A stretch of 64,000 nucleotides of DNA from Lytechinus variegatus (Eukaryota > Echinodermata > Echinoidea > Temnopleuroida > Toxopneustidae): NCBI RefSeq assembly GCF_018143015.1, contig NC_054748.1, positions 19,672,725 to 19,736,724 on the forward strand, read 5' to 3'. The notes below the pieces were generated by a model, which was not told the DNA's origin, did no database searches, and saw only the letters and a list, made by a program, of their open reading frames with translations. This document shows positions 1 to 64,000 of this stretch, piece by piece (position 1 is the stretch's first letter; each line of letters begins with the position of its first letter). The position numbers and the translations under genes are program-made.

Positions 1-182
1 ATGTGTGTTTGTTACACTTTTGGGGTTTCCTTTTTTTTCTAAAACAAAATGATTTATTGCTTGGATTTTAAAAGATATGTTTTTTTTTCAGATTCTTTTG
101 GGTTACTAGTATTCAATATGTGTATCTATAAATAATAATTAAAACAGTAGTACTATTGATTATGTAAATATTACCAACTTAA

Positions 183-682
183 AAATCAAAGAATAAGAAT
201 AAAGAAAGTTTAAGAAAAATCGGACAAATAGTGAGAAAGTTATGAGCATTTGAATATTGCAATCACTAATGCTATGGAGATCCTCACATTGGCAATGCGA
301 CAAGGATGTGTGATGTCACTGATGAACAACTTTCCCTTTGGTGGACTATAAAATACCCTCAAAATGTCTCTTTTTGCTTTTTCTTATGATGATACAAACT
401 CTTTATCCATGATGTATTCTTTAAAAAATATGTATTACATGCCCTCATGTAGAAAGAACACATGATTTATGGATAGATGTGATAAAAGAGGCAACTCAAG
501 TGAAATATATACTAAAGTAATGGGGAGAGTTGTTCACAAGTGACATCACACATCTTTGTCGCATTGCCAATTTGCTATCGCCATTGCATTAAGTGATCGC
601 AATATTCAAATGCTCATAACTTTCTCACTATTTGTCTGATTTTTCTCAAACTTTCGTTGATCTCTTTCTTTCATTTTTCTGT
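183..682. mobile_element. Foldback MITE with ~150-bp terminal inverted repeats
   Basis: The stretch from about 186 to 330 reappears inverted at about 530-680. Both arms share the cores AGTGAGAAAGTTATGAGC and ATTTGAATATTGC, and the inner ends share GATGTGTGATGTCAC. The spacer is about 200 bp and non-coding. No transposase reading frame is present. The superfamily is not assigned because the outer edges and target duplication are blurred. Confidence 0.75.
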
Positions 683-1497
683 TTTCACACAAGCTATCTT
701 GTTCCAATGGTTTCATTCTCGTTTAATTACATTAATTATAACAAATGTTGTGTGGACAGGGCTGTTGTGGTAAGCAGTTCTGAAACTGACAATGCTACCC
801 TGTATAAATAAAACTACAAATAAACTAATAAATAAATAAAATATGTTCTTCATCCTTGTCTTTGATGCTCCTCTTTTGTAATTTTTGTTCACAACTTGAA
901 ACATTATATGAAATCATGGACCTATTACAACTGGTTAGTCGGCAGAAAGGTAAATGAATAATGAATACATGTATATATCTTTCTTTTACTTTACAAGAGA
1001 ATCATAATCATAGTCTAAATGTAAGATGGTATTTATAGTTGAGCTTAACTTTCGCATCGAAGTGTGCAGAGAGGACGGTTCGTGATGCGTGCGAGGAATT
1101 TTATCAATGCTCAGTACATTTTCACAAAATAGCTTTATTTCGTGTCGTGAAATTACATAGATAAAATAGAAACTAATAATTTATAACACAATATTAAATA
1201 AATAGATACATACATGTATATATATTGCAACATAAATACTATAGAAGATTTCCATGTAAGATCACTCTGAGATGATTTCAATAACTTTCCCACTATAAAT
1301 GCACTTTCAAAAGTTTTCAATAAAAAGTTTGGGTTGTTCCCAAAAATGGTCTCTACGACAGGTTTAACAATACAAAATGCACTTAAAAAAGGGGGGGGGG
1401 GGAATTAGCCCAAGATCAAATCTAAATGCATTCGATTGTAAAGTGTCATTGAACAGCACAGCAACACTTTGGCAGTATGCATCCAATTGCACTTTAT
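683..1497. other. Non-coding stretch, no gene seen
   Basis: AT-rich DNA with short broken frames only. It contains a poly-G run near 1390-1402 and a few short AT-rich stretches. Nothing supports an exon or RNA gene. Confidence 0.5.
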
Positions 1498-1880
1498 AAT
1501 AATAATAATAATACACTTCACCACCTTTTCATCAGATACAAAGCGCATTATTAGAAGAAAGAATAACAGAAATAAGGAGTATGAATAACTACAAAATTAT
1601 GAACATTACCGGTATATGGAAACCGTAGAGAAAAATTAGATTAGGTAAGTTTTTAGACATTTCTTAAATGAGGAAAGTGTTGGGGAAGTCGTTAGCAAAG
1701 GCAGCTAGGAGTTCCATGTTTTAGGGGCAACGGTAGAAAAGGCCCTATCACCTATTTGTTTAGCAGTACGAGGTGCAAGAGTACTACTAGTGGCCGAACA
1801 TGTGTTGTATTTGGATGTGTTTCAAAAGAGAAGAAGGTCAGCTAAATAAATTGGGGCTTGATTGTTAACACATTAACACT
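1498..1880 (-). mobile_element. LINE 3' fragment (CR1/L2-like reverse transcriptase C-terminus)
   Basis: Minus-strand translation of about 1636-1830 reads SKYNTCSATSSTLAPRT, then GDRAFSTVAPKTWNS and SFKKCLKTYLI before a stop. This is the usual C-terminal end of CR1/L2/Jockey-type LINE polymerases. An in-frame stop follows the WNS motif and another lies upstream, so the fragment is dead. A TTA-type microsatellite at 1498-1513 forms the 3' tail. The element is 5' truncated and decayed; the exact clade is uncertain. Confidence 0.7.
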
Positions 1881-2614
1881 GTATGATATAAAGGCTTAGT
1901 CCCGCTGCACTTACAGATGCAGAGAGGATGTAAAACGGAAAAGAATCTTGCCATCTGTTGGAAAATGTTATGTATCCATAGTGTACCACTCGCAGGCTTT
2001 CGGTCTTACGGGCGGGTTATACTTGAACTAACACAGTGCATGTTAATTGTGATAGTATCAAGTATTGATATTGATACTATTTGCATGCATGTTTCATACG
2101 CTCTATATCCATCGGGCATCCGTCCACTTTGATTTCATTGTTCCCCCATTTTGTCTAATGTCTGGAGCAGATAAAAACGGATGGAGCCATCCCAAATTTT
2201 TGCTTGTCCGACATATCCGTTACGAATACGTTTTGTGTCTGTCGGCCAGTGGGACCAGCTCTTTATGAAAGTGACTTGGTGCAGTGGAATTACCTCTCAT
2301 CCAACAATGAAAAGGTCATAGGTTCATTATTCACTTTCTTTAATACCTAGATAATGTAAATGGTTACCCAGTAGGAGAGTGCTGCTGATAGAATTCCAGG
2401 GCAGCACTGACCAGCCAGGACGGGGTGTTCCGTACTTAGATGGCCAAAACACCAACGACTCCTTGTAGACCACCTTCCTACTAAGATCCCATAAGTAAAA
2501 TCTAATGATTATTTCCTAAGCTGTAAATGAGAATGAAATTATAGCTTGCATGGACTAGTAATATACCATAATGATAATATATAAACTGATAATAATGTAT
2601 AAGTTATGCTTGAC
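1881..2614. other. 3' flank of SCYL2, no other gene seen
   Basis: This stretch lies just downstream of the SCYL2 stop codon on the minus strand and must hold its 3' UTR. No strong polyadenylation signal could be singled out. Short plus-strand frames here have no recognisable content. Confidence 0.4.
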
Positions 2615-3610
2615 CTATCCTAGAAAATCCAGTAGGTTGTCCCCTCCAGCAGACTTCTGGTTCTGTTGACTCGTTGCACCGATGCTGGCAAATGGATCAA
2701 ATCCTGCAGCCATTCCCGTTCCTTGTTGCTGCATGTTTGACCCCGGCAACGACCTTTGACCTGTGCCCGCAGAACCTCGGCCGTAATTTCCCATCATGCC
2801 TTGCTGTCCGAAGGCACCCTGTCCTTGATAATTCATGTTTCCGAATGACCCCTGACCCATGCCTCCCTGCGACCCCTGACCAAATGTCGCCTGGGCCATG
2901 CCAACTTGAGGTCTCTGGAAAGAGTTCTGCCCCATTGGAGGGTTAGCGGGGTGTGGGGAATTCGCCGAAGACATTTGATTGAGCGTCCTGTTGGACTTCT
3001 GCGACTGGGACGGCGCTAGGAGGGAATCGAACGCTGACATGTCAATGTTCTTTTTCGTTTGAGACGGTTGGCCCATTTGAGGAACCCTCTGTGGCACGTT
3101 ACCGACCGGCTGCGAGAGCAAGGAAGAATTTGAAAGGCCCATTCCCCCTGTCCCAACGACACTCCCTGCAGACATAGTACCCGATGGTGAGCAAGGTGAA
3201 CTGTTCATGCTGCAAATCCCGCTTGACAGAAGACCAGTATTGCCACTTCCACCTGTCCTGGTGCCCATACCCACACTGTCCACTCCTGCAGCCTGGCATT
3301 GACCCTTACTCCTGGAATCCATCAGTGACTCCGTCAGATCCTTGGCAGTAGACCTTGACGGTTGCTTCACGGCATCTTCAGGCTGGATCGCCTTCTGATT
3401 CTTCAATCTCTGTTGGAACTCCTGCTCCTTCTGAAGCCGCTGTTTCTCCTCCAGGCTCAGGGAGATCTGGGACGGACGTACAGGAGCAGGGTTCGGTGTC
3501 TTGCTGGAGGAGCTGTTTGCTTGGCTGATAGAGCTGGATGGGGACTGTTTCTTGATCATAGGGTTGCTCTTTCCGTTAGTGTGACTGTCCAAGCCAAACA
3601 TCTGGTCAAT
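2615..3610 (-). CDS. SCYL2: SCYL2 (SCY1-like pseudokinase 2) terminal coding exon
   Basis: This exon encodes the disordered C-terminal tail of SCYL2/CVAK104, a clathrin-coated-vesicle protein of the SCY1-like pseudokinase family. The frame enters after a good acceptor (TTTCCTAG at 3611-3618) as IDQMFGLDSH and runs about 331 codons to TAG at 2615. Landmarks shared with vertebrate SCYL2 are IDQ/IDK at the start, the helix SLSLEEKQRLQKEQE, the KDLTESLMD block and the DMSAFDSLLAP block. The tail is rich in Gly, Gln, Ser and Met. It carries a DPF motif (AP2 appendage type) in GFDPFASIG and ends in LLDFLG, which resembles a clathrin box; both fit the known clathrin/AP2 binding of the family. The kinase-like and HEAT regions are encoded further upstream and are not seen in the window. 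Confidence 0.9.
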   Translation of the reverse strand: MDQMFGLDSHTNGKSNPMIKKQSPSSSISQANSSSSKTPNPAPVRPSQISLSLEEKQRLQKEQEFQQRLKNQKAIQPEDAVKQPSRSTAKDLTESLMDSRSKGQCQAAGVDSVGMGTRTGGSGNTGLLSSGICSMNSSPCSPSGTMSAGSVVGTGGMGLSNSSLLSQPVGNVPQRVPQMGQPSQTKKNIDMSAFDSLLAPSQSQKSNRTLNQMSSANSPHPANPPMGQNSFQRPQVGMAQATFGQGSQGGMGQGSFGNMNYQGQGAFGQQGMMGNYGRGSAGTGQRSLPGSNMQQQGTGMAAGFDPFASIGATSQQNQKSAGGDNLLDFLG

Positions 3611-3670
3611 CTAGGAAATTAAAGTTGGACATTTTATTAAATTACGAATACTTGTAAATGTGATTAGCTT

Positions 3671-4181
3671 TTAAAGGTAAAGTCAGCCCCAGTAAAATGT
3701 TATAGAGAAAAATCAAACTAGCAAAACGCTCAAAATTTGATCAAAATCGGATATAAATTAAGAAAGTTATGACATTTTTAATGTTTCAGTTAATTTACTA
3801 AAGAGTTATATGTACATCGTGGTTGGTATGCAAATGAGGGGACTGGTGACATCATCCACTCACTATTTCTTTTGTATTTCATTATATGAAAAATGAAATA
3901 TTCAAATTTTTCCCTCGTTGTCCTGTGAAACCAAGCTTTATTCCTCCCTGAACATGTGGAATTACCATTGTTTAAATATTTTCTGGTGGTGTCAAGTTGA
4001 TCCTTATTGTCAAATCTGTAAAAATTGAAATATTCTATAATTCAAACAATAAAAAACAAAAGAAATAGTGAGTGAAGACATCGACTGTCCCATTTGCATG
4101 TTGTCATCCAGGTGTCAAGTAAGATTAAATATTTCACAACGAAATACATCAGAATTCTTTCCCAAAGCAATAACCTTTTAA
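3671..4181. mobile_element. TTAA-flanked MITE (Kolobok-like family) in SCYL2 intron
   Basis: This intronic element belongs to the same family as 18505-19090 and 60545-61149. It shares the internal cores GAAATAGTGAGTGA and CAAACAATAAAAAACAAAAG, and it is bounded by TTAA at 3671-3674 and 4178-4181. The ends begin AAAGGT on both sides but the right terminus has diverged. There is no coding capacity. Confidence 0.65.
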
Positions 4182-4362
4182 ACAGACTTTAAATCATGCT
4201 TATCAATTTTCATGTTAAAAACAGAAGCCAACCAAGCAATATGATATCTTATATCTTCCTTTTACATTTTAACTGGCATGCAAGCGAAAAAAAATCTAGT
4301 CACTTAGAAGCGTTTGCTCATCATAACACTGTAATACAGTTAATGATATTTTTTCTACTCAC

Positions 4363-4456
4363 TCCTGTCCCTCCAGAAGTATTGCTCTCCCCTCTCGATG
4401 ACAATGGAACATCTCCTTGACTGGTTTGTAGCTTCTGGGCAAATTCCACTGACGTC
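4363..4456 (-). CDS. SCYL2: SCYL2 internal exon (94 bp)
   Basis: The exon runs from an acceptor (ACACCCCTAG) to a donor (GTGAGT at 4362-4357). In the frame that joins both neighbours it encodes TSVEFAQKLQTSQGDV followed by a Ser/Gly-rich piece and leads directly into IDQMFG of the terminal exon. The first base completes an ATG codon split with the upstream microexon. Position and content match the linker between the HEAT region and the tail of SCYL2. The longer open frame running through the acceptor is not coding. Confidence 0.8.
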
Positions 4457-4793
4457 CTAGGGGTGTATAGTAAGAGAACTGAATCATTTCCACAAGTCTT
4501 TACATTAAATCCAAAATCTTCCTTAAATTCTTCATGGAAAATATCCATCAATTAAAACACCTAGAAATAAAAGTATAAGTGGTGTTGATCCTTATTTCAT
4601 TTATTACCTTTTTTTTCAATAAACATACTGATAGAGAAGGCTTGCAAATTACTGAATCACTAAATATCTGGGAAATTTTAGAAAGATTAAAGTCTCACTA
4701 AAATCATACTTCAATTCTGTCAGAGAAAATGAGTTCAATAATATTTTTACTGGGCTTAAAAGCTTTAACTATAGTTTGACATATTGAACTTAC

Positions 4794-4822
4794 ATTCTCA
4801 AAATCTGTTTTACATCATGGTC
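4794..4822 (-). CDS. SCYL2: SCYL2 microexon (29 bp)
   Basis: A polypyrimidine tract and TTGTCAG acceptor lie just upstream (4823-4829), and a strong donor GTAAGT starts at 4793. The exon reads DHDVKQILR plus two bases of a Met codon. Its phase fits the next exon exactly, giving DHDVKQILR-M-TSVEFAQKL, which resembles the charged helix (ESEHKTKLEQL) before the tail in vertebrate SCYL2. The intron upstream starts with a LINE and then the TRIM array. A copy of the first 18 bases of this exon sits at 40196-40213. Confidence 0.7.
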
Positions 4823-4864
4823 CTGACAACACACACAGAATATATACAATGCATAAAAATAATT

Positions 4865-5930
4865 TCTAAAAAGTAGACAGATAGATAGATAGATAAATGG
4901 TTTTATTAAAAAAACAATTCATGGTAGCCGAAAGGCTAAATTTAGCATTGTTTTACATTGTAAAGATCTTGTTACATGTAAGATTAGGTATATACAAAGA
5001 CAATTTTGAACAACATGAAAATTTCAAAGTAAACTATCAATATACAAAAATCATAAAAATACAAACATAAGCCTCCAAACCAATTAAGTTAGAATAATAA
5101 AAGATTGTGAGCCATGCATGTAGTAAACTACATGCATGGCTCACAATATAAAAAGATTTATAAGTGGTATGACCTAGACGAAGAACAGGATAAAAGAAAG
5201 AAGAGAGACAAGAGAGGAAGGGAAGAGAAAGAGGAGGGGGGAGGTGGGAGAAGGAAATAAAAGAAGGTCAGTCTATTAGAAAACAATACATATCATTTCA
5301 TTAAACGACGGCTTTAAAATATTGGCATTTATACATACGTTTAAAAACTTCAAGAGAATTTGCATTTTGAATATCAGATGGGAGGCTATTCCAAACCAAG
5401 CCACCAGCATATTTAAAACAACTCTTATTCGAGAGTAGGATTTGGTAAAACGACGTTCAACGTATTGGCAAGTCTAGTATTAACAGAATGTCTTTCAAAA
5501 ACCATTTCCACTTCATTGCACATTCGGACTGGGGCCTTTTCATGAATACAGTTATACATTATACAAGCTAAAAAGTAATCACGTCTGATATCAAGAGTTT
5601 GCCATTTAAGAGAATTAATTATATCAAGGCCATTTACATAATAATCAAAATTGCCTGTTACTATGCGTGCAGCCCTTTTCTGTAATCGTAAAAGTGTATT
5701 TCTATTATATAAAGAACAGTTTCCCCATACGGAACAAGAATAATCAAAGGTTGGTTGTATGGTGCATTTATATATTTTATTCAAATCATCCTTGTTTAAA
5801 AATTTACTAATTTTCATTAGTGTGAATATTTTGTAACTTAAAGACTTAATTAAATATTTTATATGAGCATCCCAGCATAGTTTACAATCTAACATGATGC
5901 CTAGGTATCTTATGCTTTGATCGAAGCAAT
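4865..5930 (-). mobile_element. LINE 3' end, copy A (CR1/Jockey-like), in SCYL2 intron
   Basis: The minus strand encodes the end of a reverse transcriptase: RYLGIMLDCKLCWDAHI, then QPTFDYSCSVWGN and RLQKRAARIVTGN. After a frame change near 5430 it continues with KSCFKYAGGLVWNSLP to a stop at 5301. The frame change is shared with copy B (40262-41317), so it is older than the duplication. An ATCT-type microsatellite at about 4876-4894 and AATAAAAC next to it mark the 3' end. The 5' end is truncated at GATCAAAGC, which matches the target locally and fits target-primed integration. It marks the left edge of the TRIM array. Confidence 0.85.
5104..5147. repeat. Perfect 21-bp palindromic hairpin in LINE 3' UTR
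   Basis: Two perfect 21-nt inverted arms (5104-5124 and 5127-5147) are separated by two bases. The arm core is GAGCCATGCATGTAGT. The identical structure lies in LINE copy B at 40503-40546. Confidence 0.9.
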
Positions 5931-6204
5931 AGTATTATACAGGGTCTAATAGCAGCAGTATTATATATTTTGGTTACATCAATTCATAATGGTGGTGCGT
6001 CGTGAATCGTGTGCAAATTTACAGTTGTTTACGAATTCTAGTTCAATATCAAACTATTTTTAGTGATTGGGAATTCCCAGTAACCTTTGACATGTTTCAG
6101 TTGTGCATTCATGTACTTTAATTCAGCGTAACGGTTGATTCACGGGTTTTCTTTTTACCTGATTGAAAATAATCGAAATGTTTGAAGTATATTATTGACT
6201 TGTT

Positions 6205-7132
6205 TAGAGACAAAAAAAGAAAATAACGAAAAAAATAGAGACAGAAGAAAATAAAGAAAGAAATGGTAGGGCGGAAAAGGAACATAAGAAGAAAGGAAGG
6301 AAGGAAGAAAGGATTCAATAAAAATACAAAAAGAAAGAAAGAGAAAGAAGGAAAGAATGAATGAAAGAGAGGAGAGAAGGAAGAAAAAAAAGAAAGGGGA
6401 AGGAATGAATAAAATAAATAGATCGAGAAAGAAAAAAAAAATGAAGAAATAAAGAAAGAATGAAATGAATAACAAAAGGAAGAAAGAAAGGAAAAAGAAA
6501 GAAAAGGAAAAGGAAAAAATGAATGAAAAAGAAAAGAAAGAAAAAGAAAGAAGGAAGGAAGGAAAGAAAGATAAAAAAAGGAAAGAAAGACAGGAACAAA
6601 GAAAGAAAAATAGGAAAGAATGAATGAAAGAGAGGAGGGAAGAAAAAAGGGGAAGGAATGAATAAAATAAATAGATAGAGAAAGAAAGAAAGAAATGAAG
6701 TAATAAAGAAAGAAATGAATAACGAAAGGAAGGAAGAAAGAAAGGAAAAAGAAAGAAAAGAAGAAGGAAAAAAAATGAATGAAAAAGGAAAGAATGAATG
6801 GAACAAAGGGAAAAAGAAAGAAAAAAATAAAGACAGGAACAAAGAAAGAAAAAAGGAATAATAAAGAGAAGATGGAAAGAAGATAATACAGGAACAATGA
6901 GAATATGAAAAAGGAAGAAACAAAGTAAACATTGAAAAAATGAAAATAGGATTGGAAAAGAAGAATGACATGAGAAAAATGGGAAGAACAAAAGATGTAA
7001 GAAAAAACGTAATAGTTAAAAAGGGAAGGTGAGAGATAGAAGGAGAAAAGAGGAAAACAATAGGCAAAAAATGGAGGAGGAAATATAAGAAAGAAGAATA
7101 GAAGAAGAAAAAAAAAGAGAAATGAAAAAGCA
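6205..7132 (+). repeat. Purine-rich (GAAA/GGAA) tract, unit 1
   Basis: About 0.9 kb is almost all A and G on the plus strand, in irregular AAAG, GGAA and GAATGAAT words. Long Phe/Ser/Leu-rich frames on the minus strand are by-products of this composition and are not genes. The left edge carries ATTGACTTGTTTAGAGA (6195-6211), which recurs inverted at the right-hand pyrimidine stretch (9792-9807). Confidence 0.85.
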
Positions 7133-7199
7133 GAAATTGATCTTACTTGGCTGGAGGCAAATTCTGATTTGACATTTCGTCTTTTCAAGATGGAATTAG

Positions 7200-8614
7200 C
7201 AGGGGCGGATCCCAAAAATTTTAAATGCGGGGGGGGGGTCGTAACCCGCACCAAAGGTACGTCTTGTCGGGGGAATCTAGCTGGGGCCATCCCCAAGAAA
7301 ATTTTGTAAAAATTAAGCCCCCTCATGGTATGCGATTACAGCGTTCTGAGGTCAGTCACTCTATAAGAAAATTTTCGATTTCATAAGTAAAAGGGCGTTA
7401 TGATATAAAGTTGCCCTTAGAGGCTTGGTGACTGAAATCGAAAAATAAGACTGTGGTACGCATTAATCAATGTAGATATGGTAGAGTAGGCGTGATTTAC
7501 CAAGTCTTCTTCTTTACATCGTATGCATACTGTCAACCAATGAAATATTCCAACGCAGTAAATCCAATATAGACATGTCATATATGATGTCACTAATTAA
7601 AAAAAAAAGCTTTCAGTGATGAGTAAGTTGTGTTTGTATATCAGTTAAAACGTGTCCGGTAGCGTAGTTTGCCTTCATGTGAACCAACTGAATGTGGTCC
7701 CGTTGCGGGTAGGCCTGTGGGATTGGACCGGGCGATACGAGGTCGTTAATTAAACATGGGTATGATACCTCATTCTTCTGTTTTAAACGTTTCTTTCTAC
7801 TTAAAAAGGACACTTTTTTACAGGTTTCCCCAAAATAGGGGGCTCGGGCTGGCTGCCCCCCCCCCCCCGTTCTCGACCAAAAAAATAGTAGGAACAGTAG
7901 GAACATGTATGTGCCGCGGGCAAGACAAAACAAAACGGGGGCCTAATTAGAGCGGGCTTATTGTAAAAAGGAGGGTCCTCGGGGCGGGCTTCAGAACTAC
8001 AAATGTTTGTGAAAACGGGGGTCCTTGAAACGGGTCGCCTGTTTGTGAGTGCGTATGCATGTAGGCGGCGGAAGCGGGGGGATGGAGGCGACAGACCCCC
8101 CCCCCCCGTTGAGGTGGGGGGATGGCCCCCCTCTAGAATTTTAGTTGATAACTTTCTTTTTTTTTTGCTTGTCAATTTTTTTTCCTGTGTCCATCACAAA
8201 ATTTCAGGTGGACCCCTCCTAATTTTGTTGGCTTCCGCCGCCAATGCGTATGCATCCATATGAAACGTGCATGTAGCTATATAGCCCGGTGGCAGCAAGT
8301 GGCAGGAGCGCCGGGTGCTCTTGCGCAGAGGCAATGTTCGGACAGCGCTCTGCGACCGCTTTTCACCAAAATTGCGGCTTATTGTAGCAGATCAACGCGA
8401 CCGGAACGGCAAAACGGAAACATGCGAAGCTTTGGAGCAGATTTCTTTCTGCTGTTTTGTCGATGATAAGAAAATGCTATGCTTTGGAGGGGCTTTCTTT
8501 GTTCTTTTTCTCAATAAGACAAAATGCTATGCCTTGGAACAGACATTTGAGTGTAAAAATGGGGGTCGCGGGACATACCCACTATGAGTGCCCCTCCCCT
8601 TGGAGTCACTCCTG
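7200..8614. mobile_element. Old hAT-like element, unit 1
   Basis: The left end reads CAGGGGCGGATCCC followed by a poly-G run. The right end reads CCCCTTGGAGTCACTCCTG, the inverse of a CAGGAGTGACTCCAAGGGG terminus. In unit 4 the right end is closer to the left one (CAGGGGTGAATCCAAGGGGG when inverted). Such ends are typical of hAT-type non-autonomous elements. Candidate 8-bp target duplications (GGAATTAG / GTTAACTG) do not match well, so the insertion is old. No transposase frame is visible. Confidence 0.55.
8061..8244. mobile_element. 184-bp TIR element, unit 1
   Basis: Ends GTAGGCGGCGGAAGC and GCTTCCGCCGCCAA form an inverted repeat. The element is flanked by an 11-bp direct repeat TGCGTATGCAT (8050-8060 and 8245-8255). 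Unit 2 (18122-18132) and unit 4 (near 43220) keep the empty site with one copy. Unit 3 has the same insertion. The 8-11 bp duplication suggests hAT or Mutator type. Confidence 0.8.
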
Positions 8615-9344
8615 GTTAACTGATGACTGCAACATATTTCAAATTTCTTAAAGGGAGTGATACTCCAGAATTGAAATACAATGATTGGAACAAATAATAA
8701 TAAGGGAAAATTAGACAAAGAAAATGCTGGAAATCTCATCAAAAACGTAAAAGGACAAACAACGTTATGACATTTTAGATTCTGCAGTACTTCTGTGAAA
8801 CAGGTTTTTTAATTTCATACATTTCGTCTTGCGCAATGAGAAGCCGATGATATCGTCTTTCCGCTTTTGTGTATTTTTTTCAATACAAGAAATATTTTAT
8901 TTTTTAATCCAAGGGATGTTGAAAATTAGATTAGGCTTATTTTGTACAATAGCCAGGGTAGTAGTAGTAGTAAGGATAGTAAGTGGATAGAGATAGCGGA
9001 GTAACAAACAAAGAGAAAAGAAAGAAAAGACTAAAGAGGAAAGGATGATAGGAGGGAAGAAATAAAACAGAAAGGGGTAAAGTAGAACAGGAGAAAATGC
9101 GTGAGAAAAAAAGCAAGAAACAGATACTAAAGACAGATAGAGAGATGATAAAAGAAGAAAAGATGGAAAACAAAGAAAGCAAATAATAATATGTTCCTCC
9201 TTCTTCTCCCTGGCGAACCTGATTAGGGCATTCTCGCAATCATTTCACAGACGCTTTCTATAACACAGAGAATCTTTTGACAATAGCTCTTCATAACAAA
9301 ACAGTCTTTGTCGAAAATTGGTGAATCAATTCAACAGTTTCGTA

Positions 9345-9495
9345 CTGGGGCCCGTTGCAGAAAGAGTTGCATTTAAACACAAGTCAAAAAATCAATCCCA
9401 AGTCCGAAATGCGCGCTGTTGATTGGTTGAAAATCAAGTTGCGCGTGATTTTTAGAGTTGCGTTTGATTGCAACTCTTTCTGCAACGGGCCCCAG
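9345..9495. mobile_element. Foldback MITE with GGGGCCCGTTGCAG ends, unit 1
   Basis: The element opens with CTGGGGCCCGTTGCAGAAAG and closes with the exact inverse, CTTTCTGCAACGGGCCCCAG. The inner arms continue imperfectly as GAGTTGCATTT / TTGATTGCAACTC. The same insertion is in unit 3 (33435-33585). Unit 2 lacks it. A diverged relative lies at 49433-49577. Confidence 0.85.
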
Positions 9496-10914
9496 GACTC
9501 TGACTAGGCAAACGACACATTAGTTATATTTCATCCTGTCCGAGTCTTAAGACGATGTAGGCCTACTGTCACGGTCCACCAACTTTCGACAATGACCTCT
9601 AATCTTTCCATTATGATTTGACAGGCATTTTTAATAGATTCCCAATGTTCCAGAAAGCGTTTCCTCATTTCCATATTTATCTATTGAAAAATCTACATCC
9701 TTCTTTCCTTCATTCCTTTCTTCCTCCCTTTATTTCTTTATATATGCCTTTCTTTCCTTCTATCTTTCTCCCTTTTTGTTCTATTCTTTTTTCTGAACAA
9801 GTCAATACTATACCAGTGACATACAGATTACTATCTTTAAAACTTTTATTGATTAATCAACTTTATACAAAGAATTTGTCTTCTCGTCATCAAAGTATTT
9901 TGCTTCATTAAATCGTTAAAAGAAAAAAAACAATATCTGTAATAATATCAGCCAAATTACAGCAAATATAAATTATGATATTCTGTTATTATTATATTAC
10001 TACTCTTTTACAGATTTTGAAATTGCATTTCCTTTATTCACTTTCCAACGTTTACATTATAATGTTTGGTTTCGTACATTTTAAGATAATTTCTAAAAGT
10101 TATTATGTATACTATGATAAAATTGATGATCAAATCTTTTATAGTTCCTGAAAATGAAGAGCACAATTGATTTTACCTTTTAATAAACTCATTCTACTTG
10201 TAAACTCGACATATCGTATTGTAGAGCTGTATATTGTGAACTTGGTTCTTAAATACTTACATGTTATTATATTTACACATTTGCACATCATTGTTCTCGA
10301 TCATATTTATGCAAATATAAAAAATTACATTCACAGTGATCATACTTTCCTTCTCAATTGTATAATTAATTAATGACGTTTTCTCTTCATTCTGGATATA
10401 CTGCATGATTCTTGATGAAAGAGAATTTTTGCTAAATTAAGTATATCTGTAGACAATAAATTAATTATATTACAGTTTCATTTTTTTCCACGTTAATAGC
10501 AGGTCATATCTGACGTGATCTTCTATCGAATTGAATCCTTTTTTAAAGGCAAAATCCGAAGCAGAAATTTGAAATTATATTATTGAATGATTTTCAAAAC
10601 TTAGATAGAATGTAACAATTTGATTGAGTTATGTTCTTTCCTCAAGATTTTTACGACCACGGGGAAAAGAAGAAAAGTAAATGAAACTAAAAGGCTGAAC
10701 ATATCATTGTCTGAATATTATGTCGAAATCTATCACAAAATTAGATGTTTGCACCGTTTTGCTAGCTCCCAGCTTTTTAGGAATTTTGCCCCCTCAAAAA
10801 TTTTCTTTTCGCTCCATTTGATTTCTTTTATTTTTTACAAAGTTATAATATATGCAAAACAATATATAAATATAGATTTAATATAGTTATGGACCAATGA
10901 AAAGTTCTTCAGAC

Positions 10915-12905
10915 CTCTATGGATGGCAAATATCGACATCAATTGACTCATTACAACTGCGCTTTTACTGTACATTTCGTGCCATTGCCTGAAATACAAT
11001 AACAAATTCTTCGTTTAAGCTATTTCATTTCACATTCGAGTTATTCCATATAATTGCATTTTCAAATTAAATTTCGTCGAATTTATCGAAGTCACATCGG
11101 TTCTATATCAAATACAGGTAAAAAAAAATACACAGTATAAGCATGTTCTATAACGGAGAATGTTGTTTCACTTCCTTTCTGCCTGATCAATGCATACAAA
11201 ATATATATTACAAGAACATGCGTACATAGTACAGCATACCAACTTTAAAATGAATGGTAAATATTACACTTCCACCATGGTTATTACTAGTTAAATATGA
11301 AGTATATGTTTATGAATAGAGAATTATTTGATTTCTCATGATATATCTAATAACATTATGTCTAAAATACAAGAACTAGAAATTTCCCCACACAGGATAA
11401 ACATAATGAAGATGATGCTTGATGATAGCAAAGTTCCAAATAAAAATTGAGATCCATTGACGTTGCTTTTTATGCATTTTATGCTATTTTCTTAAATGCC
11501 GGCAATATTTGTTTGTTTTGTTTCACATTCAAGTTATCATATATAATTGCATTTTGAAATTGAAGCACTTCAAAAAAATATTAAAGAGCAGGAATCAGAC
11601 CAATTCCATGAAGATAATATTTATATATTTACACAGTGTAATCATGCCTTCATAGAATAATAGCATAGAATAACGACATATACATGCATAAAATCATAAA
11701 CAGTACACAGCAAAAGCTGTGGTGTTAACCGGTGTACATAGAGGACCACACCAGTTATTTTACACCGGTTTAAATTGGTGTTATTACAACATCTTTTGTT
11801 GTCACAGTTACACTCTTTGGTGTTATGTTTAATCTCGAGGGTGTGATTTTAACACCTCAGGGTGAAGTCTCTAGTAACACCAATTGGTGTCAGTTTTAAC
11901 ACCGCAGTGTTTACAGTGTATAGCATACACTAATTAATATCAATGGTAAATATCACATTGCCACGATAGTCATTGCTATAGACAAATATTATATACATGA
12001 CATATTTGAAGAGAGAAACATTTGGTTTCCCATAAAATATGTGTTTCAAGTTGTAGTTGGGTTGTTAAATGGTTTTACTTGACTCGAACATCAGAGAGGA
12101 GTTAGAGATTTCTTACAGGTAGAAAGGGGTACTTTATTACGTAGCAAGAGTGCGCCCTCTAACTGAATAAACATTATAGGTTATCAGTTGAAAAAATCAC
12201 ATAAACAGGATACTGTTACAATATGTATATTTAACATCATGTCTTATATTTAAGCACGAGAAATTCCCTCACATAGGATACACATGATAAAGATGATGCT
12301 TGATATTAAGTGGAAAGCTGAAACTAAAAATTGAGATTCATTGACTATATGCTGTTTTATGTATTTTTCGTGCAATTTTCATAAATGAAATAAGTTTTGC
12401 TAAGTGTTTCACACTCCGAAAAATATCGAAGAGTGGTGATCAGACCATCTCCACGAAGATAATATTTATATATTCACACGTTATAATAATGTCTTGATTC
12501 ACAGCATACATGTAGATATCTTTCAATTTATGAAAACCTATAGTATACGCGCATAAACAGTAAACTCTTTTAATATCAATGATCTCACCACCCATCATGC
12601 CCATGCTGGCATATTACTAGTCAAATATTATATACAGTCATGAATATGAATAGAGAATCATATGGTTTGTCATAAACATTTAACAACAATTTGTCTTATA
12701 TGCAAGTACTAGAATTTCCCCCACACAGAGGATAAACATGATAAATATGATGGTTGGTACATGCAAAATTGAAAACAAATAGTTGTAAGAAGCGAAATGC
12801 TCTTTATGGGTAAGAAATCCAGAAAGAAATGATCCAACAATTGTTTTATGTATTTCTACATTATAGCAGTTTACTTTAGCAGAAAATGGCAACTCAGTGG
12901 GTATC
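10915..12905. repeat. Degenerate threefold tandem repeat 3' of TRIM gene 1
   Basis: Three diverged copies of a ~450-650 bp module follow one another (start points near 10915, 11445 and 12345). Shared words in order are GAGAT(C/T)CATTGAC, TTTCACATTC, ATGAAGATAATATTTATATATT, CAATGGTAAATAT, GTCAAATATTATATACA, and CACACAGGATAAACATGAT. The copies are AT-rich and not coding. They are far more diverged from each other than from their counterparts in the other units, so the module repeat predates the gene array. Confidence 0.65.
11706..11918. mobile_element. 213-bp TA-flanked MITE (Tc1/mariner-type), unit 1
   Basis: Ends CACAGCAAAAGCTGTGGTGTTA and its partner (inverse CACTGTAAACACTGCGGTGTTA) form the TIR. 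TA flanks both sides (11704-11705, 11919-11920). Unit 3 keeps the empty site, a single TA at 35827-35828. The interior is full of GGTGTTA/TAACACC words. Also present in units 2 and 4. Confidence 0.85.
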
Positions 12906-12962
12906 ACCCCCCCCCCTCCATCTTCTGCGATAATAATTATGATATCATGTCATCAATTATTT

Positions 12963-14864
12963 TCAGCGGAATATATAGAGTCTATCCCGAGTGCAGAAAG
13001 CGATCTCTCCTGATCGGTACTGCTGGAGGTAATACCAATCTGTCCAAGGCTTCTCAATCTTGTAATCATTAACAAGGTTTCGGATGTGCCTTAGTTCATT
13101 TGTATACTCGTCAATGCTCACCAAATCTTCATGAGGCTTCACCTTGGCTATCAGGATTGTATTCCATTGAGATACAGCAGCGTAAAGGGAACTACCCGGT
13201 TTCTTTAATTCATGTTGTACAGCACCCTGTTTGTCTATCAATCTGATAGCATCCAATGATGAAATGATCAGAGAACCATGGTAACTAGTGATTTGCCGAG
13301 GTCCATACCCGTTGCATGGTATCTCCCTGACTGCTTGCCCACCTGCTGTTGAAAATACCTGGATCTTATTGGCATACATGTAGCTCACATAGATCAGATC
13401 ATCACCAGCAACAGTGAGATCAGGATCCCCACCTTCATCTTTACTCAGAGTCTTAAACATTACATTCAATTGTGTGTACTCTGGTGTGTACAGTGTGATG
13501 TTGTTTGAAGTATTAATCACAACGCATCGACCATCAGAAAGAAACCCTACCCCCGATATTTTAACATCCTTCAGAACTGTCTGCTGAAGCTGACCATCAG
13601 TGGAGAAGATTTTCATGCCACCTGGGCTACATCCTAGTGCCATCCTACCGTCTGGTGTACTAACCATGGTAAGTTTTCTATCCTTATTAGGCAAAGCAAC
13701 CTTCTTTACATTATCAATATTATAAGTAGGCAAAGAAATGTCCTTTTCATCAAAGGTTTTATTAGTGGGTAAGGCGACGTTTCTTTCAGCTACATTCTCA
13801 ATCTTTCCAAGGCCTAGCTCATCCATTCCAACATTTCTCTTGAACCTGACACTTTTCCCCTTTATGCCCGATTTCTTCGGCTGCTCGTAGTCAGGATCCT
13901 TTTGATCAAAGACCTCTCGTAACTCTTCACACAGAGTGCCGTGTGCAGCCAAAGTATCCATATCTAATGGAATCTTTATTTTGTTAGTTACCATTTCAGC
14001 CATGGTCGCCAACCGATTGATGTGCTTCTGGGCCGTGGTCTTCATACTTTCCAGTTCTTTCTTTACTCCTTCGGTCGTTTCCTTGACTTCTCTTACTAGA
14101 CTTTCCCTCTTTACTGTCAACTGCCGGACTGCATCATCATATGCTTTATTAATGTCACTTGTACACTGTTTCTTGGCACTGTCAACACTTTTAGTCTGTT
14201 CATCTATAAAATCAATGTACTTCTGAAAGCATGATTGTTTCTTGTCCACCTTTGATTTAAGTTCTTCGATACCCTTCGTGTGTTTGTCCTCGTAAGCTGT
14301 TCCCTCGATGACCTTGTGTCCTTCCCCCGTATGTTCCATAACAACACACCTGAAGCATGTGAATCTCCTGCAGCTGGAACAGAAGCAACACTCGTCTTCT
14401 TTTGGATGTTTCCTGCATTTCCGGTATTTACGGACTGAAACCGTCCCTGATGAGATCTCACTCATGGCAATGACTTCATGATCGACAAAGCCTTCCCATT
14501 GAGAGTGCTTATTAAGACAAGATGTGCAGAGATACTTGCCACAGTCTTGGCAGTAGACAGCAGCATGGGACTTGTCATTTGATTTACAATTTGTGCAAAT
14601 CTGAGGATGGCCCTCCATATCCTCTATTAGACTTTTCAAAGCAAGATTTACCTGTAGTTTGCCGACATCTTGGTTTGGGACCTGGGTCACAGCTCTGCAG
14701 ACAGGGCATCGGATCTGGCAGTTACCGTGACACTCTAAGAGGTTGTCCAGGCAAGTCTTGCAGAAAGTGTGAGAACAAGACAGGATCTTGGGATCGGTGA
14801 ATGTAGAAAGACACACTGGACACTCTGTACTCTGGGAGATGACAGTCTTTAATGCTTCAGCCAT
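12963..14864 (-). CDS. TRIM-type RING/B-box/coiled-coil/beta-propeller protein, copy 1
   Basis: A 633-residue protein from one uninterrupted coding exon. The RING (C3HC4) uses C15, C18, C30, H32, C35, C38, C53 and C56, which predicts E3 ubiquitin ligase activity. A first B-box covers about 90-131. A second B-box uses C150, H153, C162, C165, C170, C173, H178 and H183. A coiled coil runs about 195-295. A basic linker follows (about 329-345), then a beta-propeller-like domain of six blades from about 393 to 633, similar to NHL/TRIM2-3-type C-termini, with blade words such as PDGRMALGC, SDGRCVVI and DDLIYVSY. The start is the ATG in CAGCCATGG, 18 bases after a conserved splice acceptor at 14883-14884. 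Copies 2-4 differ mainly in the propeller. A role in innate defence or RNA/protein target recognition is inference from the TRIM family; no orthologue name is given. Confidence 0.93.
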   Translation of the reverse strand: MAEALKTVISQSTECPVCLSTFTDPKILSCSHTFCKTCLDNLLECHGNCQIRCPVCRAVTQVPNQDVGKLQVNLALKSLIEDMEGHPQICTNCKSNDKSHAAVYCQDCGKYLCTSCLNKHSQWEGFVDHEVIAMSEISSGTVSVRKYRKCRKHPKEDECCFCSSCRRFTCFRCVVMEHTGEGHKVIEGTAYEDKHTKGIEELKSKVDKKQSCFQKYIDFIDEQTKSVDSAKKQCTSDINKAYDDAVRQLTVKRESLVREVKETTEGVKKELESMKTTAQKHINRLATMAEMVTNKIKIPLDMDTLAAHGTLCEELREVFDQKDPDYEQPKKSGIKGKSVRFKRNVGMDELGLGKIENVAERNVALPTNKTFDEKDISLPTYNIDNVKKVALPNKDRKLTMVSTPDGRMALGCSPGGMKIFSTDGQLQQTVLKDVKISGVGFLSDGRCVVINTSNNITLYTPEYTQLNVMFKTLSKDEGGDPDLTVAGDDLIYVSYMYANKIQVFSTAGGQAVREIPCNGYGPRQITSYHGSLIISSLDAIRLIDKQGAVQHELKKPGSSLYAAVSQWNTILIAKVKPHEDLVSIDEYTNELRHIRNLVNDYKIEKPWTDWYYLQQYRSGEIAFCTRDRLYIFR

Positions 14865-14882
14865 GGCTGGGTTTATAGAAGA

Positions 14883-16253
14883 CTGAAAAATAATTATTAC
14901 AAAACAAGATGAAGAATAATAAACACGTAAGGACCGTAGAATCTGCCATTTGAATACATCACTGAGTAATAAAAGGATCGCGTTGGGTTTTGGAATAGGG
15001 AAAGGAAGGGGAGGAGCAAGGGGAAATTGGGAATGATAAAATGAGGGGGAGAGGAGAAAGGGGAATGGAAAGAGGAGCTTGATACGATGGGAATAAATTG
15101 GGATGGTGAAAGGAAAGGAGTGAAAAGAAAAGAAGAGTATTAGGAATTATATTGCTTTAAAAGGGGTATTATTTTTATAAGTTTATTTCCAATTAGTCTA
15201 ATGCCATTTCGTCCAATTACCAAACTCCTTTACTATTATTTAGTCTAACATAAGCTAATCCACTATCCACATAGTCTAATTGCAATTTCTTTCACTCACC
15301 AGTTTATATAATAACCAGTTGGGCTAATAGCAATTAAGTCTGAAATCTAGTCTAACTGGACTTAGTGTTAATTGGACAAAATAAATTAAAATGAAATGGA
15401 TATTTATTTAGACCAACTGGTTATGAGACGAAATGGTAATAGACGAACTGGTGATTAGACGAAGTGATGATTGGACCAAATGGTTTTTAGACGAAATGTT
15501 TTTTTTCTTAAGTTTTTATTGGGTTTTCATAATTTTGTATAACAAATCACATATAATTAATACGAGTAATTTAAAATATAACAGAATAAACAAATAAGAA
15601 AGGAAAAACAGGCAGCATACACATTATTAGTTTACATTAGAAGAAGTACAGCTTATCAACAGATAATACTTGATAAACACGTAGTAAAAACAGTCACTTT
15701 GTCTCTTCTCATTCCTCATTCCCTATGCTATAGTAAATCAAGAATGTAATAACAGAGGAATAAAATCATTTGATTCACCAATTATGATTATTAAAGATTA
15801 ACAAATTCCATTCTAAAAAGGCATATTAAATTTTCTTCAGTAACAAAAATTGATGTTGATGGACCGAATGGCATTAGACTAAATCAAGGTAGACCATGTG
15901 GTGAGTGGAAGAATTGGGATTAGACGAATAGGTAATTTACCTTCTCATTTTCCCCATTACTTCCGGGTTGGAAAATCAGTCTGATCACCCCTAAACAACG
16001 ATCTTTGTATATATAATTTAATTGTTTCGATCCTGTCTGTTCAAAGATAGTGATGTTACAATTTCTCACTGGAAACAATCGCTTATTATTGAAGAAAAAT
16101 GGCAATCCAGTAATATTAAAGATATAATCATTAAACAAGCCATATCAATCAGTGTGTGATTTCAAATTCGACACGTTTCTGATATGGCATTTGAATGTGT
16201 AAAATATATACAGAATATCTTTGGAAAATACATGAATTATTCAATATACTTAC
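14883..16253 (-). other. Predicted 5'-UTR intron of TRIM copy 1
   Basis: The acceptor TTATTTTTCAG ends at 14883. A donor GTAAGTATATTG begins at 16253. Both sites are conserved at matching places in units 2, 3 and 4 (introns about 1372, 1355 and 1863 bp). The intron contains a TU-like foldback element. Confidence 0.55.
15181..15940. mobile_element. TU-like foldback element in TRIM 1 intron
   Basis: The left arm (15185-15365) is a run of degenerate ~15-bp units with GTCTAAT/GTCCAAT cores. The right arms (15405-15500 and 15860-15940) carry the same units inverted (AGACGAAATGG, GGACCAAATGG). Between them a non-repetitive stretch (15500-15840) begins on the minus strand with AATAAAAACTTAAG and an A-run, which looks like a retroposed 3' end. 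Unit 4 lacks the element at the matching intron position (near 49990). Confidence 0.65.
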
Positions 16254-16317
16254 ATCAAACTGCTTATGTCCATTATAAACGATATGTTTCTCAGTTTGAT
16301 CAAAGCAACAATATTAT
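16254..16317 (-). promoter_or_regulatory. Candidate first exon and core promoter of TRIM copy 1
   Basis: The sequence ends with TTTGAT just before the donor GTAAGT. About 60 bases upstream on the minus strand is CGTATAATATTG, a possible TATA element. Equivalent sequence precedes units 2-4. Transcript data are lacking, so the exon start is a guess. Confidence 0.35.
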
Positions 16318-16579
16318 ACGGGTCTGGTAGTAGCAGTATTAGATATTTTGGCTACATCAATTCATAATGGTGGTGCGTAGTGAATCGTGTGCAAATTTAC
16401 AGTTGTTTACAAATTCTAGTTCAATATCAAACTATTTTTAGTGATTGGGAATTCCCAGTAACCTTTGACATGTTTCAATTGTGCATTCATGTACTTCAAT
16501 TCAGCGTAACGGTTGATTCACGGGTTTTCTTTTTACCTGATTGAAAATAATCGAAATGTTTGTAGTATATTATTGACTT

Positions 16580-17200
16580 GTTTAGAGACAGAAAAAAAGA
16601 ACGGAAAGAAGAAAAGAAAGAAAGAAATGGTAGGGCGGAAAAGGAACATAAGAAGAAAGGATTCAATAAAAATACAAAAAGAAAGAAAGAAAAATAGGAA
16701 AGAATGAATGAAAGAGAGGAGGGAAGAAAAGAAGGGGAAGGAATGAATAAAATAAATAGATAAAGAAAGAAATGAAGTAATAAAGAAAGAAATGAATAAC
16801 GAAAGGAAGGAAGAAAGAAAGGAAAAAGAAAGAAAAGAAGAAGGAAAAAAAATGAATGAAAAAGGAAAGAATGAATGGAACAAAGGGAAAAAGAAAGAAA
16901 AAAATAAAGACAGGAAAAAAGAAAGAAAAAAGGAATAATAAAGAGAAGATGGAAATAACTGAATACAGGAACAATGAGAATATGAAAAAGGAAGAAACAA
17001 AGTAAACATTGAAAAAAAGAAAATAGGATTGGAAAAGAAGAATGACATGAGAAAAAATGGGAAGAACAAAAGATGTAAGAAAAAACGTAATAGTAAAAAA
17101 GGAAGGTGAGAGATAAAAGGAGAAAAGAGGAAAACAATAGGCAAAAAATGGAGGAGGAAATATAAGAAAGAAGAATAGAAGAAGAAAAAAAGAGAAATGA
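16580..17200 (+). repeat. Purine-rich tract, unit 2
   Basis: Counterpart of 6205-7132, shorter by about 300 bp through loss of internal repeats. Same flanking words on both sides. Non-coding despite long minus-strand Phe/Ser-rich frames. Confidence 0.85.
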
Positions 17201-17274
17201 AAAAGCAGAAATTGATCTTACTTGGCTGGAGGCAAATCCTGATTTGACATCTCGTCTTTTCAAGATGGAATTAG

Positions 17275-18220
17275 CAGGGGCGGATCCCAAAAATTTTAAA
17301 TGCGGGGGGGGGGCGTAACCCGCACCAAAGGTACGTCTTGTCAGGGGGATCTAGCTGGGGGCCCTCCCCAAGAAAATTTTGTAAAAAGTAAGCCCCTCAT
17401 GGTATGCGATTTCAGCGTTCTGAGGTCAGTCACTCTATAAGAAAATTTTCGAGTTCATAAGTAAAAGGGCGTTATGATATAAAGTTGCCGTTAGAGGCTT
17501 GGTGACTGAAATCGAAAAATAAGATTGTGGTACGCATTAATCAATGTAGATATGGTAGAGTAGGCGTGACTTACCAAGTCTTCTTCTTTACATCGTATGC
17601 ATACTGTCAACCAATGAAATATTCCAACGCAGTAAATCCAATATAGACATGTCATATATGATGTCACTAATTCAAAAAAAAATGCTTTCAGTGATGAGTA
17701 AGTTGTGTTTGTATATCAGCTAAAACGCGTCTGGTATAGCGTAGTTTGCCTTCATGTGAACCAACTGAATGCGGTCCCGTTGCGGGTAGGGCTGTGGGAT
17801 TGGACCTGGCGATACGAGGTCGTTAATTAAACATGGGTATGATACCTCATTCTTCTGTTTTAAACGTTTCTTTCTACTTAAAAAGGACACATTTTTCTAC
17901 AGGTTGCCCCAAAATAGGGGGCTTGGGCTAGCTGCCCCCCCCCCCCCCCCCTGTTCACGACCAAAAAATTAGTAGGAACATGTGCCACGGGCGAGACAAA
18001 AAAAAAACGGGGGCTTAATTGGAGCGGGTTTATTGTAAAAAGGAGGGTCCTCGGAGCAGGCTTCAGAACCACAAATATTTGTGAAAACGGGGGTCCTTGG
18101 AACGGGTCGCCTGCGTGTGAGTGCGTATGCATCCCTATGGAACGTGCATGCAGCTAGCCCGGTGGCAGGGGCTTGCGCAGAGGCAATTATGTTCGGACAG
18201 CGCTCTACGACCGCTTTTCA
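17275..18220. mobile_element. hAT-like element remnant, unit 2
   Basis: The left end CAGGGGCGGATCCC is intact. The right end was removed by the deletion at 18220. The empty site for the 184-bp TIR element lies inside at 18122-18132. Confidence 0.5.
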
Positions 18221-18504
18221 AGAAACAGATACTAAAGAGAGAGAGAGGGAGATGATAAAAGAAGAAAAGATGGGAAAAAAAGAAAGCAAATAATTATGTT
18301 CCTCCTTCTCCCTGACGCACCTGATTAGGTCATTCTCACAATCATTTCACAGACACTTTCTATAACACAGAGAATATTTTGACAATAGCTATTCATAACA
18401 AAACAGTCTTTGTCGAAAATCGGTGAATCAAATCAACAGTGTCGTCCTGGATTCTATAAAGGCAAACGACACATGAGTTATATTTCGTCAGGTCCGAGTC
18501 TTAA

Positions 18505-19090
18505 AGGACAAGTCCACCCCAACAAAACTTGATTTGAATAAAAAGAGAAAAATTAAACAAGCATAACACTAAAAAATTTTTAAAAAACGGATGTAAAATA
18601 AGAAAGTTATGGCATTTCAAAATTTCGCTTCATTTCACAAAAACAGTTAGCTACATCAAAATGAGAGAGTCGATGATGTCATTCTCTCACTTTTTCTTTT
18701 GTATTTTATCATATGAAATATTTTTATTTTCTCGTCATTGTCATGTGAAATGAAGTTTCATTTCTCCCTGATCACGTGGAATTCCATTATTTTAATATTT
18801 TGTGCTTCAGGCAAGGAGGTCCTAATCGTCAAATTCATAAAAATTGAAATATTGTATAATTCAAACAATAAAAAACAAAAGAAATAGTGAGTGAATGAGT
18901 AACATCATCGACCCTCTTATTTGGATGTAACTGGCTCGTGCATATAACTATTTTGTTAAAAATAAGGGAAATTTTGAAATGTCATAACATTCTTATTTTA
19001 CATCCAATTTTGATGAAATTTTCAGCATTGTTTTTGTCTGATTTTTCTTTATTGATTCAAATCAACATTTCTCTGAGGTGGACTTGACCT
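18505..19090. mobile_element. 586-bp TTAA-flanked MITE (Kolobok-like), unit 2 only
   Basis: Ends AAGGACAAGTCCACC and GGTGGACTTGACCTT form the TIR, flanked by TTAA at 18501-18504 and 19091-19094. Units 1 (9547-9550) and 3 (33637-33640) keep a single TTAA in CGAGTCTTAAGACGATG, so insertion and target duplication are read directly. TTAA targets with AGG ends fit Kolobok-type; piggyBac also uses TTAA. No coding capacity. Confidence 0.9.
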
Positions 19091-20660
19091 TTAAGACGAT
19101 GTAGACGATGTAGGCCAACTGTCACGGTCCACCAACTTTCGACAATGACCTCTAGTCTGTAATTTGACAGGCATTTTCAATAGATTCCTAAGGTTCCAGA
19201 AAGCGTTTCCTCCTTTCCATATTCATCTATTGAAAATTCTCCATCCTTCTTTCCTTCATTCCTTCTTCTTCCCTTTATTTTGTTTATATATGTCTTCCTT
19301 TCCTTCTATCTTTCTCCCTATTTTGTTCTATTTTTTTCTGAACAAGTCAATACTATACCAGTGACATACAGATTACTATTTTTTAAAACTTTTATTGATT
19401 AATCAACTATATACGAAGAATTTGTCTTCTCGTCATCAAAGTATTTTGTTTCATTAAATCGCTAAAAGAAAAAAAACAATAACAGTAATAATATCAGTCA
19501 AATTACAGCAAATATGAATTATAATATTCTGTTATTATCATATTACTACTCTTTTACAGATTTTGAAATTGCCTTTCCTTTATTTTCTTTACAACGTTAA
19601 CATTATAATGTTTGGTTTCAAACATTTTAAGAAAATTTCTAAAAGTTATTATTTATATTATGATCAAATTGATGATCAAATCGTTTATAGTTCCTGAAAA
19701 TGAAGAGCATAATTGATTTTACCTTTTAATAAACTCATTCTACTTGTAAGCTTGACATATCGTATTGTAGAACTGTATAGTGTGAACTTGGTTCTTAAAT
19801 ACTTACATGTTATTATATTTATACATTTGCACATCATTGTTCTCGATCATATTTGTGCAAATATAAACAATTGCATTCACTGTGATCATACTTTCCTTCT
19901 CAATTGTATAATTAATTAATGACGTTTTCTCTTCATTCTGGATATACTGCATGATTCTTGATGAAGGAGAATTTCTGCTAAAATAAGTATACCTGTAGAC
20001 AATACAATTAATTATGATATTACAGTTTCATTACAGTTTTTTCCAAGGTAATAGCAAGTCATATCTGACGTGTTCTTCTATCGAATTGAATCCTTTTTAA
20101 AAGGCAAAATCCGAAGCAGAAATTTGAAATTATATTATTGAATGATTTTCCAAACTTAGATAGAATGTAACAATTTGATTGAGTTATACATGTATTGTTC
20201 TTTCCTTAAGATTTTTACGACCACGGGGAAAAGAAGAAAATGAATGAAGCTAAAAGGCTGAACATATCATTGTCTGAATATTATGTCGAGACCTATCACA
20301 AAATTAGATGTTTGCACTGTTTTGCTAGCTCCCGGCTTTTTAGGAATTTTGTCCCCTCGAAAATTTTATTTTCGCTCCATTTGATTTTGTTTATTTTTAC
20401 AAAGATATAATATATGCAAAACAATATATAAATATAGATTTAATATAGTTATGGACCAATAAAAAATTCTTCAGACCTCTATGGATGGCAAATATCGACA
20501 TCCATTGACTCATTATATACAACTGCGCTTTTACTGTACATTTCGTGCCATTGCCTGAAATACAATAAGCTATCCTCCATGTTCTCCGTAAAGCTATTCA
20601 ATTTCACATTCGAGTTATTCCATATAATTGCTTTTTCAAATTAAATTTATTCGAATATAT

Positions 20661-21410
20661 TAAGAGTTTAGTTGCAAAAGGGTTAGGTCCACTTTTTACC
20701 ATTCCGAGAAAAAACCATGTTGTTTATTCTCACTTACTGCAATACTCTCATGAGAAACTAAATTGTCTTGATACTACCCCATCATGTGAACATAAAACTG
20801 GTTATAAAAGAAATCTACCTGTCTTCAATTTTTTTCTATATATTCGAATCCAATCTATTTTAATTAAAAAGGAGATTTATTTTTGCCACTTTTCTTCGCG
20901 TTTTCAAGTGAATTTTAAATTTTCGTTGTTTTCAACAGAACGACTAAAAATTTAGAGGATTTGTGACAGAAAACAATAAAAATTTATGAACAATGGACCT
21001 AACCCCTTTTGACAAATGAGCTCTTCAGAACAGTTTGTTTGCAAAAGGGGTTAGGTCCACGCCAAAAAAAATTTTTTATTCTCCCATATTGCAATATTCT
21101 AATGCGAAACTAAATGTTTGTGATACCCTATCATGAGAACATAAAATTGGGTATAAAAGAAATCCACCTGTCTTCATATTCTTTTTAAAACAAATTATGT
21201 TTGGACCTATAATCCCTTCTGCAACTAAATTGAATTGGACCTAACCCCTTTTGAAAAAAAGTGATTTTTCTTTGCCATTTTAGCTCACTTTTTAAAGGGA
21301 ATTTCAATTTTTCTTATCATCTTATAGAGCTACTAAAAATCTATAAATTGAGACCAAAAAATCAAATTTTGTGGAAAATGGACCTAACCCCTTTCGCAAG
21401 TGAGCTCTTC
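20661..21410. mobile_element. 750-bp dimeric TIR element, unit 2 only
   Basis: Terminal repeats TAAGAG...TTGCAAAAGGGTTAGGTCCA and the inverse of TGGACCTAACCCC...GAGCTCTTC bound the element. ATAT flanks both sides (20657-20660, 21411-21414); unit 3 has one ATAT in the matching CGAATATATCGAAG. The interior holds back-to-back inner ends (about 20993-21060), so the element is two ~370-bp copies in tandem. The family is not recognised. Confidence 0.8.
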
Positions 21411-22059
21411 ATATCGAAGTAGTGTACTTCACATCGGATCTATATCAAATACAGGTTAAAAAATACACAGTATAAGCATGTTCCATAACGGAGAACGTTG
21501 TTTTTATCATAAGGATCATGATTTTGCTTCATATCTGCGTGATCAATGCATAAAATATACATTACAAGTACACATACATAGTACAGCATACCGTCTTTAA
21601 AATGAATGGTAAATATTACACTTCCACCATGGTTATTACTAGTTAAATATGAAGTATATGTTTATGAATAGAAAATTATTTGATTTCTCATGATATATCT
21701 AATGACATTATGTCTAAAATACAAGAACTAGAAATTTCCCCACACAGGATAAACATGATGAAGATGATGCTTGATAATAGCAAAGTTCAAAATGAAAATT
21801 GAAATCCATTGACGTTGCTTTTTATGCATTTTCGTGCTATTTTCTTAAATGCCGGCAATATTTGTTTGTTTTGTTTCACATTCAAGTAATCATATATAAT
21901 TGCATTTTGAAATTGAAGCACTTCAAAAAAATATTCAAGAGCAGGAATCAGACCAATTCCATGAAGATAATATTTTTATATATATACACAGTGTAACATG
22001 CCTTGATAGAATGATAGCATAGAATAACGACATATACATGCATAAAATCATAAACAGTA

Positions 22060-22272
22060 CACAGCAAAAGCTGTGGTGTTAACCGGTGTACATAGAGGAC
22101 CACACCAGTTATTTTAAACCGGTTTAAAATGGTGTTATTACAACATCTTTTGTTGTCACAGTTACACTCTTTGGTGTTATGTTTAATCTCGAGGGTGTGA
22201 TTTTAACACCTCAGGGTGTGGTCTCTAGTAACACCAATTGGTGTCAGTTTTAACACCGCAGTGTTTACAGTG
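22060..22272. mobile_element. TA-flanked MITE, unit 2
   Basis: Same insertion as 11706-11918, at the same position, with TA on both sides. Confidence 0.85.
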
Positions 22273-23302
22273 TATAGCATACACTAATTAATATCAATGG
22301 TAAATATCACATTGCCACGATAGTCATTGCTAGACAAATATTATATACATGACATATATGAAGAGAGAAACATTTGGTTTCCCATAAAATATGTGTTTCA
22401 AGTTGTAGTTGGGTTGTTAAATGGTTTTACTTGACTCGAACATCAAAGAGTAGTTAGAGATTTCTTACAGGTAGAAAGGGGTACTTTAGTACTTAGCAAG
22501 AGTGCGCCCTCTAAGTGAATAAACATTATAGGTTATCAGTTGAACAAATCACATAAACAGGATACTGTTACAATATGTATATTTAACATCATGTCTTATA
22601 TTTAAGCACGAGAAATTCTCTCACATAGGATACACATGATAAAGATGATGCTTGATATTAAGTGGAAAGCTGAAAATAGAAATTGAGATTCATTGACAAT
22701 ATGCTGTTTTATGCATTTTTCGTGCAATTTTCATAAATGAAATAACTTTTTTTTAGTGTTTCACACTTCGAAAAATATCGGAGAGTGATGATCGGACCAT
22801 CTCCATGGAGATAATATTTATATATTCACACGTTATAATAATGTCTTGATTCACAGCATAGATATCTTTCAATTTATGAAAACATACAAGTATACGCGCA
22901 TAAACAGTATACTCTTTTAATATCAATGATGAAGATCTGACCACCCATGATGGCATTACTAGTCAAATATTATATACAGTCAAGAATATGAATAGAGAAT
23001 GATATGGTTTGTCATAAAATATTCAATAACAATTTGTCTGATATGCAAGTACTAGAATTTCCGTACACAGAGGATAAACATGATTAAGATGATGCTTGAT
23101 AAATGCAAAGCTGGAAATAAAAAAGATGTAAGGAGCGAAATGTTTTTATATGGGTGAGAAACGAGAAAGAAATGATCCAAAAAATGTTTTATGTACTTTT
23201 ACATTATAGCAGCTTACTTTAGCAGAAAATGTCAACTCAGTGGATATCACCCCCCCCCCATCTTCTGCGATAATAATTATGATATCATGTCATCAATTAT
23301 TT

Positions 23303-25234
23303 TCAGCGGAATATATAGAGTCTATCCCCAGTGCAGAAAGCGATCTCTCCTGATCGGTACTGCTGGAGGTAACACCAATCATGCCTAAATAACTTAATAG
23401 GCCAAAATTGCTCAGGCTTCTCAATCTCGTAATCATTAACAAGGTTTCGAATGTGCCTTAGTTCATTTGTATACTCGTCAATACTCACCAAATCTTCACC
23501 ATGCTTCACCTTGGCTATCAGGATTGTATTCCATTGAGATACAGCAGCGTAAAGGAGACTACCCGGTTTCGTTAATTCATGTTGTACAGCACCCTGTTTG
23601 TCTATCAATCTGATAGCATCCAATGATGAAATGATCAGAGAACCATGGTAACTAGTGATTTGATATGGTTCATACCCGTTGCATGGTATCTCCCTGACTG
23701 CTTGCCCACCTGCTGATGAAAATACCTGGATCTTATTGGCTTTCCTGTAGCTCACATAGATCAGATCATCACCATCAACAGTGAGACGAGGAATCCCGCC
23801 TTCATATTCACTCAGAGTCTTAAACATTACATTCAATTGTGTGTACTCTGGTGTGTACAGTGTAATGTTGTTTGAAGTATCAATCACAACACATCGACCA
23901 TCAGAAAGAAACCCTACCCCCGATATTTTAACATCCTTCAGAACTGTCTCCTGAAGCTGACCATCAGTGGAGAAGATTTTCATGCCACCTGGGCTACATC
24001 CTAGTGCCATCCTACCGTCTGGTGTACCAACCATGGTACTAATGATATCTTGAGCTGGCAAAGCAACCTTCTTTACATTATCAATATTATAAGTAGGCAA
24101 AGAAACGTCCTTTTCATTAAATGTTTTATTAGTGGGTAAGGCGACGTTTCTTTCAACTACATTAACAATCTTTCCAAGGCCTAGCTCATCCGCTCCAACA
24201 TTTCTCTTGAACCTGACACTTTTCCCCTTTCTGCCCGATTTCTTCGGCTGCTCGTAGTCAGGATCCTTTTGATCAAAGACCTCTCGTAACTCTTCACACA
24301 GAGTGTCGTGTGCAGCCAAAGTATCCATATCTAATGGAATCTTTATTTTGTTAGTTACCATTTCAGCCATGGTCGTCAACTGATTGATGTACTTCTTAGC
24401 CGTTGTCTTCATGCTTTCCAGTTCTTTCTCTACTCCTTCAGTCGTTTCCTTGACTTCTTTTAGCAGGCTTTCTCTCTTCTCTGTCAAGTGCCGGACCGCA
24501 TCATCATATGCTTTGTTGATGTCACTTGTACACTGTTTCTTAGCATTGTCAACACTCTTCCTCTGCTCATCAATGAAATCAATGTACTTCTGAAAGCATG
24601 ACTGTTGCTTGTCAACCTTTGATTTCAGGTCTTCGATGTTCTTCACGTGTTTATCCTCATAAGCAGCTCCCTCGACGACCTGGTGTCCCTCGACGTCTTT
24701 ATGTTCCATCATACTGCATCTGAAGCATGTGAATCTCCTGCAGGTGGAACAGAAGTAATCCTCGTCTTCTTTTGGGTGTTTCCTGCATTTCCGGTATCTA
24801 CGTACAGACACCTTTCCTGATGAGATCTCACTCATGGCAATGACTTCATGATCGATAAAGCCTTCCCATTGAGAGTGCTTATTAAGACAAGATGTGCAGA
24901 GATACTTGCCACAGTCTTGGCAGTAGACAACAGCATGGGGCTTGTCATTTGATTTACAATTTGTGCAAATCTGAGGATGGCCCTCCATATCCTCTATTAG
25001 ACTTTTCAAAGCAAGATTTACCTGTAGTCTGTCGACATCTTCGTTTGGGACCTGGGTCACAGCTCTGCAGACAGGGCATCGGATCTGGCAGTTACCGTGA
25101 CACTCTAAGAGGTTGTCCAGGCAAGTCTTGCAGAAAGTGTGGGAACAAGACAGGATCTTGGGATCGGTGAATGTAGAAAGACACACTGGACACTCTGTAC
25201 TCTGGGAGATGACAGTCTTTAATGCTTCAGCCAT
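23303..25234 (-). CDS. TRIM-type RING/B-box/coiled-coil/beta-propeller protein, copy 2
   Basis: A 643-residue protein in one coding exon, intact. RING (C15-C56), first B-box and second B-box (CRKHPKEDEDYFCSTC...) are complete, with two extra differences around the last B-box histidines (EHKDVEGH). The coiled coil differs from copies 1, 3 and 4 at many sites (for example QRKSVDNAKK, HLTEKRESLLKE), so this is the most distinct N-terminal half of the set. The propeller is longest here because of a larger loop before the last blade (EQFWPIKLFRHDWCY). The acceptor TTACTTTTCAG lies 18-21 bases before the ATG, with the exon starting at 25252. Predicted E3 ligase; target unknown. Confidence 0.93.
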   Translation of the reverse strand: MAEALKTVISQSTECPVCLSTFTDPKILSCSHTFCKTCLDNLLECHGNCQIRCPVCRAVTQVPNEDVDRLQVNLALKSLIEDMEGHPQICTNCKSNDKPHAVVYCQDCGKYLCTSCLNKHSQWEGFIDHEVIAMSEISSGKVSVRRYRKCRKHPKEDEDYFCSTCRRFTCFRCSMMEHKDVEGHQVVEGAAYEDKHVKNIEDLKSKVDKQQSCFQKYIDFIDEQRKSVDNAKKQCTSDINKAYDDAVRHLTEKRESLLKEVKETTEGVEKELESMKTTAKKYINQLTTMAEMVTNKIKIPLDMDTLAAHDTLCEELREVFDQKDPDYEQPKKSGRKGKSVRFKRNVGADELGLGKIVNVVERNVALPTNKTFNEKDVSLPTYNIDNVKKVALPAQDIISTMVGTPDGRMALGCSPGGMKIFSTDGQLQETVLKDVKISGVGFLSDGRCVVIDTSNNITLYTPEYTQLNVMFKTLSEYEGGIPRLTVDGDDLIYVSYRKANKIQVFSSAGGQAVREIPCNGYEPYQITSYHGSLIISSLDAIRLIDKQGAVQHELTKPGSLLYAAVSQWNTILIAKVKHGEDLVSIDEYTNELRHIRNLVNDYEIEKPEQFWPIKLFRHDWCYLQQYRSGEIAFCTGDRLYIFR

Positions 25235-25554
25235 GGTTGGGTTTATAGAAGACTGAAAAGTAATGATTACAAAACAAGATGAAGAATAATAAACACGTAA
25301 GGACCATAGAATCTGCTATTTGACTTACATCACTGAGTAATAAAAGGATCACGTTGGGTTTTGGAATAGGGAAAGGAAGGGAATGAGCAAGGTGAAATTG
25401 GAAATGATAAAATGAGGGGGGGAGAGGAGAAAGGGGAATGGAAAGAGGAGCTTGGTACAATGGGAATAAATTGGGAAGGTGAAAGGAAAGGAGTGAAAAG
25501 AAAAGAAGATTTTTAGGAATTATATTGCTTTAAAAAGAGTGTTATTTTTATAAG

Positions 25555-26310
25555 TTTATTTCCAATTAGTCTAATGCCATTTCGTCCAATTACCAAACTC
25601 CTTTACTATTATTTGGTCTAACATAAGCTAATCCACTATCCACATGGTCTAATTGCAATGTCTTTCAATCACCAGTTTATATAATAACCAGTTCGTCTAA
25701 TAGCAATTAAGTCTAAAATCTAGTCTAACTGGACTTAGTGTTAATTGGACAAAATCAATTAAAATGAAATGGATATTTATTTAGACCAACTGGTTATGAG
25801 ACGAAATGGTAATAGACGAACTGGTGATTAGACGATGTGATGATTGGACCAAATGGTTTTTAGACGAAATTGGTTTTTTTCTAAATTTTTTATTGGGTTT
25901 TCATAATTTTGTATAACAAATCACATATAATTAATACGAATAATTTAAAATATAAAGAATAAACAAATACGAAGAGAAAAACAGGCAGCATACACATTAT
26001 TAATTTACATTAGAAGAAGTACAGCTTATCAACAGATAATAATTGATAAACATGTAGTAAAAGCAGTCATTTTGTCTCATTCTAAGTATTCCTCATCCCC
26101 TATAGTACAGTAACGGCAAGAATGTAATAACAGAGGAATTAAATCATTTGATTCACCTATTATTAAAGATAACAAATTCCATCCTAAAAAGGCATATTAT
26201 GTTTTCTTCAGTTACATAAATTGATGTTGATGGACCGAATGGCACAAGACTAAGTCAAGGAAGACCATGTGGTGAGTGGAAGAATTGGCATTAGACGAAT
26301 AGGTAATTTA
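25555..26310. mobile_element. TU-like foldback element in TRIM 2 intron
   Basis: Counterpart of 15181-15940, with the same inverted arms of ~15-bp GTCTAAT / AGACGAAATGG units and the same inner 3'-end-like stretch. Confidence 0.6.
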
Positions 26311-26624
26311 GCTTTTCATTTTCCCCATTACTTCCGGGTTGGAAAATAAGTCTGATCACCCCTAAACAACGATCTTTATATATATAATTTAATTGTTTCG
26401 ATCGTGTCTGTTCAAAGATGGTGATGTTACAATTTCTCACTGGAAACAATCGCTTATTATTGAAGAAAAATGGCAATCCAGTAATATTAAAGATATAATC
26501 ATTAAACAAGCCATATCAATCAGTGTGTGATTTCAAATTCGACACGTTTCTGATATGGCATTTGAATGTGTAAAATATATACAGAATATCTTTGGAAAAT
26601 ACATGAATTATTCAATATACTTAC

Positions 26625-26690
26625 ATCAAAATGCTTATGTCCATTATAAACGATATGTTTCTCAGTTTGATCGAAGCAATAGTATTATAC
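26625..26690 (-). promoter_or_regulatory. Candidate first exon and core promoter of TRIM copy 2
   Basis: The donor GTAAGT starts at 26624, preceded by TTTTGAT. CGTATAATAC lies about 60 bases upstream on the minus strand. It matches unit 1. Confidence 0.35.
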
Positions 26691-26954
26691 GGGGTCTAAT
26701 AGCAGCAGTATTATATATTTTGGCTACATCAATTCATAATGGTGGTGCGTAGTGAATCGTGTGTAAATTTACAGTTGTTTACGAATTCTATTCAATATCA
26801 AACTATTTTTAGTAATTGGGAATTCTCGGTAACCTTTGACATGTTTCAATTGTGCATTCATGTACTTCAATTCAGCGTAACGGTTGATTCACGGGTTTTC
26901 TTTTTACCTGATTGAAAATAATCGAAATGTTTGAAGTATATTATTGACTTGTTT

Positions 26955-27645
26955 AGAGAGAAAAAAAAGAAAAGAACGAAAAGAAGAAAAGAAAGAAAAA
27001 AATGGTAGGACGGAAAAGGAACATAAGAAGAAAGGAAGAAAGGATTCAATAAAAAACAAAAAAGAAAGACAGAAAAAGAAGGAAAGAATGAATGAAAGAG
27101 AGGAGGGGAGAAAATATAAAAGAAAAGGGAAGGAATTAATAACGTGAATAGATAGAGAAAGAAAGAAATGAAGTAATAAAGAAAGAAATGAATAACGAAA
27201 GGAAGGAAGAAAGAAAGGAAAAAGAAAGAAAAGGAAAAGGAAAAAATGAATGAAAAAGGAAAGAATGAAAGGAACAAAGGGAAAAAGGAAGAAAGAAAGA
27301 AAGAAAGAAAAAAAAGAAAGAAAAAAAAAGAAAGAAAAAAAAGAAAGAAAGACAGGAACAAACAAAGAAAAAAGAAGAAAGGAATAATAAAGAGAAGATG
27401 GAAATAAGAAAATACAGGAACAATGAGATTATGAAAAAGGAAGAAACAAAGTAAACATTGAAAAAAAGAAAATAGGATTGGAAAAGAAGAATGACATGAG
27501 AAAAATGGGAAGAACAAAAGATGTAAGAAAAAACGTAATAGTTAAAAAGGGAAGGTGAGAGATAAAAGGAGAAAAGAGGAAAACAATAGGCAAAAGATGG
27601 AGGAGGAAATATAAGAAAGAAGAATAGAAGAAGAAAAGAGAAATG
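26955..27645 (+). repeat. Purine-rich tract, unit 3
   Basis: Counterpart of 6205-7132, with an AAAG-rich core at 27290-27355. Non-coding. Confidence 0.85.
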
Positions 27646-28204
27646 AAAAAGCAGAAATTGATCTTACTTGGCTGGAGGCAAATTCTGATTTGACATCTCG
27701 GCTTTTCAAGATGGAATTAGCAGGGGCGGATCCCAAAAATTTTAAATGCGGGGGGGGGGGGCGTAACCCGCACCAAAGGTACGTCTTGTCGGGGGATCTA
27801 GCTGGGGCCCTCCCCAAGAAAATTTTGTAAAAAGTAAGCCCCTCATGGTATGCGATTTCAGCGTTCTGAGGTCAGTCACTCTATAAGAAAATTTTCGATT
27901 TCATAAGTAAAAGGGCGTTATGATATAAAGTTGCCAATAGAGGCTTGGTGACTGAAATCGAAAAATAAGATTGTGGTACGCATTAATCAATGTAGATATG
28001 GTAGAGTAGGCGTGATTTACCAAGTCTTCTTCTTTACATCGCAGGCGCGTACGCAGGATTTTTGAAAGGGGGGGGGGTTCGAGCTGATTTTTTTTTTAAA
28101 ATCTCCCGCCCAGTCTCTAAAAAGTGATGAGTGGGGGGAGGTGATGATTTTTTTTTTCAGCGCTGCAAATAAGACAATAACATTTAAGTGGGGATGGGTA
28201 TGTA

Positions 28205-30440
28205 ACAGTGCGGTCATGACCCGCGAGCGAGCAGAAATGTTCTCGTTTTTGCGTTGAAAACATAACCTTTTTGTCAATGGTTTGTTAGTATCATAGTCGA
28301 TGCTACATGTCCTTCGGATCGTAGCACTCATGATATGGCCAACCGCGTAGCCAGGATTTCATTTTGGAGGGGGCGGTAAATGCACGCAAAGCGTGCCAAC
28401 ACTTACAGAGCGCGCAAAGCGCGCTCCCTAGGGGGTGGGTGCAGGGAGGGGAGTTTCCCCCTCCCGCGCGAAGCGCGAAGCTTTTAGTGTTTCATAAATT
28501 AAAATGAAAAGGAGCCGTTTCTCTTGTCTCTAGTACCTCCAATTCGGTTGACTATATTGCGATTTTGAACCTTGTTTTCAAAAGTGATTGTAAACGCACA
28601 AAAGAGGTATACAATGGAGGAAATTAAAATGATAATAACTCCGCGCGAAGCGCGGAAGCTAAAGTGATTTATCAATTTTTCTTGCCATAAAAAGGGTCCC
28701 GAGAAAAGGGTATTCTCAAAGATATATTGAAACTTTCTTTGGAAAGATCAGATTTGATTACAAACAATTTAGCATCAGTGCATATTTTTAACTCGCAAAA
28801 CAGAGGAGAAGATTGGTAGAGGAAGATATTCCTCCCCGCGATGAGCAATGAAACTCTGAAATTTCAAAGGGCGGACGTTTCATCAAATGTAGATATCTCT
28901 AATACCCAATCGTCTCTAATTCAATTGATTTTCTAAGATTATTGAACTTCATTACAAGGAAAATAGTGCGCATAAAGTTGAAACTTCTGTGATTTATTGA
29001 AATTATCTATCTATATAATAAAGGATGATTAATTTTTTTGACTTATCCTGAAGCGCTTCATTTTGAATATAAAGAAACTTAAGTGTCATTCAAAATTTCA
29101 AACTGAGGGCGCAAAACAGGACAGGAGATGAATGTATACAGGGAAATGACATGAAGTTTAATACAATTTGATAAAAAAATATTGTACTTTTTTATTTAAT
29201 ACGACACGAATTCCATACCTTCCTCTTTTTAAATTAGGAACCTGTTTGCCCCCAAATTATGGTTGTTTATAGTAATGAGCTGAAAAGCGGGAGAAGCTGA
29301 CTTTATGGAGGTGACGGCAGAAACTGATATAAAGATTTCACCCGCTCGGAGCCGACCAGACCAGAAGTTGCGCGATCATTTGAAAAAAAAAGATAACTTC
29401 ATACATTTACTTCGGCCTAACCTTACTCAAATTCATGCCCTAATGTATACAGTTTTAACTTTAACTGGCAAGAAGCACATAGCTGAGGTGGAAAAACAGG
29501 GTTAGAGAAAAGGTGGGGGAACAACGGAGAATTTCAATATTGTCATTTAACCGCGCGCAGCGCGGAAGCAAAATTCATATATGAATTTAAAGCAAGAAGA
29601 GTGAAGGAGTTTCTCTTTTGAGAAAAAAATAAAGAATAAATAGAAAAAAACACAAAGCTACCTTTCTTCCCTTTCCTTCCTTCCCTTTTCCTTTTCTCCT
29701 CTCCTTTTTTCCCTTCTTTTTTTTCTTTTTGGGGACGCTTTTTTGGGGGGCGACCGCCCCCCCCCCCCGGCTACGCGCCTGGATATGGCCTTGATCAGAA
29801 CACTAGAAACTTGAGAAATGTCATGAATAATTACGAGCGAGCGGAGTAAGCGAGCCGAAATGTTTGCGTTTTTCCGTCAAAACATACAATTCTTTTCAAT
29901 AGCTTGTTGGTAATGATTACATATTAGTTGATGATACATGTCCTTCTGCTCGTAAGTCTCATGATATGGCCTTGATCAAGAGACTAGAAACTTAAGAAAT
30001 TTCATAAATGATTACGAGCGAGCGGAGTGAGCGAGCCGAAATTTTCGCGTTTTCCCGTCAAAACATACATTTCTTGTCAATAGTTTGTTAGTAAATCAAG
30101 TATTAGTCGATGCTACATGTCCTTCTATTCGTAACACTCATAATACGGCCTTGAACAGGAGACTAGATACTTATGGAATTTCATAAATTATTACGAGCGA
30201 GCGGAGCGAGCTAACCGACATTTTAGCGTTTTCCGTCATTTTGGTTTTCATATTGGTAAAACATATTTTGTAAGAAAACGTATGTCTTTGTCTTGGTTCA
30301 CTTGTATTCATATGTATACATCATAATAATCATGTATGGCCTTGTTAATGGCGATACCGTGATCATGTCGGCGACATGCGGAAATAAAAAATATAATAAA
30401 ATGGAGCGAGCGAAGCGAGCGGAAATTTTTTCTGTGTTTT
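28205..30440. repeat. ~180-bp tandem repeat inside the hAT element
   Basis: About five copies of a module with ACGAGCGAGCGGAG, CGTCAAAACATACA, GATGCTACATGTCCTTC and GATATGGCCTTGATCA. Module starts fall near 29781, 29961, 30140 and 30331, with a first copy before 28340 that was split by the nested element. Confidence 0.8.
28340..29781. mobile_element. 1.44-kb hAT element nested in the 2.6-kb hAT element
   Basis: Ends CAACCGCGTAGCCAGG and GGCTACGCGCCTG are near inverses. The 8-bp duplication GATATGGC lies at 28332-28339 and 29782-29789. The sequence around it is a sister of the outer module, which also reads GATATGGCC intact at 29961. The interior has GC-rich palindromic words such as CGCGCGAAGCGCGG. 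No transposase frame. Confidence 0.9.
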
Positions 30441-31203
30441 TCGTCGGAAACATGAGATTCTGTTCATTATTGCTGTCATATACATTATTGGGTAAGGGAA
30501 CTGTCCGTAACCAGACCAAGGAGTTATCAGGCTCTTGCCCGATAACTCCTTGACCAGACCGACCTCTGGGGAGACAAGCAAAAAAAAAAAAAAAAGGAAA
30601 CGAAAGGGGGGGGGGGTTGAACCCCCGAACCCCCCCCCCTTGCGTACGCGCCTGTTACATCGTATGTATACTGTCAACCAATGAAATATTTCAACGCAGT
30701 AAATCCAATATAGACATGTCATATATGATGTCACTAATTCTAAAAAAAAAGCTTTCAGTGATGAGTAAGTTGTGTTTGTATATCAGCTAAAATGTGTCTG
30801 GTAGCGTCGTTTGCCTTCATGTGAACCAACTGAATGCGGTCCCATTGCGGGTAGGCCTGTGGGATTGGACCGGGCGATACGAGGTCGTTAATTAAACATG
30901 GGTATGATGCCTCATTCTTCTGTTTTAAACGTTTCTTTCTACTTAAAAAGGACACATTTTTCTACAGGTTGCCCCAAAATAGGGGGTTCGGGCTGGCTGC
31001 CCCCCCCCCCCCGTTCTCGACCAAAAAATAGTAGGAACAGTAGGAACATGTATGTGCCGCGGGCAAGACAAAACAAAACGGAGGCCTAATTAGAGCGGGC
31101 TTATTGTAAAAAGGAGGGTCCTCGGGGCGGGCTTCAGAACTACAAATGTTTGTGAAAACGGGGGTCCTTGAAACGGGTCGCCTGTTTGTGAGTGCGTATG
31201 CAT

Positions 31204-31386
31204 GTAGGCGGCGGAAGCGGGGGGATGGAGGCGACAGACCCGTTGAGGTGGGGGATGGCCCCCCCCCCCCCCTCTAGAATTTTAATTGATAACTTTCTTT
31301 TTTTTTTGCTTGTCAATTTTTTTTTCCTGTGTCCATCACAAAATTTCAGGTGGACCCCTCCTAATTTTGTTGGCTTCCGCCGCCAA
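31204..31386. mobile_element. TIR element, unit 3
   Basis: Same insertion as 8061-8244, with the 11-bp direct repeat at 31193-31203 and 31387-31397. Confidence 0.8.
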
Positions 31387-32295
31387 TGCGTATGCATCCA
31401 TATGAAACTTGCATGTAGCTAGCCCGGTGGCAGCAAGTGGCAGGAGCGCCGGGTGCTCTTGCGCAGAGGCAATGTTCGGACAGCGCTCTGCGACCGCTTT
31501 TCACCAAAATTGCGGCTTATTGTAGCAGATCAACGCGACCGGAACGGCAAAACGGAAACATGCGAAGCTTTGGAGCAGATTTCTTTCTACTGTTTTGTCG
31601 ATGATAAGAAAATGCTATGCTTTGGAGGGGCTTTCTTTGTTCTTTTTCTCAATAAGACAAAATGCTATGCCTTGGAACAGACATTTGAGTGTAAAAATGG
31701 GGGTCGCGGGACATACCCACTATGAGTGCCCCTCCCCTTGGAGTCAATCCTGGTTAAGTGATGACTGCAACATATTTCAAATTTCTTAAAGGGAGTGATA
31801 CTCCAGAATTGAAATACAATGATTGGAACAAATAATAATAAGGGAAAATTAGACAAAGAAAATGCTGGAAATCTCATCAAAAACGTAAAAGGACAACAAC
31901 GTTATGACATTTTAGATTCTGCAGTACTTCGGTGAAACAGGTTTTTAATTTCATACATTTCGTCTTGCGCAATGAGAAGCCGATGATATTGTCTTTCTGC
32001 TTTTGTGTATTTTTTCAATATAAGAAGTATTATATTTTTTAATCCAAGGGATGTTAAAAATTAGATTAGGCTTATTTTGTGAAATAGCCAGGGTAGTAGT
32101 AGTAGTAAGGATAGTAAGTGGATAGAAATAGAGGAGTAACAAACAAAGAGAAAACAAAGAAAAGACTAAAGAGGAAAGGATGATAGGAGGGAAGAAATAA
32201 AACAGAAAGGGGTAAAGTAGAACAGGAGAAAATGCGTGAGAAAAAAAGCAAGAAACAGATACTAAAGACAGATAGAGAGATGATAAAAGAAGAAA

Positions 32296-33248
32296 CAAGT
32301 GGAATGCCTCTGGCCGTCTCACCTGCATCACGCGGTTCAATATAGCAGCAGTGCTGACTTTGAATACTACTCTAACTCGCACAAGATGTTCAGTGATACA
32401 TGGTTACTCTTATGTCCACTTTTTATGAACTAGACCAATAAACTTACAGAGATATGATGGTTATTCAACAAAAAACCCCAACATGGCCAAAGTTCATTGA
32501 CCTTACATGACCTTTGACCTTGATCATGTGACCTGAAACTCGAACAGGATGTTCAGTGATACTTGATTACTCTGATGTACAAGTTTCATGAATCAGATCC
32601 ATAAACTTTCAAAGTTATGATGGTAATTCAACAGATACCCCCGATTCGGCCAAAGTTCATTGACCCTAAATGACCTTTGACCTTAATCATGAGACCTCAA
32701 ACTTGCACAAAATTTTCAGTGATGCTTGATTACTATTATGTCCAAGTTTCATGAATCAGATCCATAAACTTTCAAAGTTATGAGGGGAAATCAACAGATA
32801 TCCCCAATTTGGCCAAAGTTCATTGACCCTAAATGACCTTTGACCTTGGTCATGTGACATGAACCTCATGTAGGATGTTCAGTGATACTTGATTAACCTT
32901 ATGTTCAAGTTTCATGAACTAGGTCCATATATTTTCTAAGTTATGTTGACATTTCAAAAACTTAACCTCGGGTTAAGATTTCGATGTTGATTCCTCCAAC
33001 ATGGTCTAAGTTTATTGACCCTAAATGACCTTTGACCTTGGTCATGTGACATGAAACTCTAATAGGATGTTCAGTAATACTTGATTAACCTTATGGCCAA
33101 GTTTTATTAACCAGGTCCATATACTTTCTAAGTTATGACGTCATTTCAAAACTTTAACCTCAGGTTAAGATTTGATGTTGACGCCGCCGCCGCCGTCGCC
33201 GTCGGAAAAGCGGCGCCTATAGTCTCACTTTGCTTCGCAGGCGAGACA
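32296..33248. mobile_element. 0.95-kb element with 163-bp tandem modules carrying DR1 sites, unit 3 only
   Basis: It interrupts GATAAAAGAAGAAA / ATGGAAAAC, which is continuous in unit 1 (near 9160). The ends are similar inverted: GTCTCACCTGC near the left and the inverse of GCAGGCGAGAC at the right. The middle is four to five modules of about 163-190 bp. Each of four modules contains TGACCTTTGACCT (32508, 32671, 32834, 33026), the inverse of AGGTCA-A-AGGTCA. A GCCGCC run precedes the right end. No coding capacity; family not assigned. Confidence 0.75.
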
Positions 33249-33434
33249 AAAATGGAAAACAAAAGAAAGCAAATAATAATATGTTCCTCCTTCTTCTCCC
33301 TGGCGAACCTGATTAGGGCATTCTCGCAATCATTTCACAGACGCTTTCTATAACACATAGAATCTTTTGACAATAGCTCTTCATAACAAAACAGTCTTTG
33401 TCGAAAATTGGTGAATCAATTCAACAGTTTCGTA

Positions 33435-33585
33435 CTGGGGCCCGTTGCAGAAAGAGTTGCATTTAAACACAAGTCAAAAAATCAATCGCAAGTCCGAAAT
33501 GCGAGCTGTTGATTGGTTGAAAATCAAGTTGCGCGTGATTTTTAGAGTTGCGTTTGATTGCAACTCTTTCTGCAACGGGCCCCAG
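33435..33585. mobile_element. Foldback MITE with GGGGCCCG ends, unit 3
   Basis: Same insertion as 9345-9495. Confidence 0.85.
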
Positions 33586-35019
33586 GACTCTGACTAGGCA
33601 AACGACACATTAGTTATATTTCATCCTGTCCGAGTCTTAAGACGATGTAGGCCTACTGTCACGGTCCACCAACTTTCGACAATGACCTCTAATCTTTCCA
33701 TTATGATTTGACAGGCATTTTTAATAGATTCCCAATGTTCCAGAAAGCGTTTCCTCATTTCCATATTTATCTATTGAAAAATCTCCATCTTTCTTTCCTT
33801 CATTCCTTTCTTCCTCCCTTTATTTCTTTATATATGCCTTTCTTTCCTTCTATCTTTCTCCCTTTTTGTTCTATTCTTTTTTCTGAACAAGTCAATACTA
33901 TACCAGTGACATACAGATTACTATCTTTAAAACTTTTATTGATTAATCAACTTTATACAAAGAATTTGTCTTCTCGTCATCAAAGTATTTTGCTTCATTA
34001 AATCGTTAAAAGAAAAAAAAACAATATCTGTAATAATATCAGCCAAATTACAGCAAATATGAATTATGATATTCTGTTATTATTATATTACTACTCTTTT
34101 ACAGATTTTGAAATTGCATTTCCTTTATTCACTTTCCAACGTTTACATTGTAATGTTTGGTTTCGTACATTTTAAGAAAATTTCTAAAAGTTATTATGTA
34201 TACTATGATAAAATTGATGATCAAATCTTTTATAGTTCCTGAAAATGAAGAGCACAATTGATTTTACCTTTTAATAAACTCATTCTACTTGTAAACTCGA
34301 CATATCGTATTGTAGAGCTGTATATTGTGAACTTGGTTCTTAAATACTTACATGTTATTATATTTACACATTTGCACATCATTGTTCTCGATCATATTTG
34401 TGCAAATATAAAAAATTACATTCACAGTGATCATACTTTCCTTCTCAATTGTATAATTAATTAATGACGTTTTCTCTTCATTCTGGATATACTGCATGAT
34501 TCTTGATGAAAGAGAATTTTTGCTAAAATAAGTATATCTGTAGACAATAAATTAATTATGATATTACAGTTTCATTTTTTCCCACGTTAATAGCAGGTCA
34601 TATCTGACGTGATCTTCTATCGAATTGAATCCTTTTTTAAAAGGCAAAATCCGAAGCAGAAATTTGAAATTATATTATTGAATGATTTTCAAAACTTAGA
34701 TAGAATGTAACAATTTGATTGAGTTATGTTCTTTCCTCAAGATTTTTACGACCACGGGGAAAAGAAGAAAAGTAAATGAAACTAAAAGGCTGAACATATC
34801 ATTGTCTGAATATTATGTCGAAATCTATCACAAAATTAGATGTTTGCACCGTTTTGCTAGCTCCCAGCTTTTTAGGAATTTTGCCCCTTCAAAAATTTTC
34901 TTTTCGCTCCATTTGATTTCTTTTATTTTTTACAAAGTTATAATATATGCAAAACAATATATAAATATAGATTTAATATAGTGATGGACCAATGAAAGGT
35001 TCTTCAGACTTCAAAATGG

Positions 35020-36790
35020 ATGGCAAATATCGACATCCATTGACTCATAACAACTGCGCTTTTACTATACATTTCGTGCCATTGCCTGAAATACAATAAG
35101 CTATTCTCCGTAAAGCTATTTTATTTCACGTTCGAGTTATTCCATATAATTGCATTTTCAAATTAAATTTCTTCGAATATATCGAAGTCACATCGGTTCT
35201 TTATCAAATACAGGTAAAAAAAATACACAGTATAAGCATGTTCTATAATGATAACGGAGAACGTTGTTTTTACCGTAAAGACCATGATCTCATTTGCTTT
35301 CTGCCTGATCAATACATAAAATATATATATTACAAGAACATACATAGTACAGCATACCAACTATAAAATGAATAGTAAATATTACACTTCCACCATGGTT
35401 ATTACTAGTTAAATATGAAGTATATGTTTATGAATAGAAATTATTTGATTTCTCATGATATATCTAATGACATTATGTCTAAAATACAAGAACTAGAAAT
35501 TTCCCCACACAGGATAAACATGATGAAGATGATGCTTGATAATAGCAAAGTTCCAAATAAAAATTGAGATCCATTGACGATGCTTTTTATGCATTTTAAG
35601 CTATTTTCTTAAATGCCAGCAATATTTGTTTGTTTTGTTTCACATTCAAGTTATCATATATAATTGCATTTTGAAATTGAAGCACTTCAAAAAAATATCA
35701 AAGAGCAGGAATCAGACCAATTCCATGAAGATGATATTTATATATTTACACAGTGTAATCGTGTCTAGATAGAATAATAGCATAGAATAACGACATATTA
35801 CAATTTGTGCATAAAATCATAAACAGTATAGCATACACTCATTAATATCAATGGTAAATATCACATTGCCACGATAGTCATTGCTAGACAAATATTATAT
35901 ACATGACATTTATGAAGAGAGAAACATTTGGTTTCCCACAAAATATGTGTTTCAAGTTGTGGTTGGGTTGTTAAATGGTTTTACTTGACTCGAACATCAG
36001 AGGCAGAAAGGGGTACTTTATTACTTAGCAAGAGTGCGCCCTCTAACTGAATAAACATTATAGGTTATCAGTTGAACAAATCACATAAACAGGATACTGT
36101 TACAATATGTATATTTAACATTATGTCTTATATTTTAAGCACGAGAAATTCTCTCATATAGGATACACATGATAAAGATGATGCTTGATATTAAGTGGAA
36201 AGCTGAAAATAGAAATTGAGATTCATTGACAATATGCTGTTTTATGCATTTTTCGTGCAATTTTCATAAATGAAATAACTTTTTTTAGTGTTTCACACTT
36301 CGAAAAATATCGGAGAGTGATGATCGGACTATCTCCATGGAGATAATATTTATATATTCACACGTTATAATAATGTCTTGATTCACAGCATAGATATCTT
36401 TCAATTTATGAAAACATACAAGTATACGCGCATAAACAGTATACTCTTTTAATATCAATGATCTGACCACCAATGTTGGCATTATTAGTCAAATATTATA
36501 TACGGTCATGAATATGAATAGAGAATCATATGGTTTGTCATAAAATATTTAATAACAATTTGTCTGATATGCAAGTATTAGAATTTCCCCCACCGGAGGA
36601 TAAACATGATTAAGATGATGCTTGATAAATGCAAAGCTGGAAATAAAAAAGATGTAAGGAGCGAAATGTTTTTATATGGGTGAGAAACGAGAAAGAAATG
36701 ATCCAAAAAATGTTTTATGTACTTTTACATTATAGCAGCTTACTTTAGCAGAAAATGGCAACTCGGTGGGTATCACCCCCCCCCATCTTC
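35020..36790. repeat. Degenerate threefold tandem repeat 3' of TRIM gene 3
   Basis: Counterpart of 10915-12905 without the TA-flanked MITE; the empty TA site is at 35827-35828. Confidence 0.6.
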
Positions 36791-36827
36791 TGCGATAATA
36801 ATTATGATATCATGTCATCAATTATTT

Positions 36828-38729
36828 TCAGCGGAATATATAGAGTCTATCCTCAGTGCAGAAAGCGATCTCTCCTGATCGGTACTGCTGGAGGTAACAC
36901 CAATATATCCCTGACTTCTCAATCTTGAAATCATTAACAAGGTTTCGAATGTGTCTTAGTTCATTTGTATACTCGTCAATACTCACCAAACCTTCATCAT
37001 GCTTCACCTTGGCTATCAGGATTGTATTCCATTGAGATACAGCAGCGCAAAGGAAACTACCCGGTTTCTTTAATTTATGTTGTACAGCACCCTGTTTGTC
37101 TATTAATCTGATAGTATCAGATGATTTAGTGATCAGAGAACCATGGTAACTAGTGATTTGATATGGTACATACCCGTTGCATGGTATCTCCCTGACTGCT
37201 TGCCCACCTGCTGTTGAAAATACCTGGATCTTCTTGGCTTTCCTGTAGCTCACATAGATCAGATCATCACCATCAACAGTGAGATCAGAAATCCCACCTT
37301 CATCTTTACTCAGAGTCTTAAACATTACATTCAATTGTGTGTACTCTGGTGTGTACAGTGTAATGTTGTTTGAAGTATCAATCACAACACATCGACCATC
37401 AGAAAGAAACCCTACCCCCGATATTTTAACATCCTTCAGAACTGTCTGCTGAAGCTGACCATCAGTGGAGAAGATTTTCATGCCACCTGGGTTACATCCT
37501 ACTGCCATCCTACCGTCTGGTGTGCCAACCATGGTATTAATGCTACCCTTAGCTGTCAAGGCCACGTTCTTTACATTATCAATATCATAAGTAGGCAAAG
37601 AAACGTCCTTTTCATTAAATGTTTTATTAGTGGGTAAGGCGACGTTTCTTTCAACTACATTCACAATCTTTCCAAGGCCTAGCTCACCCATTCCAACATT
37701 TCTCTTGAACATGACACTTTTCCCCTTTATGCCCGATTTCTTCGGCTGCTCGTAGTCAGGATCCTTTTGATCAAAGACCTCTCGTAACTCTTCACACAGA
37801 GTGTCGTGTGCAGCCAAAGTATCCATATCTAATGGAATCTTTATTTTGTTAGTTACCATTTCAGCCATGGTCGCCAACCGATTGATGTGCTTCTGGGCCG
37901 TGGTCTTCATACTTTCCAGTTCTTTCTTTACTCCTTCGGTCGTTTCCTTGACTTCTCTTACTAGACTTTCCCTCTTTACTGTCAACTGCCGGACTGCATC
38001 ATCATATGCTTTATTAATGTCACTTGTACACTGTTTCTTGGCGCTGTCAACACTTTTAGTCTGTTCATCTATAAAATCAATGTACTTCTGAAAGCATGAT
38101 TGTTTCTTGTCCACCTCTGATTTCAGTTCTTCCATACCCTTCGTGTGTTTGTCCTCGTAAGCTGTTCCCTCGATGACCTTGTGTCCTTCCCCCGTATGTT
38201 CCATAACAACACACCTGAAGCATGTGAATCTCCTGCAGCTGGAACAGAAGCAACACTCGTCTTCTTTTGGATGTTTCCTGCATTTCCGGTATTTACGGAC
38301 TGAAACCTTCCCTGATGAGATCTCACTCATGGCAATGTCTTCATGATCGATAAAGCCTTTCCATTGAGAGTGCGTATTAAGACAAGAGGTGCAGAGATAG
38401 TTGCCACAGTCTTGGCAGTAGACAGCAACATAGAAATTGTCATTTGATTTACAATTTGTGCAAATATGAGGATGGCCCTCCATATCCTCTATCAGACTCT
38501 TCAAAGCAAGATTTACCTGTAGTTTGCCGACATCTTAGTTTGGGACCTGGGTCACAGCTCTGCAGACAGGGCATCGGATCTGGCAGTTACCGTGACACTC
38601 TAAGAGGTTGACCAGGCAAGTCTTGCAGAAAGTGTGAGAACAAGACAGGATCTTGGGATCGGTGAATGTAGAAAGACATACTGGACACTCTGTACTCTGG
38701 GTGATGACAGTCTTTAATGCTTCAGCCAT
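36828..38729 (-). pseudogene. TRIM copy 3 with a stop at codon 65
   Basis: The frame matches the other copies over all 634 codons, but codon 65, CAA (Gln) in copies 1 and 4, is TAA here (38535-38537). The product would end after the RING, as a 64-residue RING-only peptide. The rest (second B-box C/H ligands, coiled coil identical or nearly so to copies 1 and 4, propeller) stays open, so the stop is recent. The splice acceptor before the ATG is kept (exon starts at 38747). About 45 bases upstream of the candidate first exon a LINE and an SCYL2 fragment have been placed, which probably removed its promoter. A short RING-only product or restart at an internal Met is possible but not indicated. 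Confidence 0.85.
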
Positions 38730-39044
38730 GGTTGGGTTTATAGAAGACTGAAAAATAATTATTATTAAACAAGATGCAGAATAATAAACACGTAAGGACC
38801 ATAGAATCTGCCATTTGACTTACATCACTGAGTAATAAAAGGATCACGTTGGGTTTTGGAATAGGGAAAGAAATGGGAGGAGCAAGGGGAAATTGGGAAT
38901 GATGAGGGGGAGGGAGAAAGGGGAATGGAAAGAGGAGCTTGGTACAATGGGAATAAATTGGGAAGGTGAAAGGAAAGGAGTGAAAACAAAAGAAGATTAT
39001 TAGGAATTATATTGCTTTAAAAAGAGTGTTATTTTTATAAGTTT

Positions 39045-39783
39045 ATTTCCAATTAGTCTAATGCCATTTCGTCCAATTACCAAACTCTTTTACTATCATT
39101 TGGTCTAACATAATCCACTATCCACATTGTCTAATTGCAATTTCTTTCACTCACCAGTTTATATAATAACCAGTTCGTCTAATAGCAATTAAGTCTAAAA
39201 TCTAGTCTAACTGGACTTAGTATTAATTGGACAAAATAAATAAACATGAAATGGATATTTATTTAGATTAACTGGTTATGAGACGAAATGGTAATAGACG
39301 AACTGGTGATTAGACGAAGTGATGATTGGACCAAATGGTTTTTAGACGAAATTTTTTTTTCTTAAGTTTTTATTGGGTTTTCATAATTTTGTATAACAAA
39401 TCACATATAATTAATACGAGTAATTTAAAATATAACAGAATAAACAAATAAGAAAAGAAAAACAGGCAGCATACACATTATTAGTTTACATTAGAAGAAG
39501 TACAGCTTATCAACAGATAATACTTGATAAACATGTAGTAAAAACAGTCACTTTGTCTCTTCTCTGTATTCCTCATCCCCTAGTAAAGTCAAGAATGTAA
39601 TAACAGAGGAATAAAATCATTTGATTCACCTATTATTAAAGATTAACAAATTCCATTCTAAAAAGGCATATTAAGTTTTCTTCAGTTACAAAAATTGATG
39701 TTGATGGACCGAATGGCACTAGACTAAATCAAGGTAGACCATGTGGTGAGTGGAAGAATTGGCATTAGACGAATAGGCAATTT
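39045..39783. mobile_element. TU-like foldback element in TRIM 3 intron
   Basis: Counterpart of 15181-15940, with the same inverted arms and interior. Confidence 0.6.
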
Positions 39784-40102
39784 ACCTTTGCATTTTCCAC
39801 ATTACTTCCGGGTTGGAAAATAAGTCTGATCACCCCTAAACAACGATCTTTGTATATATAATTTAATTGTTTCGATCCTGTCTGTTCAAAGATGGTGATG
39901 TTACAATTTCTCACTGGAAACAATCGCTTATTATTGAAGAAAAATGGCAATCCAGTAATATTAAAGATATAATCATTAAACAAGCCATATCAATCAGAGT
40001 GTGATTTCAAATTCGACACGTTTCTGATACATATGGCATTTGAATGTGTAAAATATATACAGAATATCTTTGGAAAATACATGAATTATTCATTATACTT
40101 AC

Positions 40103-40146
40103 ATCAAAATGCTTATGTCCATTAAAAACGATATGTTTCTCAGTTT
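40103..40146 (-). promoter_or_regulatory. Candidate first-exon remnant of TRIM copy 3, promoter displaced
   Basis: The donor GTAAGTATA starts at 40102. Similarity to the units 1 and 2 upstream region stops at CTCAGTTT (40140-40147) and resumes at GATCGAAGCAATAG (41318). The intervening 1.17 kb is an insertion. Confidence 0.4.
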
Positions 40147-40195
40147 TATTGTAACATATTTAATCAGGATAAAGATAAAACATGATCAGCCGAGG

Positions 40196-40213
40196 CTGTT
40201 TGACATCATGGTC
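40196..40213 (-). pseudogene. Stranded fragment of SCYL2 microexon
   Basis: The first 18 bases of the SCYL2 microexon (GACCATGATGTCAAACAG, one base different from 4805-4822) and its intron side with TTGTCAG and the GTGTGTGT tract are duplicated here. They are followed by the same LINE 3' end. On the other side the sequence switches to unrelated DNA (CCTCGGCTGATC). Confidence 0.75.
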
Positions 40214-40261
40214 CTGACAACACACACATAATATATACAATGCATAAAAATAATTTCTAAA

Positions 40262-41317
40262 AAGTAGATAGATAGATAGATAGATGGATAGAGAAATGGT
40301 TTTATTAAAAAAAACACTTCATGGTAGCCCAAAGGCTAAATTTACATTGTTTTACATTGTAAAGATCTTGTTACATGTAAGATTAGGTATATACAAAGAC
40401 AATTTTGAACAACATGAAAATTTCAAAGTAAACTATCAATATACAAAAATCATAAAAATACAAACATAAGCCTCCAAACCAATTAAGTTAGAATAATAAA
40501 AGATTGTGAGCCATGCATGTAGTAAACTACATGCATGGCTCACAATATAAAAATATTTATAAGTGGTATGACCTAGACGAAGAACAGGATAAAAGAAAGA
40601 AGAAAGACGAGAGAGGAAGGTAAGAGAAAGAGGAGGGGGAGAGGTGGGAGAAGGAAATAAAAGAAGGTCAGTCTATTAGAAAACAATACATATCATTTCA
40701 TTAAACGACGGCTTTAAAATATTGGCATTTATACATACGTCTAATAACTTCAAGAGAATTTGCATTTTGAATATCAGATGGGAGGCTATTCCAAACCAAG
40801 CCACCAGCATATTTAAAACAACTCTTATTCGAGAGTAGGCTTTGGTAAAACGACGTTCAACGTATTGGCAAGTCTAGTATTAACAGAATGTCTTTCAAAA
40901 ACCATTTCCACTTCATTGCACATTCGGACTGGGGCCTTTTCATGAATACAGTTATACATTATACAAGCTAAAAAGTAATCACGTCTGATATCAAGAGTTT
41001 GCCATTTAAGAGAATTAATTATATCAAGGCCATTTACATAATAATCAAAATTGCCTGTTACTATGCGTGCAGCCCTTTTCTGTAATCGTAAAAGTGTATT
41101 TCTATTATATAAAGAACAGTTTCCCCATACGGAACAAGAATAATCAAAGGTTGGTTGTATGGTGCATTTATATATTTTATTCAAATCATCCTTGTTTGAA
41201 AATTTACTAATTTTCATTAGTGTGAATATTTTGTAACTTTAAGACTTAATTAAATATTTTATATGAGCATCCCAGCATAGTTTACAATCTAACATTATGT
41301 CTAGGTATCTTATGCTT
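40262..41317 (-). mobile_element. LINE 3' end, copy B
   Basis: Nearly identical to copy A (4865-5930), including the frame change, palindromic hairpin and AGAT microsatellite at 40264-40290. The reverse transcriptase end QPTFDYSCSVWGN...RAARIVTG is readable. An extra frame change near 41240 splits off the N-terminal part. Confidence 0.85.
40503..40546. repeat. Perfect 21-bp palindromic hairpin, LINE copy B
   Basis: Identical to 5104-5147, with a two-base loop. Confidence 0.9.
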
Positions 41318-41607
41318 TGATCGAAGCAATAGTATTATACAGGGTCTAATAGCAGCAGTATTATATATTTTGGCTACATCAATTCATCATAATGGTGGTG
41401 CGTAGTGAATCGTGTGCAAATTTACACTTGTTTACGAATTCTAGTTCAATATCAAACTATTTTTAGTGATTGGGAATTCCCAGTAACCTTTGACATGTTT
41501 CAGTTGTGCATTCATGTACTTCAATTCAGCGTAACGGTTGATTCACGGGTTTTCTTTTTACCTGATTGAAAATAATCGAAATGTTTGAAGTATATTATTG
41601 ACTTGTT

Positions 41608-41934
41608 TAGAGACAAAAAAAAGAAAAGAACGAAAAGAAGAAAAGAAAGAAAAAATGGTAGGACGGAAAAGGAACATAAGAAGAAAGGAAGAAAGGATTC
41701 AATAAAAATACAAAAAGAAAGAAAGAAAAAGAAGGAAAGAATGAATGAAAGAGAGGAGGGAAGAAAAAATAAAAGAAAAGGGAAGGAATTAATAAAATGA
41801 ATAGATAGAGAAAGAAAGAAATGAAGTAATAAAGAAAGAAATGAATAACGAAAGGAAGGAAGAAAGAAAAAAGAAAGAAAAGGAGAAGGAAAAAATGAAT
41901 GAAAAAGGAAAGAATGAAAGGAACAAAGGGAAAA

Positions 41935-41992
<58 letters not shown>

Positions 41993-42300
41993 AAAAAAGG
42001 AAAGAATGAAAGGAACAAAGAAAGAAAAAAGGAATAATAAAGAGAAGATGGAAATAAGAAAATACAGGAACAATGAGATTATGAAAAAGGAAGAAACAAA
42101 GTCATTATTGAAAAAAGAAAATAGGATTGGAAAAGAAGAATGACATGAGAAAAAAGGGAAGAACAAAAGATGTAAGAAAAAACGTAATAGTTAAAAAGGG
42201 AAGGTGAGAGATAAAAGGAGAAAAGAGGAAAACAATAGGCAAAAAATGGAGGAGGAAATATAAGAAAGAAGAATAGAAGAAGAAAAAAAAAGAGAAATGA
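41608..42300 (+). repeat. Purine-rich tract, unit 4
   Basis: Counterpart of 6205-7132. A perfect (GAAA)n run occupies about 41937-41992. Non-coding. Confidence 0.85.
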
Positions 42301-42376
42301 AAAAGCAGAAATATTGATCTTACTTTGCTGGAGGCAAATCCTGATTTGACATCTCGTCTTTTCAAGATGGAATTAG

Positions 42377-43579
42377 CAGGGGCGGATCCCAAAAATTTTA
42401 AATGCGGGGGGGGGGGGCGTAACCCGCACCAAAGGTACGTCTTGTCGGGGGGATCTAGCTGGGGTCCTCCCCAAGAAAATTTTGTAAAAATTAAGCCCCC
42501 TCATGGTATGCGATTTCAGCGTTCTGAGGTCAGTCACTCTATAAGAAAATTTTCGAGTTCATAAGTAAAAGGGCGTTATGATATAAAGTTGCCGCTAGAG
42601 GCTTGGTGACTGAAATAGAAAAATAAGATTGTGGTACGCATTTATCAATGCAGATATGGTAGAGTAGGCGTGATTTACCAAGTCTTCTTCTTTACATCGT
42701 ATGCATACTGTCAACCAATGAAATGTTCCAACGCAGTAAATCCAATATAGACATGTCATATATGATGTCACTACTTCTAAAAAAAACACGCTTTCAGTGA
42801 TGAGTAAGTTGTTTTTGTATATCAGCAAAAACGTGTCCGGTAGCGTAGTTTGCCTTCATATGAACCAACTGAATGCGGTCCCATTGCGGGTATAGGCCTG
42901 TGGGGTCGGACCGGTCGTTACGAGGTCGTAAGTTAAACATGGGTATGATACCTCATTCTTCTGTTTTAAACGTTTCTCTCTACTTAAAAAGGACACCCTT
43001 TTTCTACATGTTGCCCCAAAATAGGGGGCTCGGGCTGACTGACCCACCCCCATTATCGACCAAAAAAGTAGTAGGAACAGTAGGAATATGTGCCGCGGGC
43101 GAGACAAATAACAGGGGCTTAATTTGAGCGGGTTTATTGTAAAAAGGAGGGTCCTCGGAGCAGGCTTCAGAACCACAAATATTTGTAAAAACGGGGGTCC
43201 TTGGTCGCCTGCGTGTGAGTGCGTATGCAAATCCCTATGGAACGTGTATGCAGGTAGCCCGGTGGCAGGGTCTTGCGCAGAGGCAATGTTCGGACAGCGC
43301 TCTGCGACCGCTTTTCATCAAAATTGCCGCTCATTGTAGCAGATCAACGCGACTGGAACGGCACAACGGAAACATGCGAAGCTTTTGGAACAGATTTCTT
43401 TCTTCTTTTTTGTCGATGATAAAATGCTATGCTTTGGAGGGGCTTTCTTTGTTCTTTTTCTCAATAAGACAAAATGCTATGCCTCGGAACGGAAATTTGA
43501 GTGTAAAAATGGGGGTCGCGGGACATACCCACTATGAGTGCCCCCGGGCTTGGCACCCCCCCCCTTGGATTCACCCCTG
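42377..43579. mobile_element. hAT-like element, unit 4
   Basis: Left end CAGGGGCGGATCCC, right end CCCCTTGGATTCACCCCTG. The two ends are clearer inverses here than in unit 1. No insertions inside. Confidence 0.6.
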
Positions 43580-43761
43580 ATTAACTGATGACTACAACAT
43601 ATATCAAATCTCTAAAAGGGGGAGATACTCCAGAATTGAAATAAAATGATTGGAACAAATAATAATAAGGGAAAATTTGACAAAGAACATACTGGAAATC
43701 TCATCAAAAACGTAAAAGAAAAAACAACGTTATGACATGTTAGATTATGCAGTATTTCGGT

Positions 43762-44347
43762 CAGTGGCGTAACTACGGTGGGGGGCACGTGCCCCCCCCC
43801 CCACCATCGGCTGACAAAGAAAAATCAAGCAAACTGGGAAAAGGAGAAAAAGAGGGAGAAGGAAGAGAAACGTAGTAGGAAAGAAGAAATTATTATTCAT
43901 TATAATGTTATATCATATTGTAATCGTGTTATGTTACATTACATAATAAACATTCTATCATAACTTTATTAAACATGATTTGCTTAGGGCCTATGTCTTC
44001 AGTGTTCCTGGTGCTAGCATTGTCTGTTTAGCGAGATATATAATCCTGTTGTACTAAAACCTCCCGTTTTCAAGTCAATATACACCAAATATATTTCCTC
44101 GCACTTCGAGTTATTGTTTTATGTAGTGACATATGCTTCTTTTTCATGACTAGTTAAAGTGATTGCCCATATTAAGGTCTTAATATTAAACATTTTCTGT
44201 CCGTGATTACGTTCGCATTAGTGGATTGGTCTGCTCTCCATGCATGAATTCCTAAAATCAGTCCTTAAAATGTCCCCTTTTCTGATCTGAATATCAAAAA
44301 TTTTCGGCTCGCGCTGTGGTCTTAGTGAATTCCTACAAGCATGCTCT
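43762..44347. mobile_element. Replacement segment with hAT-type left end
   Basis: It begins CAGTGGCGTAACTACGG plus a G-run, a common hAT-type terminus. It runs to GCATGCTCTAAA, where unit sequence resumes. No matching right end is seen, so the element was cut by a deletion that removed unit sequence equivalent to 8792-9922. Confidence 0.5.
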
Positions 44348-45345
44348 AAAAAACAATAACTGTAATAATATCAGCCAAATTACAGCAAATATGAATTATG
44401 ATATTCTGTTATTATTATATTACTACTCTTTTACAGATTTTGAAATTGCATTTCCTTTATTCACTTTTCAACGTTTACATTATAATGTTTGGTTTCGTAC
44501 ATTTTAAGAAAATTTCTAAAAGTTATTATGTATACTATGATAAAATTGATGATCAAATCTTTTATAGTTCCTGAAAATGAAGAGCACAATTGATTTTACC
44601 TTTTAATAAACTCATTCTACTTGTAAACTCGACATATCGTATTGTAGAGCTGTATATTGTGAACTTGGTTCTTAAATACTAACATGTTATTTTATTTATG
44701 CATATGCACATAATTGTTCTCGATCATATTTGTGCAAATATAAACAATTGCATTCATAGTGATCATACTTTCCTTCTCAATTGAATAATTAATTAATGAC
44801 GTTTTCTCTTCATTCTGGATATACTGCATGATTCTTGATGAAAGAGAATTTTTGCTAAAAATAAGTATATCTGTAGACTATAAATTAATTATGATATTAC
44901 AGTTTCATTTTTTCCCACGATAATAGCAGGTCATATCTGACGTGATCTTCTATCGAATTGAATCCTTTTTTAAAAGGCAAAATCCGAAGCAGAAATTTGA
45001 AATTATATTATTGAATGATTTTCAAAACTTAGATAGAATGTAACAATTTGATTGAGTTATGTTCTTTCCTCAAGATTTTTACGACCACGGGGAAAAGAAG
45101 AAAAGTAAATGAAACTAAAAGGCTGAACATATCATTGTCTGAATATTATGTCGAAATCTATCACAAAATTAGATGTTTGCACCGTTTTGCTAGCTCCCAG
45201 CTTTTTAGGAATTTTGCCTCCTCAAAAAATTTCTTTTCGCTCCATTTGATTTCTTTTATTTTTTACAAAGTTATAATATATGCAAAACAATATATAAATA
45301 TAGATTTAATATAGTTATGGACCAATAAAAAGTTCTTCAGACCTC

Positions 45346-47345
45346 TATGGATGGCAAATATCGACATCAATTAACTCATTACAACTGCGCTTTTACTGTA
45401 CATTTCGTGCCATTGCCTGAAATACAATAACAAATTCTTCGTTTAAGCTATTTCATTTCACATTCGAGTTATTCCATATAATTGCATTTTCAAATTAAAT
45501 TTCTTCGAATTTATCGAAGTCACATCGGTTCTATATCAAATACAGGTAAAAAAAATACACAGTATAAGCATGTTCTATAACGGAGAACGTTGTTTCACTT
45601 CCTTTCTGCCTGATCAATGCATACAAAATACCTATTACAAAAACATACATGCATACATAGTACAGCATACCAACTTTAAAATGAATGGTAAATATTACAC
45701 TTCCACCATGGTTATTACTAGTTAAATATGAAGTATATGTTTAGAAATAGAAATTATTTGATTTCTCATGATATATCTAATAACATTATGTCTAAAATAC
45801 AAGAACTAGAAATTTCCCCACACAGGATAAACATAATGAAGATGATGCTTGATGATAGCAAAGTTCCAAATAAAAATTGAGATCCATTGACGTTGCTTTT
45901 TATGCATTTTATGCTATTTTCTTAAATGCCGGCAATATTTGTTTGTTTTGTTTCACATTCAAGTTATCATATATAATTGCATTTTAAAATTGAAGCACTT
46001 CAAAAAAATATGAAAGAGCAGGAATCAGACCAATTCCATGAAGATGATATTTATATATTTACACAGTGTAACATGCCTTGATAGAATGATAGCATAGAAT
46101 AACGACATATACATGCATAAAATCATAAACAGTACACAGCAAAAGCTGTGGTGTTAACCGGTGTACATAGAGGACCACACCAGTTATTTTAAACCGGTTT
46201 AAAATGGTGTTATTACAACATCTTTTGTTGTCACAGTTACACTCTTTGGTGTTATGTTTAATCTCGAGGGTGTGATTTTAACACCTCAGGGTGTGGTCTC
46301 TAGTAACACCAATTGGTGTCAGTTTTAACACCGCAGTGTTTACAGTGTATAGCATACACTAATTAATATCAATGGTAAATATCACATTGCCACGATAGTC
46401 ATTGCTAGACAAGTATTATATACATGACATATTTGAAGAGAGAAACATTTGGTTTCCCATAAAATATGTGTTTCAAGTTGTAGTTGGGTTGTTAAATGGT
46501 TTTACTTGACTCGAACATCAGAGAGGAGTTAGAGATTTCTTACAGGCAGAAAGGGGGTACTTTATTACTTAGCAAGAGTGCGCCCTCTAGTTGAATAAAC
46601 ATTATAGGTTATCAGTTGAACAAATCACATAAACAGGATACTGTTACAATATGTATATTTAACATCATGTCTTATATTTAAGCACGAGAAATTCCCTCAC
46701 ATAGGGTACACATGATAAAGATGATGCTTGATATTAAGTGGAAAGCTGAAACTAAAAATTGAGATTCAATGACTATATGCTGTTTTATGCATTTTTCGTG
46801 CAATTTTCATAAATGAAATAAGTTTTTTAAGTGTTTCACACTCCGAAAAATATCGAAGAGTGATGATCAGACCATCTCCATGAAGATGATTATTTTTATA
46901 TTCACACGTTATAATAATGTCTTGATTCACAGCATACATGTAGATATCTTTCAATTTATGAAAACCTATAGTATACGCGCATAAACAGTAAACTCTTTTA
47001 ATATCAATGATCTCACCACCCATCATGCCCATGCTGGCATATTACTAGTCAAATATTATATACAGTCATGAATATGAATAGAGAATCATATGGTTTGTCA
47101 TAAACATTTAACAACAATTTGTCTGATATGCAAGTACTAGAATTTCCCCCACACAGAGGATAAACATGATAAATATGATGGTTGGTACATGCAAAATTGA
47201 AAACAAATAGTTGTAAGAAGCGAAATGCTCTTTATGGGTAAGAAATCCAGAAAGAAATGATCCAACAATTGTTTTATGTATTTTTACATTATAGCAGCTT
47301 ACTTTTAGCAGAAAATGGCAACTCGGTGGGTATCACTCCCCCCCC
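45346..47345. repeat. Degenerate threefold tandem repeat 3' of TRIM gene 4
   Basis: Counterpart of 10915-12905, close to the unit 1 version. Confidence 0.6.
46135..46347. mobile_element. TA-flanked MITE, unit 4
   Basis: Same insertion as 11706-11918. Confidence 0.85.
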
Positions 47346-47391
47346 CCCATCTTCTGCGATAATAATTATGATATCATGTCATCAATTATTT

Positions 47392-49302
47392 TCAGCGGAA
47401 TATATGCAGTCTATCCCGAGTGTAGAAAGCGATCTCTCCTGATCGGTACTGCTGGAGGTTACACCAAACATGCCAAAATATCACAGTGTTCTCAATCTTG
47501 TAATCATTAACAAGGTTTCGAATGTGTCTTAGTTCATTTGTATACTCGTCAATGCTCACCAAATCTTCACCATCGTTCACCTTGGCTATCAGGATTGTAT
47601 TCCATTGAGATACAGCAGCGTAAAGGTGGCTACCCGGTTTCTTTAATTTATGTTGTACAGCACCCTGTTTGTCTATCAATCTGATAGCATCCAATGATGA
47701 AATGATCAGAGAACCATGGTAACTAGTGATTTGCCGAGGTACATACCCGTTGCATGGTATCTCCCTGACTGCTTGCCCACCTGCTGTTGAAAATACCTGG
47801 ATCTTCTTGGCTTTCATGTAGCTCACATAGATCACATCATCATCATCAACAGTGAGATCAGAATCCCCACCTTCAACTCGACTTAGAGTCGTAAACACTA
47901 CATTCAATTGTGTGTACTCTGGTGTGTACAGTGTGATGTTGTTTGAAGTATCAATCACAACGCATCGACCATCAGAAAGAAACCCTACCCCCGATATTTT
48001 AACATCCTTCAGAACTGTCTGCTGACGCTGACCATCAGAAGAGAAGATATTCATGCCACCTCTATGACATCCTACTGCCATCCTACCGTCTGGTGTACCA
48101 ACCATGGTATACATGCTATATTGAGCTGGCAAAGCAACCTTCTTTACATTATCAATATTATAAGTAGGCAAAGAAACGTCCTTTTCATCAAAGGTTTTAT
48201 TAGTGGGTAAGGCAACCTTCCTTTCAACTACATTCACAATCTTTCCAAGGCCTAGCTCACCCATTCCAACATTTCTCTTGAACATGACACTTTTCCCCTT
48301 TATGCCCGATTTCTTCGGCTGCTCGTAGTCAGGATCCTTTTGATCAAAGACGTCTCGTAACTCTTCACACAGAGTGTCGTGTGCAGCCAAAGTATCCATA
48401 TCTAATGGAATCTTTATTTTGTTAGTTACCATTTCAGCCATGGTCGCCAACCGATTGATGTGCTTCTGGGCCGTGGTCTTCATACTTTCCAGTTCTTTCT
48501 TTACTCCTTCGGTCGTTTCCTTGACTTCTCTTACTAGACTTTTCCTCTTTACTGTCAACTGCCGGACTGCATCATCATATGCTTTATTAATGTCACTTGT
48601 ACACTGTTTCTTGGCACTGTCAACACTTTTAGTCTGTTCATCTATAAAATCAATGTACTTCTGAAAGCATGATTGTTTCTTGTCCACCTTTGATTTAAGT
48701 TCTTCGATACCCTTCGTGTGTTTGTCCTCGTAAGCTGTTCCCTCGATGACCTTGTGTCCTTCCCCCGTATGTTCCATAACAACACACCTGAAGCATGTGA
48801 ATCTCCTGCAGCTGGAACAGAAGCAACCCTCGTCTTCTTTTGGATGTTTCCTGCATTTCCGGTATTTACGGACTGAAACCTTCCCTGATGAGATCTCACT
48901 CATGGCAATGACTTCATGATCGATAAAGCCTTCCCATTGAGAGTGCTTATTAAGACAAGTGGTGCAGAGATAGTTGCCACAGTCTTGGCAGTAGACAGCA
49001 GCATAGGATTTGTCATTTGATTTACAATTTGTGCAAATCTGAGGATGGCCCTCCATATCCTCTATCAGACTCTTCAAAGCAAGATTTACCTGTAGTTTGC
49101 CGACATCTTGGTTTGGGACCTGGGTCACAGCTCTGCAGACAGGGCATCGGATCTGGCAGTTACCGTGACACTCTAAGAGGTTGTCCAGGCAAGTCTTGCA
49201 GAAAGTGTGAGAACAAGACAGGATCTTGGGATAGGTGAATGTAGAAAGACACAATGGACACTCTGTACTCTGGGAGATGACAGTCTTTAATGATTCAGCC
49301 AT
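47392..49302 (-). CDS. TRIM-type RING/B-box/coiled-coil/beta-propeller protein, copy 4
   Basis: A 636-residue protein in one intact coding exon. All RING and B-box metal ligands are kept; small N-terminal changes are AES for AEA at the start, PLC for PVC and TYPK for TDPK in the RING. Coiled coil nearly identical to copies 1 and 3. The propeller carries private changes: AQYSMYT before blade 1, CHRGGMN in its hairpin, SRVEGGDSD before blade 3, GSHLY before blade 5 and NTVIFWHVW before the last blade. The ATG at 49302 follows acceptor TTATTTTTCAG with the exon starting at 49320. Predicted E3 ligase; target unknown. Confidence 0.93.
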   Translation of the reverse strand: MAESLKTVISQSTECPLCLSTFTYPKILSCSHTFCKTCLDNLLECHGNCQIRCPVCRAVTQVPNQDVGKLQVNLALKSLIEDMEGHPQICTNCKSNDKSYAAVYCQDCGNYLCTTCLNKHSQWEGFIDHEVIAMSEISSGKVSVRKYRKCRKHPKEDEGCFCSSCRRFTCFRCVVMEHTGEGHKVIEGTAYEDKHTKGIEELKSKVDKKQSCFQKYIDFIDEQTKSVDSAKKQCTSDINKAYDDAVRQLTVKRKSLVREVKETTEGVKKELESMKTTAQKHINRLATMAEMVTNKIKIPLDMDTLAAHDTLCEELRDVFDQKDPDYEQPKKSGIKGKSVMFKRNVGMGELGLGKIVNVVERKVALPTNKTFDEKDVSLPTYNIDNVKKVALPAQYSMYTMVGTPDGRMAVGCHRGGMNIFSSDGQRQQTVLKDVKISGVGFLSDGRCVVIDTSNNITLYTPEYTQLNVVFTTLSRVEGGDSDLTVDDDDVIYVSYMKAKKIQVFSTAGGQAVREIPCNGYVPRQITSYHGSLIISSLDAIRLIDKQGAVQHKLKKPGSHLYAAVSQWNTILIAKVNDGEDLVSIDEYTNELRHIRNLVNDYKIENTVIFWHVWCNLQQYRSGEIAFYTRDRLHIFR

Positions 49303-49432
49303 GGTTTGATTGTTAGAAGACTGAAAAATAATTAATGAAACAATGAATAATTATATACATGTGCAAACCATACCTGGGGACAAATTAAAACTGGAAAAGA
49401 TTTCCGTAGCTTCGATATATTATCTCCGTATT

Positions 49433-49577
49433 GACCTGTTGCAGAAACGTTGTGACCTTACGCAACTCAAAATACCAATCGCAATTTTGTTTGCAACCAA
49501 CGGAATGCGTGTATTATAGGGACTTGCGATTGATTCTTTTAGTTATGATTAAACGTAAGTATTTCTGCATCGGGTCC
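49433..49577. mobile_element. Diverged GGGCCCG-type foldback MITE
   Basis: Ends ACCTGTTGCAGAAACG and TTTCTGCATCGGGTCCTG are weak inverses, and the interior has CGCAACTC and CTTGCGATTG words. A relative of 9345-9495, at a different position (TRIM 4 intron). Confidence 0.55.
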
Positions 49578-49599
49578 TGAAATTGTTATCAGTGGAGGA

Positions 49600-49985
49600 G
49601 CGAAGGGTGGTAGCCCAGGTTCCCGCTCTTGACCAAAATAGGAGGGGGAGGAGAAGGGCAATGGGGAACGATAAAATGAGGGGGAGGGAAAATTTGAAAA
49701 AAAAGGAATATGAGAAAGGGGAATTGGAAAAGAATGGGGAAAGGTGAAGAAGGTGGGGAAAGGAGGGAGAGGGGGAAGGGGAATGGGGAATGATAAAATG
49801 AGGGGAAGAGGAAAAAATGGAATGGACAAAAGAAGTTGAAGGAAGGGTAATTGGAAAAGGAGGGGAGAGGAGGAAGAAGAACGGGGGAATGGGAAAAGGT
49901 GCTTGGGGCGTGGGAGGAAAGTGGGAAGGTGGAATTAAAGAAAAGAAATGAGGAGATACAAAGAGGAATGTCATTGCTTGAAAAA
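49600..49985 (+). repeat. G-rich purine stretch in TRIM 4 intron
   Basis: GGGGA/GGAAAAGG words dominate. Shorter purine stretches at the matching place in units 1-3 (15000-15130, 25370-25510, 38870-39000) show it is an expansion of an existing intron feature. Confidence 0.6.
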
Positions 49986-50060
49986 AGTATGAGTTTTCAT
50001 TTTTCCCCATTACTCTATGGTTGAAAAACAATTCTGATCACCCCCTTAAACAACGGTTTT

Positions 50061-50936
50061 AGCTCATCCGGCCCGAAGGGTCAGATGAGCTAATGCCGTG
50101 GCGTGGTGTCCGTCGTCTGTCGTCCAACCACAATTTCAAAATGATTCTTCCTCCTTTCAAGTCCGACTTCAATTCCGTTTGCTTAATTGTACTAGGTGGG
50201 GGATTCAAAACTTCTACACAGAACTTGGAAAGTCACTAATATGCTACAAAAATGTATGCACATTTTTCTAAATCATCAAAAAAAAATGCCTCTCCTATCC
50301 GTTGACCAATTTTGATTTTTTCTTGCTTCCTTCTGGTAAAGCTTCATTTGGTTCAGCTATCTTCTACACAGAATTTTGAAATTTCGACTAGAAAATTGTA
50401 ATGCTAATTTATGCAAAGTTTATTGATAAATTTATAAAAACGGGTTTACTTTTCTTCTCCTTTTGTTGATAAATTTCAACTTTGTTTGGTTTACATGTAT
50501 ATGGTATTTGTTGATGAATTTCAATTTTGTTTGCTTTACATGTATATTATGTATAATATTATGTATATAATATGCTTTACATGTATATCTAGGTGGGGAT
50601 ACAAAACTTCTACACAAAATTTTGAAACTCATTGAATATGCTCATTTATACATATTTTTTAATTGCTTATTTATTTGTTGACCGATTTGATTATTTTTTT
50701 TTTTTTGGGGGGGGTCCATCTGAGAGCTGCATGAGGTTCACCATGATTCTACACAGAATTTAGAAATTGTGACCAGAAAATTATTAGTGCTCATTTATAC
50801 GAAATTCATTCATAAATCACCGGAAAGGCTTATGTCACGAATACAATTCACTACATTGTCAACTGGGCTGAAATTAAACAATGAGTTAAATTTTGTTGCA
50901 AGATGCCCGATGAGCTCCACATCATTGATGTGCTAG
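50061..50936. mobile_element. Non-autonomous Helitron-like element in TRIM 4 intron
   Basis: It interrupts sequence that is continuous in units 1-3 (CAACGATCTTTGTATATA). The left end has an 8-bp hairpin AGCTCATC...GATGAGCT. The right end has the hairpin CACATCATTGATGTG followed at once by CTAG and a T. Hairpin plus CTRR, insertion between T residues and no target duplication are Helitron/Helentron traits. No Rep/helicase frame. Confidence 0.65.
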
Positions 50937-51183
50937 TTATATAATTTTATTTGTTTCGATCCTGTCCGTTCATAGAGTGTGATGTTACAATATTCTCACT
51001 AGTAGTTATTGCGTTATTAAGGTAAATGACATTCCAATAATATTGAAGATTTATTCATTAAACAACACACATCAAATAGAGTGTGATTTCAAATCCAACA
51101 CGTTTCTCATACATGATGACATTTGAATGTGTAAAATAGATACGTAATATTTGGAATAAGCATGAATCATTCAATATGCTTAC

Positions 51184-51240
51184 CTCAATCTCCTGGTGTC
51201 CGTTAATAGCATATATCTCAGTTTGATCAGAGCAGTGGTG
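51184..51240 (-). promoter_or_regulatory. Candidate first exon of TRIM copy 4
   Basis: GATTGAG precedes donor GTAAGC (51183), a better donor than in the other units. No clear TATA-like word; CCGTACAAC replaces CGTATAATA of units 1 and 2. Confidence 0.35.
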
Positions 51241-51735
51241 TTGTACGGGGTATAGTTCTATCGATATGCCTTAATTGCTTGGGCGTTGTCAAGTCATAGT
51301 GGTGTATCGTGTGCCAACACAGCGTTGCAAACGAACCGAGTTCAATATCAGACAATTTTTAATGACTGGGAATTCCCAACAACCTGTTAGACATGTTTCA
51401 ATCGTGTATTCATCTACTTTAATTCAGCGGAACGAGGATTCTTTTTACTTTCATTTTACCTAATGGATGATTGTAATTAAGCAACCAGAGAATCGAAGGT
51501 TTAATGTCCTCTCCGAGAGACCTGGTTATGTGAATAATTTACCACAGCGCAGGGCATCGAGTGGTAAAATGATCCCCTCCAAAAATTTTAGGGAAAACAC
51601 CGTACCCCCCAAAAAAATAAATAATAGGGCCTAATAATAACAATAATAATAATTGTAATAATAATTACAATAAATCAAATGAAAATGAAATATATGAAAA
51701 ATAATGATAATGAGCGTCTTTTGTTAAATTGCCCA

Positions 51736-52420
51736 ATCGTCTACTGCCATTCCGTCTACTCACCACATGGTCTACCTTCATTTCGTCTACTGCCATTCCG
51801 TCTACTCACCACATGGTCTACCTTCATTTCGTCTACTGCCATTCCGTCTACTCACCACATGGTCTACCTTCATTTCGTCTATTGCCATTCCGTCCACTCA
51901 CCACATGGTCTACCTTCATTTCGTCTACTGCCGTTCCGTCTACTCACCACATGGTCTAACTTCATTTCGTCTACTGCCATTCCGTCCACTCACCACATGG
52001 TCTACCTTCATTTCGTCTATTGCCATTCCGTCCACTCACCACATGGTCTACCTTCATTTCGTCTACTGCCATTCCGTCTACTCACCACATGGTCTACCTT
52101 CATTTCGTCTACTGCCATTCCGTCTACTCACCACATGGTCTACCTTCATTTCGTCTACTGCCATTCCGTCCACTCACCACATGGTCTACCTTCATTTCGT
52201 CTACTGCCATTCCGTCTACTCACCACATGGTCTACCTTCATTTCGTCTACTGCCATTCCGTCCACTCACCACATGGTCTACCTTCATTTCGTCTACTGCC
52301 ATTCCGTCTACTCACCACATGGTCTACCTTCATTTCGTCTACTGCCATTCCGTCTACTCACCACATGGTCTACCTTCATTTCGTCTACTGCCATTCCGCC
52401 TACTCACCACATGGTCCAAT
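51736..52420 (+). repeat. 46-bp higher-order satellite, 15 copies
   Basis: Each 46-bp unit is three ~15-bp monomers: GTCTACTGCCATTCC, GTCTACTCACCACATG and GTCTACCTTCATTTC. Fifteen CACCACATGG marks were counted. Because 46 is not a multiple of three and the unit lacks stops, all three plus frames stay open. Confidence 0.93.
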
Positions 52421-52735
52421 TTGTCCAATCGCCTTATCGTCTAACTTATCATTTTGTCCACCACTCGTTAGGTCCAATAATCAGTTCGTCTTACAACCAC
52501 ATCGTCTAATAACTATTTCGTCCAATTCCTAAATCGTCTATTAGTCATTTAGTCTAACAGCCAATTAGTGAAAAAGCCATTTTGTCTGACACAAATACGT
52601 CGCGTTAGCCGAGCGCGGCAGCGGGGGTGGCAAAATGACTTCTTATAAACTGAAGATAAAATGAATGATATGAAAAATCATGATGATAACTCGGCCTTCT
52701 ATCAGAAAATGGATGATGCAGTACAGCGATACAGC

Positions 52736-52803
52736 CCCCCACGCTCTCTCCCTCTCTCTCTCTCGCTCTCTCTCTCTCTCTTTCTCTCTCTCTCCCTCTT
52801 TCT
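52736..52803 (+). repeat. CT-rich microsatellite
   Basis: CTCTCTCTC runs broken by CCCT and TTTC words, within the middle of the foldback element. Confidence 0.9.
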
Positions 52804-53754
52804 ATCACATCATGCACGCAAAAGGGGGAAAATGAGTGGTTAAAAAGGATCATACTGAAATAGGGTCCTTTGATTTGGAATGTACTCTTCCTTCTGTTTT
52901 TAACCAGTGCACAGTTATAATGATAATCATCATTGATTATCGTCATATAACAAATAATAAATAATAATTGTAATAATGATAATAAAATAGTACTAATAGT
53001 CAGGAATAACAATGGTAATATAATAATTACAATAATACCAATAACAGCTATTGGCGACACGAAAAATAAAAAAAAGAGGAATGAAAAATGGGAAAGGAGG
53101 GGAGAAAACAGAATAGGTAAAATAAGAGGAGGAAGACAAGTGAGTACAATGTGAGGGGAAGACCTGGAAAATAAGTTTTTTTCCATATGATTGATTTTTC
53201 GCTCGAACGTGCTTCGCGCTGGCTTTGCCTGTTCGATGAGATACATTATCTTGCGTAAAAATAATATTATAATGGAACTGAAAATAGTGTACAATTATGT
53301 AAATAAAAGACGACCAAACAACAGGGTTTAATTAATAATAAATCACAAGAGCAACAGGAGTCGAGTCAGCAATACACAGGCACCAAACACGTAGGGGTTG
53401 CTAGTAGTAGACTATTAACGATTGTAGATGAACTGATGATTGGCTGAGATGGCAATTGGACCTATTGGTGATTGGACCAAATGATTGTTAGACGAAATGG
53501 GCTTATACTAAGTGACAGTGAACCAACTGCACTAAGACCAAATGGAACATAGACGAAATGAAAGTAGACTAAGTGGTCATTAGATCATTTGCCTTTAGAC
53601 CAGTTGACTATTGGACTAAATGGTAAAAGACGTAATGATTATTGACAAAATGGCTATTGGACCAATTGGTCAAAAAATGCAATTAGACCAAATTACTATT
53701 TCACCAAATGATAATAGACGAAATGGTTATTAAACCAACTAGCTATTGGGCATA

Positions 53755-54060
53755 ATGGTAATTGGACGATGTGGATAGAGGACCAAGTGATGGTAGACGA
53801 AATGGTTATTAAACCAACTGGCTATTGGGCATGATGGTAATTGGACGATGTGGATAGTGGACCAAGTGATGGTAGACGAAATGGTTATTAAACCAACTGG
53901 CTATTGGGCATAATGGTAATTGGACGATGTGGATAGAGGACCGAGTGATGGTAGACGAAATGGTTATTAAACCAACTGGCTATTGGACATAATGGTAATT
54001 GGACGATTTGGATAGTGGACCAAGTGATGGTAGACGAAATGACATTAGACCATGTGGTGA
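53755..54060 (+). repeat. 79-bp higher-order satellite, about 4 copies
   Basis: Marks ATTGGACGAT at 53761, 53840, 53919 and 53998 give an exact 79-bp period. Each unit is five ~16-bp monomers of the same family as the left arm, inverted. Confidence 0.9.
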
Positions 54061-54300
54061 GTGGACAAAAAGCAGTAGACGAAATGGCAAAAAACCTTAT
54101 TTTCAACCATTTTCTTTCAGATACGACATTAAAGGAAAGAAGGGTATCGCCTCATCCCATTTATATACAGATGGGGGCTTGGGGCCATTAGCCCTGCGGA
54201 CCTCGCCTCTTGAGTGGCGAACGTGCTCGGACTACCAGAGTAAGGGGGCCATTGACTCCTTTTCACGAGCAAAGAAATGAGAGGAAAAGAAATAAAGAAA

Positions 54301-57300
54301 GATTTGATTTGATTTTTATTGTTTACTTCTGCAATTACATCATTCGTATAGAATACATTTTCCATAACATAACAAACATAGTATATTGATAATTTTTTTT
54401 GGCATGAATCATAACTAAATGTACTAAAATTATCATTACAAACAAAATTGATTTCATACCAAATTAGTTAACATTTACAATTTGCAGGAGAAGGATTGTC
54501 ATCATAAGCAGATTGCTTGAAAAAATGACAACCCCAGGTTAAAACTCATTGATTAATATAATACATTAATACAGCAGAATCGATACACAGTACATTTTAT
54601 GAAAAACAGCAGTAATCTAATTTGAGCATTGAAGATGGAGATGATAAGGATGAAGATGACGGTGAAATGGTGAAGATGAAGGTGATGGAGAGGATGATGA
54701 TGGTGATGATGCTTTAATGACACAACGACACAGAAATTTTACTTCAAATATTCTGATATCAACATGGATTTAACGTTTGCTTTAAATGAGTAAAGGGACG
54801 TGGATCTTTTTATAGATTCTGGTAGAGAGTTCCACAAATCAGGACCATGGTGTCTTATGGATCTCTGCGCAATAAGCAATTTGGGGTTGATTAAATGGAA
54901 ATTAGAAGAGTTCCGCGTAGGGTATGAATGGATAGATGTGTTCATAGTATAAAAATTGTGAAATGAAGGTGGGAGCATGTTATTTACGTATTTGAACATA
55001 AGCAGTAAGCTTTGAAATGAATTTATGTCAAAAATAGTTAGAGTCTTTAGTTTATGGAATAATGGATTTGTGTGTGATAAATATTGCGAATTAGTACAAA
55101 TTCGAATTGCTTTTTTCTGTAATAAATATATTGTATTAATTTTAGTTTTTGCACACGTTGCCCAAACTATATTGCAGTACGATATATACGGCAATATCAA
55201 TGAATTGTAGAGTAAAACGAGTGTAGTATGAGGAATTATGTTTTTCATTTTGTAAAGTACACCTACGTTTCTGGAGATGTTAGTAGTTATACAACGTATA
55301 TGTTCATTCCAATTTAAATTTTCATCTATTGTGACACCTAAAAACTTTGTTTCTTTTTTCCTTTTGAGTGGAATATTATCTATGCTTATGTCGTATGGAA
55401 ACTCAGTAATATGTGAACTTGTATGCTTAAAATACATAAAGTTTGTTTTGTCTATATTAAGTGATAGCCTATTACATTTAAACCATAAAGATAGTTTAGG
55501 TAATTCACGATTAAATGTATCTACTAAAGTTTCTAAGCTAGTGTGTGAACAAAAAATGTTTGTGTCATCGGCAAATAATACAAATGATAATAAAGGCGTT
55601 ACAGTAGTCAAATCATTAATATATATAAGGAAAAGTAGGGGGCCAAGGATCGATCCTTGTGGAACTCCGCATTTTATTGTCTGAAAATTAGAAGAAATAT
55701 TATTGTGAGTGACATATTGTTTTCTATCAGTCAAATAACTCTCAAACCATGATAGTGTGATTCCCCGAATTCCATAATTTTCAAGTTTTTAAAGTAAAAT
55801 CTGGTGGTCAAGAGTGTCGAATGCTTTGCTTAGGTCCATGAATACTCCTATTATGTGTTCTTTATTTGTCATTGCATTTGTAATTTTATCGTATATTTGT
55901 ATTAAAGCCTGATCAGTTGAATGCCCTTTCCTGAATCCATATTGGTTTGAATTTAGAAACTGAAAAGTATCTAGGAACTTATAAAGTCTTTTGTAAATAA
56001 TCTTCTCTAATATTTTGGATATGCTGGGGAGAATAGAAATAGGCCTATAATTTGTTATTTCATGTGGATTGTCTTTTTTTAAAACAGGATTTACCTTTGC
56101 AATTTTAAGGGGATCTGGACATTTACCGGTGCTGATCGACAGATTAAAAATATGACACAATGGAGTGACAATATAATGTATGATCTGCTTAAGGAGGAAA
56201 GTACTAATTCTATCATATCCCTTTGATTTGCTGGATTTGAGATTTTTTGTTATTTCAATTATTTCCTGAACATTTGTGGGGTTAAAGAATAGGGAAGAAT
56301 TGATGGGTGTGGGAAGAAATTTTGCAAAACTTTGGTTTGGTCTGGCAAGGTTGTTTGCCAAAGAGGGTCCTATGTTAACGAAAAAGGAATTAAAGGTATC
56401 AGCTACATCATCTGAATTTATTGCAGCAGCATGAACTGTGAAATTGTCTTTAGGTAATACTTTGGGTTTCTTGCCAATCAAATCATTGATGATCTCCCAT
56501 GTGGCTTTCATGTTTGATTTAACTTTGTTAAGTTTCTCGGAATAAAACAATTTGCGAGAAGCCCGAATTATATTGGTTAGTCTATTTCTATAAGTTTTAT
56601 ATTTATTTTTGTTTTGAATAGAAGGGTTCTTTAAAAATGTCTTGTATAGTTTATTTCTGGTATGTATGGATCGTAGAATAGCTTTAGTAATCCATGGCAT
56701 TTTTGCTTTTCTTTTTTTGATAGGTGATAGAGGAAAATTTTTATCGTAATATTTCTGCAATTTTTGGTTAAAATTTGTTTAAGCAATATCTGAATTTGAC
56801 TCATTAAATACATCTAACCATTCCTCAATCGCAAGATCACTTTTAAACGATTCAATATTTATTGGGGATTCTTTACTATACATTGTAGATTTAGGTGAAT
56901 TTTCTTTTGAAATATCATTATCACATAATAAGAAAACCGGTAAATGATCAGCTATATCAGATATTATTAGTCCGCTGGAAGTATCTCTGTTTAGTATGTT
57001 TGAAAATATGTTGTCGATAAGTGTTGATGAATGGCTATCAATTCTGGTCGGTTGATCTATGTGGGGATAATAACCAAATGAATGCATAATATGTAGGAAT
57101 AAATCGTTGTCATTATTTTGGGATAACAGGTCAATGTTAAAATCACCCATTAGATATATTTGTTTATCTTCTTTTGTTATGGTATGAAGGCATATTTCAA
57201 GCTCTTCGCAAAATAAATTTGCATTGCCATGAGGGGGTCTGTAAACTAATCCAATAATTATATTTTTGCCTTTCGGCTTCATGATTTCTAAGAATAGAGT

Positions 57301-57700
57301 TTCACTTTGTTTTAATGATATTTCTTTTCTTATTTTAAACTGCAAATGTTCATTGATGTAAAATGCTACACCACCTCCTCTTTGATCTTCACGATCTCGC
57401 CTTATAAGATTATAGTTTTGCAAGTTGAATATCATAGGTGAATTATTATGAAGCCATGTTTCCGTGACACCGATAATGGAGAATTTGAAATTATTTAGAG
57501 TAAAGAGTAATGATTCCAATGATTCAAAGTTTTTGTTCAAACTTCTGGCATTAACGTGAAGCAAACTGAATTTGTGTTCTGTGTCTCTAAATTTAGAAGT
57601 AAAATCTTCAGTTGAGTAATATTTATTACATGATGCATTGTTTGTATTGAAAATAGAAAAAATGTCTATGTCATTACTCGTGAAGAAAAAACGATATTAC
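54301..57700 (-). mobile_element. LINE with endonuclease and reverse transcriptase (CR1/Jockey-like), nearly whole ORF2
   Basis: One frame runs from about 57696 to the stop at 54739. The AP endonuclease part has HVNARSLNKNF, ETWLHNN, RGGGVAFYI, MGDFNIDLL and ISDIADHLPVF. The reverse transcriptase has NYRPISILPSISKILEK, FMDLSKAFDTLDH, PQGSILGPLLFLIYINDL and FADDTN, then LGVTIDENLNW and a C-terminal GPDLWNSLPESIK. The frame is interrupted only by two in-frame TAA codons (56779-56781 and 55789-55791), both in A-rich words. The 3' tail is an AATCA-type repeat at 54301-54315 next to AATAAA. No ORF1 is seen upstream, so it is 5' truncated. A different element from copies A and B. Confidence 0.92.
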
Positions 57701-57763
57701 CAAGATTTTAAGATCGAAGATATGATAACTGATTTGTATGTAAATTTTCTGTGCCGGAACAGT

Positions 57764-57794
57764 ATGATGATGATGATGATGGTGGTGGTGATGA

Positions 57795-57826
<32 letters not shown>

Positions 57827-57827
57827 A

Positions 57828-57858
<31 letters not shown>

Positions 57859-57872
57859 AATGATGATGATGA
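57764..57872 (+). repeat. GAT/GGT trinucleotide microsatellite
   Basis: ATGATGATG blocks alternate with GTGGTGGTG blocks. It yields poly-His and poly-Met frames that are not genes. It lies at the 5' side of the LINE. Confidence 0.95.
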
Positions 57873-57972
57873 CAATGATAGCAAATCATACGGGAGGTCA
57901 ATGAAGTCCTAACCTGCGAGCATCTGGCCACCTTAACGTTAACAGAAAGTAGAACCAGAATTGTTGTAATCA

Positions 57973-58639
57973 CAAAAGTGAGTAAAGAAATGAAACCTGT
58001 CTAAATAATTCTATAAAAATCTATCGATAAACCTTAGTCAAAGAACCAAACATAAATTAAAAAGAATAGTAAAAATCGGAATACATGCAGTGTAAAATTG
58101 CGGGTAACAGATCGATTAAATTCAGTACAGGTATTAACAACCTGGTCTCCTACTTATAAAGACTGATATACTCTTTTCATCAAATGGCTTAATATGATCA
58201 TATCAGGCATATTAAGAGGGGGTTATTTGCTGCCATCTGCCGGTATACACAGCAGAGGTTGCATTGCAAAATACGTGTATACTATGTACGTTACAGTTGG
58301 TGTATGTGAGTGTGTGTGTGTGTAAGAGAGGGAGAGAGGGAGAGAGAGGGGGCTGGGAAACACGCGTTTTAAGTAGGCGGGGCTAAAAAGCCTTGTCAAT
58401 CATCATGCAGCCATGCTGCTAAACCCAACCCGGTCTAAATATACGATCGTACCCCTCCCCCAATCAGATACAAGGAGATGCGTAGCCTCATTAAAGACCA
58501 TTTTTTTTTCCATCCAGCAAAACCGGGATCAATTTCTTCTTAAGGAAATTGCCTCATGCTAAGTTAAGAGCCCAAGATCCTTGATTCCAAAGTTGGTTCT
58601 ACCTTACGCCATGCATGTTGCTCCAAATTATTATGTACT
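57973..58639. other. Non-coding stretch with GT/GA microsatellite
   Basis: A GTGTGTGT run is followed by GAGAGGGAGAGAG (about 58306-58351). AGGCGGGGCTAA at 58375-58386 is a GC-box-like word. No exon is recognised. Confidence 0.4.
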
Positions 58640-59110
58640 ATTCTGATGAGAATATCAATTGCAATTTTAATTGTAATTGAAATTTAAAAAATTACAATTA
58701 CAATTATAATCATAATCATATACATGATTAAAATTATAATCAATTATCATTATCATAATCAATACTTATTATAAATATACATGTAAGTATGATTGTAATC
58801 ATAATAACTGGCGGATCCATGGGGGGGGGACACAGTCCGTGCCCGCCCCCCTCCCCCCTTGAGAGACACAATCAAATTTTGTAATGTAAAAATTTTTCCT
58901 CGGGGAAAATGTGCCCCCCTTTAAAAATTACTGGATCATCCCCGATCATAATCTCAATTATAATAATTATAATCATGAATATAATAAGTATGATTATAAT
59001 AATTGATATAATTATGAATAATCTAATTATAATCATTCTTATATTTGGAATTATTGTTATGATAATATTGTAAATGTGATGATAACAATATGTTAATGTT
59101 ATCAACATTG
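58640..59110. repeat. AATTATAATCAT-rich low-complexity DNA interrupted by a small hAT-like piece
   Basis: Irregular repeats of TAATTATAATCA run on both sides of 58808-58941. That inner piece has ends CTGGCGGATCCATGGGGG and the rough inverse of CCCCCCTTTAAAAATTACTGGATCATCC, similar to the hAT-like ends in the TRIM units. Confidence 0.55.
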
Positions 59111-59550
59111 ATTGAAAAGATATGTATTACAGTGATTCTAATCATCCTTCAAAAAGATAAGAGAAAGTGATAGGCTGATAATTATTTTGATGGACCAATA
59201 ATTTACAATAACACTTTTATTTCCATTAATTAATTAGGCCTGCTATAGTTAGGCCTTAGGAACGATTTCCTGGTATATGCATATCAGATTAACAATTTGT
59301 CCATGGAATGAGATATTCCTCAATGACGTATGATGTTTAGCCACATCCATTTTGATATGGAAAATGCGAGAGAAAAATAAAGAATAGCCTTGATCCTACA
59401 ACAATATAGGCCTTGTATTTGAGTAAAAAAAGTTTCGCCGCAGAGCCTAGAGATGTTGACACAGCTAGAGGTCACGGTAACAATGAATGGGTACCAGATA
59501 AATGGGGATACGAACTGTACAACAAAATGTTCATAGGAAGATCATTGCAA

Positions 59551-59611
59551 GTATATATATATATGTAGCTACAGGAGTACGGCGTGTAACTTCATCTGTC
59601 TTTGAACGAAG
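59551..59611 (+). promoter_or_regulatory. Possible TATA promoter and first exon pointing right
   Basis: TATATATATATATG (59552-59565) lies about 45 bases before a good donor, GAACGAA then GTAAGTATT at 59611. A 20-30 base exon between would resemble short non-coding first exons. No downstream exon is found, so this stays tentative. Confidence 0.2.
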
Positions 59612-60540
59612 TAAGTATTATTTCCTTTTTCTTGAAACCTAATGGCTTTTGTATTTAGAATAGGTAGACACACAAAAGGTCTACCGTTTTAACATCATAC
59701 AACACATAGGCGTACGCCTACGGCGTTGCAGGTTCCGCATGCTAATTTTGATGCCTCGTTTTAACTATAAATCGTGATAATCATGATAATAGAGATAGAC
59801 TATCATTATCATCATCATAATCATGAGTGTCTAGCCGATATCTCCTGACAGTGCATCGACAATCAAGTTGCATTGCATGCTAACGGTACTCCCACAAACA
59901 GAACTAGCTGATCAATATTGAAACGAATTATAAATATATTTTTCTTCCACCTGAGAGAGAAAAAGGGAAGTGATATGCCTATGCATAAAAGTAGCATTGA
60001 TCCCTTTACATCTTCGCTTGATATATATATATATATATATAGTATACAATAAATATCTTAGTAATGTTTACATTAATAATATTAATATTCAAAGTTTGCT
60101 TTCCATTGTTCTTTTATCTTATATTCTGAACGTTTTTCAGGTACATGTATGTCCTTATTTTTTCTTAACTTAGTAAACAGGAAACTTGAAAAAACCCACT
60201 GTAATGTAGTGTATGTATAATTTTTTTTACTTATAGGCCTATACTATGGTGGCCGAATTTAGTATTTTCTTATTAGTCCAATCCTCGCGTATCCGGGGGC
60301 CGGTGTCAAGGGGACTCTCGGTCGCTCTGTCAAAAAAGTGGGGGTGGGGACAAATCACACTCTTCTCTTGCAAAATTAATCAGCCCCTTGCTAGAAATGA
60401 AAAATAGGAAATAGGCGAAGAATAATCACTCTTACAAGTGCTTAAAATTATACTTATTATGCTTCCATTTCAGCTCCCACTACGCACGCGTGCACATTAT
60501 TTTGTTCAACGATACTCGTGTTCGCGATTATAAAAAAAAC
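59612..60540. other. Non-coding stretch, no gene seen
   Basis: Contains a (TA)n run at about 60022-60041 and GC-richer words near 60285-60360 that resemble hAT interiors. No supported coding region. Confidence 0.4.
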
Positions 60541-60544
60541 TTAA

Positions 60545-61149
60545 AGGACTAGTCCACCCCCAACAAAAAGTTGGTTTGAATAAAAAGAGAAAAATCCAAC
60601 AAGCATAACGGTGAACATTGCATCAAAATCGGATGTAAAATAATAAAGTTTTGATATTTAAGATTCGCTTGATTTCACAAAACATTTAGGCACATTCTGC
60701 TTATAATTATGCAGATGAGGGAACTGGTGACATAACTCACTCACTTATTGTATTGTATTTTATTGTATGAAATATGAAATAGTTTAATTTTTTCCCCATG
60801 TTCTGTGAAATAAAGTTTCCATTCTCCCTGAACATATGGACTTACCATTGTTTGATATTTTATGGATCAATTATCCTTATTTTTCAAAATTTTATCTGTA
60901 AAAATTGAAATTTGTATAATTCAAACAATATAAAAACAAAAGAAATAGTGAGTGACATCATCGATTACCTCATTGGCACATGACTAAATTGTGCACATGA
61001 TTATTTTTATTTTGGTAAAAATAAAGGAAACTTCAAAACGTCATAACTTTTTTATTTTACATTCGATTTCAATGAAATATTCTGCATTATGCTCGTCTGA
61101 TTTTGCTCTATTGATTCAAATCAATATTTATCTGAGGTGGACTTGACCT
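60545..61149. mobile_element. 605-bp TTAA-flanked MITE (Kolobok-like)
   Basis: Ends AGGACTAGTCCACC and GGTGGACTTGACCT with TTAA at 60541-60544 and 61150-61153. Same family as 18505-19090, similar along its length (GAAATAGTGAGTGACATCATCGA). Confidence 0.85.
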
Positions 61150-61153
61150 TTAA

Positions 61154-62125
61154 GATAAAGTTCTTAGAATAACAAATTTTCAAGTCAATATGCCCAAAGT
61201 TTCCAGCTCGAATAGCGATTTTAAAAAAAAATGTGTTTTAAGATATCCTTTCTTTTTAGGTATACCGGCATGACCGGTAGGTCTTTAAAAAATAAAATCT
61301 GCTCCGGTTTCGTGCTCACATTCTGTGGTGTCCCTTTTCAGGTTAGCTAATATACTAACAATTTCAGCTCTCGTATTCTTATTTAGAAGTATGCTCTAGC
61401 TCCCTATACTCTCCAAAGTGACCCTTTTTAGGCATATAAAATCAAACGAATTCAGCTCATGAATTATTAAAAGGGTAATGTTCATTTGCAGCTACGTAGA
61501 AATAATTCGCGCTTTCAATGTAGGCCTATAGAAATTCTCATCTTGATTGTAACTTCAATCATTACAACTGCACCGTCCCCAACCTCGGTTTAGCTCTGGT
61601 AGCAGCCGATCAGGAAATTAAAAGAAAATAACATTCCCCATACTGGATCCGCCCCTTCGTGTCTTTCTGTATACTGTATTCAATAGGGTATGCATGAGGG
61701 ATTAGACCTAATTTACGAAAATTATGTTGGCATCTCCATGGCTGCATTAAACGTTAGTAGGCGAATAGGGGCTATTAATTCTTAAGAAAAGTGCAAATCT
61801 ATGCCTTTTAACTAAACATTTAAAAATGCACTATTCAAGAAAATACAATACGGTAATTTCCTCGTGATTATCTCGATTACTTAGTATTCCCGATATTTCG
61901 ATTCTTTAAAAAATATATTAGGCCTACATATCCAATCCCCCGAATAATCTTGCATGCTGCCCTAGTTGCCTCCCAATATTTGGCATGGACCCCCCCCCCC
62001 CCCCCCCCCCAATGATACACTCTTAAACATATTGGGCAACTCACTGTGCACACAAGAATTGGTTAAAGCTTTCAATAACAAGTGTTTTGGGTGAAAACTA
62101 CCAAGAGTAGTATGATGCTGCCCTA
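61154..62125. other. Non-coding stretch; hAT-type terminus near 61645
   Basis: TACTGGATCCGCCCCTTCG near 61640-61660 is the inverse of a GGGGCGGATCCAG-type end, but its partner is not clear. A poly-C run of about 21 lies at 61989-62010. No gene is seen. Confidence 0.35.
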
Positions 62126-62159
62126 ACATGTACAACAGCTTTGGCAACTCTTGTATTTA
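62126..62159. repeat. SINE 3' piece
   Basis: A 34-bp block beginning ACATGTACAACAGC is repeated exactly at 62660-62693, at the 3' side of a tRNA-derived SINE. It is followed by a long TA microsatellite (about 62196-62242). Confidence 0.6.
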
Positions 62160-62192
62160 AATACATGTATATATAAATAAATATATAATATA

Positions 62193-62251
<59 letters not shown>

Positions 62252-62659
62252 ATATGTATGTATATATATTTATCTGATAACATATTTTTTATTTGAACAG
62301 CGAAATTCAACTTTATCACAGTAAAGACATGAAAGACATGTGAAGTCACGATTACCAAGCCGAGCTGAATAAAGAATGTCGACTTATTACGTCGAATGCA
62401 GTTGCAAAGAGAGGCCATCCCAGGAACAATGGGAGTCGGTAAGACATTAAAATTCATATTTTTCTACATCAATCAAAATTCACTCAATGTGCTTGCATAG
62501 TTTTTCCTAACTTTACATTTTGAAATATGAAAAACAAGTTTAATTTTTTAATCCACTAATGCAGAATTAAAGGGAGGTTGGTGTATAAGCAAGCACATTC
62601 CCGCCCGTCTACATTGAAAATTAATGTACTCCTTCCCGCTTTCAACAACTAAAAAACAA

Positions 62660-62893
62660 ACATGTACAACAGCTTTGGCAACTCTTGTATTTATATATGT
62701 GAAAGAAATGAATGAAGAGAACAATGGTAGGCGTAGTTTAACTTTAAATCAAGGTTCCCGAGAGCTACCCGCCCTTAGGAAAAAAACATGGCTATACCGA
62801 AAAATGTCTCTGCCGGGAATAGAACCCGGACCGGCCCCAGCTTAGAACGCCGGTGCCTTAACCACTAGACCACAGAGGCGGGTTAGTTGATGC
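62660..62893 (-). mobile_element. tRNA-derived SINE
   Basis: The minus strand starts with a tRNA-like head (62879-62806), then an unrelated body with a Y-rich stretch, and ends with the block ACAAGAGTTGCCAAAGC shared with 62126-62159. The A box TGGTCTAGTGGTTAAGG and B box GGGTTCTATTCCC are visible. A copy with unclear edges. Confidence 0.65.
62806..62879 (-). tRNA. tRNA-like SINE head (anticodon loop reads TCT), probably not a functional tRNA
   Basis: The 74-nt fold has an acceptor GCCTCTG/CAGAGAC with one mismatch. The D stem is GTCT/AGGC, the anticodon stem CCGGC/GCTGG around loop GTTCTAA, and the T stem CCGGG/CCCGG. The T loop TTCTATT departs from the usual TTCRA and the variable loop is long. 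With SINE-like sequence downstream, a retroposon head is more likely than tRNA-Arg. Confidence 0.45.
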
Positions 62894-63051
62894 CCTAGCC
62901 ACTAACCCCGATTTGACTGATCTATATTAATTTCCTTTGTCGGGTGTAAGTGGGTTTAGAACACTAACGATTAAGCCGCAATGCCCTAGCTTGATCAAAG
63001 GTATTGCTTAGATATTTGTAAGGGAGAAACATATATATACACATATATATA

Positions 63052-64000
63052 CAGTGCGTATCAAAAAAAAGTTTACACTTAGAAAAAATCCTGTAAAATT
63101 ATATATTTGTAATATCCTAATGATTTTTCCACATTTTAGCATTGGTGCAGATCCATTTAAGCAAATGACGATATAACTGTCGAAAAATATTTCCGCTTGA
63201 GTGAGCACCACTTACTTTTGGAAAGTTGGTGAAAAATGATTTGCGCAGAACTTTGAAATAGTTATGCGAATAAAAGTAGACCTTAATCATGGAGAACACG
63301 TGGAATTTAGCTATTAAAATTGATTTGAAGATATCTTTTACCTTTTTAAACTTGTTTCCTTGCCCAAAACACTTCGAAGACTGCATTGCGCCCCACCCCA
63401 CTCCCCCACACACCGTGTCCATCGTGACGATATTTGCTTTACACTGAGCTGTGATTTACATGAAATGGCTTAGGCTTGATTTTCATATTGTTAATCATTG
63501 CCAAGCTTGGGAAAAGTGTGGAGAAAAAGTATTAAATGAAAAATGAAATGTAAAGCCACTTTAAATGATAAAAACTTAGTGAAAAGTGCTGGAGATGGCT
63601 GATATAAACTTTTGTTCAGATTCAGGTATGTCCTCAGATCCAGCTGGCACAAAAAGGGTAGAGGTTGTGCTTACTAAGTGTTAAAATTTCAAATTTGGGC
63701 AGCAAAATTGTTACAAAATGCTTGAATGTATCTGTTTTATTTCAATTAGCTAAAAGTGCTAGGGAAATTTATGAGAAATGCTTCGCAGGGTAAGTTTGAT
63801 TTCGCCCTTTCCCCTTGACACAGCGTGAAAACAAGCATTTCTGCGCAAACAGATTTCTGCGAGCTTTACAAAAATGGACAGTGCTCACTCAAGTGTAACA
63901 TTCTGTCAAAACTTTTACTTTCATTTGATAGATGAGACCCAAACCCATAATTATATGTGAAAAAATTACCCACATGTTGCATATTTTTGAATTCCCAGGG
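63052..64000. mobile_element. Mariner-type non-autonomous element, cut by window end
   Basis: It begins after TA with CAGTGCGTATCAAAAAAAAG and TTTACACTT, a typical mariner-type terminus. Inside, CTTGAGTGAGCAC (about 63194) recurs inverted as GTGCTCACTCAAG (about 63882), so it has long imperfect inverted arms. No transposase frame; the right end is not in the window. Confidence 0.55.

Follow-up and report, generated by a model that had tools for sequence, protein, structure and literature searches.

The TRIM-NHL proteins Brat, Mei-P26, Thin, LIN41/TRIM71, TRIM2 and TRIM3, which join the TRIM architecture to a six-bladed NHL propeller, are conserved and mostly encoded by single genes. Their known ligand side is the top surface of the propeller (PMC9634614, PMC9070667; here and below, statements from cited papers refer to the available part of each text). 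RNA is bound by the positively charged top surface of NHL domains (PMC9070667), and in known complexes those portions of the connecting loops that differ in structure make no direct contact with it (PMC9634614). The latter source also ascribes an NHL-like domain to TRIM56. In finTRIM, the fish TRIMs with a B30.2 domain, and in primate TRIM5alpha, the ligases have expanded and their N-terminal arm is conserved, loops of the C-terminal recognition domain are positively selected and copies recombine (PMC2657112). In the sea urchin S. purpuratus 140 genes are annotated as TRIM, and genes which that paper labels TRIM45, TRIM71, TRIM33 and TRIM56 were induced in coelomocytes after UVB; its available text deals with counts and expression and holds nothing on face-specific selection (PMC13043383).

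We analysed a window of 64,000 nucleotides from Lytechinus variegatus, i.e. the whole stretch of DNA under study, for which a preliminary description had claimed four TRIM paralogues. These are real genes, all on the minus strand and one of them with a stop (Table 1), and every sequence segment quoted in that description was found in c1 to c4. At least one Pfam RING model scored above cut-off in each of c1 (RING at residues 14-57), c2 and c4. The c3 frame submitted to Pfam begins downstream of its stop, so the RING was absent from this query. Two zf-B_box stretches were present per copy, above cut-off in c1, c2 and c4 and slightly under it in c3 (22.4 versus 24.1). The phmmer matches of c1 in the PDB were TRIM3, TIF1-beta and TRIM2; residues 15-289 aligned with TIF1-beta RBCC structures.

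Table 1. Positions of the TRIM copies and their features in the window; loop remarks give variable positions, and numbers of different residues, among 15 home-cluster copies.
Feature	Position	Strand	Remark
TRIM copy c1	12963-14864	-	single open coding exon: RING, two B-boxes, helical region, NHL-type propeller
TRIM copy c2	23303-25234	-	longest pre-blade-6 loop among the four
TRIM copy c3	36828-38729	-	open except in-frame TAA at codon 65 (38535-38537, 3' of RING)
TRIM copy c4	47392-49302	-	5' flank differs from c1-c3, no alignment beyond ~30-40 bp upstream of ATG
c1 propeller	12966..13709	-	six blades, closed by N-terminal strand (velcro); AlphaFold2 prediction
c1 loop DA1, before blade 1	13680..13694	-	4/5 vary
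c1 loop BC1	13620..13625	-	2/2 vary
c1 loop DA2, before blade 2	13560..13574	-	2/5 vary; 0 among four window copies
c1 loop BC2	13500..13511	-	2/4 vary
c1 loop DA3, before blade 3	13425..13454	-	6/10 vary
c1 loop BC3	13368..13379	-	3/4 vary
c1 loop DA4, before blade 4	13296..13316	-	4/7 vary; 6 residues at 521
c1 loop BC4	13251..13259	-	3/3 vary
c1 loop DA5, before blade 5	13191..13202	-	4/4 vary; 7 residues at 559, directly after the loop
c1 loop BC5	13125..13139	-	4/5 vary
c1 loop DA6, before blade 6	13035..13061	-	8/9 vary, length too; 8 residues at 608
c1 loop BC6	12984..12992	-	3/3 vary
c2 codons 150-300	24335..24787	-	common to locus L017 (3/450 nt differ), distant from c1, c3, c4
c1 3' flank	12263..12962	-	deep split c1,c4 vs c2,c3; further mosaic boundary

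Pfam NHL was not listed at E values up to 1 in any of the four copies, and a profile search of PDB sequences with the propeller had no match better than E = 0.27. AlphaFold2 models of c1 and c2 (n = 2) both predicted a six-bladed NHL-type propeller, with a pLDDT of 80.0 and a pTM of 0.79 for c1. They were built from four-sequence alignments and the best of five was kept per run, the scores ranging from 80.0 to 41.3 for c1 and from 81.3 to 60.2 for c2. The closest solved folds were NHL structures, which ranked first and several of which are RNA-bound; identity to the 16 best of them was 10-18%. Thus we base its placement in TRIM-NHL on the predicted fold and on the domain architecture of the protein rather than on the Pfam NHL model. 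Top and bottom faces were read from strand order in the models, not from atomic coordinates, and the D-A and B-C loops so defined make up the top-face set. An initial loop set, picked after variability had been seen, was replaced by these model-derived loops.

A search of one genome (869,567,369 bases in 33 contigs) yielded at least 70 related loci, 18 of which form the home cluster of the window at 19.02-19.79 Mb, in both orientations on one 38.5-Mb contig. We read these 18, 14 loci of the C9 28-Mb cluster, 12 of C14 and 9 of 18 of C2; nine C2 loci, four other C9 loci and all loci of C8, C10, C12 and C18 lie outside this sample. Stops or truncation broke 3 of the 18 home-cluster copies (c3, L009, L022), which were excluded from the selection counts together with L027 and L046. 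Nine Cys/His of the RING region were conserved, except for C15, the first RING Cys, which is lost in L018, and for C45 in L037, L041 and L045.

Variable sites lay mainly on one face of both predicted propellers, as the preliminary description had expected of a predicted structure. Among the four window copies 25 of 61 top but only 3 of 53 bottom loop positions varied with loops taken from the c1 model (p = 6.5e-6), and 27 of 69 against 3 of 47 with those of c2 (p = 3.8e-5). The 15 intact home-cluster copies varied at 45/61 top and 10/53 bottom positions (p = 3e-9), and 25 of the 26 positions with at least four residues were on the top side. When the top label was shifted circularly, the observed count was reached by 3 of 246 shifts (1, 3 and 246) for four copies and by 0 of 246 for 15; the summed number of distinct residues among the latter was 168, versus 165 for the best shift. 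All six blades contributed. The loops before the first strand do vary as described, but not these alone, since the B-C loops of the same face vary too. Blade 2 was nearly, yet not fully, invariant: alignment columns 452 and 470 hold two replacements among the window copies, and residue 437 of c1, in its first strand, showed six residues among 15 copies.

Codon models of the 15 copies that fitted a separate synonymous rate to the loops and permitted multi-nucleotide changes gave an omega of 2.06-2.57 for the top loops of the home cluster, which places dN/dS in the variable loops, the check proposed earlier, above 1. The synonymous rate of the loops was not raised (0.97-1.10 relative to the rest, p 0.73-1.0). 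When the test was calibrated with 80 null simulations, the observed 2dlnL was reached twice and the observed omega never. When only the four window copies were used and the synonymous rate of the loops was free, the data did not reject omega = 1 and did not distinguish selection from a raised loop rate; the wider family separated the two for the home cluster. From RING to coiled coil pN/pS was 0.31 and pS, at 0.113, did not fall below that of the propeller, so the constancy of this region indicates purifying selection. Positive selection was not detected in the RBCC of the four window copies. Taken together, selection on the top face of the home cluster is well supported, and the proposal of a constant ligase arm with a diversifying recognition face is supported there by omega, face bias and the purifying selection on the arm.

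Site models M1a and M2a gave a 2dlnL of 35.2, on a textbook reading p = 2e-8. This p-value was set aside, as 100 simulations under a null that included recombination as well as multi-nucleotide changes gave the statistic a 95% quantile of 22.6 and a maximum of 32.5.

The family copies are mosaics. The near-constancy from RING to coiled coil described for c1, c3 and c4 holds; codons ~150-300 of c2 stem from another lineage, and dS in the c2 coiled coil was 0.32.

The other clusters differed. C9 28-Mb showed the face bias of the home cluster, but its omega was not clearly above 1 (about 1 for the top loops, 0.92-1.20, five copies, not significant; pN/pS 1.17 with 13 copies, P 0.21). No top bias was found among the variable loop positions of C14 (12 copies; 28/61 vs 23/53, p = 0.47) or C2 (8 of 9 fetched copies; 29/61 vs 24/53, p = 0.48), and omega of their top loops was under 1 (0.54-0.91). 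The loop synonymous rate of C14 was raised (1.62-1.76, p 0.02-0.03).

We favor, with a probability of about 0.63, the interpretation that these genes are a large set of tandem TRIM-NHL-type E3 ligases in which positive selection diversifies the top face as a recognition surface. RING, B-boxes and coiled coil would together serve as a conserved arm for catalysis and dimerisation. The top face of the six-bladed propeller, to which every blade contributes its D-A and B-C loops, would bind targets, which the RING may then ubiquitinate. Positive selection would continually alter top-face residues, the bottom face and the bulk of the core, like the ligase arm, would be kept by purifying selection, and tandem duplication with exchange among copies would re-pair arms with propellers. 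Defence may be the cause of the diversification and microbial molecules its ligands; the selective pressure would then come from pathogens, most probably viruses or other microbes that live inside cells. Counting against this interpretation are the results for C14 and C2, the omega of about 1 in C9 28-Mb, the two null simulations that reached the observed 2dlnL, the four-copy result and the lack of direct RNA contact of the differing loop parts in known complexes (PMC9634614). A tentative extension, to which we give somewhat less than even odds, is a germline repertoire in an animal that lacks antibodies: dozens of E3s with different binding faces would catch molecules of intracellular pathogens, each pairing a near-uniform arm, handed among copies by gene conversion, with its own top face of twelve variable loops.

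Drift after duplication in top loops that are merely tolerant, with no selection for change, would also yield variable loops. Loops are permissive in general, and the omega below 1 in C14 and C2 and the three broken home-cluster copies agree with such relaxed constraint. In the home cluster, however, it is already disfavoured by an omega above 2 at a synonymous rate equal to the rest, and as so few bottom loop positions vary compared with the top, loop looseness per se is no explanation; overall we regard it as quite unlikely. In place of selection on new amino acids, the diversity could have been brought in from diverged paralogues by short tracts of gene conversion, or could stem from a locally raised mutation rate. 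The mosaic genes, the many codons that differ at two or three bases and the nearly equal fit of a raised overall loop rate with omega = 1 to the four copies speak for this. Yet the loop synonymous rate was not raised with 15 copies, a separate tract would be needed for each of the six D-A loops and for the B-C loops, with the strands between them spared, and conversion may spread variants but does not push omega above 1. Such an origin appears decidedly improbable.

A developmental or RNA-regulatory family like Brat, Mei-P26 and LIN41, whose top face tracks many RNA targets, would fit the RNA-bound NHL domains among the closest solved folds and the binding of RNA by a positive top surface (PMC9070667). 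By a crude count without electrostatics, 9 of the 15 copies had top loops with a positive net charge, and the bottom loops were net negative in 15/15. The top-loop charge was not fixed, however, but ran from -5 to +6 (mean about +1.3), being zero in 4/15 and negative in 2/15, and to our knowledge tandem arrays of dozens of genes under positive selection are rare among developmental regulators. We consider this role unlikely. As urchin heterozygosity of ~3-5% (PMC11310861) is near the flank divergence among copies (1-6% over many stretches), some adjacent copies might be two haplotypes of one gene assembled in tandem. This is very improbable: the 18 loci occupy one contig in both orientations, the closest long match of c1 within the window, at 96.5%, lies two copies off in c4, and even if the variants were allelic they would point to selection on that face.

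Sea urchins are not known to have any immunity other than innate. Diversified TRIM recognition has already been described for B30.2, and a diversifying propeller face would be the same logic on a beta propeller. Because the most variable residues are known by position and lie on one face, the proposal is in a directly testable form. Should the ligands be of microbial origin, echinoderm immunity would gain a large class of candidate receptors inside cells, and the propeller would be shown to be a naturally diversifiable binding scaffold. A literature search, with most subscription papers outside its reach, found no report of such propeller-face diversification.

Among known systems, the SpTransformer (185/333) genes of the purple sea urchin resemble the present family as a clustered immune family of mosaic copies with dN/dS above 1 in some pairs. 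They differ as two-exon genes for anti-pathogen proteins made from sequence elements, and neither a ligase nor a propeller is described in the available text (PMC8634487). With the named TRIM-NHL proteins the urchin genes share the TRIM architecture and, by prediction, the six-bladed propeller, but they number at least 70 loci in one genome, are too far from the Pfam NHL model to be matched, and carry a diverse top face of changing charge. Expansion, conservation of the N-terminal arm and recombining copies are traits that they share with the TRIM ligases finTRIM and TRIM5alpha; the likeness in positive selection on C-terminal loops applies to the home cluster only, not to C14 and C2. In contrast to these, the diversified domain is a predicted NHL-type propeller without B30.2 (PRY-SPRY), the variable surface uses loops from six blades, not chiefly one loop, and the RBCC of the four copies had no selected sites, whereas finTRIM has a few near the RING (PMC2657112, available part). 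Thus the urchin family works like the finTRIM/TRIM5-type TRIMs but is no member of them.

Variation among the four TRIM copies of the window (c1 to c4) is concentrated in the loops on one side of the propeller, and their alignment agreed with the preliminary description apart from the corrections made here. With strands and loops (top: D-A and B-C) taken from the c1 model, 25 of 61 top-loop positions varied, compared with 3/53 in bottom loops and 28/133 in strands; the c2 model gave 27/69, 3/47 and 29/140, and its strand residues varied at 20/65 in the top half vs 5/65 in the bottom half. Only 3 of 246 circular shifts of the top label equalled the observed count (shifts 1, 3 and 246). The 15 intact copies of the home cluster, a set that leaves out c3, L009 and L022, showed the same bias in loops (45/61 top vs 10/53 bottom, p=3e-9) and strand halves (31/61 vs 14/61). 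Columns with at least four residues numbered 26: top loops held 19 of them, top strand halves 6 and bottom loops a single one. No circular shift (0/246) matched the top-loop variability, and the distinct residues there summed to 168 vs 165 at the best shift. All six blades contribute, blade 2 among them. Top faces differ among all 15 copies, and so do bottom faces; the contrast between the faces is thus one of degree.

In the home cluster the top loops had a pN/pS ratio of 1.85 (bootstrap P(pN<=pS)=0.009), compared with 1.17 in top strand halves, 0.48 in bottom loops, 0.37 in bottom strand halves and 0.31 in the arm of RING, B-boxes and coiled coil (RBCC). The codon models used permit two- and three-base changes within a codon and leave the synonymous rate of the loops free; this rate came to 0.97-1.10 times that of the rest. 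Top-loop omega was 2.06 with one tree, 2.57 with per-blade trees and 2.36 with the RBCC tree; omega=1 was rejected with p=0.0019, 0.00018 and 0.00014, respectively, the first value being calibrated by simulation and the other two uncalibrated. In these null simulations (top omega 1, twelve local trees) 2 of 80 runs reached the one-tree statistic and 0 of 80 the observed omega. For the four copies, a multi-nucleotide-aware M1a/M2a statistic was 11.9 (null maximum 7.3, 100 simulations), but on these copies alone a fixed-class test that left the loop rate free did not reject omega=1.

The arm had been described as near-constant in c1, c3 and c4, and this held. The B-box to coiled-coil part of c2 differs because its codons ~150-300 stem from a different lineage: in the coiled coil, dS between c2 and each of the others is 0.32, and among these at most 0.03. 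RBCC pS (0.113) is no lower than that of the propeller; thus the arm is kept constant on average by purifying selection and not by fresh homogenisation. Exchange is evident from several comparisons. Informative sites along the gene support all three groupings of c1-c4; over the ~700 bases of 3' flank next to the gene, every one except a single site groups c1,c4 vs c2,c3. The copies are mosaics. PHI was significant in five of five tests (home cluster whole coding region, RBCC and propeller; C14 and C2 whole coding region; 0/1000 permutations each). L010 and L014, ~450 kb apart, differ at 1/975 nt in RBCC and 49/735 in the propeller, which clearly marks an exchange of the arm; between c2 and L017 the differences are 3/450 nt in the helical segment and 48/741 in the propeller. 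Because the home cluster holds together in trees of either part (support 0.999 for RBCC, 0.844 for the propeller), the observed exchange is within the cluster.

The window (C9:19672725-19736724) is part of a genome of 869.6 Mb that holds at least 70 related loci, a lower bound from 116 matches grouped by position by hand, with 70 of 508 first-look candidates scored. Besides the window copies we read the home cluster's 14 others, the full C9 28-Mb set of 14 (6 by region and 8 as pieces of the propeller), the 12 of C14 and half (9 of 18) of those on C2. The C9 28-Mb cluster showed the loop bias in 5 copies (40/61 top vs 12/53 bottom) and in 13 (51/61 vs 22/53, p=2.8e-6; without L027, whose frame after the arm enters a low-complexity Pro/Asn/Tyr/Thr-rich stretch with stops). 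The bias was absent from C14 (28/61 vs 23/53, p=0.47) and from 8 C2 copies (29/61 vs 24/53, p=0.48), though in C2 the ends of strands are biased to the top (p=0.022). Among the four clusters, face bias of loops thus shows in the two on C9. Top-loop omega was not significantly above 1 in the C9 28-Mb cluster (5 copies, 0.92-1.20), C14 (0.54-0.89) or C2 (0.79-0.91); in C14, where the loop synonymous rate is raised, it was significantly below 1 with free loop rate (p 0.0089 and 0.032). The lone C18 relative is a possible outgroup or founder-like gene.

Features of the window and related loci in the genome
Feature	Location	Strand	Remarks
Open frame	2615-3601	-	NLLDFLG end, which we take to resemble the C terminus of SCYL2; frame unmatched in Pfam
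AAAG-type long purine-rich tracts	6118-7326, 16496-17290, 27178-27397, 41714-42031	+	between gene copies
TRIM c1	12963-14864	-	single open coding exon
TRIM c2	23303-25234	-	single open coding exon
TRIM c3	36828-38729	-	single coding exon, one in-frame TAA at codon 65
TRIM c4	47392-49302	-	single open coding exon
46-base tandem repeat	51737-52416	+	14.8 copies, 97% alike, within 276-codon open frame on the + strand
Non-LTR retroelement pieces	54739-57564	-	endonuclease-like and reverse transcriptase matches, three open stretches
tRNA-Arg	62805-62879	-	anticodon tct
Home cluster	C9 19.02-19.79 Mb		18 loci
C9 28-Mb cluster	C9 28.70-28.96 Mb		14 loci
Further C9 loci	C9		4 loci
C14 cluster	C14		12 loci
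C2 cluster	C2		18 loci
Lone loci	C8, C10, C12, C18		one each
Lone C18 relative	G000:C18:12621314-12623158		40-44% identity to c1, among most distant matches

Within the window c1-c4 stand in tandem. Each has a RING and two B-boxes, then a long helical region, and its C-terminal domain was not matched by Pfam NHL. The c3 stop (38535-38537) directly follows the RING, with the remainder of the frame open, and represents a recent loss, a polymorphism or a sequence error. In every copy a TTTTCAG stands 18 bases ahead of the start codon, which would fit a 3' splice site preceded by an untranslated exon. Upstream, c1-c3 have 1.4 kb or more in common. Homology of c4 to this region ends 30-40 bases before the ATG (49303-49345), close to where the splice acceptor is presumed to lie; c4 may therefore use a separate promoter and a first exon of its own. 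Yet 50938-51434 in its otherwise unaligned upstream region is ~75% like parts of those of c1 and c2. The AAAG-type tracts are possibly unstable sequence linked to duplication.

Twenty-six Cys/His residues kept in >85% of 44 copies (exceptions L018, L020, L037, L041 and L045), together with the constraint on RBCC, point to a ligase that probably works and dimerises. L018, whose propeller is open, may be ligase-dead: the first cysteine of its RING (C15Y) and one B-box histidine (H178Y) are replaced by tyrosine. The propeller top, the usual ligand side of NHL domains, would be the ligand-binding face here. Net top-loop charge ranges from -5 to +6 among the 15 home copies (positive in 9), while bottom loops are negative in all 15. 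Selected diversity and changing charge of the top face would fit many different ligands, nucleic acids being possible ones. The likeliest cause, by analogy with finTRIM and TRIM5, would be recognition of changing intracellular pathogens; for those two, pathogen recognition has been inferred as the driver (PMC2657112). In purple sea urchin coelomocytes TRIM-labelled genes, possible relatives of the present ones, are induced under UVB (PMC13043383).

Our literature search found no account of a tandem ligase family in which selection is concentrated on a single face of the propeller. The window TRIM family shares its predicted fold with TRIM-NHL proteins, and would resemble the diversifying B30.2 TRIMs in its working while, unlike them, lacking B30.2.
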